From assembly GCA_963920765.1 (NCBI GenBank), contig OY987249.1:3071230-3135229 (forward strand): a stretch of DNA of 64,000 nucleotides. Direction: 5' to 3'. The stretch comes from Ulota crispa (lineage: Eukaryota; Streptophyta; Bryopsida; Orthotrichales; Orthotrichaceae). Under the pieces are notes generated by a model that was not told where the DNA came from, did no database searches, and was given only the letters and a program-made list of their open reading frames with translations. Below, in pieces: positions 1-64,000 of this stretch. How positions within the stretch are numbered: position 1 is the first letter of the stretch; every line of letters starts with the position of its first letter. Both the position numbers and the translations under genes were made by a program.

Positions 1-175
1 TTCACCCTGTAAAGTGCAGAAAAAATTAGCTGCAAAACTTTATGGGTAGCAATCCTGCGAAATTTAGCCGGTGTAAAGATCATGAGTCATGACATGCAAG
101 CCAGTGCAAAAGCTTTTGTGTCTTTACATGAGAACTAGAAAGATGCTGGAAAGATGCGTTGACAGAGCTGCAGAC
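1..175 (-). other. Intron sequence of the thiamine gene at the window edge
   Basis: The donor after the ninth exon is at 174-175. I tried the acceptor-like sites in 1-173 on the minus strand and none continues the ThiE domain, so the next exon should be outside the window. Confidence 0.6.
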
Positions 176-3100
176 CTGATTTGAACGATGGTGGCGCCAC
201 CTTCGATGGCCCCCCGAACAGCTTCAGATGTGGAACGACCCCATGTCTTGTTCATCGAAGAGTCCGTGACTGCGTAGAGAAGGAGAGACTCCGGGCGAAA
301 CTTGCTCTGGTTGGAGTTCTTCTCCCAGTCTGAGAGCTTATGTAAGTGATTCACAGGACCTTGCTTGCCTTCCCCAATTTTCAATGTTGCACTTTCTTCG
401 AGTACCTCGCTTAAGTAGCGCTTTGCAGCCTACATGGACGACATCCACGAAGTGTTATAACTACACCGTTTATCCTGGAGAAAATTTCATGGATACCCCT
501 GAAGTTTGCAATATTTACATAGATGCCCCTGCTTTTTCAGAAATTACACAAATACCCTTGGACCAAAATTTCAGGCATTTGTTTTGTTGCGCATGCCACT
601 TCCCTTCTCCCTTTGTGCGCACGTTGCTTCTATTTTGTTTCATTACATTCCCTATTTCAACATTGGTCATGAAGAAAGTACAAGCACAACAAATAAATTC
701 TTTAAAATTTTGGTCCAACGGTATTTGTGTAATTTCTGAAAAAACGGAGGTATTTACGAAAATATTGCAAACTTCAGGGGTATCCATGAAATTTTCCCTT
801 TATTCTATTTAGTGCACACTTCGGAGTAATTATAATTCAAGCACAGACCACTTGTTGTTTGAGTGACTATTCAGTCAAGGGCATTTCGATGGTGGTTTCA
901 AGATCCACACCTTAACTCAAAACAAAAGTTAATTCTACTCCATGGCATGGATGACACAAAGTAGAATGAACGATAGTATCATTGAAGTAGCTGTTTTCAG
1001 AAGTACATTAAAATGGAGTCTACTGTTACGTCATGCCTGGAATGCTTAAGGAGGTATAATCACAAAAGGAGACAGGAAAAAAACTGTACCAAGACAGCCG
1101 AGAGCATGGGTTGGCCTTTGGCAAGCTCGGCCGCTATTGACGACGCCAAAGTACAACCAGTGCCATGTGTGTTGCGAGTCTCCACTCGAGACCCCTGTAG
1201 CTCATGCCAATCAACTCCTGCAAACACAAATGAAAGGTCAAAAGCCTGAGTACCTTTGAACTGAGTAGTACTTGTCAGTAAGAGCTTGTTTCACTTTGTT
1301 TACAAACTCCCACTTCAGAAATGGCAATATTTCATAGAATCAACATGCAGAGAATCGAACCCTCGGAAAGTCGGATCTGTCTTAGAAAAACTATTTAGGA
1401 TACAATTGGCAGGGCCTATATTAAAAACTGGCGTTACAATTGGCCAGAGTTTCTGAGAGGAAGGTATTGTCAGTGAGCTACAAAAAGTGGCCAAATACTC
1501 AAAGGTTGAAGTACGGAGGATTTTACGAAAAGGGAGTAGTACCATCATAAAGAATGTCAACTAGAGTGCTTGTGCCAGGCAAGTGTCCACCTTTCACGAG
1601 GACATACCTGCGAGATCCAGCAGAACCATAAACATTAAATCCACCACAACTGAAAATGCTGCATAATACCAGGAAACAAGGTTTAGTACAAAGTTTCGAA
1701 AACTGATGTGCTTTGTAAAAGAGAGAGAGTGGGAGATGTACTAACCGAGGACCGAGTTGGTGGATAGCTTCAGCTGCTTCACGCATTTCGGTGACAGTTG
1801 TCACAGGATCGCCTCCAATGATTGCAGACGCTTCTGGTAAGTTGGGTGTCACCAGATCTGCCATAGGGAATAAATCATCTCTGCACATAAGAGCACAGTA
1901 AATCACTTCACGGAAACTAAAATAACATCCCAGTAAACGGCATGCACCCTTGAGCTCAAAACAAACCTAGAACACCAATGTATTAAAAGACTGGTTCACT
2001 TTTGAAGAAATTTGTTTTACTATCAAACGTGCAATAATCAAATTAGCTCACAACCAAACAAGCTGACTAAGGACTGAATGTAAAGAAAAAAGTAATTCTA
2101 CTGTGAGTCACACCCACGTTAGCAAACACAATGAGCTCCAGCTTTTGCATAAAAAGAATATAAATTGCTTTTTTCAGCTCACTCATTCCAAAGGTATTCA
2201 GACAGCTCTTCAAAATATTATGTAAGCACAACAAGGAATGTAACATATTTGTACTTAAAGTCATTCTTGTCCACGTGGATGGTCAAGAATTCAGTTGAGT
2301 GCCAGGTTTTAGGTCTTAGGTTGTAGGGTTTAGGGTTTAAGGCTTTTCAGTTGGATGCTGCCGAAGCATAGCAATGCCGCAGAGTTAAACATACCGAAGG
2401 GCATCAAGTATCGCTGGGCCAGCGAGCTCATCTCCGCTTGTCGAGACTAACACTGGATCCACTACTAGTCCTGCGCCACAACCAGCATTCTCATTAACCC
2501 TTAAACGTCATTTTCTGAACACTTGGTCCATTTCCTAAATCTTTTCGAATTCATCAACTTCTGAGAATGGGGCTGAATGTCTAGAAAACGTCTAGAAAAT
2601 GCCTTGCAAGCGTTTGGACGTTTAAAGGTTAAGAAGAAGCCTTGATTAGCGTTGTAACCAAAAGCTCCACAACGACGAACTGTGAGAAGAAAGACTGGCA
2701 ATTACCTTTGACTGGATATGTTCGCAACACATCACAAAGACTCTGAATTATTTCAACGGACGGCAACATGCCTGTCTTCACCTGCCATGCAAATGTTCAG
2801 AAATGCCATTCAGTGTCAAGGAATTTAGAGCAAAAAGGGGTTATCAATACCAAATCATCCCCGACGAGGATTTAGGATTTAGAGTTTAGGGTTTAGAAAC
2901 CGCAAGTCACTTACCACATCAGCGCCAATGTCCATCAAAACAGACTTCACTTGCAACTCCACAAACACTGCTGGCACCGCATGGATTCCCTGCATTGCAT
3001 AGGATCGGTTAACGTTTTCAAGAGAAGGTCGGTTTAGGGTTTAGGGTTTAGGGTTTTCCAACAACAAGCATCACTAAAGTTAGGGCTTAGGGTTTAAGAT

Positions 3101-3540
3101 ACACGTACTTGAACTCCGACGGTGTTTTGCGCAGTGAGGGCCGTAATGGCAGTGGTGCAGTAAACCCCAAGCGCTCCACACGCTTTCATGTCAGCTTGAA
3201 TTCCAGCTCCTGCTCCAGAATCCGAGCCTGCCACAGCAAGCACCCTCGGCACTCGTCGACGTTCTTCGCCCCCCATATCTGCTCGTGCTCCGCTCTTGAG
3301 TCTCCGCCAATTCGAAAGAACCGGCGTAGTAGTACTCACCCCAACCCTAGAAAATCTGGGGAGCCGCGTAGTTCCCAATCCGTGCCTAGGTGTGTCAAGC
3401 GTTGTAGCGAACTGTAACAAACATGACAACGATTTTCAGATGAGTTCAAGAATTGTTAAGGTAATGCAATTGTGAAGCAATACGGGCATGTGCATTACCT
3501 GAAGGTGAGACGTCGCCCCTTGCAGCAGCTGCGCTGCCAT
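176..3540 (-). CDS. TH1: TH1-type thiamine biosynthesis bifunctional enzyme (HMP-P kinase / thiamine-phosphate synthase), 3' end missing
   Basis: Nine exons join in frame on the minus strand: 3499-3540, 3109-3411, 2915-2989, 2706-2781, 2395-2470, 1746-1880, 1543-1607, 1090-1217 and 176-429, all with GT-AG introns, giving about 384 residues before the window edge. The start is the ATG at 3538-3540; the longer frame of the second exon has no ATG and is preceded by an acceptor at 3412-3413. Residues 1-60 are rich in Ser/Thr/Arg and acid-poor, like a plastid transit peptide. The kinase (ThiD) domain follows, with GSDSGAGAG at residues 76-84 and NTHGTGC at 273-279, which phosphorylates hydroxymethylpyrimidine (phosphate). 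From about residue 349 the thiamine-phosphate synthase (ThiE) domain begins ([18 protein letters not shown]); the last visible piece is [10 protein letters not shown]. The remaining ThiE exons lie left of base 176. Residues match the order and spacing of plant TH1 as I remember it. Introns 4 and 8 carry MITEs; introns 2, 3 and 5 carry telomere-like runs. Confidence 0.92.
477..798. repeat. MITE with termini like GGGAAAATTTCATGGATACC, in intron 8 of the thiamine gene
   Basis: The left end (around 481-560) and the right end (around 720-797) are inverted copies: AAAATTTCATGGATACCCCT against its reverse complement, continuing through a TTTGCAATATTTAC block. A second copy of the same family lies at 49257-49572 with its interior inverted. 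No clear target duplication was found. The short ORFs across this element are by-products of the palindrome. Confidence 0.75.
2306..2345. repeat. Degenerate telomere-like (TTTAGGG) run in intron 5 of the thiamine gene
   Basis: The stretch reads as TTAGG/TTTAGGG-type units with variants, including GGGTTTAGGGTTTAAGG. It is one of several such runs in this gene. Confidence 0.6.
2498..2628. mobile_element. Short TTAA-flanked MITE (131 bp) in intron 4 of the thiamine gene
   Basis: TTAA at 2494-2497 and 2629-2632 flank an element that starts CCCTTAAACGTC and ends GACGTTTAAAGG, an imperfect inverted pair. Its form (TTAA target, termini starting CCC) is the same as the larger elements of the intergenic region. 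It lies wholly within an intron. Confidence 0.7.
2869..2898. repeat. Degenerate telomere-like run in intron 3 of the thiamine gene
   Basis: Four imperfect TTTAGGG-like units sit in tandem, 16 to 46 bp from the splice donor at 2913-2914 of the preceding exon (minus strand). Confidence 0.55.
3029..3095. repeat. Telomere-like (TTTAGGG) tract in intron 2 of the thiamine gene
   Basis: Three perfect TTTAGGG units at 3033-3053 are followed by a second, degenerate cluster at 3079-3095, within a 119-bp intron. Confidence 0.75.
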
Positions 3541-5806
3541 AGCCGAGTGTACTGAACCTTATGCCACTCAAAGTCCACAATCTCTTAGCCCTTGAACGAC
3601 CACACCCATTTTCACAGAATCCACTGAAAACAGGGGCTGTAAGTTTAGATTAGGAATTGACTCAAGTATGGACCCATTTTCAATAATCCAATTGTACAAA
3701 TGGGAAGTACACCTTGTTTTTTGTAAAGTACTAAAATTTCAGCTAGATCTATCGTTGTAAGTGAAATATTATAATGATTGAGTGAGTCGTATGTGGAAAA
3801 TCTCTTGTGTTTCATTCTTGTTTAGTTTTGAATGTTAACCTTTCATGCAAGCTTTGATTGAGAAGAGCCTTACATTTCTAAAAAGCAAGATTTCTCACCT
3901 TTCCAACAAGACTAGTTTTTAGCAATCACAAGGTGTAGCTAAGTGGATAAAAAGGGTCAAAAAACCCACTTTCTTTGCTACCCTAAAACGGTTCTACAAG
4001 AAATTTGGTAATTATTCTAGAAAATCCAATTGGTGAAAACAATCAAGAATTGGCCTTAAATGTAGGATGACATATTTTAAAGCCAAAATGACAACAAAAT
4101 TTTAGTAGATCTTCAAATACTACAATAATACTACTACCGTATATGAAAACAATACAAGCGTATTTCTTAGGCAATTTGAATTTTTTTAGAATTGTTCAAT
4201 TGAAATTTGACATTCTTCTTGCATACTTGATGTATTGTATTGTTGCTTTGATCCATCTTTGACAAAAATTGGATACATATTTTGAAGCCATGTTGTATAA
4301 ACACCATTATTTATCAACTCACATACCCAATTGCATTGTTATTTTTTTAGATGGATGCAAAATTCTTGTGGTCACATGCATACTTCAAGACCAAATTCCA
4401 AATTATTGAGCGATTTCAACCTACAGGCCAAAAACCACTCCCAACGACCAAAATATGGTTGCATGGTCCTTAGCCCCTAACTGTCTAAAAGGATGAAAAT
4501 TGTCCTTTCAATGCCAAAAACACACCCTGAGGGTGGAAAAAGATTTTTTTTCCAAATCTTTTTTCTTGAAAGTGATCAAAGAGATGTGCCACATCACTGA
4601 ATGCCAAAAATAGCTGCTTTCAATGCCTCCATATTTTTTAAAACACCAATTTGTAAAAAAATGTACAAGGTCCTTGCTGCCTTTTTTGTGAGGGCAAGAT
4701 ACACTATTGACTTTTTCTTCTCTCTTGTACACATACCACAGACTGATCACTGCCCATGAACAATGCACACTCTCTTGAATCCGAGCCACAGGTTTAGGGT
4801 CAGTCCTTTAAGGGTTAAAGGGTTAAACCCCACGATTTCTTAAACCCAGCTCCACCTCATGGGTCACCATAAAAAATAATGCCGGAATTCCAACGTCAAC
4901 CACCTGGCCAGCTTTGATTCTAGTTCTCTTTCGACTTTTGCATGCTCGAATTGCTCAAATTGTCTTCTAGAATCAGCATGACTTGCTGCCGAGAATTCTT
5001 AGGAACTTGTCTGTGGATGCTCTGTATCATGGGAATCCAGTGTGGAATGTTTTTACAGATTTCGAGACACAACTCAAATTGTCTGGAGGTAGCCATTGGG
5101 ATTACATAAAAAGAAGAAAGTTACAGAAATCTTTTTTAGGGGCCGATTCACACTATGCATCCTTCCCAGTGGATGAATTTTATCTAACCATCAAAGGTTA
5201 TTCATCCTTCAGTCTAGAGCCGAAATGGATGAAACGGAGAGACCGAGCTTAGCACCCTGACAAGGCACGTGGCACTCCCGAGGATTTCTTGTCACCTCCC
5301 AATCACCAGAACTTTGCTCCACCTTTAGATCTTTTGCTTAATTTGCTTGCATCGCTTCCGAAGCTGGTTACGTGGGTCCCTGAGATCTGAAGCTGTCGGA
5401 GTAAACACTTCTTTCTTTTGAGAATCGTAAGGATTGGTTTTTCACTAACGATGCGATGATCACGTAGATTGATTCGATCGCGATTACCGAGCGTTGGGCG
5501 TACTCTTCTACTTCCGTTACGCTAACAATTTCGTTTCACAGCCGAATAAATAGCAGTGGATTATCAAAGTGTTTGAATTTCGAAGTTGCGTACCATCCAG
5601 CTTCAAAATTAGGGTTTCCATTATAGAGCAAGGAAAGTAGATAAGCTTCGCAGATTGGCGCACAAGTCGAGATGGTGCGTGATGAGGATCATTTTGGCGG
5701 AGCTCATAGACGATCTGATTTTGGAGGTTTTAGAAGTTTTGGGGGAAGAGGTAGTTCTGTTTGGGTTTAGGGTTTACTCTGTTTTTTTACTTGTAGGGAA
5801 GTAGCG
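3541..5806. promoter_or_regulatory. Divergent intergenic region between TH1 and ATG16
   Basis: The two start codons face away from each other over about 2.27 kb, so both promoters must lie here. The stretch is AT-rich up to about 4790 and GC-richer near ATG16. AAACCCTAA-type telo-boxes occur at about 4790, 5609 and 5763-5774. GGGGCCGATTCACACTA with a TTA before it at 5136-5155 looks like a solo end of the GGTTCACACTA transposon family. A CCTTTAAGGG-TTAA sequence near 4810-4825 resembles a right end of the TTAA family without a clear partner. An ATG at 5672 opens a 32-codon upstream frame ending at 5770. The 270-bp ORF at 4983-5252 has no recognisable content. Confidence 0.6.
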
Positions 5807-7333
5807 ATGGAGGATCGAATGGGATACGCGATCGTGCAGGCATGTCGCGCGATGAAGCGGCGCCACAAACTGGAGGAGGGAGCATACGCGCCAGCGATGG
5901 CGGTCATCTCTCAGGTAGTGAATTCGCAAGCAGCTCTGGAACTGGAGGAGAAGGTGAAAGCCTTGCAGCTGGAGTTGAACCAAAGCTATCAGAAGCATTC
6001 GCAAGTCTCGGAGAAGCTAGTTCAAGAGGTAACCGAGAGCCAGTCGTTACGAACGCAGCTCGCGGAAAAAGAAACCGCTATTACGCAATTGCAAGAGCAG
6101 CTCACAGCTGAGAAGGCGACTCTCGCGCAAGTTGAAACAGACGCGAAGGAGACGACCAACGCCCTGGCAACGATGTCATCCGAGGTGGAGGAGCTTCGAA
6201 TGCACGTGACCGAACTCGAGGCTCAGATCAAGGAACTGAAGAACGAGAACAACATGTTGATTGAGCGATGGATGAAGCAGAAGATGCAGGATGCAGAGCG
6301 GTTGAACGAGGCGAATGCCATGTATGAGGATATGATGGAGAAGGTGAAAGCCGGGCAGCTGCAGGAGTTGGCGCGCACGCAAGTGGACGGCATCGTGAGG
6401 CACAGCGAGGCCGGCGCGGAGGATTACGTGGAATCGGGGTTACCCTCGACGGTGAAGCATGCGATCCGTGCACACGATGTCATGTGCTCGACTGTGAAGT
6501 TCGAGCCTGGTGGCAAATCCGTTTTCAGTGGAGGCCATGACCGCGTTGTGAAGAGCTGGAACGTTTCTAGTGGTTTATGTCTGTCTACTCTGCGTGGCTG
6601 TGTGGGCACCGTCTTGGACCTCTCCATGTCTTTGGATTCCAATATACTGATTGCTGCATGTAGTGATCATAAGCTGCACCTTTGGGAGACACAGACGGGG
6701 CGAATGCGGCACACGTTGACAGGGCACACGGAGAAGGTGGTGTCTGTGGACGTGAGCAAGACTAGTAACCGACGCGCTGTGAGTGCTGCGTATGACCGGT
6801 CCATGAAGACATGGGACATGCAATCCGGGTACGTCACGAATACTTTGATATGCTACTCGAACTGCAACGCCGTGGCGCTCACCATGAATGGCGAGGTTCT
6901 CTGCTCGGGTCACATGGATGGTAACCTTCGGTTGTGGGACATTCGCTCTGGGAAACAGTCGAGTGAAGTGGTGGCTCATAATCAGGGCATTACGTCTGTT
7001 TCGGTGTCGAAGAATGGCCAAACCATGCTCACCAGTGGACGAGACAACGTACACAACCTCATCGATGTTCGAACGTTGGAAGTGCAGGCTTCCTTTCGAG
7101 CTCCGGGGCTTGTTGTTGCCACCAATTGGAGCAGGTCGTGTTTGAGTCCTGATGAGAAGTACGTTGCTGCTGGTGGATCTGATGGATCTGTGGTGGTTTG
7201 GAATCGATATGCCAAGGATAGTACTGTCACTCTCAAGGGCCATGCCAGTGCTGTGCTTGCTTGTACTTGGAGTGATCAAGGCCGGCCTCTGGTTACTGCA
7301 GACAAGAGCGGGTCCGTCATCGTGTGGGAGTAG
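5807..7333 (+). CDS. ATG16: Autophagy-related protein 16 (ATG16), single exon
   Basis: The 508-residue frame is unbroken and full length for plant ATG16 (about 509 in Arabidopsis, from memory). ATG16 binds ATG5-ATG12 and targets this E3-like complex to the phagophore, where ATG8 is joined to phosphatidylethanolamine. Residues 1-40 hold the conserved amphipathic start with RRHKLEEGAYAPA, the ATG5-binding area. Residues about 45-185 form a coiled coil for dimerisation, ending in the plant hallmark ERWMKQKMQDAERLNEAN. Residues about 222-508 are seven WD40 repeats with GH and WD pairs (GHTEKV, SAAYDRSMKTWD, SGHMDGNLRLWD, SGRDNVHN, AGGSDGSVVVW). The chosen ATG gives a start aligned with the family. 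The coding region is much GC-richer than its surroundings. There are no introns, although I recall the seed-plant gene as having many. Confidence 0.97.
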   Translation: MEDRMGYAIVQACRAMKRRHKLEEGAYAPAMAVISQVVNSQAALELEEKVKALQLELNQSYQKHSQVSEKLVQEVTESQSLRTQLAEKETAITQLQEQLTAEKATLAQVETDAKETTNALATMSSEVEELRMHVTELEAQIKELKNENNMLIERWMKQKMQDAERLNEANAMYEDMMEKVKAGQLQELARTQVDGIVRHSEAGAEDYVESGLPSTVKHAIRAHDVMCSTVKFEPGGKSVFSGGHDRVVKSWNVSSGLCLSTLRGCVGTVLDLSMSLDSNILIAACSDHKLHLWETQTGRMRHTLTGHTEKVVSVDVSKTSNRRAVSAAYDRSMKTWDMQSGYVTNTLICYSNCNAVALTMNGEVLCSGHMDGNLRLWDIRSGKQSSEVVAHNQGITSVSVSKNGQTMLTSGRDNVHNLIDVRTLEVQASFRAPGLVVATNWSRSCLSPDEKYVAAGGSDGSVVVWNRYAKDSTVTLKGHASAVLACTWSDQGRPLVTADKSGSVIVWE

Positions 7334-7783
7334 ATTGCCATGATCACCCTCCCTCGTGTGTGTACATACAGGTCAACCAACTTTGCCAGACCTTCACCCT
7401 TTTGTAGACGTCAGAAAAACAAAACAGGTCCAGCGTAGATGACTCTGCATTTCGATTACAGCAAGCAAAAAAAAAATTGATGGTTTTGTGCATAAACGTT
7501 ACCGTTGCAGACTAATATTGACATTTCGCTTGGCAGGTAAGTAGAGATTCCTATGAGCGTCTATTCAAGCCTTTTTTTACGTGTGTAGGAGCTTGATTTT
7601 TGGGAAATTTTTATTGAGCTGAGGATGAATCACTTCGGCTACCATAGGCACGCATGTTGAGAACCAATTTTTGTAGCTAGCTGTATATGAATCTCTTATG
7701 CAATTTCTCTGTGGGAGGTTGTAGACTACTACAAGTAACACCATGAGTTGACAACACCAAATTCAAAGGTTAGCAGTCATAAT
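7334..7783. other. 3' flank of ATG16
   Basis: This is presumed 3' untranslated and downstream sequence. It is AT-rich, with an A tract near 7468. No clear polyadenylation signal or other feature was recognised. Confidence 0.4.
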
Positions 7784-7791
7784 ATACAGCT

Positions 7792-7909
7792 CAGGGCATT
7801 TTTTTCTGGCGAAAAATTGCCAGGTGCCGACAACGCCTTGGATGAAATTTGGAGGGACCACTCCCAGTTGGTCAGGGCCGGCAGTTTTTCGCCAGAAAAA
7901 AATGCCCTG
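7792..7909. mobile_element. 118-bp hAT-type foldback MITE with 8-bp target duplication
   Basis: The termini CAGGGCATTTTTTTCTGGCG and its reverse complement form about 30-bp near-perfect inverted repeats. They are flanked by identical 8-bp sequences ATACAGCT at 7784-7791 and 7910-7917. An 8-bp duplication and CAGGG ends are typical of hAT elements. The near-perfect arms suggest a fairly recent insertion. It has no coding capacity. Confidence 0.88.
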
Positions 7910-7917
7910 ATACAGCT

Positions 7918-8484
7918 AAGTCATGTTTACACTACTAACTAATATTTTTCACCCAACTGTATGAATAGATGAGGTTGGCATCAGAGACGGGTTTAGGGTT
8001 TTAGCGTCCTCTATCTTACTGACATTGATGCTGGCTGGGAAAACAAAATGTGTATCCTAGATTTAAGCGTCTTTTGGCTCTTAAGAAACGAGTTTGACAA
8101 TGAAGGTTGCTGAATGGCTCTACTGTTGTCCCTAGAGTTAACTGTACCATTATTGTGTACCAGAGCAAGATAGACCAAAAGCAAGATTTTCCAGATTCTT
8201 ATGTTTTCTCGGAAACGTTGGGCTGGGATTCAGAAATGGGTCAGAGAGATGGAAAAGAGCTGGAAGAGTCTCTGGTGAAGATAGTGATGTGCATGTGAAC
8301 TCTGAACAAAAAAATCTGCCAAATCTGGAAACTGGGTAAGTGCATGATGCATCTATGCAGATACCAGAACTTTTGGTTTGTCCAAATTAGATCCTTGAAG
8401 TACTTTGGAGCAATGTACAGGGAGAACTTGCATTTAGTTTACTATTAGCCGGTTAAAATTGCAAAAAGCCGGTCTATCGCTTAA
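7918..8484. other. Intergenic, no gene seen
   Basis: The stretch is AT-rich with one telo-box (near 7989). The 63-codon frame at 8107-8298 shows no conserved motif and was not accepted. Confidence 0.4.
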
Positions 8485-8665
8485 CTTCTAAAGGATGTTG
8501 CCTACCAAAAGTGTCAAAAATTTCCCAAAAAACCCTAAGTAACCTGTAGTATGTTTGTGATTTGGCCTAAAATTTACAACTCCAATGGGATTCATGTGCT
8601 ACCCAAGTATCCCATTTGTATTCAACACAAGAGAGCATATACAATGCAGCAACATTCTTTAGGGG
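8485..8665. mobile_element. TTAA-flanked element, short subfamily (181 bp)
   Basis: TTAA at 8481-8484 and 8666-8669. The ends are CTTCTAAAGGATGTTGCC and GCAACATTCTTTAGGGG, matching in inverted form the subfamily members at 13101-13341 and 18133-18779 (shared AAGGATGTTG ends and an interior containing TTTGGGTAGCAC on one strand). Confidence 0.7.
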
Positions 8666-9822
8666 TTAAGTATAGAAAATATGTGGTGCAATCCAGTGAA
8701 AATTTGATTGAAAAATGCAGTGAAAATTTGATTGAAAATGGGAAATGTCAGATTTCAACTGGTGTTAACTGGTGAAGCCAAAATTTCTCTCTAAATGTTG
8801 CTTTGGAGGTCTCTTTGCCTATAGAGCTAATAGCTTATAACAAATTTAAACCTGTAAGGGTGCATTTACGCCCAAGAGGAAATACAAAATTCTTAAGGCT
8901 AAGATTTCAAACTATTGGCAGGTGTTTCCACCAGGAGGTTTTATCTTTGACCTTGATTCAATGTGACATGTGACATGATGAGTGGCTTGTATTGTCAACT
9001 CTTGAGGGTTATAATTTGCTCCCGTGGGATAATTATCTTAAGAGTATTTGGATGTTGGAAAAGAGCAGTGATTGTGTTTAAACCTCATTGGAGCAATGAG
9101 GTTAATTTTCCCTCTTTTGTGTGAATGAGCTCTCAACTATAGGACTTGTATGTCTCTTCACATCGGTTGTATTTTCAACTCCCATTGGTCCAGCAAGGTT
9201 ACAATACATACGTCAATATTAAAAATATTCTTAATATATAATGTAAAGACTTGAGAAAGCACCATATTTGTGAGGGTTGTAACTATTCTTTTGTATCAAA
9301 TTTTGTTGCCTTCATTTGTCATGGGATTTTTATTTTTGTTAAATTTTATGTTTTATGATTTGTACGTCACATTTTCATTGCCTTTGGTCTAAATATCAGG
9401 GTTTTTGGTTTCTAGCGACAGAGTGAGACAATGTTGCCTCCACATTGAAGCATATCCGGAGGGAAGGAAGTACAGTGGTCAAAACTTGCAAGTTGTTGCC
9501 AAAAAAAAATAAGAAAATAAAAAACATTGCTAAATATAGGTCTACTACAAGAGAGCTTGTATATACTATTTGTAGTGTGACATGGCTTTTGTTTTTTGTT
9601 AATTAATTAATGGAAAAGTCAAATCGTTATCAAAGGTTATGAACCAAATATTGAAATTTGTGAAAAATTAATAAGAGCTCTATTCAAAACTTCAACAATA
9701 AAAGTTTAGTACCTTGAAACAAATGAACCACTACCTTGAATTGTTAACAACACAATTAAAACATGTTACGCACAATCCAATTCCATTACTGCATATTACT
9801 AGGAAACAACATAATATATATA
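8666..9822. other. Intergenic AT-rich, no gene seen
   Basis: Beyond a roughly 25-bp tandem duplication near 8693-8740, no inverted or direct repeat, coding frame or RNA gene was recognised. Confidence 0.4.
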
Positions 9823-10221
9823 GGGAATTACTACAGCGACATCCTAAATTGCTAACAAGACACCCCCTCTGAGCATGAAAATGTGATTTTTAATGATAAT
9901 TTTGCTGATTTTTTAATTTGGATAAAAAGATTTGCTTCACCTTTATCATTCTAAGACTATATTGAAAAAAATAGGTGTGCTTAAATTTCAAATAAAAAAT
10001 ATAAGACTTTTGAGTTACATAAAGCAAAAAAATATCAAAAAATAGTATTGGTGCAATAAAATAAAATAAAATTGTATTTGTCATGATTTCTTTCAAGGAG
10101 GTGATAATGTTGTGATAAAATGAATGATGGGCCACTTAATAAAAATAGCACTAAATTATCAAATTTCATGCTTAGAGGGGGTGTCCCGTTAGCAATTTAG
10201 GGTATCGCTGTAGTAATTCCC
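9823..10221. mobile_element. TA-flanked MITE, GGGAATT family, copy 1 (399 bp)
   Basis: Left end GGGAATTACTACAGCG and right end CGCTGTAGTAATTCCC form terminal inverted repeats that extend about 55 bp, through a conserved GCTAACAAGACACCCCC block. TA dinucleotides flank both ends (9821-9822, 10222-10223). The copy at 16585-16980 shares the whole interior, including the GAATGATGGGCCACT segment in inverted orientation. The TA target suggests the mariner group. Confidence 0.8.

Positions 10222-10223
<2 letters not shown>

Positions 10224-10279
<56 letters not shown>
10224..10279. repeat. Microsatellite (CA)n-(TA)n
   Basis: A run of about 15 CA units passes into about 12 TA units. It starts directly at the TA flank of the preceding MITE. 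Confidence 0.95.
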
Positions 10280-10283
<4 letters not shown>

Positions 10284-12859
10284 TTAAATTACTTCCATTT
10301 TTATGATCCTTTTCAATTTGAAAAGACATGATATTTTGTTCACAATGAATATGTATGACAATTGATGAAATAATTACACTTATACAAAACTAAAATCATC
10401 TTAAATCCACATAAAGGTAAGCAATACACTTTGGGTGATTTGCTTTTTTTAGCAATGACAAAGGCTACAATAGTAATAAGGTAGGAGCACCCATAAATGT
10501 CAAACAAAGGGTTTTGAACATGATGACTATTAATAAACAACTAGCAAATTATAGGATCCTATTGGGAACAGAAAAAAATGAGTTTGCACTTTTGAATGTA
10601 TTATTTGGATATTGTGATAATAAGTTGTGAATTTTTAAAAAACAAACTGCCATTGTACCCATAACCACTTTTAAGATTTCATGTTCACATGTTGTACATC
10701 CTTGTAATTACATCTATTCACTTCCACAGATTTTCCAAGATTTCAAAAGTGACTGTCATGGGGACACTGAAGCTAATGGGTGTTCCTACCTTAGTAATTG
10801 TGTGAAATGGGATGAAAAATATCTAAATATGCTGTGAAAGTTGATTTTGCTTATTCTTCAAGTATGTTACCAGTTTGACAATTGAATACATTATGATTTT
10901 TGTATAAAGGTTTGTATAAGATCATGAAAAACAAGAAAACTTGTATAACTAGAGCTCGTAAGTTTTAAATCTTCCAATTTTCTTGAAGGCTCCAAATTGA
11001 CATGCCACCCACCCCTGCAATAGTTGAGAAGCACTCTATTCATCATCCAGAATACTGAGTTCAAGATGTTCGGTACTTAAGTTTATACAATAAAAAGTGG
11101 CTTTTGATTGATCTTCATATTGTAAATGGATGATTTTCATCTAGGTTCTTGAATAAAGAAATTTCATTCATGTGGACAAGGCACCTTGCAAATGGTTACA
11201 AAATCAAACCCAGCAATTAGGAGTGCCATTTTCAATTAGTCTTATTTTTAGGATAATTAACTATTTTTTTTTATCATTATGCTTCCAGAGTGCAATTTTG
11301 TCAAATTAGGCCTAATACACTAATTATTCTGAGGATAATTTTTTCATAGATATGGAGGATAATTTCATGCCCAAGATTTCAGTAGGGTCTACCGCACTTT
11401 GAGACAATACCTCACCGTGGTTGTCCGCATGTATGAGCAAATTATCAGGAAGAAAAAAGGATACTACACAAAATATATCAAATGATGAGCCCTGCACTAA
11501 TAATGCTAAATTTGTACTATTTCAAATATAAGTGAATTTGCGAGACATACTAATAAAGATGTTCATAATTGTTTAGGTTAATTTAATGTATCATGACTTA
11601 TGCTGTTTAAATATTATCTCAAGTATTTTGACTCAAATTGCCAAAAACTTGAGGAGATTTTGCAAGCATATATTTTAACTAGGGAGTGAGTGAAGGATGT
11701 ATCATTATGGAGGATTCGCCACTTAGTGGCTACTGAAAAGGTGGCTAGAGGTTATGTCCAAAACTCTACTTAGAGAACAAATGTAAGAAACATGCCACAA
11801 TTTCACTCCTATTATACAAAACCCACTTAAAGTATAGTGAAGAAAGCAAATCTTGCTCTAACTCAAATAACTTGTTTAAAAACTGACACTCTTTTTAAAA
11901 TTAATTCTTGATAAAAGAACACGATAGTGGATTTATGGAGAAAAAAAGTTGGAAAAGGACCAACAAATACAGTGATTGTTAGAATTCAAAAGTGTGAAGA
12001 TTATGAGTAATGCAAAGCGATAAATGAAACGCATTTGGAGTCCAAGTATTGACAGTAGTTTGTGGTTTTCTTCAACATAAATCACCCCGTATTATTTTAA
12101 CTCTAAATTCTATAGCTCTAATTGTGGTCATTTGAAAAGATTTAAATGTTTATCTACTGATTGAAGCCCATTGTAAAGGAAAAAAATTGAACCACAAAAA
12201 TTACAAATTTGAGATTTATATACAATTTGTCTTTAAAATATGAAATATTTGCAAAGAAATGTTTTGAAAACTTATGCCATAGAACCGTTAGAGAATTTTG
12301 TATAAGCATCTAAAAGAATTTGAATGAATGAAAAAAACTAGTTTTCAAATGCATGGAATCTGTGTGAGTTTGTTTGTTGTTAAAAGTTTCCACTCTTGGA
12401 CTCGAAGTCTTTTATTCCCGTATGTCCTTCATGTTGTGTAAAAAGGAAAAATAAATAAATAAACAACTTTGAGATTTTTGCAATTTTGATAGAATGTTGA
12501 TAAATGTTGCAAAGAACATAAGTTGTTTCTATTAATGCAAGACTTAAAATAGTTTAAGCCTCCTTCACATTATTTTGGGTGAATTTTTCCTAATAAATAT
12601 GAACATATGGTATGCCTCCCACCCTTGTTTCCCAAGTAGGATTTTGGTCTCAAATTTTTGTCACCCCCTCAAACAGCAAATCTTTGCCAACGTCTTTGTG
12701 ATATTGCATACTTCACACATTCTTTAATTGAGCTATGTGCACACAAAATCTCCTTCAAATTTTAATCACTTGAATCACACTTCTTAAGATAGTATTTAAA
12801 GAATGTGACCCGTAATATATTGAAATTAACTAAATTAGTATGAGTTAATTATTATACAT
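10280..12859. other. AT-rich intergenic stretch, no gene seen
   Basis: In 2.6 kb I saw no coding frame with recognisable content, no RNA gene and no convincing inverted repeat. Short frames at 10340-10540 and elsewhere are low-complexity. Confidence 0.4.
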
Positions 12860-12983
12860 TGCAAGAAAACCATGGTCAAATCTACAAAAAGTTGACAAAG
12901 ATTGTGACCTAATCTACAATATACTGTAGATTAGGTCATAATCTTTATCAACTTTTTGTAAATTCAACCATGGTTTTCTTGCA
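12860..12983. repeat. Foldback palindrome (about 124 bp)
   Basis: TGCAAGAAAACCATGGT at the left pairs with ACCATGGTTTTCTTGCA at the right, and the arms continue almost to the centre at ATATAC (12920). No clear target duplication was seen. It is likely a hairpin MITE. Confidence 0.75.
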
Positions 12984-13100
12984 CTGATTAGTGCACCTTA
13001 CAAGTTCACCTATTTTTTAAGTTTGTGCAAAATAGCGTTGTTGATGTGAAGCAATATGATTGGGATAATTTTTGCAGAGGATTTTTTTGCTTGGTTTTAA

Positions 13101-13341
13101 CCCTTGAAGGATGTTGTTGTATTGTGTAAACTCTCATGCATGTGTTGTATAAAGATGGGGTATTTGGGTAGCACTTGAAATCCATTTTAGCTCTAAATTT
13201 TGATCCAAGTCATAAATGTACTACCAATCAACTAGGATTTTTTGGGAAATTTTTGACATTTGTTATAAAACCATTTCTTCAATACTAAATGGTCCTTGTA
13301 TGAATACAGCCAACACTTTTAGAGGGCAACATCCTTAGGGG
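13101..13341. mobile_element. TTAA-flanked element, short subfamily (241 bp)
   Basis: TTAA at 13097-13100 precedes CCCTTGAAGGATGTTG. The right end is GGCAACATCCTTAGGGG, after which TTAA is degraded to TTGC. The interior (GGTATTTGGGTAGCAC, CTACCAATCAA) matches the elements at 18133-18779 and, in reverse, 8485-8665. Confidence 0.7.
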
Positions 13342-13371
13342 TTGCCAAAACCAAAACAAAAGTTTCTTTAA

Positions 13372-14283
13372 CCCCTAAAGGACCAAGCAAAGTTTTCATC
13401 AAAAACTCTTCAAAACTGCCATTTTTAGAGCATCAACCAAATTTGAAAAAAAAAACATTTTTATGCATATGTGACCATAGATCTTGTAGAAAAATTGTTT
13501 TAGAAGGTGTGGAAAAAATCTCAGAGTTTTCCACCTTGTGGATTGGAAGTTAGAATGGTTTGAATATTCAAAGATGTCTTGTAAAAAACTGGGCAGCTAC
13601 CCTTGAGAAGGTGAAATTCCTAAGGAAAAAAGGCCATGAGGGTGGTGCTTCTCTAAATTCCTTATTCCACCTAAGTAAAGTACATGTTAAAAAAATTCAA
13701 ATCATTTGGAGTTGTATAAAATATGGAAAAACATTAGTAAGCAAAAAGAAGTAGAGAATGATTCAAAACACAAAATTGTTAAGAATTTAATTATGGAAAT
13801 GAAAAATGCCAATCCCAATGGTCATAATGTTGTCATAAACAATGTTCATTCTTTGGTTTTGATTTTTTTCAAAATGTTGAAAATTGAGTAAAATAAAGGA
13901 CTTCAAAGTTTATTTTAGAGTAGAGAATCCATAACTACCCACAAACAAAAAACCCTCATAACTTTCATCTTGTTGATCCAAACGGAATGATTCAAAGCTT
14001 CCTACATTCACATAAATCTCCTAAACCAATTTAAACTTTTTGTTTTTGAAAAAATTATTTTTAAAAAATCTGCCTAGGCTGCCCGCCGAACGTAAAAAGC
14101 AACATGTTAGGCTATAACTTTTTACTCATAATTCCAAATGTCATGAAATTTAGTGCATATGAAAGAAAAACCTCGTCCCCACATTTTGTTAAAATTTCAG
14201 CCTAAAATACAAAAAGCTCCAATCACAGGTACCTGCCGGAAATTGCTCTGTTTCTAAAAAAAGGGGGTCTGGTCCTTTAGGGG
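13372..14283. mobile_element. TTAA-flanked CCCCTAAAGGACC element (912 bp)
   Basis: TTAA at 13368-13371 and 14284-14287 flank CCCCTAAAGGACCAAGC and GGTCCTTTAGGGG. The interior shares long blocks (AGTAGAGAATGA, TTAAGAATTTAATTA, AAATAAAGGACTT) with the element at 42175-43099. The 60-codon frames inside have no recognised content and no transposase was seen. Confidence 0.85.
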
Positions 14284-14635
14284 TTAAAGAAGATTTTTGC
14301 AGGAACCTTTTCATTCTAGATTGGATGAAACAACTGAAATGCTCCTCAGTTTGAGATAGTGAATCTACATTTGAAATGGATGTACATACTTTAGAATGAA
14401 CAAATGATATTACATATAATGTACACTCTATATGCTTCTTCTATATTTTGGATGTGTTTTGTTTATCTTCTACTACACAAGTGTAGTTTATCTTCTACAT
14501 GTATTTTGTTAAAACTCTACGTGTGTTTTGTTTATACTCTACATGCCTCCTCTAAATTTGACGTGCCTCATCCATCCATCCATCCCTTCATCTCTTGATT
14601 GAAGAGTGCAATGTTTGCTATGTCCTTAGATATAA

Positions 14636-15789
14636 GGGAAAATATCGAAACTAGGCCTGACAACTGGACGTATTTCGAAAACAGTCCTAACTATCCTGAA
14701 ATATTGAAAATAGGTCTCATTCAGGTCCTCAGTTTTTGTGGTTTTGCGGTTGATTTTTTTCAATTCCCAAACTAGTTGGTCAAGGATTTTTTCTTTTTTT
14801 TGTTTTCTCTATATTGGATTATAAATATTGAAAAACTAGATTTTCAATCAACTTTTCAGTCAATGTTTACAAATTGCAAACTATTTTTTCTCATTTCAAC
14901 AGGTTAGCTTTGACCTAACTATTGATTCTTCTTGGACCGCCTCATCATATATAAAAAATAGGCCTGGCAACTAAGGTGACCAAAATTTTGTACATGTTTT
15001 TATATGGGAATTGATATGAGCACACCCGGGGTTTGATATATGCACACAAGGAGAGGGGTAAATTTAAGATATTTACCATGTACAAGTCAAATTTGGAAAG
15101 TTCAAATTCAGATTTGGAATTAGAGACCTTGATTTAGTCTAGAACCACAATGGAGGTTACAATTGAACTACACCCAATGGAAAAGCTTAGCTGTTTTTAT
15201 AAATAAGGGCAAAAGTAATAATTTGCCCTCCGGTTAAGCTTTTCCATTGGGTGCAGTTCAATTGTAACCTCCATTGTGGTTTTAGACTAAATCAAGGTCT
15301 CTAATTCCAAATCTGAATTTGAACTTTCCAAATTTGACTTGTACATGGTAAATATCTTAAATTTACCCCTCTCCTTGTGTGCATATATCAAAACCCCAAG
15401 TGTGCTCATATCAATTCCCATATAAAAACATGTACATAATTTTGGTCACCTTAGTTGCAAGACCTATTTTTTAATATATGATGAGGGTATCCGGGAAGAA
15501 TCAATAGCTAAGTCAAAGCTAGCCTGTTGAAATGAGAAAAAACAATTTGCAATTTGTAAACATTGGCTGAAAAGCTGATTGAAAATCTAGTTTTTCAATA
15601 TTTATAGTTTGATATAGAGAAATAACAAAAAAAAAAACCCTTGAATAACCAATTTGAGAATTGAAAAAACTCAGCCGCAAAACCACAAAAACTGAGGACC
15701 TGGATGAGGCCTATTTTTCGATATTTCAGAATAGACGGGACTGTTTTCGAAATACTTCCAATTGTCAGGCCTAGTATCGATATTTTCCC
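14636..15789. mobile_element. Mutator-like foldback element with 9-bp target duplication (1154 bp)
   Basis: The element is one giant inverted repeat: arms of about 570 bp meet near 15213. It starts GGGAAAATATCGA and ends with the reverse complement. Perfect 9-bp direct repeats TAGATATAA lie at 14627-14635 and 15790-15798. Long terminal inverted repeats plus 9-bp duplications are the mark of Mutator-like elements. The arms are mostly identical with scattered differences, and the short centre has no gene or captured fragment. It is non-autonomous. Confidence 0.9.
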
Positions 15790-15798
15790 TAGATATAA

Positions 15799-16339
15799 CC
15801 TACATTACTGGTTAAATAACGTTATAATATCTGTGTTTTTGGCTCAATTTTGAGGTTATTATTGGCTTCGGATGACCACTGCCTATAACAGGGCCAATGC
15901 GGTATTGCCAACTGGCATTTATATTTATAAGCTACAGAAGAGTACGAATCAGCGCTTTGGGAGAAGCTTTAACTTCACCGGCTAAAATCTGGCATCTCTC
16001 ATTATCAACTGGGTTCCACCTATAAATATTCTAAATTTATACTGTACGATACTATAATTAGCCCTTTTGAAAATGACCATTTATTTGATCCAGTGGGTTC
16101 GAGTTTCAACCATTTTTTTTTTGCAATTTCAACCTGCTGACAATACACTAAATGCATGTTTTTTCCAAACCGGTACAATTGTTACAAATTGCTAATTTAC
16201 CACATGTTCAATACTCCAATGTCATAAAAAGCATTTTATCCAAAGCTTCCCCACATTGCAAGGACGCCTTGCTAAGGAGTAAAGTTTTTTCAAGGACCCA
16301 ACATAGTGAACACATTCTCTCCTTTAGAGTACAGTCTTA
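15799..16339. other. Intergenic, no gene seen
   Basis: AT-rich; the 62-codon frame at 16152-16340 is unsupported. Nothing else was recognised. Confidence 0.4.
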
Positions 16340-17289
16340 GGGCCGGTTTACACTAGGAGTCGGAGTCAAGCCTGTGAAAATTTGGGGCCATTTTGACCAA
16401 AATTTCAACCCATAAGGCCTCAAGAACAATCCCAAGTGCCCATTATAATATGAATGTAGTGGGGGCTAACTCTCTTGTGTGTTAAGGTTTTGAGGCCAAA
16501 AAGCTAGGGCAATAGAGTAACATTTGAAAATTTCAAGAGAAAAAGGATCAAAAAAGAAACTCAAGAATAACCATTGATATTTTAGGGAATTGCTAACGCA
16601 ACACCCCAAATTGCTAATGCGATACCCCTATGAGCATGAAATGTGAAAATTTAGTGCAATTTTTTATTTATTTGAGTGGTCCATCATTCATCCAATCATG
16701 GCATTACCACCTCTTTGAAAGAAAACATGACAAATACAAATTTTTGTTGAAATGTTATTGCATCAATACTATTTTTTGATGTATTTTAGCTTTAAGTAAC
16801 TCAAAAGTCCTATATTTTTAGTTTCAAGTTTAAGCACACCTGTTTTTTTAGTATAGCCTTAGAATGATAAAGGTGAAACAAATCTTTTGATCCAAATAAA
16901 AGAATCAACATTTAAAATCACATTTCATGCTCACAAGGGGTGTCCCATTAGCAATTTAGAGTTTTGCATTAGCAATTCCCTATTTTTATTCCATCCTACA
17001 ATGTTGAATATCTTAAGCGAATGTTTTTCATTAAGAAAATGATATTTTAATAAAATTTGACAACGGTCCTAGAGCCAAGAATTGGCTTCACATTTTTAGG
17101 AGACCCAATTTCTGAAGTTGGGGCCATGTCAGATCTTGTTTTTTAAAGATGAAAATATATTTTGAAAAATCAGCCTTGACTCCTAATGAAAAGGCCTCAA
17201 GGTCATTTTCAAAAATTGAACCAATCAAATTTGACTATTTGACATGTTAGAGGCTAGAAACTAGCCTCGACTTGTAGTGGAAAGGAGCC
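16340..17289. mobile_element. Probable Harbinger/Tourist-like element with a nested MITE
   Basis: It begins TTA then GGGCCGGTTTACACTAGGAG, and ends near GACTTGTAGTGGAAAGGAGCC, a degenerate inverted partner. GACTCC/CTTGACTCC motifs occur near both ends. Without the MITE at 16585-16980 its length would be about 550 bp. The right flank TAT differs from the left TTA, so the boundary is approximate. Confidence 0.55.
16585..16980. mobile_element. TA-flanked MITE, GGGAATT family, copy 2 (396 bp)
   Basis: Ends GGGAATTGCTAACGCAACAC and its inverted partner are flanked by TA at 16583-16584 and 16981-16982. The interior is homologous to the copy at 9823-10221 in inverted orientation. It is nested in the 16340-17289 element, so it inserted later. 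Confidence 0.8.
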
Positions 17290-17617
17290 TATGGTGGAAA
17301 GCAGCCTATAGTGTAACGTCACTTGAACAAAATCCTTTGCATTTTTGATTTGCCCTTCTACTTGTGAACGTAATAATGGAAATTGCTGAGTGATGGCACA
17401 CTAAGTAACATCACTTGTGCTTGCAAAAAGATAATGTGGCAACACTTTCTTCAAGCAACATTTACACAAGCTATGGGCCTCATGCACAGCCAAACTCAAA
17501 TTTATGCCAATAGTTACTTAAGCTCAACCCTTGTTCTTAGTGACTTAAACGTGAAAATGCCCTTGCGTAAGGCCCTTACCTTGCACATTCATGCTCACAT
17601 GGGTGTGCTCCATGTAA

Positions 17618-17987
17618 GGGGCGGTTCACACTACCTCGCACATCTCGTCTTTGCAAGTCTCACCTCAACATGAGGTCCAACTTTGTTGGATTCTTAAGGG
17701 CAAAAAGGAGTACTAAAGAAAACCAAGATAGTTTATGCAAAAGTATTAGTGGAAACTTGGTTGAAAGTTGGGTCTAGAAAAATGGATGATCCAAACTTGG
17801 AGTAAAGTTGCACCTTTTTTGGAGCCACAACTTACAAAATGTGTTGCTCTCTAACCAAAATGCATTGAATTGGGATGTGGGACTTATGACATAGTGTGAA
17901 GTGTCAAATCTCAACTTTTGGCTTTACATAAATTAAATTCTCAAAATATGGTGGAGCATATGATGTGGGACATTGTGCAAACTGTCC
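17618..17987. mobile_element. GGGGCGGTTCACACTA element, Harbinger/Tourist-like (370 bp)
   Basis: TAA (17615-17617) precedes GGGGCGGTTCACACTA; the right end is TTGTGCAAACTGTCC followed by TTT rather than TAA. The interior is shared with 43957-44980 (inverted), 48255-48559 and 48722-49083: blocks such as GGTCCAACTTTGTTGGATTC and GTCAAATCTCAACTTTTGGC. It holds a single TTAA near 17693 at the place where the 44-kb copy carries a TTAA element. Confidence 0.75.
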
Positions 17988-18132
17988 TTTATTCTCCATT
18001 GTAATGTAAGAAGGCTTGAAACAAAACACAATTTGTTTTTAGGAAGTTCATATTAAGGACATGTGGGTGGTCTAAGTAAGTGGTCATATATGCAATTGGG
18101 ATTCTATGACTTCTACCTACAAGTTAGTTTAA

Positions 18133-18779
18133 CCCCTAAAAAATATTGTTGTATTTTACTCCCTCTGTCCTTTAGAAAATGTCCAAATCACACATATTTC
18201 TTGTACCACTAAAAATTTCCCTTTTGCTGATTTCATATGCTGAGAAAGCGTTTGCCATGTGAATGATCTCATGGAGCAAGTTAAAAGATCAGAGAGCATT
18301 CCTCTCCTAGCAAGCTTGGCCTTGCCCATATGAGGTACCATTGTTGCTACTAATCTTTAAACCATCAATAATGGGGAGCTGGCAAAATGCACAAATATGG
18401 TACTTTTTGCATGAAATTTGGGTGCCCAAATGGCAACATCAAAACTAGAGATTTTACATACATTTGGTAAATGGTATATTGATTCTAGAATGCATGTGTC
18501 ACTAGCACAAAGATTAAAAACACAATTCATCCTTTGCAAGGAAATTTTTTGGACATTTTAGAGAAACATAAGAAGTATATATTTTCTTGTGTTGTATAAG
18601 AATAGAGTATTTGGGTAGCACATAAATCCATTAAAATTGTAAATTTTAAGCCCAATTACAAACATACTACCAATCAAATAGTATTTTTGAAATTTTTTTA
18701 GCATTTTTCATAAAAACCATTTCTTCAAGTACTAAATGGTCCTACAACCAACACTATTGGTGGGCAACATCCTTTACGG
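18133..18779. mobile_element. TTAA-flanked element, short subfamily, with a nested Stowaway remnant
   Basis: TTAA at 18129-18132 and 18780-18783. The ends are CCCCTAAAAAATATTG and CAACATCCTTTACGG. Outside the insert at about 18159-18575 its sequence follows the 13101-13341 member, so the uninterrupted element would be about 230 bp. Confidence 0.7.
18159..18575. mobile_element. Degenerate Stowaway-like MITE nested in a TTAA element
   Basis: It starts with TA then CTCCCTCTGTCCTTTAGAAA, close to the Stowaway consensus. The right end shows GGACATTTTAGAGAAACATA, a decayed inverted partner. The right boundary is inferred from where homology to the host element resumes. Confidence 0.6.
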
Positions 18780-18795
18780 TTAACCCCTTAGAATA

Positions 18796-18865
18796 ATTAT
18801 TTATATTGTGAAACGATGCTTGTTGTTGAAATTATTTATATTGTGAAACGATGCTTGTTGTTGAA
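18796..18865. repeat. Perfect tandem duplication, 35 bp x 2
   Basis: The unit beginning ATTATTTATATTGTGAAACG occurs at 18796-18830 and again at 18831-18865 without change. Confidence 0.95.
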
Positions 18866-19238
18866 AGCTTTCTCTTAACATAAGAAACTTAATGCCTACT
18901 TTTTTTCGATATCAAACCACAAAGAATTAATCTATTGCTAATCCTTTTATTGCCAAGCAAGTTTAGTAAATGCCCATGATTTTATAAGGTTTATTTTCAC
19001 ATATGCATAGAAAAAATTCTTTTCGAATTCGCAAAAAGTCCAACAAAGTGTCAGCATATATTGTGAGAGACCCAAGTTGGTAAGTTTTGAACACTTCCGA
19101 CCCCAAGTTTGAAACTTACTGAAGAAATTCTACAGGAAAAGCTTGTTTACTATCCACATTCATTTTGGCGTGCTTTTAGGCACATGCTCACCTCTAAATT
19201 TTCCAACCCTATGGCAACTTAGCTTGGGTAGCATTATT

Positions 19239-19505
19239 AACACCATATTCGTTAATTTGGGAAAAATCGGATATTTTGGGATTTTCAAATTTTGAGGTGA
19301 AAGTTTTAGGAGGTCTCCTAAAACCTAGCTCATGGCTTTTTTTTGTACACGTGTCCTCACTTGAGAGGAGGAATTTGCCAACGAAAAAATCTTAGTGGCT
19401 CATACTTAATATAATATCTTCAAATCTAATTTAAGGTAACTTTTTGGGTTTAAGGTGGAGTACAAGTGAGACAATTGTTTTTCCCAAATTAACAAATATG
19501 GTGTT
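19239..19505. repeat. Inverted-repeat element (267 bp), CCATATTC family
   Basis: The left end AACACCATATTCGTTAATTT pairs with the right end AAATTAACAAATATGGTGTT. The smaller hairpin at 41054-41173 has related ends (CCATATTCATTAAATT), so both may belong to one family. Confidence 0.65.
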
Positions 19506-20395
19506 CAACCCCTAAATGCCCAAGGGGGTAAGGGCAAAACATAAATGCATTCAAATTTTTTTTTTTGTAATTTCAATGACGTTTGTTTCAAAAAAGAAAA
19601 CAAGAATCTTGATGTTTAGCAATTATCTATACGGTCAAATATTCAAAAAAGTTTTGTACTCTTATCTAATGAATTTAGGAGCATTTACCATATAATATTC
19701 ACCAAAATTACAAATTTTACTCATAGATTTCAAATTTTGGTATGATTGGTTAAAAATAGACATTCTATCCTAAACTTCAAGAATGTTATTTTTTGAAAGG
19801 AGGGAACATTATTAGTTTCCCAAAATAGTAGATTCTACAACACTAGCAAATATTAAAGTGTTTGTCTTTGAAAAAATTTCCTTGGAGGAGCTTAACTTGG
19901 ATTGAATTGATTCAAGTTAAGTTGGAATATAGACTTGATTTTCTATTACAGAAGAAATAAAATAAAATAAAATAAAAAAAAATTGATTTTTTTTTTTTCT
20001 TGTCTTGGACAGCCCAAAATAAATGGGCAACGACCAGAAAATGGTCGATTGGGCGCTTAGGGTTGCAGGAAATTTTGTATTTGTGGAATGCAAATTGCTC
20101 CTAAGTCTTAACATACGAATTCTCCATGACAAAGTTTAAGAGAAAGATAGATTATTATTAGTAATTTTTTTAACATATGTTGCCTTCAGCATTAGTTTTA
20201 AAAGTACACATGTATTAGCCAAGGGTATCTTCATTTCCTTGACAAGGGATGATCCAAACATGTTAAAAAAATCTACCTCAGCACCTTAGGAAAAAATATA
20301 TATAATAAATTGATTATTTTATGAACAAAATCTAACAACTTGTTTTTGAAAAAAACAAAATCCAGGTTTTGCAAATAATGTATTATTGCATTTAA
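19506..20395. other. Intergenic; possible solo end of a TTAA element
   Basis: CAACCCCTAAATGCCCAAGG at 19506-19525 resembles a left terminus of the CCCCTAAAGG family with a decayed TTAA, but no right end was found. The 71-codon minus-strand frame at 19917-20132 is unsupported. Confidence 0.4.
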
Positions 20396-21234
20396 CCTCT
20401 AAAGGCCTAAGTGTCCATTCAATAGTCACTTGAGAACTTGGGTAGGGTCATATGGAGTTAATTTTTATTGGATGTTCTCAAGACTGTTACACAAGGTGTA
20501 AATATGTATCTCCCAAGTGGAAATATAATTCTTTCCTCAATCAGATCTATGCTTAGTTCAAAAGTTATGCTACCCAAAAGAATTTGGGCAGCTTGGAGAA
20601 TCTTATGCCAAAACTCTCATCAACTTTTGAAATTTGACCATCTTGCAGTTTCAAGAAAAGATGTTCTTCTCTAACTTGAGGGCCTATTATCTTTCAGTTT
20701 ATAAATCCAAAGCTCTTGAATTTTTTTTAAAACATTCCAGATGTTTGCCTCTAACTTTTCACCATTCAAATTTCAAATAAAAGATGTCTTCAATGCACAA
20801 GAAATCATGAAAGAATGACTAATGTATTACCGATTCATTTAACCTCCTTATATTGCAGGGCAATTTAGAGTAAGCTAGATTCATAATTTGCTCTTGAAAC
20901 TTTTCATGAGTGTACCTAACAAGATTTAGATGTTAGTGGAAACAAAACTTTAATTCATGCCAATCAAAAATTGGACTCCAAAGAAGCTCAAAGTTTGCTG
21001 ACCCATCTAGGTAGGGACAAAAAAACCTTTTTATAAATTCCAAATGCTATAATCTTTCAATCCGTGTGGTCAAATGGGCTGAAATTTTTTGCACTCAATA
21101 ATAAAATATTTTACTAATTTTTTTGTACGGTTGAAGTTTCAAAAGTAGTTTTCAAATTAAAATTCACATCAACATATTGAAAAAACACAAATTTTGGCAA
21201 TTTCTGGTTAAAACAACCCTTGAGCCTTTAGAGG
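20396..21234. mobile_element. TTAA-flanked CCTCTAAAGGCC element (839 bp)
   Basis: TTAA at 20392-20395 and 21235-21238 flank CCTCTAAAGGCC and GAGCCTTTAGAGG. The interior shares sequence with 22721-23638 (AAACCTCC/TTAACCTCC blocks, the TTGGGCAGCTTGGA segment). No transposase was seen. Confidence 0.82.
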
Positions 21235-21310
21235 TTAACAAGGCTCTTCTTTTACATTTTCAAGGGCAATACCCGTGCCTTGATTGAGGACGCCGTTAAG
21301 GATCAACTAA

Positions 21311-21527
21311 GGTAAGAGGTTCTAATTCCAATCAGGCTCTAATTCCGATCAGTTTTAGGAATATTTGACATTTGACAAGAAATATCTATTACTGTCATTG
21401 ATGAGTTAGGTAAGCTTAGCACTATTACCTAACTCATCAATGACAATAATAGATATTTCTTGTCAAATGTCAGATATTCCTAAAGATCATCAAAATTAGA
21501 GCATGATCAGAATTAGAACCTCCTACC
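21311..21527. repeat. Hairpin MITE (217 bp)
   Basis: The left arm from GGTAAGAGGTTCTAATT and the right arm ending AATTAGAACCTCCTACC pair almost throughout around a loop at about 21413-21427. The left flank is TAA, the right flank TTT, so a 3-bp target is only hinted at. Confidence 0.75.
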
Positions 21528-22716
21528 TTTTGTCCCTCAAACCTACTATATGGCGCTGCATCTCAAATCTACCCAAATTGTCAGCTTCAAATTGAAAAGC
21601 AAATGCATGTCAGTTGATTCTAAAGTGTACTTTTTTTCTCTATTTTTGAAAGTATATAAAAAGTCATCTTTCTCTGCAACTGTACTTACAACAAAAGTAA
21701 CATGCTTCTGAATGCGGCTGGTGCAGGGCAACCTGAACTCGAAGAGTTCTTCACTGTACTTGCACTTCAGAGTATGACACCCACCTCATTCACTGATGTT
21801 GGGGTCCTTTCTTTCTTCCTGTCATGAATTTAGTAAGGGGGACGGTTCACACTACACCAGTTATTGCAATTAGTGTACGACTTTGAATAGTGTGAGATCC
21901 ATACACAGTTACGCACTAATTTAGGTTTCACCAATACTCACCAATGTATTTAATGACTACGACACCTTCTTTATGGGGTTAAGGTAAGATAAGTCCAATA
22001 TTATATGAACAAGGGTAAAAGTGAGAATCTGTTTTTATCCTGGAGTTGGTCATTATTGTCTCTCAAAAGTTCTTGTACTAAATCAAGGTTTTCGAATACA
22101 AAAGTAATTTCAGAATTCCCAAATTCAATCTCAAGGATGAGCTTTATACTATGCCCGACAAACAAGGCATTAGAGTCATCAAGTCCAATGTGATCTTTAG
22201 CATGGTCCCACTAATTTGGGAGAATTTTGTCTATTTCGTGTGAAGATGTGGCATGCCCCTTGCTCTTTTTCTCAGTCAAGTAGGATTTTGGACATAAGTT
22301 TTTACTATTTTTGAGGTAGCAACTTGGTAGTGCAACTTTCATGATGCAACATCCTTGCGATAACATTTAAATGACGTAACTTGTAGTATACTGAATTAAC
22401 CTAAATTTTTACAGAATTTTGTATTAGTGCACCTCAAAAGTTCCCCCATTTTTTGAATTGGTGCAAGTATAGAGTTATTAGTGTGGAGTGCAGTAATTGA
22501 AAGAACTTGTGTACTACGTCCCAAGTTCCTTTAAAGTCTCAAACTTTGGCTGGTCTAATGGTTGAAAATAAGAAACTCACAACAATCCAAACTAAGTTCC
22601 AAGTTCCAAGCCCCCTTGAATCTTCATAATCTTGCTAGTTAAACGGTTGAAATAGAGACTTAAGAAGGTTCACTTCAAGCCTTAAATTCCACTTAATTTT
22701 CACATGTGTATTGGTA
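21528..22716. other. Intergenic; solo GGTTCACACTA end
   Basis: TAA then GGGGGACGGTTCACACTAC at 21834-21855 looks like a left end of the Harbinger-like family. A related region near 22490-22560 may be its decayed right part, but I could not fix it. No gene was recognised. Confidence 0.45.
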
Positions 22717-22720
22717 TTAA

Positions 22721-23638
22721 CCCCTAAATCACAAAAGTTTGTTTGGCAGTGGGTTGAAAGTTTGGATAGGTTCCTATGAAGTCAAATTTTGGTGGATGTT
22801 TCTGAAATTTGAAAACAAGGTGCACACAATGAATACCTTTGTGTGGGAAAAAAAAAACAACTCTGATTGGATGCTCAATGCTGCCCAAAAGTGTTTGGGC
22901 AGTTTGGACATTTTTGAAGAATCTTATGCTAAAACTTTCATCAACTTTCAAAACGTGGCATGTATGTAACTAAAAATATATGGTATATAATTGTCAAAAA
23001 AAAATTGGGCTCTCAAATCATATTCTAAGAGGATTCCAATTTTGTTAACTATGTCCGGGGAGTTTTGAGAAAAAGTAATTTCTTCTAACTTCAAGCCCTA
23101 CTATCTTGCATTCCATAAATTTAAAGTTCTTGAAACTTTTTTCACATATTCCAAATGTTTGCCTAAAACTTTTTGCTATTCCAATTTCAAATAATAGACT
23201 TTCTCATTGCATAATAAAATCATGTAAAATTGGTTAGTGTAATGCCAATTCACTTAACCTCCTTGCATTACATGATGATTTAGACTAAACTAGATTCTAT
23301 ATTTGCTTATGAATTTTTTCATAAGTGAACCTAATATCAAATTTTTGTGAATAGTCAAAATATTATTTTTGTAAAGCAAAAAATGTACTTTAGGAGGTCT
23401 CAAAGTTTGCTGTTTTTGTTTTGCAAGAATGAAAAAAAGTTGTTTTTCTCACTTCAAATGTTATAACCTTATTATCTATGCGGTCAAATATGCTAAAGTT
23501 TTCTATTCACGTTGCCTTACTTGTATATTACACTTTTGTACAATTGAAACTCCAAAAAAGATTTTATTTTTAATCTTAAATAAATCATCAAAAAATGGCA
23601 GTTTTGGTTTTATTTTTCTCCGCTTCGGGCTTTAGGGG
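22721..23638. mobile_element. TTAA-flanked CCCCTAAA element (918 bp)
   Basis: TTAA at 22717-22720 and 23639-23642 flank CCCCTAAATCAC and CGGGCTTTAGGGG. Overlapping 75-codon frames on both strands at 22724-22969 are mirror shadows with no recognisable content. Confidence 0.82.
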
Positions 23639-23642
23639 TTAA

Positions 23643-24909
23643 ACCTTTGGAGATTCAAGAGCCAAAAAGTAGGAATTTTTTTGAAGACTTGAATATAGCA
23701 AGCAAAAAAATTCGGCTTCCGGGAGTCAATTCTTTTGTATAAATTATTCAACAACCATATCCTTAATGTTCATGTTTGCTTTTAAATTCAACAGTACAGA
23801 GACATGAAGTTGAATTGGAACTTGGACAATTGAGACTTGGGACAATGTGTGATATGTCCCTGAGTGCATGGGGATCTAAATATATAATATGCCAAGCCCA
23901 TTATTTTAGACGGTGGGGGTACTTTTGCAATTTCAAAAATCACTAGGATGTTTTTCATAAAACAACAAACTATAAGGGTGTTTTCCAAAAAATATTGGGT
24001 TACCTAGCTTAGCAAAATGTTTGATATCTCAAAATTGCACTTATCCCGCACACAAAGCTCTCTAGGTGTAACTTATTTCATCTTGCTTTTTGCAAACTTC
24101 GAAACCTCCAAAAAGGCTAAAAAGACCATGAACAACTTTTACCACATCTTGGCATATCCAGCTCACAGTTTAATATTTGTTTTTGTCAGGGTAGAGCGAC
24201 CCGCACCCCAAACTGCTGGCAAGTAAGGAAAATTTGGTTAAAATAGGATCAAATGAATGATACACAAAAGTTCATCCAAAAATTGCTAATATATGCTACT
24301 TTCATCCAAATTTTGGCAAATTGGGATTCCGCCCCAAGAAGAATGTGGCGATTTCATCCAGTTTTTCTCTAGAATTTCTCAGTGTAGTGGTGGCCAGCTA
24401 ACTTTCTAGGTAAGATTTAGGCAAAATTTCTCCAAGAATTAAACGCTTTTCCAGCTTATAGGATAGGTTTTTTTTGCCCTTGACATTAAACCTAAAAGAG
24501 ATTGTATAATATACGCAAATAGAATAAACAGGGTGCCTTGTGTCTAGAAAGAAGCAGCAACTTGTGGGGTGTAATTTATGTGAGATACGTGAGTTTGATT
24601 TATAGCTCCTTGTTGCAAAAATAAATGGCATATTGAAAAGAAACATAAATATGAGCTTTTGTTTGATTACCCGTTACTTTAATCCTTGAACAATCGAGCA
24701 ACCCTTTGCGACCAGTACAATACGGAGTATTTCTCTTGTATTTGGAGTGCATCCACACCTTTATTACATTTGAGATCAACAAAGAAGTTAGAATATAGAT
24801 CATTTTTGTTTTAGTGAAGTAGTCAAGATCCCAAATTAAAACTTTTTGTTGGTAGCAAATGCCAGTTATACATCAGCGTACATAAAATGTATTACAATAG
24901 CTGAGTCCT
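23643..24909. other. Intergenic, no gene seen
   Basis: Frames of 66 to 82 codons on both strands lack conserved motifs. I see no paired repeat in this stretch. Confidence 0.4.
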
Positions 24910-25458
24910 TTAATCCCTAAAGGCTCATTGTCCCCTCAAGGGACAAATGGGATTTTGGGCAGGTACCTCTGGTTAAACTACTTTGCGTGATTTTCTAAAA
25001 CTTTTATTGAAAATGGAGAATTATAAGATTTGCGTGGGAATCTAATTTTTTCTTTATTTTGACAATTATTGAAGAAATTATGCATGAATTACTGAAAAGC
25101 AAGGGAGAATCGGGCAGCCAAAAAAATTACAACTTTTTAAAATAAATTTTTGAAATTGGTTCTTTAAATTTTTATGTATTTGGAAAGCTTTGAATCATTC
25201 AATTCTGATAGATGAGATGAAAGTTATGAGAAGTTTTAGTTTGCGGGTAGGTATGGGACTCCCAAACCTCCATTCTTTTTTCCTCTTGTAAAACTTGTTG
25301 CTTTATTTTTTTGAGCTCTTTGCATTTTTTTTTTAAACTTTTTTTTTTTGCAAGTTGTAGTAGACTAAGATTCCTTGGTTTTCACCATTTGGATCAAAGC
25401 AATTTGGGTTTTTGAATTTTACATAAATCCTCTAATTTTGCCTAGAGTATATGCAAAT

Positions 25459-25703
25459 TGTTATGGACATAGAAATAGAAAGATAATTGATAAGAACTAG
25501 AAATGAACTTGAATTCAAAAATGAAGAAACAAATATCAAAGGAGGTGAGCAATAGCTCTAAGAAATGTGTTGTTGAGTCTAATAACACTTCAGCCTTTAC
25601 CTTTATATATACTATGATTTAAAGTGAAAGAACTCTAAAGTAAAAGATATTCTAAAGTCAAAAGTAAAAGAAAACGGAATGTTCCAAAGTAATGTCTCTA
25701 ACA
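25459..25703 (-). repeat. LTR (3' LTR of the minus-strand gypsy element)
   Basis: About 245 bp, TG...CA ends, paired with the LTR at 30483-30728. CAAAT lies immediately before it. Confidence 0.92.
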
Positions 25704-28700
25704 TTATCCTCTACTTAAGCGACAAGTCCCAAGAGGAGCCCTAGACTTATATGAATAAAATTGATGAAATTTTTGCACCATTTCCGGTGCATTTACGAGA
25801 TTCTCGGCTGGTTCTCACGTTCACTTATTGATATTATAACCGCTCTAATGTACCAAATACTCTACTTTGTTCCACCTTTGTCGCGAATCTAATATTTGTT
25901 CCACCTCATATTCATTGTGGTTCTCAATTTCAACACTCGGCGGTGGTGGTTGTATTTTTTTTGAAAAATGTAATTGCCGATAAGGTTTTAAAAGAGATAC
26001 ATAAAAGACTGGATGTACTTTCATAGAAGCTGGTAGCTCCAAACAATATGCCACTGGATTGATCTGCTTTAGAATGACAAATAGTCCCCATATTCGATAG
26101 TTTAACTTGTCACATGGCCGCTTGATTTTAGTATTCCATTGAATAAGTCATACATTATCTCCAATTTGAAAATTATGTGCTTGATTGCAATATTTGTCTA
26201 TAGTTGTCTTGTAAGATTTTTAGACAGATTGTAATTGAAGCTTCAAAATATTTTAAATTTGCAATAATTGCCTTGCAAAGTCGTCAACTATTAGATTACT
26301 AATTGTTGGTGAACTTAACAAATCAAGCTTCAGATGATAGCCATAATTGGAATAAAATGGTGTTTGTTGAAATGAAGCATGAAAAATATTGTTGTATGCA
26401 AACTCTGCTAATGGCAAGTAGGTTGTCCAATTGCCTTGCTGAATTTTATACTACATCGTAAATATTGCTCAAGGACTTGATTGACCTAATTTATTTGACC
26501 GTCAATGTGAGGATGGAAAGCTGAAAAGAAATTGAACTTTACTTTCAAAATCTCAAAAAGATGTCTACAAAACTTTGATACAAATTAAAGTTCTCGATCT
26601 GATACAATATCGTCTGGTAAACCGTAATATCGATATACATTATCAAAAAATAGTTTTGCCGTATCCTTATTTGATGAAGTCTTCTTACAAAGGGCAAAGT
26701 GTGTCATTTTCGTAAACCAATCCACTACAACAAAGATGCTATCAAATAAATCTGATGGTGGCAAATCCGTAATAAAATCTATAGAAACTTAAAATCACTG
26801 CCAACATGGAATAGATAATGGTTGTAAAAGTCCATAAAGACAATACCAGGGATTTTTGGATCTTGTACAAATGTCATAAGAGGTAACAAAATCTTTCACA
26901 TTTTTCTATATTTTGGGCCACTAAAAATCTCTAGAGACGAGTTCCAAAATTTTGTTGTATCCAAAATGACCCGCGGCCGAGAAGTTATGACGAGATTGAA
27001 GAACGCAAAGTCGTATTGAACTTTTTAAAATAAACAAACGTTCTTCAAATTATGACAAACCTCTCTCCACCTTAAAATTGTCTTTTTTACCAATGCGACA
27101 TTTGACATCGAAGGCTACACGATCTCCAATAGTTGCAAAGCGCACTTGGTTGAGAAAGTCATCATTTATAAATGATGGTATAATCATAGCGCAAAACGAA
27201 ATAGTTCTGGCTTTAACAAAATTTTACGCTGTTGATTAAATGCTATTTTTCCAGCCTTGGATACAAGATATGATCTTCTTGATAAAGCATCATATAATTT
27301 TTGTTTCTTCTTCAGTTGATATGTGATAATAAAGCTAAATCGGGATAGAGTCATATTCCATCAAATTTGACGCCAATTAAAACATGAGATGACATAAAGT
27401 ACTACAAATTTTTGTGATCTGTATATACAATCACCAGGTGCGTAGCTCCTTTGGGAAAATGACGCCACTCTTGAAAAGAATCCACAATAGCAAGAAGTTT
27501 CTTATTGTGAATCTCATAATTGATCTCGGCAGCAAAAAAATTTTGAGAGCAGAAGGCAATGGGATGAAGCTTTTTGTTTTTTCCCATTTATGAATGTACA
27601 GCTCCCAAAGCAAAATCTAAGGCATCGGTTTCTAAATACAATGCTTCCAAAAAATTTGGATGTACTAAAATTGGAACCGTAGTAAATGCAGTTTTTAAAT
27701 CCTGAATAATTTTCTTCGCTAATGGTTCCTAATTGAATTTGTTCTTGCTTGTTAATCAAGTGAGCGGAACAGCAATTTGAAAATAGCGCTTGATGAAAAC
27801 CCAATAAAAATTAGCAAAATCAAGAAAACATGGTACGTCTCTAATAGTCTTCAGAATTTTCCAAGACAAAATAGTTTCTACCTTCTTGAGATCCATCTTC
27901 AAACCCTTTGTAGTTGCAATGAATCCTAAGAACTCTATTTCAATTTGGTGAAATAAATACTTCTCTAATTTAGCGTAGAGTCTTCATTCGCGTAATTTTT
28001 TAAGAATTAAATGAACGTATTTTGCACGATCTTCTTAATTTTTAGAAAAATATCAAAATGTCATTTAAGTAAATAACAACAAAGTTGTCAAGATGCTCCC
28101 GTAGGGTTTCATTTATCATGTGCTGAAAGACTGCTGGGACATTTGTAAGACCAAAAAACATGATATTATATTCAAAATGGTCATATCTTATACGAAATGC
28201 TGTCTTTTATTTGTCTCCCCCTTTTGTTCTTATGAAATTATAAACTCCTTATAGGTTGATTTTGGTAAAGATCTTTGCACTTCCAAGTTGATCTAAAAGT
28301 CCAAAGATCGAAGGTAATGAATAGTGGTTTTTTTTTGTCATCTTATTGAGACTTCGTTAATCCACGCACATTTGTAAGGAGCTATCTTTCTTTTTCACAA
28401 ATAGAATAGATGCTCCAGCAAGTGATTTAGAACTACGAATGAAATTCTTAGCAAAATTCTCGTCAATGTAATTCCGTAATTCCACTAACTCTGTTTGTAA
28501 TAGGTTATAAATTGAGCCAAAAGAGATTGTGCTCTTTCCACCAAATCTATAGCACAATCATATGGTCGGTGTTTCGATAGTATGTCAAAAAAATTCTTCA
28601 AAACAACATCTTCAAAGTCTTTATATTGCTCCGGAATACTAGTTGTTGTAATCTTCTCTTCACTAGTTGGAGCCGTATAGATAAGAAATTTTGTATCTTG

Positions 28701-30482
28701 TTTAGTCATTTTTATAAACATTTTTGCTCCAATAAACATGAATTTTTTCACTTGCGGTTTGCTAGTTTATTTGCTAACAAGTTTCTCAACATGGTTTTTA
28801 ACAGGCTATATATTAAGTTTATTGATTGGATGACTTTTGAGAAAAGTTATCTTTTGTAATTTCCAGTCTATTGATGAATTGTACTTTTTTAACCACGAAA
28901 AACTAAGAATAATAGGATTTGACGAGGTTTTAATGACATTGAAGATAATTTGGCTATTATAGCCTTCAAATGTCACCTCCAAAGGCATTGTTTCGTGTTT
29001 GATACTGCCAGAAGATAAATGTTGTCTATCTATTATTTCTACATTGACAAGCTGAGATTTTTGAACTAAAAGGAATTTGTAACTTTTAACAAATTTTTCA
29101 TCTAAAAAACAAGCAGATGCCCATGAATCTAATAGAGCAGTGGTTTCAAGTTTCTGAAGATATACAGATAAAGGAATAATAAAACAAGAGGTAGGTTGAG
29201 CGGAAAGAGAGGAACCTAAATGTTGTTGTAAAATTATATTATCCAGCCGTACGGTTCTTATTATAGCTAGGTATTTTTGTTTTCTTAGACGATGGCAGCT
29301 CTGGTCTTAACAATAGGTAGAGTTGGCTTCTTTGAATAGTTGGTAACTCTATGGCCTTCATTGCCATAATACAAGCATAGTCCTTTCTCTATGCAACGTT
29401 TTTTTACTTCCATAGTGAAATACTTGACACATATTGCGTTGATTTGCATGTGTGTAGTCTCCAAATGCGAAATTAAATTATTTGTTGATACAGATGAGAT
29501 TAGACAAGTTGTTTGTTTTTTCAGTGGAATCTGATCTTGACAGCATTGGAAAATTTGATTGTTGTATTTAATCGCTTGACGAATTGTCTTGTTTAATGTT
29601 TGGGGATCAGAAAGTGATAAAAGTAAATCTTTCACAGAATCCTTCAATCTCCAATAGAATTGGTTCATAAGGGCTGCTTCATCCTAACTAATATCACACG
29701 CAAGTTGTCAAAAGTCCAAAGCGTAAGCCGATGCAAAGCGTGTCCTTTGTTTTATAGACCAAATTTTTGTAATTGCCCAACAAACTTTATCATGTTCACC
29801 AAACGCTTCCACAAAGGCCTAAAGAAAAATGTCAAAGTTGCTCAATATAGGTGAGCCTTTCTCGAATAAATGAGCAATCCATGATAAAGCTTGTCATGTA
29901 AGTAATGTTCCAACCAATTTAACTTGTGATTCTTGTATTGGATAGCGTCTCAATTGTAAGGCAGTTATCAATCAAATCTGATTGATAAACCCTCAAAATT
30001 TGAAGCGCGTGCCATCAAATTTCACAAGAAGACTAACACAAAATTTCTTTTGTTGTAGTAGTGGTAATATGTCTTATCAAACCTCAAGTAGAGCTCCTCT
30101 CTCCGAATTGGCGGAAGGTTGACCTTGTTGAAAACCACTAATAACTCCTTTAATTATTCTGGTTCAATTTGACAACGTAGTGATAGCATTGAAGATGACT
30201 TCTAACTTAGACTCTATAGCTTTGCGCATGACAAAATCCTGAGGTTCAACCATACTCGGAGACGAAAAATAACAGAGTTTATGAAATAAAATAAAATATT
30301 GGTTTAGAGGGGGTAAACGGCAACATCTAAACCTTCAAAACTTCAAAGAGAGGGAATGTCTGCAACTCTCACAAGAAGAACAAAACACAAATATTGCAAT
30401 AAATGAGATATCAGATTAGAGGAGGTAAACCGCAATCTCTAACAAAGGTCCTGATACTCAAGTGAAGTAAGACTTGATAAAC

Positions 30483-30728
30483 TGTCACGGACATAGAAAT
30501 AAAAAGATAACTGATAAGAACTAGAAATGAATTTGGATTTAAAGATGAAGAAACAAATATCAAAGGAGGTGAGCAATGGCTCCAAAAAATGTGTTGTCGA
30601 GTCTGAATAACACTTCAGCCTTGACCTCTATATATATTTTGATCTAAAATGAAAAAAATCTAAAATAAAAGATATTCTAAAGTCAAAAGTAAAAGAAAAC
30701 AGAACGTTCCAAAGTAATGTCCCTAACA
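30483..30728 (-). repeat. LTR (5' LTR of the minus-strand gypsy element)
   Basis: About 246 bp, TG...CA ends, roughly 90% identical by eye to the partner LTR. CAAAT lies immediately after it. Confidence 0.92.
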
Positions 30729-31132
30729 CAAATTTCATGACATTACGGCATTGCAGGATTTTACAAAATATAATCCACACCTCCGTTTCTTTTGAAAATT
30801 CTCACACATTTACCTAACCTGGTCTTCTAAATGGAAAAAATAAACCTCAACTTTGCGTAGAGCAATTATTTTGATATAGGAGCCGTCAAAGGCTTCTAAA
30901 GTTTTTGGGCAGCACGGAAAAAAACTTTTGTTTTCACTTCAAATGTCAATATCTCACTCCTCTACAACTAAAATGAGCTGATTTTTTTCCTACAAGTACC
31001 TCCTATAGTTTAGGTCGAGATCTTCCGGTTTGATATCTATAAAAAAAAATTACATTTCTCCTCACTCCTCCAAAAGTGACAATTTTAAGCGATTTTCACC
31101 AAAAAAAATGGGCTTGGGCCTTCAGGGATTAA

Positions 31133-32229
31133 GGGTTAAACCCACAACTGATAACATTTTTTCCATCAATGGACGAAGGAGGACATTTCAAACAATCAAA
31201 TTATCATTTGTGTTCCAGGTGGATATTTAGAATACAAGGCCCACTTTACAACGGGAGTGGAGGTCATCTATGAGCCTAAATGGCCCTAATCCTTGTTCTT
31301 TGCTTTTGCAAATATAATCATTATGATTAGCACCAAAGTGTTTGCACAAAGAGTCAGGGTCGAAATTTAGAAAAACGTTTTAACGTTCAAAAGACAATAG
31401 TTGATATTGTTTCAACTCCAAGCATCGGGTTAAAAAAAAAAAAAAAAAAGAAGGTCATTTTGTTCCCTTTGGGTTGTTATCAAATTTCATTCAAATACAA
31501 AACAAACTGGTTTTAGATAATCAATATTGTAAGATGGAAATAAAATTTTCAATTACTATCCATGGTTTGTTTCCCCACTGTTTTCTTTTGAGCAGTTTTT
31601 AGAACATTTGCTTATGGCCTCAACTTTTTGGTTGAAAGGTCTTTAAACATGAGGAAAAATCTCCTTACTATTCACCTAGATTAGACTTTTCCCTCCCATA
31701 CATAGTAGACTAATCACTTATTTTGATGTGCTACAATGTTAATTGTCAAATTTGGGTGATGCCATTTTTTGAGATGTATCCCAGGCATCAATATTTTTCT
31801 TGCTTCTGAGACTTAAAACATGAGTGTTCTTTCTCCTTTTTAAGTCAAACAAAATATATTACAATAAATATTGCATTTTGGTTGCCTTAACAATTAGGTT
31901 GCCCCACTCTAGAAAGTTACCTCATTGTTTAACCAATTATATAGATGCACATATAACTCTCTAGATATTATAATTTCACATCGTTTACAACATGAAATTA
32001 GCTAATTTGTTTTTCCACAACTTTGTTGTTGTTGATAGGCCCTCTAAAAATTGTTTATTGTAGTAATTATTGATGGAACTTACTATAGAATCATTGAGTA
32101 CTTATTGTGGTACTTATACACTGTAAAATGTTGAGAAATTAGTGCAGAGCAACATAAATTCAATATTCAATGTAGGTGGCTGATTGACTTGACACCAAGT
32201 GGATCCTTGGCAGTTTTGGGATTAATCAA
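31133..32229. other. Intergenic, no gene seen
   Basis: AT-rich, with an A tract near 31432-31450. No coding frame or paired repeat was recognised. Confidence 0.4.
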
Positions 32230-32233
32230 TTAA

Positions 32234-33764
32234 CCCCTAAAGGACTATTGTCACTTTGGAGGACAAATGGGATTTTGGGCATGTACGTATAGCTAAACTA
32301 TTTTGCGTGATTTTTTGAAACCTTTAATTGAAGGTGAGGAATTCAAAGCTTTACGTGGGAATGTAATTTTCTCTTCATTCCAACATTTATTGAAGAAGTT
32401 AAAAATGAACAATTGAAAAACAGGGGAGAATCAGGCAACCAAAAACTTCTTTAAAAATTTCATTTTTTCAAATAAAAATCTGAAATAGGTTCTTTAGACT
32501 TATGTAGACGTGGGGAGCTTTGAATCATTCAATTCTGAGAGATGAGATGAAAGTCATGAGAAGTTTTAGTTTGCAGGTAGGTGTGGTTTTGCCTCGGGGA
32601 GATCACTCCCTCTTACATTTTGCATACACCTGCAATAATGACCTGTTTAAATGGGGGCTATTTACCTTGTTAAAAAGATTATAAGACATGGTATTTTTTA
32701 AAATAAAGGTCAATGTTAGTGATTAAGTGCACCGTATTGGAACTAACAATTTTTCTAGGGGCTCATTTTAAGCTAACGTATATTACTTACAATCCTTTAT
32801 TTTCCTTATACCCCATTTAATCCTTGTAAATCATTCTATTTGTTATATGCATTTATCTTCCTAAGTTTATTACTATCTTGAAAATGTCTAGTACTATGAG
32901 CCATTGTGCAATGACATATACACAATTTCAACATAAGAAACCAAAAGCAAAGAAGAGCTGGTAGAAGCCTTGGTAATACATATGGTAACATAAGAAACAG
33001 TAGAAGAGTACAATTTGTGTTGAAAAACACAATAAAAGATGGGAACATGTGCCCTCCATTGCTGTACATTTGTTACACAAAGTTTGCTCAAGAGTATGTA
33101 GCACATATGCAGGAGTTTTTTTTCAAACAACTTTGACTTCCATTAGCGTCCCCACAGCAATGAAGGCAAGTTTAGAAAGTAATACTAAAACCATTAAATA
33201 CCCACTCCTCCAATGATGATCAAGCAGTTAGTGACATCCATCCATGCACAAATTTTAGACAGTAAAATGTACTTTCTATTCTTGTTGAATGAACCTTAAA
33301 GCCCATGGCTCCAAACCCTATACCCTACACCCTATACCCTAAGTACTCACTAGTCACTACTAACCGTTTTTCTCTATGCTATTTTACATTTACGGCTTAC
33401 ATAATTTTATCATTTTTTGTCTACCTTATATTATATATATAATCATGTTTTTCAGTACTAGACCACCCTATATTATATGTAGTTTTTTTACAAACTTTAC
33501 CTAGAATTAATAAAATGGACCCTACATTTTATCACACGTAGTTTCTACTTTTTTTGCAAGTGACCTCCCCAAGGGTTTTGCTCAATTATTCATTTTTAAC
33601 TTCTTCAATAAATGTTGGAACGAAGAAATAATTACATTCCCTCATAGATCTTTGAATTCTTCACCTCCAATAAAAGTTTCAAAAAATCATGCAAAATAGT
33701 TTAGCCATAACTACATGCCTAAAATCCCATTTGTCCCCCAAAAGAGCCCTTGGTCCTTTAGGAG
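32234..33764. mobile_element. TTAA-flanked CCCCTAAAGGAC element, long copy (1531 bp)
   Basis: TTAA at 32230-32233 and 33765-33768. Terminal inverted arms of about 200 bp pair CCCCTAAAGGACTATTG with the right end (TTGGTCCTTTAGGAG), continuing through the AACATTTATTGAAGAAGTTA block. The middle, about 32590-33580, carries a second inverted pair (GGGGAGATCACTCCC against GTGACCTCCCC), which suggests another element inserted inside. Frames at 32836-33130 show no known domain. Confidence 0.78.
33310..33345. repeat. Short CCCTATA/CCCTACA run
   Basis: Five imperfect CCCTAYA units in tandem resemble a degenerate telomeric repeat. Confidence 0.6.
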
Positions 33765-33768
33765 TTAA

Positions 33769-34773
33769 TGAGGACCAATAAAATGATGTCTCTTATCGTT
33801 GTATGTCCAATATGATTGTGCGAATTATTGTTATAATGAGTCTTTATGCAATATGCCTATAAAGGTTGAAGGTTTAGTTCAAATGGCCTCAAGTTTAGAT
33901 GGCCTTGATTGGCGAATTTGATTGGCCCTAAGAGCATCTTCAAGGCAAGCATGCTATGCAAATGTACAATAAAGTGTGGACATTGGGCTAAAATTATTGT
34001 TTGAAAACTGGACTCATTTGGTTCAAGTGCATCTTGCTCCAATGATAGGCTGCAAGTAAACGAAGCAAAAAAAATGTACTTACTATCATTGTGGCAAGCT
34101 CCTTGTCCTTATTTAGGAAGAAATTATTCCCTTGGCACACCTAGATTTTTTGACAAAGTCTTTGTGTGCAGCATGTGGAGCTTTGAAAAAATGAAAATTT
34201 CTCCTTGTGCAAAACAACATTTGCAGCTAGCAAGACCAAGAAAGCAAATAGCACTCTTGCATTGGATCAACATTTTGAACTCCCCATAATCAATGTTTGA
34301 TTATGGGGACACTTTGAATTTTATTAGCAAAAAATAGAGAATTTCAAAATATCAACCAATTTTTTAAGCGCTCCTCCCAATATTGCCTATAGTCATACTA
34401 TAATTAGAGGCTAAAAAAGCATTGTTCAAATTTTAACCTACTAGATTTTAATTTCAACAAAAAAAACTTGCCATTTAACTTGATTAACTTTCCATTGATT
34501 TTTAGGGTCTTCCTACTCATTGCCCACAACTTGTATGCAACTCTTCTTCTTTTAATTGAGCTCCTTCTTAAAAGTAGCACTAAAGGTGCTTTAAGTGTGT
34601 AACTATATACAATATCCCTTCAATTGTATTTGATTTGTGGACACTAGCATCATATTCTTTTGAAAACAACAAGACCACTCAGGTTGAGGAGTTTTTGAGT
34701 TAAAGATTACAAGTACATCCTCCAACATTTGAAGGGGACCTAGTGAAGCCCAAGGTTTAGGTTTTCAAACATT
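33769..34773. other. Intergenic, no gene seen
   Basis: Frames at 33857-34042 (minus) and 34074-34289 (plus) lack recognisable content. A small palindrome CCCCATAATCA / TGATTATGGGG lies at 34283-34304. Confidence 0.4.
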
Positions 34774-35010
34774 ACAGTAGAACTCTTGTAAGCTAATATC
34801 TTGTAAGCTAATATGTTTTGTAAACTAATGTATAACACAAATCTCAATGTCAGACCATACGTTATTCATAAACCAAAGCAACTAATGCAATAGTAGTAAT
34901 ACTCTTTGGTGGTATCACGGCACTAACCTTAAGATAATTAACTAGTAACCTACTTAAACTAATATATTTCTTGGGGTCCCAACCATATCAATTTAGAGGA
35001 GTTCTACTGT
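34774..35010. repeat. MITE with ACAGTAGAACTC termini (about 237 bp)
   Basis: Left ACAGTAGAACTCTTGTAAGC and right GAGTTCTACTGT are inverted. The TAAGCTAATAT unit is repeated just inside the left end. ACAGTAGAACTC-type ends resemble a widespread plant MITE type. Target duplication is not clear. Confidence 0.65.
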
Positions 35011-35850
35011 AGTGTCTTGGATTTGATTTTACGAACCTTAGTATTTGTAATACCAAAGAAGGAAAACAATATACGAACAAGCAGGGAAATCCAAAAAACA
35101 AAAGAAAGTCAATTAAGCAAAACGACAAAATTGCTGATTGAAATATGAATTTATTGGACAAAATCAGTCAGATTTTTCAAAAATATTCAGGTACAGTAGT
35201 AGAATTGTGTAGGCAATGCCGGTGCATGCACTCAAAAAACTGGTTGAAGAAGAGAAATTTCAGATTTTTACTCATGAAGCTCAAAATCCCCCCGGACACT
35301 TGCAGTAAACAGTCTGCTTGTTTACAGGAGTGCATGCATCTCATGGCCAATAACAATTTGATATTTTGGTTGGATAATAGCAAGTTAAAAACACCTCATT
35401 ACACTACAACAACAGAATCAGAACTTGTACAAGCCAGCCAGGTACTGACAGTTTTATTATTAGCATTCCGGCCAAATTTGGGGGTGGTACCAATGTGGGC
35501 CCAATGGTCTGGAACAAGATGTAGGCTGTCTGTAAAGGCATCAATGGCATTTACAAATGTCACACTCTCACAACATTCTTTAGCAAATCACTAAATTATT
35601 CGATCATGCCAGTTTTTTAGAAATCCCAGTATCCCAACCTATTTTTTCTCCTTTACAGTCCACAAGCCACACTTTTTTCCTTGTGAAAACTCTGTAATTG
35701 GTGTGAGTCCTAAAAAACTAGACCAGAAATCATGAAGAATTTTCAAAATTTGGGTGATTTCTATGTTTGTGATGTTTGCTGTGGTACAAAGTAATTTATT
35801 TACCATATGCTCTCTCATCATTGGCACTATTTATGTGCAGGGAAGGGTAA
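35011..35850. other. Coding-like patch of unknown origin
   Basis: A 149-codon plus-strand frame (35145-35594) has no family I recognise. A different plus frame reads PVHALKKLVEEEKFQIFTHE from about 35219, and the minus strand reads NAIDAFTDSLHLVPDHWAH near 35500-35560. These look more protein-like than the surroundings and could be decayed gene or transposon fragments. I cannot assign them. Confidence 0.3.
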
Positions 35851-35852
35851 GA

Positions 35853-36136
35853 CATTACAAGGGATTTGGACCCAAGAAAGGGATGTGAGTTTGGATGTTC
35901 CCAATGTCACTACTGGTCATCAGAAAAATAATAGAATAATAAAATAAAATAAAAAATGTCAACAAAATCAAAAAAAGTTTTTTTCCCCAAAAGTAATAAT
36001 TATGTCTCACGTGGTCACACTAATACCATGTCATATTGTTACAGATTGCCTATGTGGAAATGTTGTGGAAGTGTTCCCAAAGTTCCCATAGTTTTTGGGG
36101 AAGGGGCCCATTCTTGGGTCCAAATCCCTTGTAATG
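35853..36136. repeat. MITE with CATTACAAGGGATTTGGACC termini (284 bp)
   Basis: The left end CATTACAAGGGATTTGGACC pairs exactly with GGTCCAAATCCCTTGTAATG at the right for about 27 bp. No unambiguous target duplication was found. Confidence 0.8.
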
Positions 36137-37370
36137 CTTGATCTTTAAGGAGTCTTTAGTCAAGCCAAGATTAGGGTGCAATTTACAATTAATAAAAAAA
36201 CTCACATTGGTGACCTGTCCGTGGTTTACCTGATATGTGGAAGATGAAAAGATATACTCAATGAACCTTATTGGATAGGTCTTAATTTGTATTTTGAATT
36301 GAATACAAAGGCCTAGGGAGGGAGATGAAGAGACAATTTAATTTCACCCCTTTGAATATTTTTAAAACTTAAATACAAATTTTAAATTTGGAAGAGGTAT
36401 AGATTTACATGAAAAGACATATTTAATTGATGAGCATCATTGAATAATTCTTAATTTGAACTTCAAATTCAAATTTAAAAAACAAGGAGATAAATAGAAC
36501 GGCATGTTTGACCTTATTTAAATTTCAAAGTGCCTCATTGGATGTTTTTTAATTTGATTTCAAAAAAATTGAATTTCTTTTTATAATTTTTATGAATGGC
36601 ATATATATTTTTATTACTAAATTCAATTCAAATGATCATCATAATGTGATCAAATCCTCCTTTTTGCTTTCAAATACGCTGAGTCCCACTTAAAATCTCA
36701 TCACTATTCATTTACCTTGGTAAATGGGTTTACAAGACTCCTCTATTTTCTATCTATATAATAATTGAATATCAAGCGGTCGAACTCGACAATTCCGTAG
36801 GTGAGAAGGACGACTCCGCAAAGCCCGTTTTTAGTTCCACTTAAAAATAGAGTAGAGTACAAGTTCAACTAAAGTTATAAATGGAATAAAGTAAAATCAC
36901 CTACAAAGCTTTACTAGATGTGAACATGTCACTGGCAATTGCACCACAACTTTCTCTCGGCAAAAAGAGGGCACGGGGATAGGGGGCACAGGGATAGGGG
37001 ATGGAGGGCATAATCCCATTGGGACAACGGGCAGTATACTTGTATCTAATAGTACAAAGGAATTGGGTGTGTGTGTGTGCATGTGTGTGTCGGTTTGATG
37101 AATCCACTTTTAGCTTGTTTTTTGCCTAAAAGTAGCAGTAGAGTAAGAGTTCAACCCAAGTAGAAAAAAATGAACATACAGTGGAGTACAAGTTTGCACA
37201 AAAGTAAAAGTGCAAAAGCTATAAATGGAAAGAGTTTGTGAACTCATTTTGCGATAGCAAAATGGGTTTACAAACTTGTATAAGTATAAAAGAATCTCAG
37301 TTTGGATGAAAAGGAGAGAGTTTGAGTGCAACTATGAGTTGCATTCCATGCATGTAGCAATAAACAATAG
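36137..37370. other. Intergenic, no gene seen
   Basis: Contains a short GT-rich run (37067-37091) and a duplicated GGGCACRGGGATAGGGG unit at 36969-37000. Frames here are low complexity. Confidence 0.4.
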
Positions 37371-38301
37371 CTCCTAAAGGACCAAGCCTTTTTTTCAGTG
37401 AAAGTTACTGAAAACTGCCACTTTTGGGGGAAAGAGTACAAAGGTAGGAAAAAAAATTATTTCTGGAAATCCAACCATAAGATCTTGCCCTAGACTATGG
37501 GAGGTACTTGTAGAAAAAAATCAGCTCATTCTAGATGTAGAGGAGTGAGATATTGACATTTAAAGTGGAAAAATATGTTTTTTTCCCTGCTGCCTGAAAT
37601 TTTCAGAAGTTTTTGATTGCCCCTAAATCAAATAAATTGCTCTACGCAAAGTTGAGGTTTATTTTTCTCATGTAGAAGACCAAGTTAGGTAAGTGTGGGA
37701 ATATTTTCAAATGAATTGGAGGTGTGAATCATACTTTTTAAAATTTTGCAATGCTGATGGCCATGAAAATTGCATATGCACTAGGCAAAATTGGAGGATT
37801 TATGTAAAATTTAGAAAAGTGAATTACTTTGATCCAAATGGTGAAAACCAAGGAATCTTAGTCTAATACAACTTGGGAAAAAAAAGAGTCAAAAAACAAA
37901 TTCACAAAGAGCTCAAAAAAGTAAAGCACTAAAGGCAAAAGGAATGGAGATATGTGAGTCATGTACCTACCCACAAACTAAAACTTTTCACTCATAAATT
38001 GAAATTGAATGATTCAAAGCTCACCACACATGTATAAATCTTAGGAACCAATTTCAATTTTTTATTTTGCAAAAATGTTATTTAAAAAAAGTTATTGGCT
38101 TCCCATTCTCCCTTGTTTTTCAAAAATTCATGCAAAACTTCTTCAATAATTGACGGAATGAAGGGAAGATTAGATGCCCACGCAGATCTTTGAATTCTCC
38201 ATCTTTTCTGAAAGTTTCAAAAGATCACGCAAAGTAGTTTAGCCATAGAGACATGCCCAAAATCCCATTTGTCCTCCAAAGGAACTATGGTCCTTTAGGG
38301 G
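37371..38301. mobile_element. CCTAAAGGACC / TTAA family element (931 bp)
   Basis: The left end CTCCTAAAGGACCAAGCC has a decayed flank (ATAG); the right end GGTCCTTTAGGGG is followed by TTAA (38302-38305). The interior closely follows 39741-40738 in inverted orientation and the two halves of 24914-31128. Confidence 0.8.
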
Positions 38302-38921
38302 TTAATAAGTTACACCTTTCATATTCTCTTTAGGCAATAAAAGCCAGTAGCTCTATGATTCATATGGTGGTCAACAATAAAGTATAATGGATCATTGGAA
38401 GTTACACCAAAACACTTTCTCTCAACTAATTAGATTGAGCCGTTTCACTAGAAGTTAACAACAAGTCATTAGAGGTTGCACCACAACACTTTCTCTCCCA
38501 ATCAAAATGAGTGTCTCAAAAGTTTGTGTTCTCTTTCATATAGGAGTGTCTCAAAAGTTTGTATTCTCTTTCATAAAGATTAGATTTTGCTTTTGCAAGG
38601 TATGAACTCTTCCATGCATATGTACGAGTTAGCGTTGCCTAACAATGAGCACGTTCTTCTAGCAGAGGACCAACAACAATGTGCATGTTCTTAGTAGAGG
38701 ACCAACATGGAAGAGAGGGATATATACGTAATGTGGTTAATAGTAAGGCTTTACTTTGAATTAGATTACTAATGTTTGTGAGAAACAATTTGAATTTTTA
38801 AATTGGTACATTTTGTGATAAGATTGCTATTGCACAAGTTGTTTGCAAAGATATATTTGTTGCCATGTTGGTACAATGAGTACGTAAACTAGTAACAGTA
38901 TAGTAGAGGTGTGTTCAAGTG
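38302..38921. repeat. Intergenic with small direct repeats
   Basis: A 35-bp unit starting GAGTGTCTCAAAAGTTTGT occurs in tandem at 38509-38543 and 38544-38578 with few changes. Nearby, ACACTTTCTCTC and GAGGACCAACA segments are also duplicated. No gene was recognised. Confidence 0.7.
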
Positions 38922-38924
38922 TAA

Positions 38925-39441
38925 GGTCATCCTCAATCCATCCAGCTTAAAGGCATGGTATACCAATCATGACCTATTAATAGCAAATGATTCATCACAC
39001 AAAAATTAATATGATTTGAAGAACATGAAACTTTTCATTCTAAATGTGCAATAAAATTTTGGTTTGGACATTGCATGATTTAGATATATCACATCAAATA
39101 TGTTAACTAACTTCCAAAAAACATAGAGGCCTCTCCAAATCAAGCCTAAATATGGAAATTTTAGTAAAGAGGTTGGTAGAACTTAGTGCAATTGCTTGCC
39201 ACTTTACTAAAATTTCCTCATTTAGGCTTGATTTGGAGGCCTCTAAGTTTTTTGGAAGTTAGTTAACATTTGATGTGATATATTTAAATCATGCAATGTC
39301 CAAACCAAAATTTTGTTACGATTTTAGAATGAAAAGTTTCATGCCTTTCAAATCATATAATTTTTATGTGATTAACTATATGCTATTAATAGATCAAGAT
39401 TGATACACGGGGCCTTAATGCCAAGTGGATTGAGGATGCCC
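38925..39441. mobile_element. Foldback MITE, GGTCATCCTCAATCC ends, TAA flanks (517 bp)
   Basis: Arms of about 240 bp pair from GGTCATCCTCAATCC to GGATTGAGGATGCCC around a centre near 39185. TAA flanks both ends (38922-38924, 39442-39444). The 3-bp TAA fits the Harbinger group. Solo ends with GATTGAGGATGC occur near 40845 and 41325. Confidence 0.8.
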
Positions 39442-39740
39442 TAAGGACATTATCAATCTAGACCGCATTGGAGCTTGGCAAAGGTGATTACAAATTTTTG
39501 ACACGTGGCCTCAAGCAATGCGGCTATACACCATCTCCTCCAACCTGGCCTCCAACCCAATGCACATTAATAGAGAGATATGTAAACTTTATTTTTGTCA
39601 AACTTTTTTGACATAATCACTATTTTTGACCTGCAAAGTAGTCCCCATTTCTCTAACACCAATATACGTAGCATTTTGAAGGACTCTTGAGGGCCATTGA
39701 AACTATTTGAGTGTGGCCCAAGTTTTGTTGTCCCTTTTAA

Positions 39741-40738
39741 CCCCTAAAGGACCAATTGTCCCCTCAGGGGACAAATGGATTTTGGGCATGTACCTATAGC
39801 TAATCTATCTTTTGTGATTTTTTGAAACTTTTATTGAAGGTGGGAAATTCAAAGATCTATGCTGGCATCTAATTTTTTCTTCATTCCAACATTTATTGAA
39901 GAAGTTATGCATGAATCATTGAAAAAAAGGGAGGGCGGGCAGCCAAAAAAATTTCAAAATTGCATTTTTTTAAATATAAATCTGAAATTGGTAATTTAGA
40001 TTTATACAAATGTGGGGATTTTTGAATCATTCAATTTTGATTGATGAGATGAAAGTTATGAGAAGTTTTAGCTTGTGAGTAGGTACGGGACTCCCAAACC
40101 TCCATTCTTTTTGTTCCATGTAAAATTTGTTGCTTTACATTTTTGAGTTCTTTGTGTTTTTTTTTTTTAATTTTTTAATTTTTTAATTTTTTAATTTTTT
40201 AATTTTTTTTTTAATTTTTTACTTTTATTTTGCAAGTTGTAGTAGACTAAGAGTCCTTGGTTTTCACCATTTGGATCAAAATAATTCATATTTCTGAATT
40301 TTGCATAAATTCTCCAATTTTGCCTAGTGTATATGCAAATTTCATGACCTTGAGGCATTGCAGGATTTTACAAAGTATGATTCACACCTCCAATTCATTT
40401 GAAAATTCTCCCACATTTACCTAACTTTTTCTTCTATATGGAAAAAATAAACATCAACTGTGGGTAGAGCAATTTTTTTGATTTATGAGCCATCAAAGGC
40501 TACTGAAATTTTTGGGTAGCACGGGAAAAAACTTTTTGTTTCATTTTAGATGTCAATATCTCACTCATCTACTTCTAGAATGAGCTGAAAATTTTCCCAC
40601 AAGTACCTCCCATAGTCTAGGGCTTGAAATTACAGTTCAATTTTCAAAAATGACTTTTTTCCTACCTTTCTTCTCATCCCCCCCAAAAGTGGCAGTTTTC
40701 AGTGATTTTCTAGAAAAAAGGGCTTGGTCCTTTAGGGG
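39741..40738. mobile_element. TTAA-flanked CCCCTAAAGGACC element (998 bp)
   Basis: TTAA at 39737-39740 and 40739-40742 flank CCCCTAAAGGACCAATTG and CTTGGTCCTTTAGGGG. An (AATTTTTT)n simple repeat lies at about 40160-40225. The uninterrupted TATATGCAAATTTCATGAC near 40328-40346 is the counterpart of the site where the gypsy element inserted in the sister copy. Confidence 0.87.
40160..40225. repeat. (AATTTTTT)n simple repeat
   Basis: About six TTTTTTAA units in tandem, inside the TTAA element. Confidence 0.9.
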
Positions 40739-40742
40739 TTAA

Positions 40743-42174
40743 AATCACATCCCACTCCCACATGCATAGTGCATTGGACCATATTTACAATTCTCAAGCT
40801 GAAACCTACCATGAGAGTGTCATTATAGAGTTGATATACTTGCTGGATTGAGGATGCTCTAACATACAAATTGTCCCAAATGCTGCTACTAAGTCAAATG
40901 GGAAATTCATGCCCTCCGCACAAAAACAGTCTTAGACAACTTGCAAAAGAAATTTGCAATGCTTAAAGAATAAGTTGCTACTTGAGTTTGGTTGAACATG
41001 ATAAGTGCAATTGACTCTTTCCGCGTTAGAGAGGGAAGGAATTTTTTACTTGAAATGCCATATTCATTAAATTGAAAAAATCAAATTCCCAAGTTGTACC
41101 CTAATATTTGGTTTAAGTAGGTCACCTTAAACCCAAAATGTCCAAAAAGTTCCAATTTAATGAATATGGCATTCTGATGAAAATCGGCCAGTATTTTTAA
41201 CTATATTTGGGTTCCTAGAGTTGGCCACGTATTAGGACCATATACTTCTTGGAAAGGCTGTTACAAGAATTGCACATGTAACAAGGCTCCCCTTTATTGT
41301 TTTTGAGGCTCTTATGTATGACTCAATTGAGGATGCCCTTAAGAATACCAAAAGTTGTACAGGAAGGGTTAGGGTAAGGAAAAAAAACCTTTTAAAAATG
41401 TCACAATCTTATAGATTAGTAATACAAATGCAAAGTAAAATTCAACTGTTTTATACAGGAGGTGGATTACCATAATCCATTTCATGCAATATATGCAATC
41501 TTAGTTTGAATTGTTCATCAATCACACAATGGATGTCAATTCTTTCAAAAGTTAATTTTCAAATTTCTTGACTTTTTAGCAGTTGTAATGTGCTCATTGA
41601 ATGTTGTAAAGTTGATTTCTATAGTACTATTCATAAATGCTTAGAACCGATTATGTTCTTTAGTCATACATTAAGGAATTTGGATTTCTGAAATTATCTA
41701 GTTGTTAAATAAAAAGTGTATGGTGATACACTTATATGCTTTGTTCATTCTCATAATTTAATTTGGAAGCATAACTTGCACCACAAATAAAATAAAAAAA
41801 CACATTAATAAATTGTTGAATGATAAAAGTATCATTCAAGTCTAACGTCAAGAAATTCCTTTTGGAAATTCTAATTTGAACAAATTAACCACAGTTTAAG
41901 TTGGTTTATACTCCGTATAAATTGATATAAAAAACCAAAAATCCATTTTTTAAACTTGAGTCATTTCATTATTATATCCAAAGGCATCTACAAGATAGTT
42001 GTTTGAAAACCATCACAGAAGATGACAACATGCTTAGAAAATGAGTACTTTAAGTTAAGTAGTTTATCTTCATTAAGACAAGTTTTTTGTACCCATAACA
42101 AGATTATTGCCTCAAAACCTACATGATCACGTACTAGATAACAAATCTAACATTCATCTAGTCACATTGCTTCA
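40743..42174. other. Intergenic with solo MITE ends
   Basis: Contains the hairpin at 41054-41173 and solo GGATTGAGGATGCTC-type ends near 40845 and 41325. No gene was recognised. Confidence 0.45.
41054..41173. repeat. Hairpin element (120 bp), CCATATTC family
   Basis: AATGCCATATTCATTAAATT at the left pairs with AATTTAATGAATATGGCATT at the right. Ends resemble those of 19239-19505. Confidence 0.7.
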
Positions 42175-43099
42175 CTAGACCCAAGCCCTTTTTTTCAGTG
42201 AAAGTCGCTGTTAACAGCCACTTTGGCGGGAATGAGTAGAAAATTAGGAAATAAAGTTTGTTTTGCAAATTCAATCGTAGGATCTTGCCTTACACTAGAA
42301 GAAGCACTTGTGAGAAAAAATCTGGTCATTCTAAATAGAGAGGAGGGAGATATTTACATCTAAAGTGCAAAAAAAAAGGGTTTTTTCCTTGTTGCTAGTA
42401 AATTTTAGAAGCCTTTGACCACTCGTACATGAAAAAAATTACTCTACACAAAGTTGAGGTTTGTTTTTTCCATGTAGAAGACCAAGTTAGGTATGTGTGG
42501 GAGAATTTTCAAATCAATTGGAACTATACAACACATGGGGAAAATTAGTAAGTAAAAAGAAGTAGAGAATGAGGCAAATCACTAAATTGTTAAGAATTTA
42601 ATTATTAAAATGAAAAATGCAAATCCCAACAATTGTAATGTTGTAATAAACAATCTCCTTCCTTAGGTTTAGTTGTTTTTCCAAAATAATGAAAATTGTG
42701 GAAAATAAAGGACTTGAACGTTTATTTTAGAATAGAGAATCCATAATTGCCCACAAACTAAAACATCTCATAACTTTCATCTCATTGATTGAAGTTGAAT
42801 GATTAAAAGCTTTCCACGTATGAAAAAATCTAAAGAACCAATTCTAGATTTCTTTTTTTAGAAAACACAAAATTTTAAGAAGTTTTTGGGTTGCTCGGAT
42901 TGCCCTCCCTCCCTCGGAGAGCAAAAATTCTTGCATAACTTCTTTGTCAAATGTCAAAATGTCAAAAAAATTAAATACCTGCATAGGTCTTGGAATTCCA
43001 CACCTTCAATAAAAATTTTAAAAAATCACAAAAACTAGATTAACTATAGGTACATGCCTGAAATCCATTTGTCCCCGAGGACAGCTGGGCCTTTACGGG
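42175..43099. mobile_element. TTAA family element with decayed left end (about 925 bp)
   Basis: The right end GGGCCTTTACGGG is followed by TTAA (43100-43103). The left end near 42175 keeps ACCCAAGCCCTTTTTTTCAG, as in sister copies, but the outermost bases are lost or changed. The interior combines blocks of the 37371 and 13372 copies. Confidence 0.7.
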
Positions 43100-43103
43100 T
43101 TAA

Positions 43104-43953
43104 GCTTCAATATAACTCTTATCCCCTAAATTTCTCAAGCAAATGAAAACCGAGCATCGTTCAAGATAATCACCATAGACTACAACTTTATACTTTTCTT
43201 CTTAACAATCCACTCAAAGTGAAAACAAACAATCTGAGTAGAAAATCTTTGCATTCAACTTTTAATGAGCAGACATATTTGTTCATTGTTGTCTCCAAAC
43301 AATGTTTATTAACAATAATGTTTACAATTTTTACAGTACTTCAAATTTCAAAAATACAATTTTTTGAAATGATGATTAATGTATATTCTTTTATGTATCC
43401 AGTTTGGCAAGCATGTGAAAATCAGATTTCACTCTCAATTCACATATACAACACAAAATTAGCAGCTACACTACAAGAGGCTTTGTCACCAAAGTACTGG
43501 CTTGTCTACAACACAAAACAAATAGCTGCGTTATGAGAAGTTTTATCATTGGAGCACAAACTCTTTTTTTTTTTAATAAGGCACCTAAGCTTACTCAAAC
43601 TTGTTGAAGATAATTTCTCTCCATGCAAAGCCTCCTCCCCTGACGTCCAGAACCAACAAAATTCATTGATACTTGTGCTTACCTGAAAGCATGTTAATTT
43701 AGTAACAAGGCAATATGGCAGAGTTCAAGGCGAGCCACCCAAGGTAGCTCTGTCCATGTCCATGATTTGGGCAAGGAAGCATGTGCCTTGAATCCATGCG
43801 CACATGAAATTCAGAACTCTACGTTGAGCTCTGCAGAGTTTTTTTGTTTTTTAACACCTAGAGGTGCCAGGGTCTCTTTTCTTAAAAAATCACAAAAAGT
43901 TATTAAAATTTGTGACATGGAGAAATATTTTGGAGTTGGTGTGTGAAGGAAGG
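43104..43953. other. Intergenic, no gene seen
   Basis: The 105-codon frame at 43219-43536 is AT-driven with no recognisable motif. A TTAACACCTAGAGGTGCC near 43851 looks like a solo TTAA-family end. Confidence 0.4.
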
Positions 43954-43956
43954 TTA

Positions 43957-44980
43957 GGCAGTTCACACTATGTCCCTTGTCCCACTCAAATCTGAGTATT
44001 TGGTTGGTGTAAAGTCAAAAGTTGGGATTTAACTCTTCACACTACGTCCCAAGTCCCATTTCTCAATTCATTGCATTTTGTTGAAATGGCAACACTTTTT
44101 TGGAAGTTTTGGCATTAAGAAAGGTGGGATTTCATTCAAGGGTTGACCATTTTGATAAACCCAACTTTCAACATGTTCCATCAAGATTTTTCATAAAAAT
44201 CATTACATTTTTTCAAATGCTTTTTTGCCTTTAACCCTTAAAATTTTCATCCACCCAAAATGGGTCAATCGGTTTTTAGCAATGCAGTTTATGAGCTTAG
44301 GAATGTGAAGAGTCACATGAGCTTTGACTAATTTGAAGGACAAACAAATTAGCTATATAGGGGTGTTTTCAAATTTAGAAGAAGAGTCACCATTGAATTT
44401 ACATAAATTTTCAAACCATGGGTGGTCTTGGAGATGTAGTGTTAAATTTTGGTTCTAGATTTGTGAAAGTCTTCTATTTTACTCACAATTTTGAAATTTA
44501 AGGGTGAAGTGGTCACTATTGCAAGACCATTTTCTCACTCATTTTTTACCCTAAAAATATAAGACTTGTTTCTAAGTGTGTGGAACTTGATTGCCTTGAC
44601 AATGAGCATAAGATGCCAACTTTTTAAAATGTTATGTGTCCAAAAGAGCCAATCAAAGCACAATTTCAACTACTCCAAAACATTGGTTTCCTTATAGTAC
44701 CCTTTACATTTTTGTTATAATTTTCCAATTGAACCCTTGGATTGAAACCAAACTTTGCAAAGATGATAAGGACTTGACTTTCTACAAGATCTTATGATTA
44801 CTTTGGCCAAAAAATGACTCATCATTCTTTAAGCTTCACTATTTCATAACTTACAAAATTAAGGTCCAAAACACCTTCAAAACGGTTGTAAAATTTAAGG
44901 GTTAATACCCCAATGAAGTTGGGATCTCACTTTGAGGTGAGACTTGTAAAGATGAGACGTGTGATATAGTGCAAACCAGC
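43957..44980. mobile_element. GGTTCACACTA (Harbinger-like) element carrying a nested TTAA element
   Basis: TTA (43954-43956) precedes GGCAGTTCACACTATG; the right end is ATAGTGCAAACCAGC. With the insert at 44235-44901 removed it would be about 350 bp and aligns in inverted orientation with 17618-17987 along its length, including TTGCAAAGACGAG / GTAAAGATGAGAC segments. Confidence 0.75.
44235..44901. mobile_element. TTAA-flanked element nested in a Harbinger-like MITE (667 bp)
   Basis: TTAA at 44231-44234 and 44902-44905 flank CCCTTAAAATTTTCATCC and AAATTTAAGGG. The relative at 17618-17987 has a single TTAA at the matching place (about 17693), so insertion duplicated TTAA exactly. This is the best proof in the window of the family's target. 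Confidence 0.87.
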
Positions 44981-46599
44981 AATTAGAATAAATTTGTACA
45001 ATTGGATCAATCAACATTATCAAAAAAATACTAATATAAAATTTGAATCATGAAATTCACAATTCATTCTAGATTTGTGTACAAATTAAACTGATAAAAT
45101 TAGAATGGAATTTGTTGAAATGAACTTGACATGTGATGATCCCCATATAACGTTTTTTGAGAATTTTTGAGTACTTGATTTACAAGCTCGTTTTTCTTCA
45201 AGGTGTTGAAGGTCAATTTGAATTCTTTTGTATTTTGGTGTTCATAATTCTATTGAATGCACATTCTAATAGTGTTAGATTGAGCTATTGTGTAATTATA
45301 CAAATTTTATCTAGTCAACATATGTCTAATAAGAAAAATCATACTAAAAATTACTTTGGATTTTGATTGTTGATAGAATAAAGTTATTTAGCATATTAGG
45401 TTGCTAACAATTTCTATGGTTAGGTTCTTTGAATGTTTTTACTCTTTTAGCATGAAAGCAACTTGTTTTTGCTCATAGTCTACTAGTTTCATACTCTAAC
45501 TTTTTAAACCAAAACCCAAAATAGTTGGACACTAGCTAGTTTCTATTAGATTAAAAATTGTACAAGTCAGAATCTTGCAATGTCAAAAAATTACTAGCTT
45601 GAAAGTATTAATTTTTTGTTGCATCCTTGCCAATGATTGAACTTTGCCAGTCACCATATTCAAGTCTCTCAACTCATGAGAACTTGTGTTGAGATTGATA
45701 TAAAAAGGTTTGTAAAAACCACATGAAAAATATATAGGTTTAGGATTGTTAGTAGTTCAATATTCACTCTCAATTAAGCAAGTTGGTGATTGGAAAACAA
45801 AGTCATACTTGACCAATGATTGAGATTAGAGATTTTGCACCATAATTCCAAAATTGACTAAATAGGTTAAAAGTATGTGATCTAAAATTCTTGTACATCA
45901 CCCAAAGGTACAATGTCACAAACATCAAGTCCAAATAGCATATACTAAACCTAAAACCTTGATTATCAATCACTATGCTAATAATGATGTTTAATGTTAT
46001 GGTACTTAAAGAATTATTTACCTTGTCATCCAACTCAATCCAGTTCACATTTAATTGAAAATTAATGTTTGTATTGACTATTAACTTTAATGTTGGATAC
46101 TACTCTAATGCATGCTAAATTATTGTAATGCCTATTTAAATTTTTTTGATGAAAATTAATTGACAAACAATGTTCATGCTTATATTATTATTGTTAACAA
46201 TAACAATAATAGTATTGTTTACATTTTTAGAGTTGCAATTTATAATCAATCTTGCCAACACAAAATAATAATATCAGAGTAGTCCTAGAAGATAATTTCG
46301 TACTTTGTTGAAGGAAGTTGGGCAAATATCCACAAAGAACTCATATGGCTAAAATACCATCTTTGTTTATTTGCAACAGTTGATTTTTGGTCCAATCAAT
46401 TTCACTGCTAGTTCTAAAACTTTATTAATTCTCTCAAACACTTGAAGCTGATCAAATTATGATGGTATTTTGAAGCCAACCTTCCATTAGTATAAAATTA
46501 GATCCCAGTCATCCCACGCTCACACACTGATTTTTCCACATGTGCTAATTAATAAGATCAAGCATGTGAGTAGAATTTTTCAGTTACCAGGTGTAAATG
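44981..46599. other. AT-rich intergenic stretch, no gene seen
   Basis: A palindrome of TTATTGTTAACAATAA type lies near 46185-46210. Frames at 45157-45366 and 45803-46048 lack conserved content. Confidence 0.4.
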
Positions 46600-46602
46600 T
46601 AA

Positions 46603-46967
46603 GGGCCGCTTCACACTATGACCGGCCAAGTCGAGAGGGACCCAAATTGAGTGTCTAAACTTTGTCAAGAGGTCAAGAAAATTTGCTGAAAAAAGACAAT
46701 CAATACTAAAATTGACAGTAATAAATGCTGCAATTGATGGCCTCTCACCCATAGTTTGAGTCTTCATTTTTGCTAAACCTAAACTTCTCTTTGAGAGGCC
46801 TTCAACCTTGAATGATAAAGTGCTGCCACGTAAGCTAATGGTGGATGATGGCCTTTGGAGTTTGGCCTCTAGTGTGAAGGCTTGAGCGGCCGGACTATCG
46901 GTTTTGTGCAATCTAATTGGTGCAAACCGACGGCCTCTTGACCTTCGGCCATAGTGTGAAGCCGCCC
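46603..46967. mobile_element. GGGCCGCTTCACACTATG element, Harbinger/Tourist-like (365 bp)
   Basis: The termini GGGCCGCTTCACACTATG and CATAGTGTGAAGCCGCCC are inverted for about 36 bp and flanked by TAA on both sides (46600-46602, 46968-46970). The minus-strand 117-codon frame across it is a by-product; no transposase was seen. Confidence 0.85.
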
Positions 46968-47151
46968 TAATAACTGAATGGGAATAAAGTTCACACTCTT
47001 AAATATCATTTTTCTAATTTTCACATGCATGATCTCCCATTTTTTATTAAATTTTGGATGAGAAACTCAGCATTTTTAGATGGAAATTATGTAGTTTAGA
47101 GATGAACCATCCAAAAATTGCAAAGTGTAGAAATGTGTAACTTTGTTATTA

Positions 47152-47507
47152 CTCCCTCCGTCTCAAAACAATCTTCTTGTTACACAAAATGTTATAGATT
47201 AAGCCAAAAAGAGCCATTTTTCAAAAAAAATGATCTATAAATAGAGTTTGATGTCCTCCTATTGTTCTGAAATCTTGAGTTTCAAATTAGTTTTCAAAGT
47301 AAGGTTTCAAAGTGCTTGAAAATTGAAAATTTGAAACCTTTTTGAAGAGCACCGATGGCCACTCACTTGATGACTTGGGATTGGTTAGCAAGTCCATGCA
47401 TTTGAATTATGTGCAAGTCTCCCTAGCTCCCTTCTTCCTCCAACAACAAAATCATTTTGGGACACTAAATAAAGGTCAACAGGAAGATCTTTTTGGGACG
47501 GAGGGAG
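47152..47507. mobile_element. Stowaway MITE, copy 1 (356 bp)
   Basis: The classic CTCCCTCCGTCTCAAAAC start and GTTTTGGGACGGAGGGAG-like end are flanked by TA (47150-47151, 47508-47509). It is about as long as, and homologous throughout to, the copy at 51648-52006, including GGTTTCAAAGTGCTTGAAAA and CTTCTTCCTCCAACAA blocks. Confidence 0.92.
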
Positions 47508-47509
47508 TA

Positions 47510-48254
47510 TTATTTTTGACATTTTTGCACCTTCTATAGTGTAAGAAACAAAGAGATGCTCTTTGTCCATTAGCCATGCTTGCAAAGAGTGTGTGAGCAT
47601 CCGTGATTATTGACACTACCTAAATACTGGCGCCTCAAAATGTGAGCCTTGAACAATAAAAATTGTGAACCATTGCAACTAGAGAAATTATGGAATGAGT
47701 GACATCTCATAAATCCATCATTTTGAGTGTTTATTGTATCTTTTCAACATGGGTTATGCTAAACTCATAAATGATTGCAACTATTGAAGGACTCCATCAG
47801 GGTAAATTTTGGAAGTGAACATACATCTATGATGGGATTAAATTTCTACGACTATTTTCAAGAATGTTTTAATCTTGTTTGCAAAGGAACACATATCATT
47901 CTTACATCCAAACTCCAATTTATATTTATTCGATTGCAATATGTGTCAATTATGTGTGAGCATATCCTAGCACCTCACTCAAAGCATGATGATTGATTAG
48001 CCTTAAATACAATAATTCAAGCAACTATTTCATAAGAGGGTTTGGCCTTGTAGCACATGCTGTATTTTTTTTTTAGTAAGAACCTCCTCAAATTCCCTCA
48101 TTCATGTAGCATTATGTCTCTTCCCCTCATTCGTAGCCAACATACATTTGCAATCCTTCTCAAGAGTGCAAGATCAATGATGCTTGGTCCATTTTTAAAG
48201 TTGACCCTTCCCAAACGATTAATGCACCGTATGAATGAAATGTAAGCATATCAA
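47510..48254. other. Intergenic, no gene seen
   Basis: Small frames at 47775-47996 and 48057-48245 show no conserved features. Confidence 0.4.
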
Positions 48255-48559
48255 AGGGCTTTTCACACAACTTCCCACCTTTGTAACACCCACCTTAACA
48301 CAAGGTCCTATTTTTGTAGAGAGTAAAAACAAGTACTCAAGAAAGACATGACATTCTATGCAAAAATATTAGTGGTACTTGGGTTGAATGTTGGATCAAG
48401 TAAAGCACTCAATCCAAACTTTGAGAAAAACCCCACAAAACACAATGAACTAAGACATGAGATTTAAGACATGGTGTGAATTGTCAAGACTCAACTTTTG
48501 GCTCTCAATCAATGAGATCCTAAAATTTTGGGATGTGGAACATAATGTAAACTGCCCTT
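48255..48559. mobile_element. Harbinger-like GGTTCACAC family copy (about 305 bp)
   Basis: The left end GGGCTTTTCACACAACTTCC and right end ATGTAAACTGCCC, followed by TTA, bracket the same interior as 17618-17987. Confidence 0.65.
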
Positions 48560-48721
48560 AAATTAAGACTTCACAATTTGTCAAAATTTTGGCTAAAGCA
48601 TTTGGTTTTTTTTCAAAATCTTTGTATGGATTTCAAGGCTCCAAAAGTTTCAAAAGAAATTTGGCATTCCATATTGATTCCCAAACCCGTTGTTCTCCAC
48701 TCTAGTTGTAAGTAACTCACG

Positions 48722-49083
48722 TGCACATCACACACTATGTCTCATGTCCCATCTTTGCAATTCTCAATCAATGCTAGATCCCAATTTAGTTGGATTATTT
48801 AAGGATTAAAAGGGGTACCAAAGAAAATTATGAATATTCAATGCAAAAGTATTAATGGGACTTGAGCTCAAAGTTGAGTTTATCAAAATAGTTGACCACA
48901 AGTAGGAGTGAAGTCCCACCTTCTTTAATGCCAAAGCTTCCAAAAAGTACTACCATGTAAGCAACCAAGACTTCACACAGTGTGAAGTACCAAATCCCAA
49001 CTTTTGACTTTACACCAATTAGATTCTCTCAAATTTCACTGGGACTTGGGGGACGTAAGTAGTGTGCTCAAATTGCAACCCCT
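48722..49083. mobile_element. Harbinger-like GGTTCACAC family copy, degenerate ends
   Basis: CACACACTATGTCTCATGTC at the left and GTAGTGTGCTCAAATTGC at the right bracket the family interior (TTTAGTTGGATTATTTAAGG, AAGTATTAATGGGACTTG). The outermost bases have decayed. Confidence 0.6.
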
Positions 49084-49256
49084 ATCTTGTAAAACGTCCC
49101 ATATGTAACTCAAAAATGGGTATGAGGTGGTTCTTGAATGGACCTCTTAAGTCATAGAAAACAATGCATTCTCTTGCAAGAGCCAATCTGTTTCTCAATT
49201 TCACCTCATCTCTTTACAAGTTGTAGGGGAATCGTTTATGGGAGACCAAAAGTCAC

Positions 49257-49572
49257 AAGGGAAAATTTCATGGATACCCTTGAAGTTTGCAATATTTGCA
49301 TAATTACCCCTATTTTTTCAAAAATTGCACATATATCCTTGGACCGTAAATTTTAGGCATTTATCTGTTGTGCTTGTACTTCCTTCATGACCAATGTTGA
49401 AGTAGGGGAATGCAATGAAACAAAAAAGAAGCAACGTGTGCACAAAGGAAGAAGGGAAGTGGCATGCACAACAAAACAAATATGTGAAAATTTTGGTCCA
49501 AGGATATTTGTGCAGTTTCTAAAAAAGCAAGGGTATTTATGCAAATATTGCAAACTTCAAGGGTACTAGTGT
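49257..49572. repeat. MITE with GGGAAAATTTCATGGATACC end, copy 2
   Basis: The left end matches the copy in the thiamine-gene intron (477-798); the right end keeps TATTGCAAACTTCAAGGGTA and then diverges. The interior (CAACGTGTGCACAAAGG, GGAAGTGGCATGC) is inverted relative to copy 1. Confidence 0.7.
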
Positions 49573-49593
49573 GGCCTTGTACCATTGGCCCAA

Positions 49594-49785
49594 TTTTGCA
49601 CCCCTCCTTGGCAAGAGCTTTCTAACAATACCAAAAATGCCACCAATATAAAAGTAAAAGTAATTCTCTAAATGTCTAGTCCTTAAAAAACTTCAAAATT
49701 CAATAGATTTCCTACCATAGGCCCAAATGCCACAAAACTAAGCCAAGGCACCCCTCCTTGCCAAGAGCTTTCCAACAATACCAAG
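49594..49785. repeat. Spaced direct repeat of about 37 bp
   Basis: GCACCCCTCCTTGGCAAGAG and the following CTTTCTAACAATACCA recur at about 49747-49783 with two changes. Confidence 0.8.
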
Positions 49786-50272
49786 CACGTGATAGGGGGA
49801 CACACGGTTTAGGAGATCTCAATATGACAAACAAACAAACAACCTAATTTAAGGTATTGATCCATGAAATTTTCCCAAGTTGCAAATAAGCACCTAATAC
49901 AGAAATATTTTATAATTCATCAATAATTCAATAATGTTTTAATAAATATGAAAAAATTGTGTTGCAATTGATATACTTTTTTTTTGGTTTAAAAGCTCAT
50001 GAAAAAGGCAGACATGCCCTTAACCCTTAAAGATCCGTGCATTCAAAAAGTGGATGCACCTTGGTCAACCCTAATTGTAACTTTCAGAATATCAAATTTT
50101 GGTACGTAGTTCAAACTAAAAAAATGAAGCTTGACAAGTTTCCTTTCTATTTCATTTAAATTTTTTGAAAAATGTCAAAAATCAAATGAGTTATTGCCAT
50201 TGAAAGCTCCAAGTGTTAAAATCCAAATAACACAATATGGTCTCTTTTTCATTCATATTTTCTACTCTTTAA
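49786..50272. other. Intergenic; solo end of a TTAA element
   Basis: TTAA at 50020-50023 followed by CCCTTAAAGATCCGTGC looks like a left terminus, but no right end was found before the next element. Confidence 0.45.
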
Positions 50273-52126
50273 CCCCTAAAGGTCCAAGAAGCCCACTTTG
50301 GGCTTTATGAGAACTTGGGCAGGCTCTATTGACTTCATAATTTGGAAAATTTTCATGAATTTTTTTAGGATGGATGCTACTCATCATAATCTACATGTGA
50401 AGTTTATTTCATGTCATTCCAATAAGTAATGCTAAAGTTATAAGGTTTTTTCAATTTCAATGTCAAACCGGGCAGCAAAAAATATATTCTAAATTTTTTA
50501 TTTTTATTTTTATACAATTGTATTGAATGATACCTACTCAAAAAAAATTGAATCACTCAATTCCAAGTAATGAGGTAAGAGTTAAAAGGAGTTTTATTTT
50601 GCAGGCAATGAAGGTAGGAAGAGGGTAGAAAAACATACAAAGTTATCGTTTACTCTCAATTCTGAAAATTTTCAAATGAAAATGAAAATGAAAGTTACTA
50701 GTTGTCTATTAGAGCATTCTCACCATTGGGATTAACAATTTTCAAATTCTTCCAAAACTTATTAGCATATAAGTTATATCTTTCATTCATCAATACCTTT
50801 CACTTTACAATTTTTGTAAAAATGAATCCAAAGTTTTTTTTGGTTAAATTTTTTTATATATGCTTTCAACCCATTTTCCAACATATTGCAGAAATTGCAC
50901 AAGAAATACAACATACGTGTTTTTCTCTAAAAAGTTTGAAAAGCAAAATTTCATCTTCTAGAAGGATTAGAAAAGCCTACATTTTGAAGTTTGGGCACAT
51001 TGATCTTGCAATTGGTGGGGCTATTCATTCTAAAATTTTGGGACAATGTAGTTGTGCAAGCCAACTAAAGGATCCTACGGTTGGATTTGTGAAAAAGTAA
51101 GTTTCAATGAATATTTTGACCTTAGTTTGGGGACTAGTATTTTGAAGCAGTTTTGGGCCTCTAAACACAAAAGAATTTTAGGGGGTAAATGCATTTTAAA
51201 GTTAAATTACAAAATTTTGTTTCTCATCCTACCATTCATTTATGGTAAAAATTATAGCTTTTTTAAATATATATTCTAACTAACATGATTTTATTTCCAC
51301 ATTTAGCTTCAAAAAATCACAATAATTCAAAATTTCCATCAAATTAATTTGTCTTCCAATATAAAATACCAAATTTTTATAAATTAATTAAACATGAGGA
51401 TAAACTTGGTTGGATAATCAAATTTGACTTTAAAATTTTTTGTTGTGGCTATTTTGGGTTTAGAAAATAAAATAACCAATTGAAAAAAATTCACACTAAT
51501 TTTTAATGATGCTTGTACCTCTTGAAAAAAGTTCAAGTAATTTGGATTTTTTTTGCTATTTTAACTTATTTAAGTTCAGATTTTGAAAAAAAACAATAAC
51601 AATTACAAATTTTTACAAAACAAACTGAAATTTCTTGCAATGATATACTCCCTCCGTCCCAAAATGATCTTCCTATTATACAAAATGTTGTAGATTAGAC
51701 TAAAAAAGAACCATTTTTCAAACTTTGTTGGACCTATTAGTAGAGTTTGACGTCCTCCTATTGTTATGAAATTTTGAGTTCCAAATTAGTTTTCAAAGTG
51801 TGGTTTCAAAGTGCTTGAAAATTGAGTTTTTGAGGCAATTTTGAAGAGCACCGGTGGCCACTCACTTAATGGCATGGGATTGGTTAGCATGCCCATGCTT
51901 TTGGACTATGTGCAAGTGTCACTACCTCCTTTCTTCCTCCAACAAGAAGATCATTTTGGGACACTAAATAAAGGTCAACATGAAGATCATTTTGGGATGG
52001 AGGGAGTATCATTTATAGTTTCGAGCAATAAAAATATAAAATTGTTGTTTGAACACACTTTAAAAGGCAAAATTAAACTCAAAAATGAAGTTTGACCATT
52101 TCAAAATGGATCAAATCCTTTAGGGG
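50273..52126. mobile_element. TTAA-flanked CCCCTAAAGGTCC element with a nested Stowaway (1854 bp)
   Basis: TTAA at 50269-50272 and 52127-52130 flank CCCCTAAAGGTCCAAG and AAATCCTTTAGGGG. The Stowaway at 51648-52006 lies inside, leaving about 1.5 kb of its own. The 132-codon frame at 50702-51100 has no recognised domain and does not look like a transposase. Confidence 0.78.
51648..52006. mobile_element. Stowaway MITE, copy 2 (359 bp), nested
   Basis: CTCCCTCCGTCCCAAAATG and CATTTTGGGATGGAGGGAG ends, TA flanks (51646-51647, 52007-52008). Homologous to 47152-47507. It inserted after the surrounding TTAA element. Confidence 0.93.
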
Positions 52127-52130
52127 TTAA

Positions 52131-53595
52131 AGTGTCGCTTTTAGAGCACACTACTGTAGTGTGAACTGCCCCTCAATCTCCTAAGCGTAGTGGTGGTATT
52201 GCAGAGGAAGTGCAAAACCCTGCAAGAGCCCCGGGACCTAAGCTTTGGCCTTCACAAGTGTCTCTGGCGGGGGCTACTATACGAAGACTACTATGCTGGT
52301 ACAGGACATGCTACACTCTACACTACACTCTACGCTACCAAGGTCGTTGTTGCCGTTGCTGGAGACTTGCTGGAGTAACTCATTCAGTCCATGGATTTGC
52401 AGCACTCTAGCAACGACCCCTCGTCGTCGTCATCACCAAGGGTACTCCACTGCTCTCCTCCTCGACACTAAACTTACAGCTGTAAGGTCCTCCTGCCCCA
52501 TGGCCCAAGTCTCCCTCATTGACCCATTCAGCCCTTGCATTCGCAAATCGCAACAGTGCTGCACTGCTGCAGTGCTGCTGCTCCTTTGCCTCTGCAACCC
52601 CTGCAACTCTGCAACTCTGGTCTTTCGCAGAACTTCTTTTATTGGTACCCGTCACCAGACACTCTCATTGCTTTGCTGCCGGTGTCCGTACATTCGGCAG
52701 GGTAGGTAACACTCACTTAACTTACAGTAGCTGTTGCTGATGAGAGACGATACCAGTTTGCAAGTGCAAGTGCAACTGTGCAAGGACCAAGGAGAGCGAA
52801 TGAATTGAAGTAATTCCGTTGCTGCCTAATCGGACAGGACTAGGAGTAGAACTAGCACAGGACGCTCTCAATCGCAGCTGTTCCCTTAGCCATTAATGCA
52901 CTTGCGTCTCACGGGGACCACCTCGATCACCAGCTCAGCTCTTCCGTTGTGCGCTTTCTTTCGCTTCCCACAGCACTCATGGCTCGTTACAGAGTCGGTA
53001 CTCCCGGACTTTAGGGCTCCCAAATTTCTCTCTTAACTTACAGTTGAGAGAGTGACGAGTGCGATCATCGATTGCGCCCCTGTTTTTTGGAGGCAATAAG
53101 CTTAGTCTATTGTAGAATGAGTTGTTGTAGATTTTGGAGTAAGCTTAGTCTCTCTGCACAAGGAGCGACGACGACTGAGAGAGTAAGTTAAGTTAGCTTT
53201 CAATGCCGCGACGGCTTCCTGTCGGGTATTGTAGCAATCACGTAGGGGTATGCCTTCAGAGCTACGAGTATTGACCTACAATTGCCGTGGTCCTTGAATT
53301 TGCATACCATCCAATCCAGGCACACACTTTCAACAGTCTCTCTCGCAGAAACGTACTCCAAAGTTTTTTAGCTGACTATCGAAGGTTTTTTGTGTTTGAA
53401 AAGAAAGCAAGAGTGCGTGGGGCTTTGTTTTCTCCGGGGTGCACTGATGAGTATCGAGCGCGAGAGTTGGCGACGTCGCAGATGGACATGGCAGAGCAGC
53501 TGGTGTGGCAAGTGAGGCGATCAATCCCAGGGTCAACCTCTCCGCCATAGCCTGCCGAAGAAGTGAGCGGACGAGGAGGACGACGGGATTAAGCC
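52131..53595 (+). promoter_or_regulatory. Promoter and 5' untranslated region of PIR
   Basis: Base composition rises from AT-rich repeat to GC-richer sequence at about 52180, marking the border of the repeat block. A solo TAGTGTGAACTGCCCC end of the Harbinger-like family lies at 52157-52172. Small frames (52245-52709, 53287-53550) overlap on several frames and were not accepted. The TSS and any 5' UTR intron cannot be fixed by eye. Confidence 0.55.
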
Positions 53596-56500
53596 ATGGC
53601 CTCCGTACCCGCCATTCCCGTCGACGAGGCTGTGGCAGCTCTGTCCACGTTTTCTCTGGAGGTTTATTGTACTTGCACTAACACAAAACCTTATAACATC
53701 AACACAACAGTGTTCATTTAAATTCATGTCCAAAACCTCAGCAATGGCGAAAGAACTACTGCTGATCAGAGAAGCAAAAAAAAAGAGGTTATTAGAACTG
53801 GACTTATGAAGAATGGTCGCTTTAGTATCTCGCATTCTTAGAGCTACCAACCAGGCGTTAAGTTAAGCTTCAGTTTGCATCAATCGGAGCATTTTTTCCT
53901 GCAACCTACTGCTCTGAGGTGGAGTGCCCTGATTAGTACTTAGTCCTGTTAGGGTTTTGGAGCTTCTCGTCATGCTGGTGTTGTATAGAAGCCCGTTTTG
54001 TGACACTTGTTACTTCGTTTTCTGGCAGGATGAGCAACCGGATGTGCAAGGGTTCGGTGTGACTCTGGTCAGTGGACGAGTGGCAACTGAGAGCCCTGTC
54101 GGTAATATCACAACAACCTGCATTGGCAGCATTGTGTTTCTCTTTGTTAAAATGGTTAGAAGAATGTGGAGCTTGTTGCGTTTTGCACTGAATGGTGTGA
54201 GGTGGTTTTGACCGTTGTTGGCTTGCAGACTACGATGACGTTCCAGCATACCAGCTCTCTCTTGTGGAAGACACGAGTGCTGTCACTCAGCTGGTAACTT
54301 TCAGCTCTCTTCTGCTATTAGTGCATTAACTCAATCATAGAGGATCAGCTCTAAATTCTTATATGGAAAGTTGCCTTTGTGCGTTGCTAAATCCTTCAAA
54401 ACTGAATGGTCGAGGCTTTGACATTTGGATTTTGCCTGATTTGATTGGTGTTTTGCATCAGGATAACCTTCTTAATGAGGGAAAGGGCCTAGTTTCTATT
54501 CTCTACACATATCGCAGCTGTGTGAAAGCTCTTCCACAGGTATCACTGAACTATTGATCATTATTGATCCTTTGAGAAAAAGTTCACATGGTGGAAAGAT
54601 TTTAGCAACAATATTGCATGATGTCTGATCAGTTCATTTGTGAACTAGTTTTTTTTCTGGGGGGGGGGGGGGAAGAGAGGACGTTTCTAAAGTTTTACGT
54701 TTTGCTTGTCATCCTCCAGTTGCCTGAGTCTATGAAGGACAGTCAAACCGATCTGTACATGGAAACATATCAAGTACTTGATATTGAAATTGGGCGTCTT
54801 CGAGAAATACAACGGTGGCAATCTTCTGCAGCCTTAAAAGTAAGATTTTTCTTACATCTGCTCAGGTTTCGAATCCTTTTGAGTAGGAGGTTAGAAAATT
54901 GTATTAGTGGCGAATACAGATAACGTTAATCAGGTGATTACTCAGTACATTTAACTCAGCAGCAAGCGGTTTGAGTCTTTCATTAGGTGATCTTAGTAGT
55001 TCTGTCAGGCTTTTTTCAGGAATTTGGCTTTGGGTGAAGGATTTTCGGTTCCTCATAGTCAACAAGTGACATAACTCTGAGCTTTGCAGAAACTATAGCT
55101 CTGAATTTTGCAACTCTTTCTCTCTCAAACTACTTCATGGTTTGACATTTATAGTCTGCATGGTATTAATGCAGTTCCCTGATATGGCAGCTTGCAGTTG
55201 ACATGCACAATTATACGCAATCTATAAAGAAATTGAATGGTCCAAGCGTCACGCACATGTGGTACACTTCGTCTTTCTCTTACTGTATCTCATTAAATCT
55301 TGCTGTAAATGCTTTTCATTCAGAATATTAGAGGTTTTCGCTGTAAGGGTGTATGAGTGGGTACTCTTTATCTTTGAAGAGAGATTAAAAAAAATAGATT
55401 ACTGGGTGACAGGGCCATGCTGCGGTTACTTGATATTCTACTCCAGCTAGACCACCTGAAGAATGCAAAGGCTAGCATTCCAAATGACTTTTCTTGGTAT
55501 AAAAGGTATGTTTATTTATTTTGGAAGTCTCTAACTTAGAATTAATTGTTTCATCATGTGCCTTATTTTGCGCAAGTATCAATTAGAAGTGTAGGTGGTC
55601 CTGTAATTGACAAGTGTGTATGGTGTTGTTCAGGACCTTCACTCAAATCAGCGTCAATTGGCCTGACACTGAACAAATGCGAGAGGACCTAGACGACCTT
55701 CAGGTTTGCATTTTTGTCTTAGCTTTGTCAAACACTTCAGTACTTGACATTTTTCAATGGTATTTCTGAATGTAGATATGGGAGTGTTTCTAATGCTCAC
55801 TTTATAAGAGGAGCATTGACGTCCGTTTTGGTAATATTGTTTCACAGATTTTTTTGAGCACACGATGGACGATATTGTTGAATCTGCAGCAACAGATTTT
55901 CCGAGTTAACGGGTATGCTCTATCTTCTTAATATGCAGTAGTAGCGCATTTATATAACGTTTTTGGTTGATGTGATTGATTTATATAAATTTTTTGGTTT
56001 TTCAGGGTGGAGGACATTATTCAAGTGCTCATCCTCTTCACTCTGGAGTGCTTAGAGTCTGACCGTGTGTTGCTGTACTCGGAGCGCCACTCTCTTCTCC
56101 GAGTGTTGCCGGTTCTTGTTGTCCTTGCAACCTCTGGTGAAAAAGAAGGGGAGTCTATCTTTAAAAAGATTAAGATCTCCCGTCTCATGAATATATTCAA
56201 GGTTCACTTCTTTCCTTTGCTGTTTGCAATTTCATGACGAGTACTCTGCTTTTGGCATACAGTGCATCAAAGATACGTTATACGTAACATCGGTGTTGTA
56301 TCTTTTTAGATTCTTTCATAACTTTCTGTACTCCATTGCAGTACCATTTTTTTCGGCAACAACTTTATCTTCATAAGTTGACTCCGTAAGGACTTTCGAT
56401 AGTAGAATGCTAAACTGTGGTGTATTGTTATGAACAGCGTGATCCAGTAATCCCAGCATTTCCGGACCTGCATTTGGCACCTGCAAGCATGTTGAAAGAG

Positions 56501-59500
56501 TTGGCACCTTATTTTCACCGCTTTACTGCACAAATGCGGTTTATTGGGCTCCCGCTGCCGCATGAACTCAGTGCCAGAGAGGCCGTAGAATATCCACCTG
56601 CAGCAGTCCTTTCTGTATGTGTTGTAAAATTCTGTTTTCTTTTGTGTGCACGTTGCTTTTCTCTGGTTAGAATTGTCTCTTTTTATTACATAACTGCATC
56701 ACAGACCAGAGTGTATGAGCCTTGACTCTCAGCAAGTACCAGAGGGAGTATCTTATTGTGAATAACATCTCCACTATGCGAGCTGACCATGACGATTTCT
56801 GCATACGGTTTGCTTCAGCCGTAAACCAGGTAACAGCTAGCTGTGCTCTAAGATATGTTCGTGCTCTTCTTTATATCTGGCTAAAATCTGAAATTACTGA
56901 AGAAAATCATGTTTTCTTTTCTTTTTAACACTTTTGCCTTGTTTGCTTGCAGTTGGAGGCAACGAGCATGGAAATGGCAGTTGACCCGGCACTGAGGAAA
57001 CGAGTGAAAGAGAACGTTTACCTGGTTGTTGTGGAGGGCTTTCAGCTCTTGAGTGATTGGACAGGGCGGGTGTGGCAGCAAAGCGCCTGGAAGTTTTCTA
57101 GACCTGCCAAGGATTCGGAACGGTTTGACAAGGAGCCTACTGTTGAAGTTACTGATTATGAAAAGGTAATACCTAGTCCAGTAGTCCCAAGGGAGGGAGA
57201 AAACAATGTATGCCGATGTCCAATGTCAGTAAGTTTTTTTAAGTGTACAGATTTTACATTAAAAAGCTTCGTAACTAAAACCTTTAATTTGTGCAAAAGG
57301 TGGTCAGGTGCAATTACATGCCCGAGGAGAGGAAGGCGCTCATGGAGACGATAGGATATATCAAGGGAGTAGGCACCATGATGGAACGAGTAGATACTCT
57401 TGTGGCAAACACTGTGTGGGAGTCTGTCCATGCTCAAGTGCAAGACTTTGTCCGAGCAAAGATCCCCATTATGCTTCGCACATCGTTACGGAGGAAAAAG
57501 GAACTTGCTCGGTAAGATTTGCTCTTGAAAACTATACTGCTATGAAAACTAGTACTGTCCACAAAAAGCTTAATTTTACCGTGTTGTGATGCCCTTTCAG
57601 GCTTTTAGCAGACATGAAAACTATAGCAGCCGACTGGCAAGGGAAGCCACCACCAGTAGGTGAGAAGTTGAAAAGCAGAAAGTTAAGTAGGGAGGAGAAT
57701 GTAGTGCCTCCTGTTGTGTACAACCCTCGAGCTGCCTTCCCTACTGCAGCCCAGGTATTTGCATCTGCCATACAAATCAGCGACTTGAACCGAAGTCATT
57801 ATTTGTTGCATTGATATCATTAATGTTCCCTTGGTTTACATTCAAAAGTCATTCTGGTTTTCATGTTTTTCCAATGATATTTGAGTTAAATTCCACGACT
57901 GGCAGGTTGTACTTACTTTTCTAATTTGTACTTGTTACAGTTTTAATGCTATTGTGTTTTATTTGCAGCTTCATTGCCTCCAATACCTGATCCATGAGAT
58001 TGTGACCGGGGGTTCTCCCAAAAAGACTGGCGGGTTTTTCACTTCAACTGAAACAGAAGTTCCTACTCCTGAATTGCGGCAACTTGAAAGTTTCTTTAAT
58101 AGACTGGCATTCTTCCCTCATGTCATTGACTATAGAGGTACTAACTCATTGTAATTGACATTCTATTGGACATCTTTTGCTTGACGGCTGCTTAAAGATA
58201 CTGGTCTAAATACCGACTCGCAAGTATAAATATAGTTTCTGAAATGTCTCCTAGGTGAAGATAGGTTGCTGAGGGTGTTTCGAATTTGAATTGATCTATG
58301 TGTGTTTCTCGTTTATAGTTTTTGATTGATTGGGTGGGTGTATGCAGCAACTCTTGCACACGTAACCGACTTAGGTTTCCTGTGGTTTCGTGAGTTTTAT
58401 CTTGAAACTTCCCGGGTTATCCAGGTAAAAGTTGAAATATGATCCTGTGCAATAGATATACCATAATACGAGTCATTGCTGGAGGCACTGTGATTAGCAA
58501 TCTTTTATAAAATACCGAATCGTGAATACGGCAATTTTTGAGGATCTAGTTTTCCTGCAAGTGAGGTCACCTAACAGCAGCTTGTGTTATGAATGATCTA
58601 TTGCAGTTTCCTATTGAGTGCTCCCTTCCATGGATGCTGGTGGAGCATGTGTTGGATTTCAAGGATATCGGGTTACTGGAAGGTGTCCTTTTACCGTTTG
58701 ATATCTACAATGACGCTGCCGATCAGTCCTTACGTGTTCTAAAACAGCGATTTCTATATGACGAGATTGAAGCAGAGGTAAGCAAATGATGTTGATGTCA
58801 GAAGGGATACAATTTTGTACTTCAAACTTTGTACCGTATTTTAGTACAATTCAACTCATGTGGGAAGGTCGTCTTTGCATTATAATTCTAGCTCTCATTA
58901 CAATCCAAGCAGGGAGTGGGCTCTCAGCGCTACATTTTGATTTTAGAAACCAGCTACTTGGTCGATTTAAAATGCTCTCAATTGGTCAACTGCAAAATTC
59001 CAACATAAAAACCTTTCTTTCAAATTCCTTCACAATTTTGAGATGGCGATGCTGTGTGCAGGCAGATTTATGCTTTGATCAATTAGTGTCTCAACTAAGT
59101 GATCAGATATTCTCTCACTACAAGAGCCGTGCAGCCAGGTATGAGATACAATGTAGATGCCACTTACTAAGTGTTACCTTCATTATTCAAGACTAGAAGT
59201 GTGGGTCTTATTTGAAATAGAAAATATAGTGCCTTACTTTCCTGCTTATACTCATAAATATATATGTAATCCAAAACTTTGCAAACTTTAGCATGATGTA
59301 GGTTTCAAGTACTTTCCCTCAACCTAAGGATGTAGAATATCAGGAGCAACTTTGGCCATTAGGGATCTTACCATACGAATGTAGTCCTTACAACAGTAGG
59401 CTTTAGACTTTAAAGGCACTTTGCTGACCATTTCGTGGTATCTGGCGTGCAGCACGATGTTGGATATGTCTTTCATGGCCTCCGTTAATGACCATGAGAA

Positions 59501-62500
59501 GTATCTTGTGCTTCCCAAACGTTATGACCACCTTTTCAGAGTGCGGCGTGTTAAGGTACTTTGTGTTTGTTTGAACTCCTGATTACGTCTTAATTAACTC
59601 ACGATCCTTAGTACATTGTAGCATTTCAGATGGTTCTTTTTTCTTGTTTCTTAAAGGCAAGTAGACCATAACTACGGAACTTTTCCAGTTCTTGTGTTGT
59701 TTAGTTTACAAGAGCTTATCTCTTGGTTGTCATATTACTAGGAATTAGGGCTTAACGGTATCTATGCAACAGATGGTGGCTATGACTATCGCTGATGAAT
59801 GATTTTGATTGTATGGCAGCTGCTAGGTCGGAACGTGGACTTGGCTCATTTGATAAGGCAGCGTTTGAACAAAGTTTTCCGCGACAATTTGGACCTTTTG
59901 TTCGAGAGATTCGAGTCTCAGGATTTATGTTCTGTAGTTGTATGTTTCTGAACTCGTGTTTGCAGAATCCATTATAACACTTTTTTTTAAAGGCATTGGG
60001 AGTGGAGCTGATTTATTGGCTTTCTATGTTCTGAGCTGAAGAGATTGTGTATTTGGTATTGGTTCTTACATGAATCTTTCCTTAATTTCTTTGCTATTTT
60101 TTAAACAGGACTTGCAAAGACTGATAGAGGCCTTGAGACTCACGCATGACCTTCTCTCTGAGCGTATTGCAATTGATCCTTTCAACCTCATGATGGGAGA
60201 AATAAGTGAAACAATCTCACTGGTATCATTCTCTGGGCGAATGGCATCACAGGTAACCCTCAATTTTGAAATATTTCTCACGCATATTTTTGAATTTATC
60301 GTGAATAAGGAATATTGCCATCGAAGACTGGCTTACCAAGTTTTGCTGTGACTCAGGTGTTGCTGGAACTTCAAAATGATTTTTTTCCTAATTTCATGCT
60401 ATGCACCACCACACAACGGTTTGTAAGGTCATCCAAGCCACCCAAGCGGCCTATTAAAAGGCCGTCTCCTCCTTTCGCCGACCCAAGCTTCCTCTTTGGC
60501 AACACTGTAAGCTTCGGTTTTTGTGTACAAGTTTAAATGTTGGTGTTGAATTTTAATCCTTGTGAAGCTCATTTTTAGACATGTCATTTGGTTTTGGAAA
60601 TTGGTATGCTTACACAATTCTAATGAAATGTAGCCGGTGGATGCGAAGTACACTCTTTGCTCTTTCTTATGAGGGGTTCCTGCTTTTGTTGGTAATAAAG
60701 AATCTCATGCTTTTGTTATTCTCTGCTTGCAGGACCTGAACGAGGCACATGGGGTTGTAGCAGAGCTTCACAGCAAGTTTTTCGGTCTTCCTCACATGTT
60801 CGCTGTTGTGAAACTGTTAGGATCTCGCTCGCTTCCTTGGCTTGTTCGAGCATTGCTTGACTACCTTTCGCAAAAGGTAAACTTCATTGACTCTTCATTT
60901 AACAAGTCAAAGCTTTATAACAAAATACTAGTATTTTTTTCTTACTACTTTTTGGTTTTATACTTCTCTTAATGTATTTGTACTCAGATACTTATGATGG
61001 AGCCTTGGGTTGAAGACTTGAGAGAGCTTATGCCAAAGGCTATTTCACTGCCTCCATACGATGCTGGAGTGGAAGGTATGTTATTGAATCATGGCCACTG
61101 TTACTTCATGTTTATGCAGTTTTTTTTGTTCTAAAATCTGATCTTGTGAAATTTGACTCTTTCGGCTCAAGTGTAGTGTTTTGGTTGGCCTAAAATGACA
61201 GAAAGCTTGAACCATTTTACGGAGCAATTGCAGTGGGCTGTAAATTATGACGGGAGGCCAGAAATGCTTCAGGGATTAAAAGAGATTGGGAGTCTTATCT
61301 TCTGGATGAGCCTTCTTGACACCGCCATGGTAAGCTCGAAGGACTTCGTTGGAACGGAGCTGTATGTATTGTGCTGCAGTCATGTCAAAAGCGTAACCCG
61401 AAAGGTTCATGTTTTCTGAGTTTTTTGCTTTTATTATCAACGTTATTTTTCAGACAGGTGGTTACCAACTTACAAAGTGCTGAGTTGTGTTTTTTTTGCT
61501 GAACTTTTATGTTGGTGGATCCGGCTTTGGCAGAGGGAGACAGAAACTGTACATTTTATGCAAGTTGTCCCATGGTTAGGTGTGGTTCCAAACAAGGATG
61601 GGCAATTGCAACAGCTGCTGTGTGATGACAACTATAGCCCTGTGGTTAGCCTGTTCAAGGAAGCCACCCGCGAAGTTTTGTACAGTACACCACGTGGCAA
61701 TTGCCCTGCCTTTCGCTCCATGGCCAAGCAGGCTGAGGTTGTAGGTACTTCCTTCCTCCCTAACTCAACTTACATTCTCTTATTTTATTTAAGTTTGAAG
61801 CGATGTAAAATCTTCAGCCAATAAACAGCTAAATGAATGCTGAGTACGTAACACTGAGTACTGTAACAAAAGCATATATTTTATCACAAAAGGTAAATGT
61901 CAAGCTCTAACCACGTGGTGGTCATTGGGAGCAGATATATTGTACATGAACAATTTGCAAACAGGAAGCGTTTTGGACTACACACTGACATACCTCCATG
62001 CAACTCTATCTCGAGCTCGTGATAAATGGGACCTCCCTCCCAAATCAGGCCTTGTTGAGATTACTCTATCAAAGGAGTATCACCGAATTTACAGCGGACT
62101 TCAATATGTAAGCTTCTGAAGTCCCTTTCTCTTCCACTTTCGTTCTATCAATCAACTTTTGTGTATGTTTTGTAACAACCTCGTAGAAGGCATTCTAGCT
62201 ACTTATATATTCTGATTACCTGCCGTAACAGACCATGATGCAAGGAGTACCACCCAGCGTGCAGTCACTCCTGCTTGTAAGTTTCTTGTCTTCTCAACTC
62301 CATTTTTTGATGTCTAAATCTTTTGGATTTTTTGCAACATTTTCTCACAATGTTGAAGGAATCATGTGCAGGCATATAACCAAATATCGCCGGAGGGGGA
62401 CTCCTTTCAAGATCGATACGGTGATGCAGTGGCTTGGGGAGGTTGTACCATCTTGTATCTGTTGGGTCAGCAATTAAGATTTGAGTTGCTCGATTTTGCA

Positions 62501-63606
62501 TATCATGTTCTCTCTGCTGCAGAGGCTGAGTCGTTGCCTTCAGCTCAAGAGTTTCTTGTGGAGCGATCCAAGTCTGGTTCGCCTGCGTATTCCATGGTAC
62601 ATCCTCTCTCTCTCTCTCCCTCTCTTTGTGCCAATCTAATGGTTGGAATTAAGGTATGATTGATTAAAATTAATTAACCTAAGGTCTTTTTATTGACTTT
62701 GAGATAGCTCAAGCACCATAGAACAATGGTGTTTGGAAGTGAAGGAAGCTACAATGCTACTAGGTGCATAATACTCCTACTAGTCCTTGCACATTCATGG
62801 GTATGTAGAAGGATATATAGACAATGTGTAACATATTGCGGCAGGCATAATTCAAATACCAGGGGGTTTTACACCTTGGCAAACAGAATTTTCTTGAGGT
62901 GTTTTTGCTCGGAGGAAACATTTTTTTTCTCACACAAAATTGGGTTTTCTCATGCAAAACTGAAATAGTTTTGTGCACCTAGCGAGGTGCAAAAAAGTGC
63001 AAGCATGGGCTCTCTTGAGTGAGAAAACAGGGTAAACAACAAGAAAGTAGCCTTGAAACCACTGAGAAATCAGGGTTTTTCTCTGGCAAGAAGGATTAGA
63101 GGGAAAACATAAGATTTAGTTTAGAAATGTACTGAGCTTTGAAACCACCTGTTAGTCCCTACATATTCATGGATATGTAGAGAGTAGAATCTAGATACAG
63201 TTGATTATTTTATTACCTCACTTCTATGGTTGGAAACATCTATAGCTTTTTCTTTCTTCATTAATAATTTTGTCTTTCTTTTTCCTTCACTAACAACTTT
63301 GATTTACACAACTGCAGGAAGTGGCTGCATTTCTAACCAATGCCAAAAAAGCTCGGAGACTCAACAACTACGTGTTCTCGCTCTTGCGAGCCTGTGCTCC
63401 CCAGGAAGACCGGCTTGCATCCATGGTCAAGCAAAGCGGGGTTGTGGTCCACGGCATCAAGTATCCAATTACGTCATCTTTGCTGAATCACCTCCCATTA
63501 AAAGGTAATACTCAATGTGCTATTGCCACAAATCCTGCAGAAAATGTTATAAACAAGTCAAAAGTACAAAACAACACTGCCAAATATTGCAGGCTCTTCT
63601 CTTTAA
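53596..63606 (+). CDS. PIR: PIR/CYFIP, SCAR/WAVE complex subunit (32 exons)
   Basis: Exons: 53596-53661, 54029-54101, 54229-54293, 54462-54539, 54720-54839, 55191-55261, 55413-55505, 55634-55703, 55848-55912, 56006-56201, 56438-56614, 56737-56829, 56953-57165, 57300-57511, 57601-57754, 57969-58137, 58348-58424, 58607-58777, 59062-59138, 59453-59555, 59820-59939, 60109-60252, 60357-60506, 60733-60876, 60988-61075, 61202-61329, 61534-61744, 61935-62107, 62232-62276, 62372-62596, 63318-63504, 63593-63606. All introns are GT-AG and the sum is 1323 codons plus stop; Arabidopsis PIR is about 1280. The start MASVPAIPVDEAVAALSTFSLE fits the family. Conserved blocks include ILYTYRSCVKALPQ, REIQRWQSSAALK, NDFSWYKRTF, RDPVIPAFPDLHL, FPIECSLPWML, LLGSRSLPWLVRALLDYLS and AVAWGGCTILYLLGQQL. 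The protein binds active Rac/ROP and, with NAP, SCAR, ABI and BRICK, activates ARP2/3 actin nucleation. Less sure points: the exon 11-12 junction, which leaves about eight extra residues, and the tiny last exon. Confidence 0.94.
54660..54673. repeat. Poly-G tract in intron 4 of PIR
   Basis: An uninterrupted run of about 13-14 G in the intron between 54539 and 54720. Confidence 0.9.
62597..63317 (+). other. Long intron 30 of PIR
   Basis: At 721 bp it is the longest intron of the gene. A direct repeat of the type CACATTCATGGGTATGTAGA recurs in altered form near 63167-63186. No coding sequence was recognised inside. Confidence 0.6.
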
Positions 63607-64000
63607 TATCATATTTTTGGTTTCTGGCTCTTTTTGTTTTGTTTGGAGAGATAGCTTGGGAGGATAGGGGTAGAGAATAGGGATAGTGACACCTTCTTCA
63701 CCTTATTCTCATTCTCAATCTTCAGAGAATGTGGACGTGGCACTCTCTCCTTGATTTGCGGAGGCCCCATTCTCTAAAGATTGTAGAAGTTTTTTCTTCA
63801 CCTCTAGAAGAGAAGAATGGGTGTGAAGAAGTTTTAGCATGTGAAGTATTTATTGATGCATGTCTCTTTTTCATCTCGCCCTTTTTGTTTTTGTTCTTCT
63901 TGCTTTTACTCTCTTTGTAGTTGGAGACCTTGGTTGAGTGTGAATGCAACTTGCTTTTTACCGCGTCACCATTTTCAAGTTACACTCATTCTCCATTCTC
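63607..64000 (+). other. 3' flank of PIR
   Basis: Presumed 3' untranslated and downstream sequence. It has several GAGAATGG/CCATTCTC-like motifs near 63672, 63768, 63810 and the window end, possibly a start of another repeat. No further gene was recognised. Confidence 0.4.

Follow-up and report, generated by a model that had tools for sequence, protein, structure and literature searches.

The window analysed here, a stretch of 64,000 nucleotides, carries DNA elements bounded by TTAA, and the question it raises is which enzyme moved them. The first-pass annotation had listed 14 such elements as one family with inverted ends of the form CCC(C/T)TAAAGG. We read all 14 coordinate pairs and confirmed the core observation of TTAA-bounded elements with common inverted tips. 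A related tip, near CCCCTAAAGG, was found at one or both ends of every listed element, but only 8 of the 28 listed ends have the exact string CCC(C/T)TAAAGG, which also occurs at one unlisted site, 4805. The claim that TTAA lies on both sides wherever an end is preserved held, with exact TTAA adjoining 25 of the 28 ends. The other three, read from the outside inward, are GCAA (right end, 13341), ATAG (left end, 37371), and TTCA (left end, 42175). The features were as follows.

2498 to 2628, no strand assigned: 131-bp element, singleton group, TTAA on both sides (tips and flanks)
4805 to 4818, minus strand: orphan right-hand tip with one mismatch and TTAA (motif search)
8485 to 8665, minus strand: Group 2 MITE, kin of 13101 and 18133, TTAA on both sides (similarity, flanks)
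13101 to 13341, plus strand: Group 2 MITE, right TTAA decayed to TTGC on the plus strand (similarity, flanks)
13372 to 14283, no strand assigned: 912-bp element, exact CCCCTAAAGG and TTAA at both ends (tips and flanks)
17600 to 17960, plus strand: first paralogous empty site for the 44235 to 44901 insertion (repeat comparison)
18133 to 18779, plus strand: Group 2 element, enlarged by insertion (similarity)
20396 to 21234, plus strand: Group 3 element, TTAA on both sides, palindrome at bp 14 to 36 from the left tip (similarity, flanks)
22721 to 23638, plus strand: Group 3 element, TTAA on both sides (similarity, flanks)
24914 to 31128, plus strand: Group 1 element, about 0.94 kb long and divided in two by an LTR retrotransposon, TTAA on both sides (similarity)
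25459 to 30728, minus strand: the nested LTR retrotransposon, separate from the TTAA element (LTRs, domain matches)
32234 to 33764, no strand assigned: Group 1 foldback derivative (similarity)
37371 to 38301, minus strand: Group 1 element with an intact right TTAA and a left one mutated to ATAG (similarity, flanks)
39741 to 40738, plus strand: Group 1 element, exact CCCCTAAAGG and TTAA at both ends, the best preserved (similarity, flanks)
42175 to 43099, minus strand: Group 1 element, left tip mutated or lost, right TTAA intact (similarity, flanks)
44235 to 44901, no strand assigned: 667-bp element, singleton group, TTAA on both sides, within another repeat (similarity, flanks)
48700 to 49060, plus strand: second paralogous empty site for the 44235 to 44901 insertion (repeat comparison)
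50273 to 52126, no strand assigned: singleton-group element, exact CCCCTAAAGG and TTAA at both ends, with a nested Stowaway MITE (tips and flanks)

The tips are far more frequent than in shuffled sequence. With up to three mismatches, TTAACCCCTAAAGG matched 39 times, compared to a mean of 7.83 (standard deviation, 2.97; maximum, 18) in 100 dinucleotide shuffles. Allowing at most 0, 1, or 2 mismatches gave 8, 16, and 25 matches, where 200 shuffles averaged 0.0, 0.04, and 0.58. The core CCCCTAAAGG was found at 19 sites with at most one mismatch, and TTAA directly preceded 16 of them. In a broader tally of inverted repeats with palindromic 4-mers at their borders, TTAA does not stand out (AATT, 28 pairs; ATAT, 16; TTAA, 16), and this counts against the explanation that we favor below.

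Across the 28 ends, column information was 1.23 to 1.45 bits over TTAA and 0.9 to 2.04 bits across the 10 positions at the start of the element. It did not exceed 0.24 bits in the 20 columns beyond TTAA, in agreement with the earlier statement that nothing repeats beyond this motif. Homology among Group 1 copies mostly begins or ends within a few bases of TTAA, and flanks were unrelated: 15 pairs of end copies were 15 to 46% identical over 26 bp. As an exception, one Group 1 match (33783 with 39723) extends about 15 bp beyond TTAA. Two paralogous repeats that lack the element at 44235 to 44901 have a single TTAA at the point where the element itself lies between two, which supports TTAA as the duplicated target. 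This one empty-site comparison (two paralogues, one insertion), together with flank conservation that ends at TTAA, supports TTAA as the target duplication. Taken together, these data support the presence of DNA transposons that duplicate a TTAA target, in land-plant-like sequence.

The elements cover 18% of the window, at least six families making up nearly a fifth of this gene-bearing stretch. The proposal of a single family did not survive: cross-similarity gave at least six groups with only the tip (about 10 bp) in common, and no single consensus across the listed copies exists. Some interiors are related, with about 357 bp (80%) common to 13372 to 14283 and 42175 to 43099. In the foldback derivative at 32234 to 33764, two copies of the same (B) end form inverted arms of about 190 bp that are 86% identical; about 1.15 kb lies between them, of which about 1 kb matches nothing else in the window. 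We searched for partners of five orphan tips, and only that at 19505 was well matched, agreeing with the tip at 21234 at 13 of 16 positions. With 21234 already paired with 20396, we read 19505 as a leftover end of the 20396 to 21234 group. No convincing partner was found for the orphan tip at 4805.

As the earlier annotation had stated, no transposase is visible: Pfam found no transposase domain in the elements scanned. Six frames were searched for the elements beginning at 13101, 13372, 18133, 20396, 22721, 32234, 37371, 39741, 42175, 44235, and 50273. For the element at 24914, the parts to either side of the LTR element were each scanned in one frame per strand. The 131-bp element at 2498 was scanned in the three minus-strand frames only, and the 181-bp element at 8485 was left out. 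Gene exons were detected by the same scanning, so the method works. Two DUF matches that fell under curated cut-offs (E values of 0.0066 and 0.033) were taken as chance. Rfam and tRNA searches each gave 0 matches, as did the exact pattern TTAACCCCTAAAGGACCAAG against viral contigs.

We lean slightly toward the explanation that these are old, MITE-like, non-autonomous cut-and-paste elements that depended on a transposase encoded elsewhere, one specific for TTAA and probably of piggyBac type. An unseen autonomous element would supply the enzyme in trans. The transposase would recognize the common tip (consensus CCCCTAAAGG) plus subterminal sequence, excise the element, and insert it at TTAA, which then flanks it on both sides. 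We infer an enzyme of piggyBac type, TTAA specific and with a DDD catalytic triad, whose C-terminal zinc domain would bind a palindrome lying some 25 bp from a tip.

How well do the elements themselves fit piggyBac? The 4-bp TTAA target duplication was found, with TTAA at 25 of the 28 ends and a single TTAA at the two empty paralogues of one insertion. The terminal motif of piggyBac has been given as CC[C/T]T (PMC2872659), which only 5 of the 28 tips match. The low number reflects the fourth base, which is most often C (20 of the 28 ends), so that the consensus starts CCCC; 18 of the 28 tips start with CCC. Among the coral CMITE families placed in piggyBac, whose tips are likewise short and variable, one (family III) starts CCCC (PMC2872659), which implies that the strict motif is not absolute. 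Among the tip motifs named in one text (CACTA, CCCTC, CCCTT, and CCCAT), CCCCT does not appear (PMC10813416). Of the earlier piggyBac assignment, the TTAA target fits, the CC...GG tips suit piggyBac better than Kolobok, and most tips miss the strict motif; membership in the superfamily is the best single reading but unproven.

The coral CMITEs (PMC2872659) share the TTAA duplication, the short and variable C-led tips, and a MITE-like form with our elements. They differ in that the consensus here is CCCCTAAAGG, with C rather than T usually in fourth place, and in size (about 100 bp in coral, several hundred bp to about 1 kb for most elements here). In coral the interior is conserved, whereas here it is the tip; our host looks like a land plant, and the elements are known here without an autonomous partner.

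The subterminal sequence offers a further comparison. Near-complete palindromes centered 24 to 25.5 bp from the tip were present in 5 of 17 deduplicated end groups, a count reached by 1 of 600 other, overlapping windows (which left out those near the tip and around the tested window) under a measure chosen post hoc. Averaged over all 17 groups, the palindrome score has only a local bump at 25 bp (0.363) that lies below the value at 14.5 bp (0.390). Palindromes in the first 50 bp had a higher mean score, 6.2 versus 5.1 at 1,000 random places, with 0 of 5,000 resamples as high, related ends being counted separately in this comparison; only 5 of the 28 ends reach the 95th percentile of the control. 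The best-preserved element, 39741 to 40738, has a long palindrome at bp 12 to 38 of its left end. The tip sequence of Trichoplusia ni piggyBac differs from the tips here. That element has the same TTAA target, likewise unlike left and right ends, and a palindrome at a nearby position: its zinc-domain site is a palindrome at bp 17 to 33 of the left end, where the minor groove becomes narrow around bp 25 (PMC7351741). In contrast to it, our elements have the palindrome in a minority of end groups and no transposase in those scanned. Judged post hoc, the palindrome about 25 bp from the tip may be said to resemble the piggyBac binding site.

Other enzymes could be responsible. Sola3 makes TTAA duplications, but its tips are not known to begin with CCC. 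Non-autonomous members of Sola3, or of another known non-piggyBac TTAA-specific plant superfamily, are one alternative; in its favor, most tips miss the strict piggyBac motif. Sola is among the land-plant superfamilies in Table 1 of a 2022 review, but the example given there is Sola1, not Sola3 (PMC9033089). We consider this origin unlikely.

A Tc1/mariner-type origin, with a TA duplication, tips of ACCCC..., and a mere preference for TTAA, would look alike because TTAA is palindromic and can contain the TA duplication. Inverted-repeat elements of this kind, Stowaway MITEs, are present in the window. Such MITEs have a TA duplication and CTCCCTCCGT tips, and those in the window differ in their tips from the TTAA elements. 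Conservation is not limited to TA, since the four TTAA positions are kept in 26, 27, 27, and 27 of the 28 ends, the outer T and the tip-side A matching the inner TA. We regard a TA-duplicating source as quite improbable.

We give a similarly low probability to a TTAA-specific transposase lineage that is undescribed and peculiar to plants. In its favor, the consensus tips exactly match none of the published motifs compared, the plant table of PMC9033089 lacks piggyBac, and the presence of at least six families within 64 kb points to a source that was once active. Against it, no protein was seen in the elements scanned, and piggyBac-like anatomy already explains much of what is observed. Non-autonomous Kolobok elements are very improbable: Kolobok also makes TTAA duplications, but its termini are 5'-RR...YY-3' and its plant distribution as given in PMC9587614 names only a chlorophyte and rhodophytes, whereas 0 of the 28 tips here start with RR and the CC...GG form breaks the rule, so that piggyBac fits better. 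A PIF/Harbinger 3-bp duplication was rejected by reasoning alone: the symmetry of the tips holds only if the target is a palindrome of 2 or 4 bp.

A piggyBac-type source in a land plant would be of interest. The earlier description of these transposons as rare or unreported in land plants is only partly borne out. Table 1 of the 2022 review lists six TIR (cut-and-paste) superfamilies, with piggyBac missing (PMC9033089). In contrast, the C-fern annotation table labels 1,230 copies PiggyBac (PMC6890710), a review counts PiggyBac among plant superfamilies (PMC10794571), and another text mentions isolation from "insects, fungi and plants," there without detail (PMC10813416). In our literature search, with most subscription journals outside its coverage, no title among the best matches listed reports a land-plant piggyBac family. 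A moss-genome match contained only the word "piggybacking" (PMC10619864), and of 23 papers containing the string CCCCTAAAGG, the 15 listed have unrelated titles. We hold it to be an evenly balanced proposition that a land plant once had an undescribed TTAA-specific transposase, whether a piggyBac lineage of plants or a superfamily of its own, that mobilized at least six non-autonomous families. If true, a piggyBac-type or other TTAA-specific transposase behind these tips would widen the known distribution of a transposon in wide use for genome engineering, and one would have to ask whether it entered plants by horizontal transfer. With tips and target characterized to this degree, searching the source genome for the autonomous partner is straightforward.

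Several elements carry later insertions. What had been listed as one 6,215-bp element at 24914 to 31128 is really the TTAA element, about 0.94 kb long, with an LTR retrotransposon inside it, and on that ground a 6.2-kb element as candidate transposase carrier was rejected. The retrotransposon, probably of Ty3/gypsy type, has LTRs of about 250 bp that are 90% identical and a 5-bp CAAAT duplication read from its flanks. Of three interior pieces searched, two matched (a Tf2-1-like SH3 and a retroviral-type protease model) and the third gave no match. A separate insertion, the Stowaway MITE at 51648 to 52006, is nested in 50273 to 52126. Relative to its kin, 18133 to 18779 has about 400 bp inserted, tentatively and possibly a degenerate Stowaway starting near 18157; the tip match there has 5 mismatches in 19, and three further sites in the window do equally well. 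The 131-bp element, 2498 to 2628, is flanked by matched stretches of a phosphomethylpyrimidine-kinase gene on the minus strand, and it probably sits in an intron of that gene.

We read all 14 TTAA-flanked elements in the window together with their flanks and found an exact TTAA at 25 of the 28 ends. The exceptions were one end each of 13101-13341, 37371-38301, and 42175-43099, with the opposite ends intact. On alignment of the 28 ends, the TTAA columns carried 1.23 to 1.45 bits and element bases 1 to 10 carried 0.9 to 2.04 bits, with a tip consensus of CCCCTAAAGG; none of the 20 columns outside the TTAA exceeded 0.24 bits. The motif TTAACCCCTAAAGG was far more abundant in the window than expected by chance, at 39 matches with up to 3 mismatches (shuffle mean, 7.83) and 16 with up to 1 mismatch (0.04 in shuffles). 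As a control, generic inverted repeats (12 bp, up to 2 mismatches) were counted with all palindromic 4-mers as bounds. This control was less clear, as AATT bounded 28 pairs and TTAA only 16. Our argument therefore depends on the tip that the elements have in common and not on any overall surplus of inverted repeats bounded by TTAA. The AATT excess probably reflects chance matching of AT-rich repeats and the greater frequency of AATT. The TTAA bounds and nonrepeating outer flanks described in the first-pass annotation are borne out, and the observation of TTAA-flanked elements with a common tip is genuine and has good support.

Tips of this type also occur as orphans, for which no convincing partner was found, at 4805-4818, 19505-19518, 43851-43864, and 50020-50033, suggesting deleted or rearranged copies. 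Two other TTAA-bounded inverted repeats, 15068-15356 and 39107-39262, have non-CCC tips; in the former the repeat continues through the TTAA, which is therefore not its target duplication.

The elements had been described as one large family. Self-comparison of the window instead divided them as follows (named by start coordinate).

Element groups in the window
24914, 32234, 37371, 39741, 42175: Group 1
8485, 13101, 18133: Group 2
20396, 22721: Group 3
2498, 44235, 50273: singletons

Element 13372 has part of its interior in common with 42175 and weaker stretches in common with other Group 1 members. Within each Group 1 element the two ends are unlike each other, except in 32234-33764, a foldback in which the same Group 1 end is present twice, enclosing about 1.15 kb, of which about 1 kb has no match elsewhere in the window. 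The six copies of the shared Group 1 end, from five elements, are 70 to 85% identical pairwise (K2P, 0.17 to 0.40), so these copies are old. Together the 14 elements account for 11,716 bp, or 18.3% of the window, a figure that includes nested Stowaway sequence and leaves out an LTR retrotransposon.

That TTAA acts as the target duplication, as first proposed, is supported by comparison with empty sites. Element 44235-44901 lies within a different, dispersed repeat, two other copies of which, at 17600-17960 and 48700-49060, are about 68 to 78% identical in matched pieces and lack the element. Both have one TTAA at the matching point, and the filled copy has TTAA on each side; the comparison represents a single insertion event. 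The unrelated flanks of the Group 1 end copies (15 to 46% identity over 26 bp) add to this support. Because TTAA is palindromic, the sequence leaves some probability for a TA duplication with a TTAA preference, but the four TTAA positions are about equally conserved over the 28 ends. Close to its edges, the host repeat family (17623-17943, 43979-44977, and 48731-49028) carries a motif resembling CACACTATGTCCC.

No transposase was returned when 11 of the 14 elements were scanned against Pfam in six frames and 24914 in part, in agreement with the initial reading. The same procedure recovered gene exons, and we therefore read the elements as nonautonomous. Tips common to families with unrelated interiors, together with the TTAA duplication and no recognizable transposase, imply mobilization in trans, in which a supplied enzyme would act on the families via their common tips.

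For this enzyme, piggyBac is the best reading, and the elements most likely work like piggyBac members; the piggyBac interpretation is plausible but incomplete, and we do not assign them to the superfamily. Against piggyBac, its strict motif CC[C/T]T (PMC2872659) fits only 5 of the 28 tips, and the four tip motifs that PMC10813416 names do not include CCCCT. Coral family III begins with CCCC (PMC2872659), like our consensus. In the left end of piggyBac, the zinc domain binds a palindromic internal repeat spanning bp 17 to 33, where the groove narrows near bp 25 (PMC7351741). After deduplication of related ends, a palindrome centered 24 to 25.5 bp from the tip was present in 5 of 17 end groups, a count matched in 1 of 600 other, overlapping windows at a threshold set after inspection; the mean over all 17 groups was not distinctive. 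When each end was scored for its strongest palindrome within 50 bp of the tip, the average lay above that of random places, but only 5 of 28 ends passed the control's 95th percentile. The palindrome results amount to no more than a hint of piggyBac kinship. Kolobok, which also duplicates TTAA, is less favored than piggyBac as the source, as its termini are described as RR...YY (PMC9587614), in contrast to CC...GG here.

The first-pass annotation took piggyBac to be rare or unreported in land plants. In Table 1 of a 2022 review, the TIR superfamilies of land plants are Tc1-Mariner, hAT, Sola, MuDR-Foldback, PIF-Harbinger, and CACTA (PMC9033089). Another review, citing a general classification, counts PiggyBac among plant superfamilies (PMC10794571), the summary of a piggyBac survey names insects, fungi, and plants as sources from which the superfamily has been isolated (PMC10813416), and a C-fern annotation table puts the label on 1230 copies totaling 122 kb (PMC6890710). 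The label is thus already in print for plants, but among the best matches listed in our literature search there was no plant piggyBac family described with tips and transposase. We regard the window elements as a new set within a known kind of element, in a host where it was not expected; should the enzyme prove other than piggyBac, they would be something more unusual.

Other repeats are nested in or neighbor these elements. Element 24914-31128 is split by an LTR retrotransposon at 25459-30728 (LTRs 90% identical; K2P, 0.11) with TG...CA bounds, a CAAAT duplication, and broken reading frames. Two of three searched pieces matched models (a Tf2-1-like SH3 and a retroviral-type protease), suggesting the Ty3 type. 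Two Stowaway MITEs with CTCCCTCC tips and TA on each side lie at 51648-52006, inside 50273-52126, and stand-alone at 47152-47507; a degenerate third possibly starts near 18157. The palindromic pair 480-800 and 49257-49565 (GGGAAAATTTCATGGATACCC-like ends) and the inverted, 80% identical copies 9813-10223 and 16583-16990 (ends TAGGGAATT...AATTCCCTA) are probably further MITE families.

Genes in the window
54-64 kb: FragX_IP/CYFIP-type exons
within 0.1-4.8 kb, minus strand: phosphomethylpyrimidine-kinase gene
near 5771-7333: ATG16-WD40 open frame, uninterrupted, about 520 codons

The first two are presumably plant PIROGI and TH1. If introns are the norm in plant ATG16 genes, the 5771-7333 frame could represent a retrocopy or a gene with few introns. 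Stowaway is associated with plants, and the Stowaway-type tips, the Ty3-type sequence, and a short interstitial array of GGTTTAG (3031-3056), which we take to be the plant-type telomere repeat, are consistent with a land plant.
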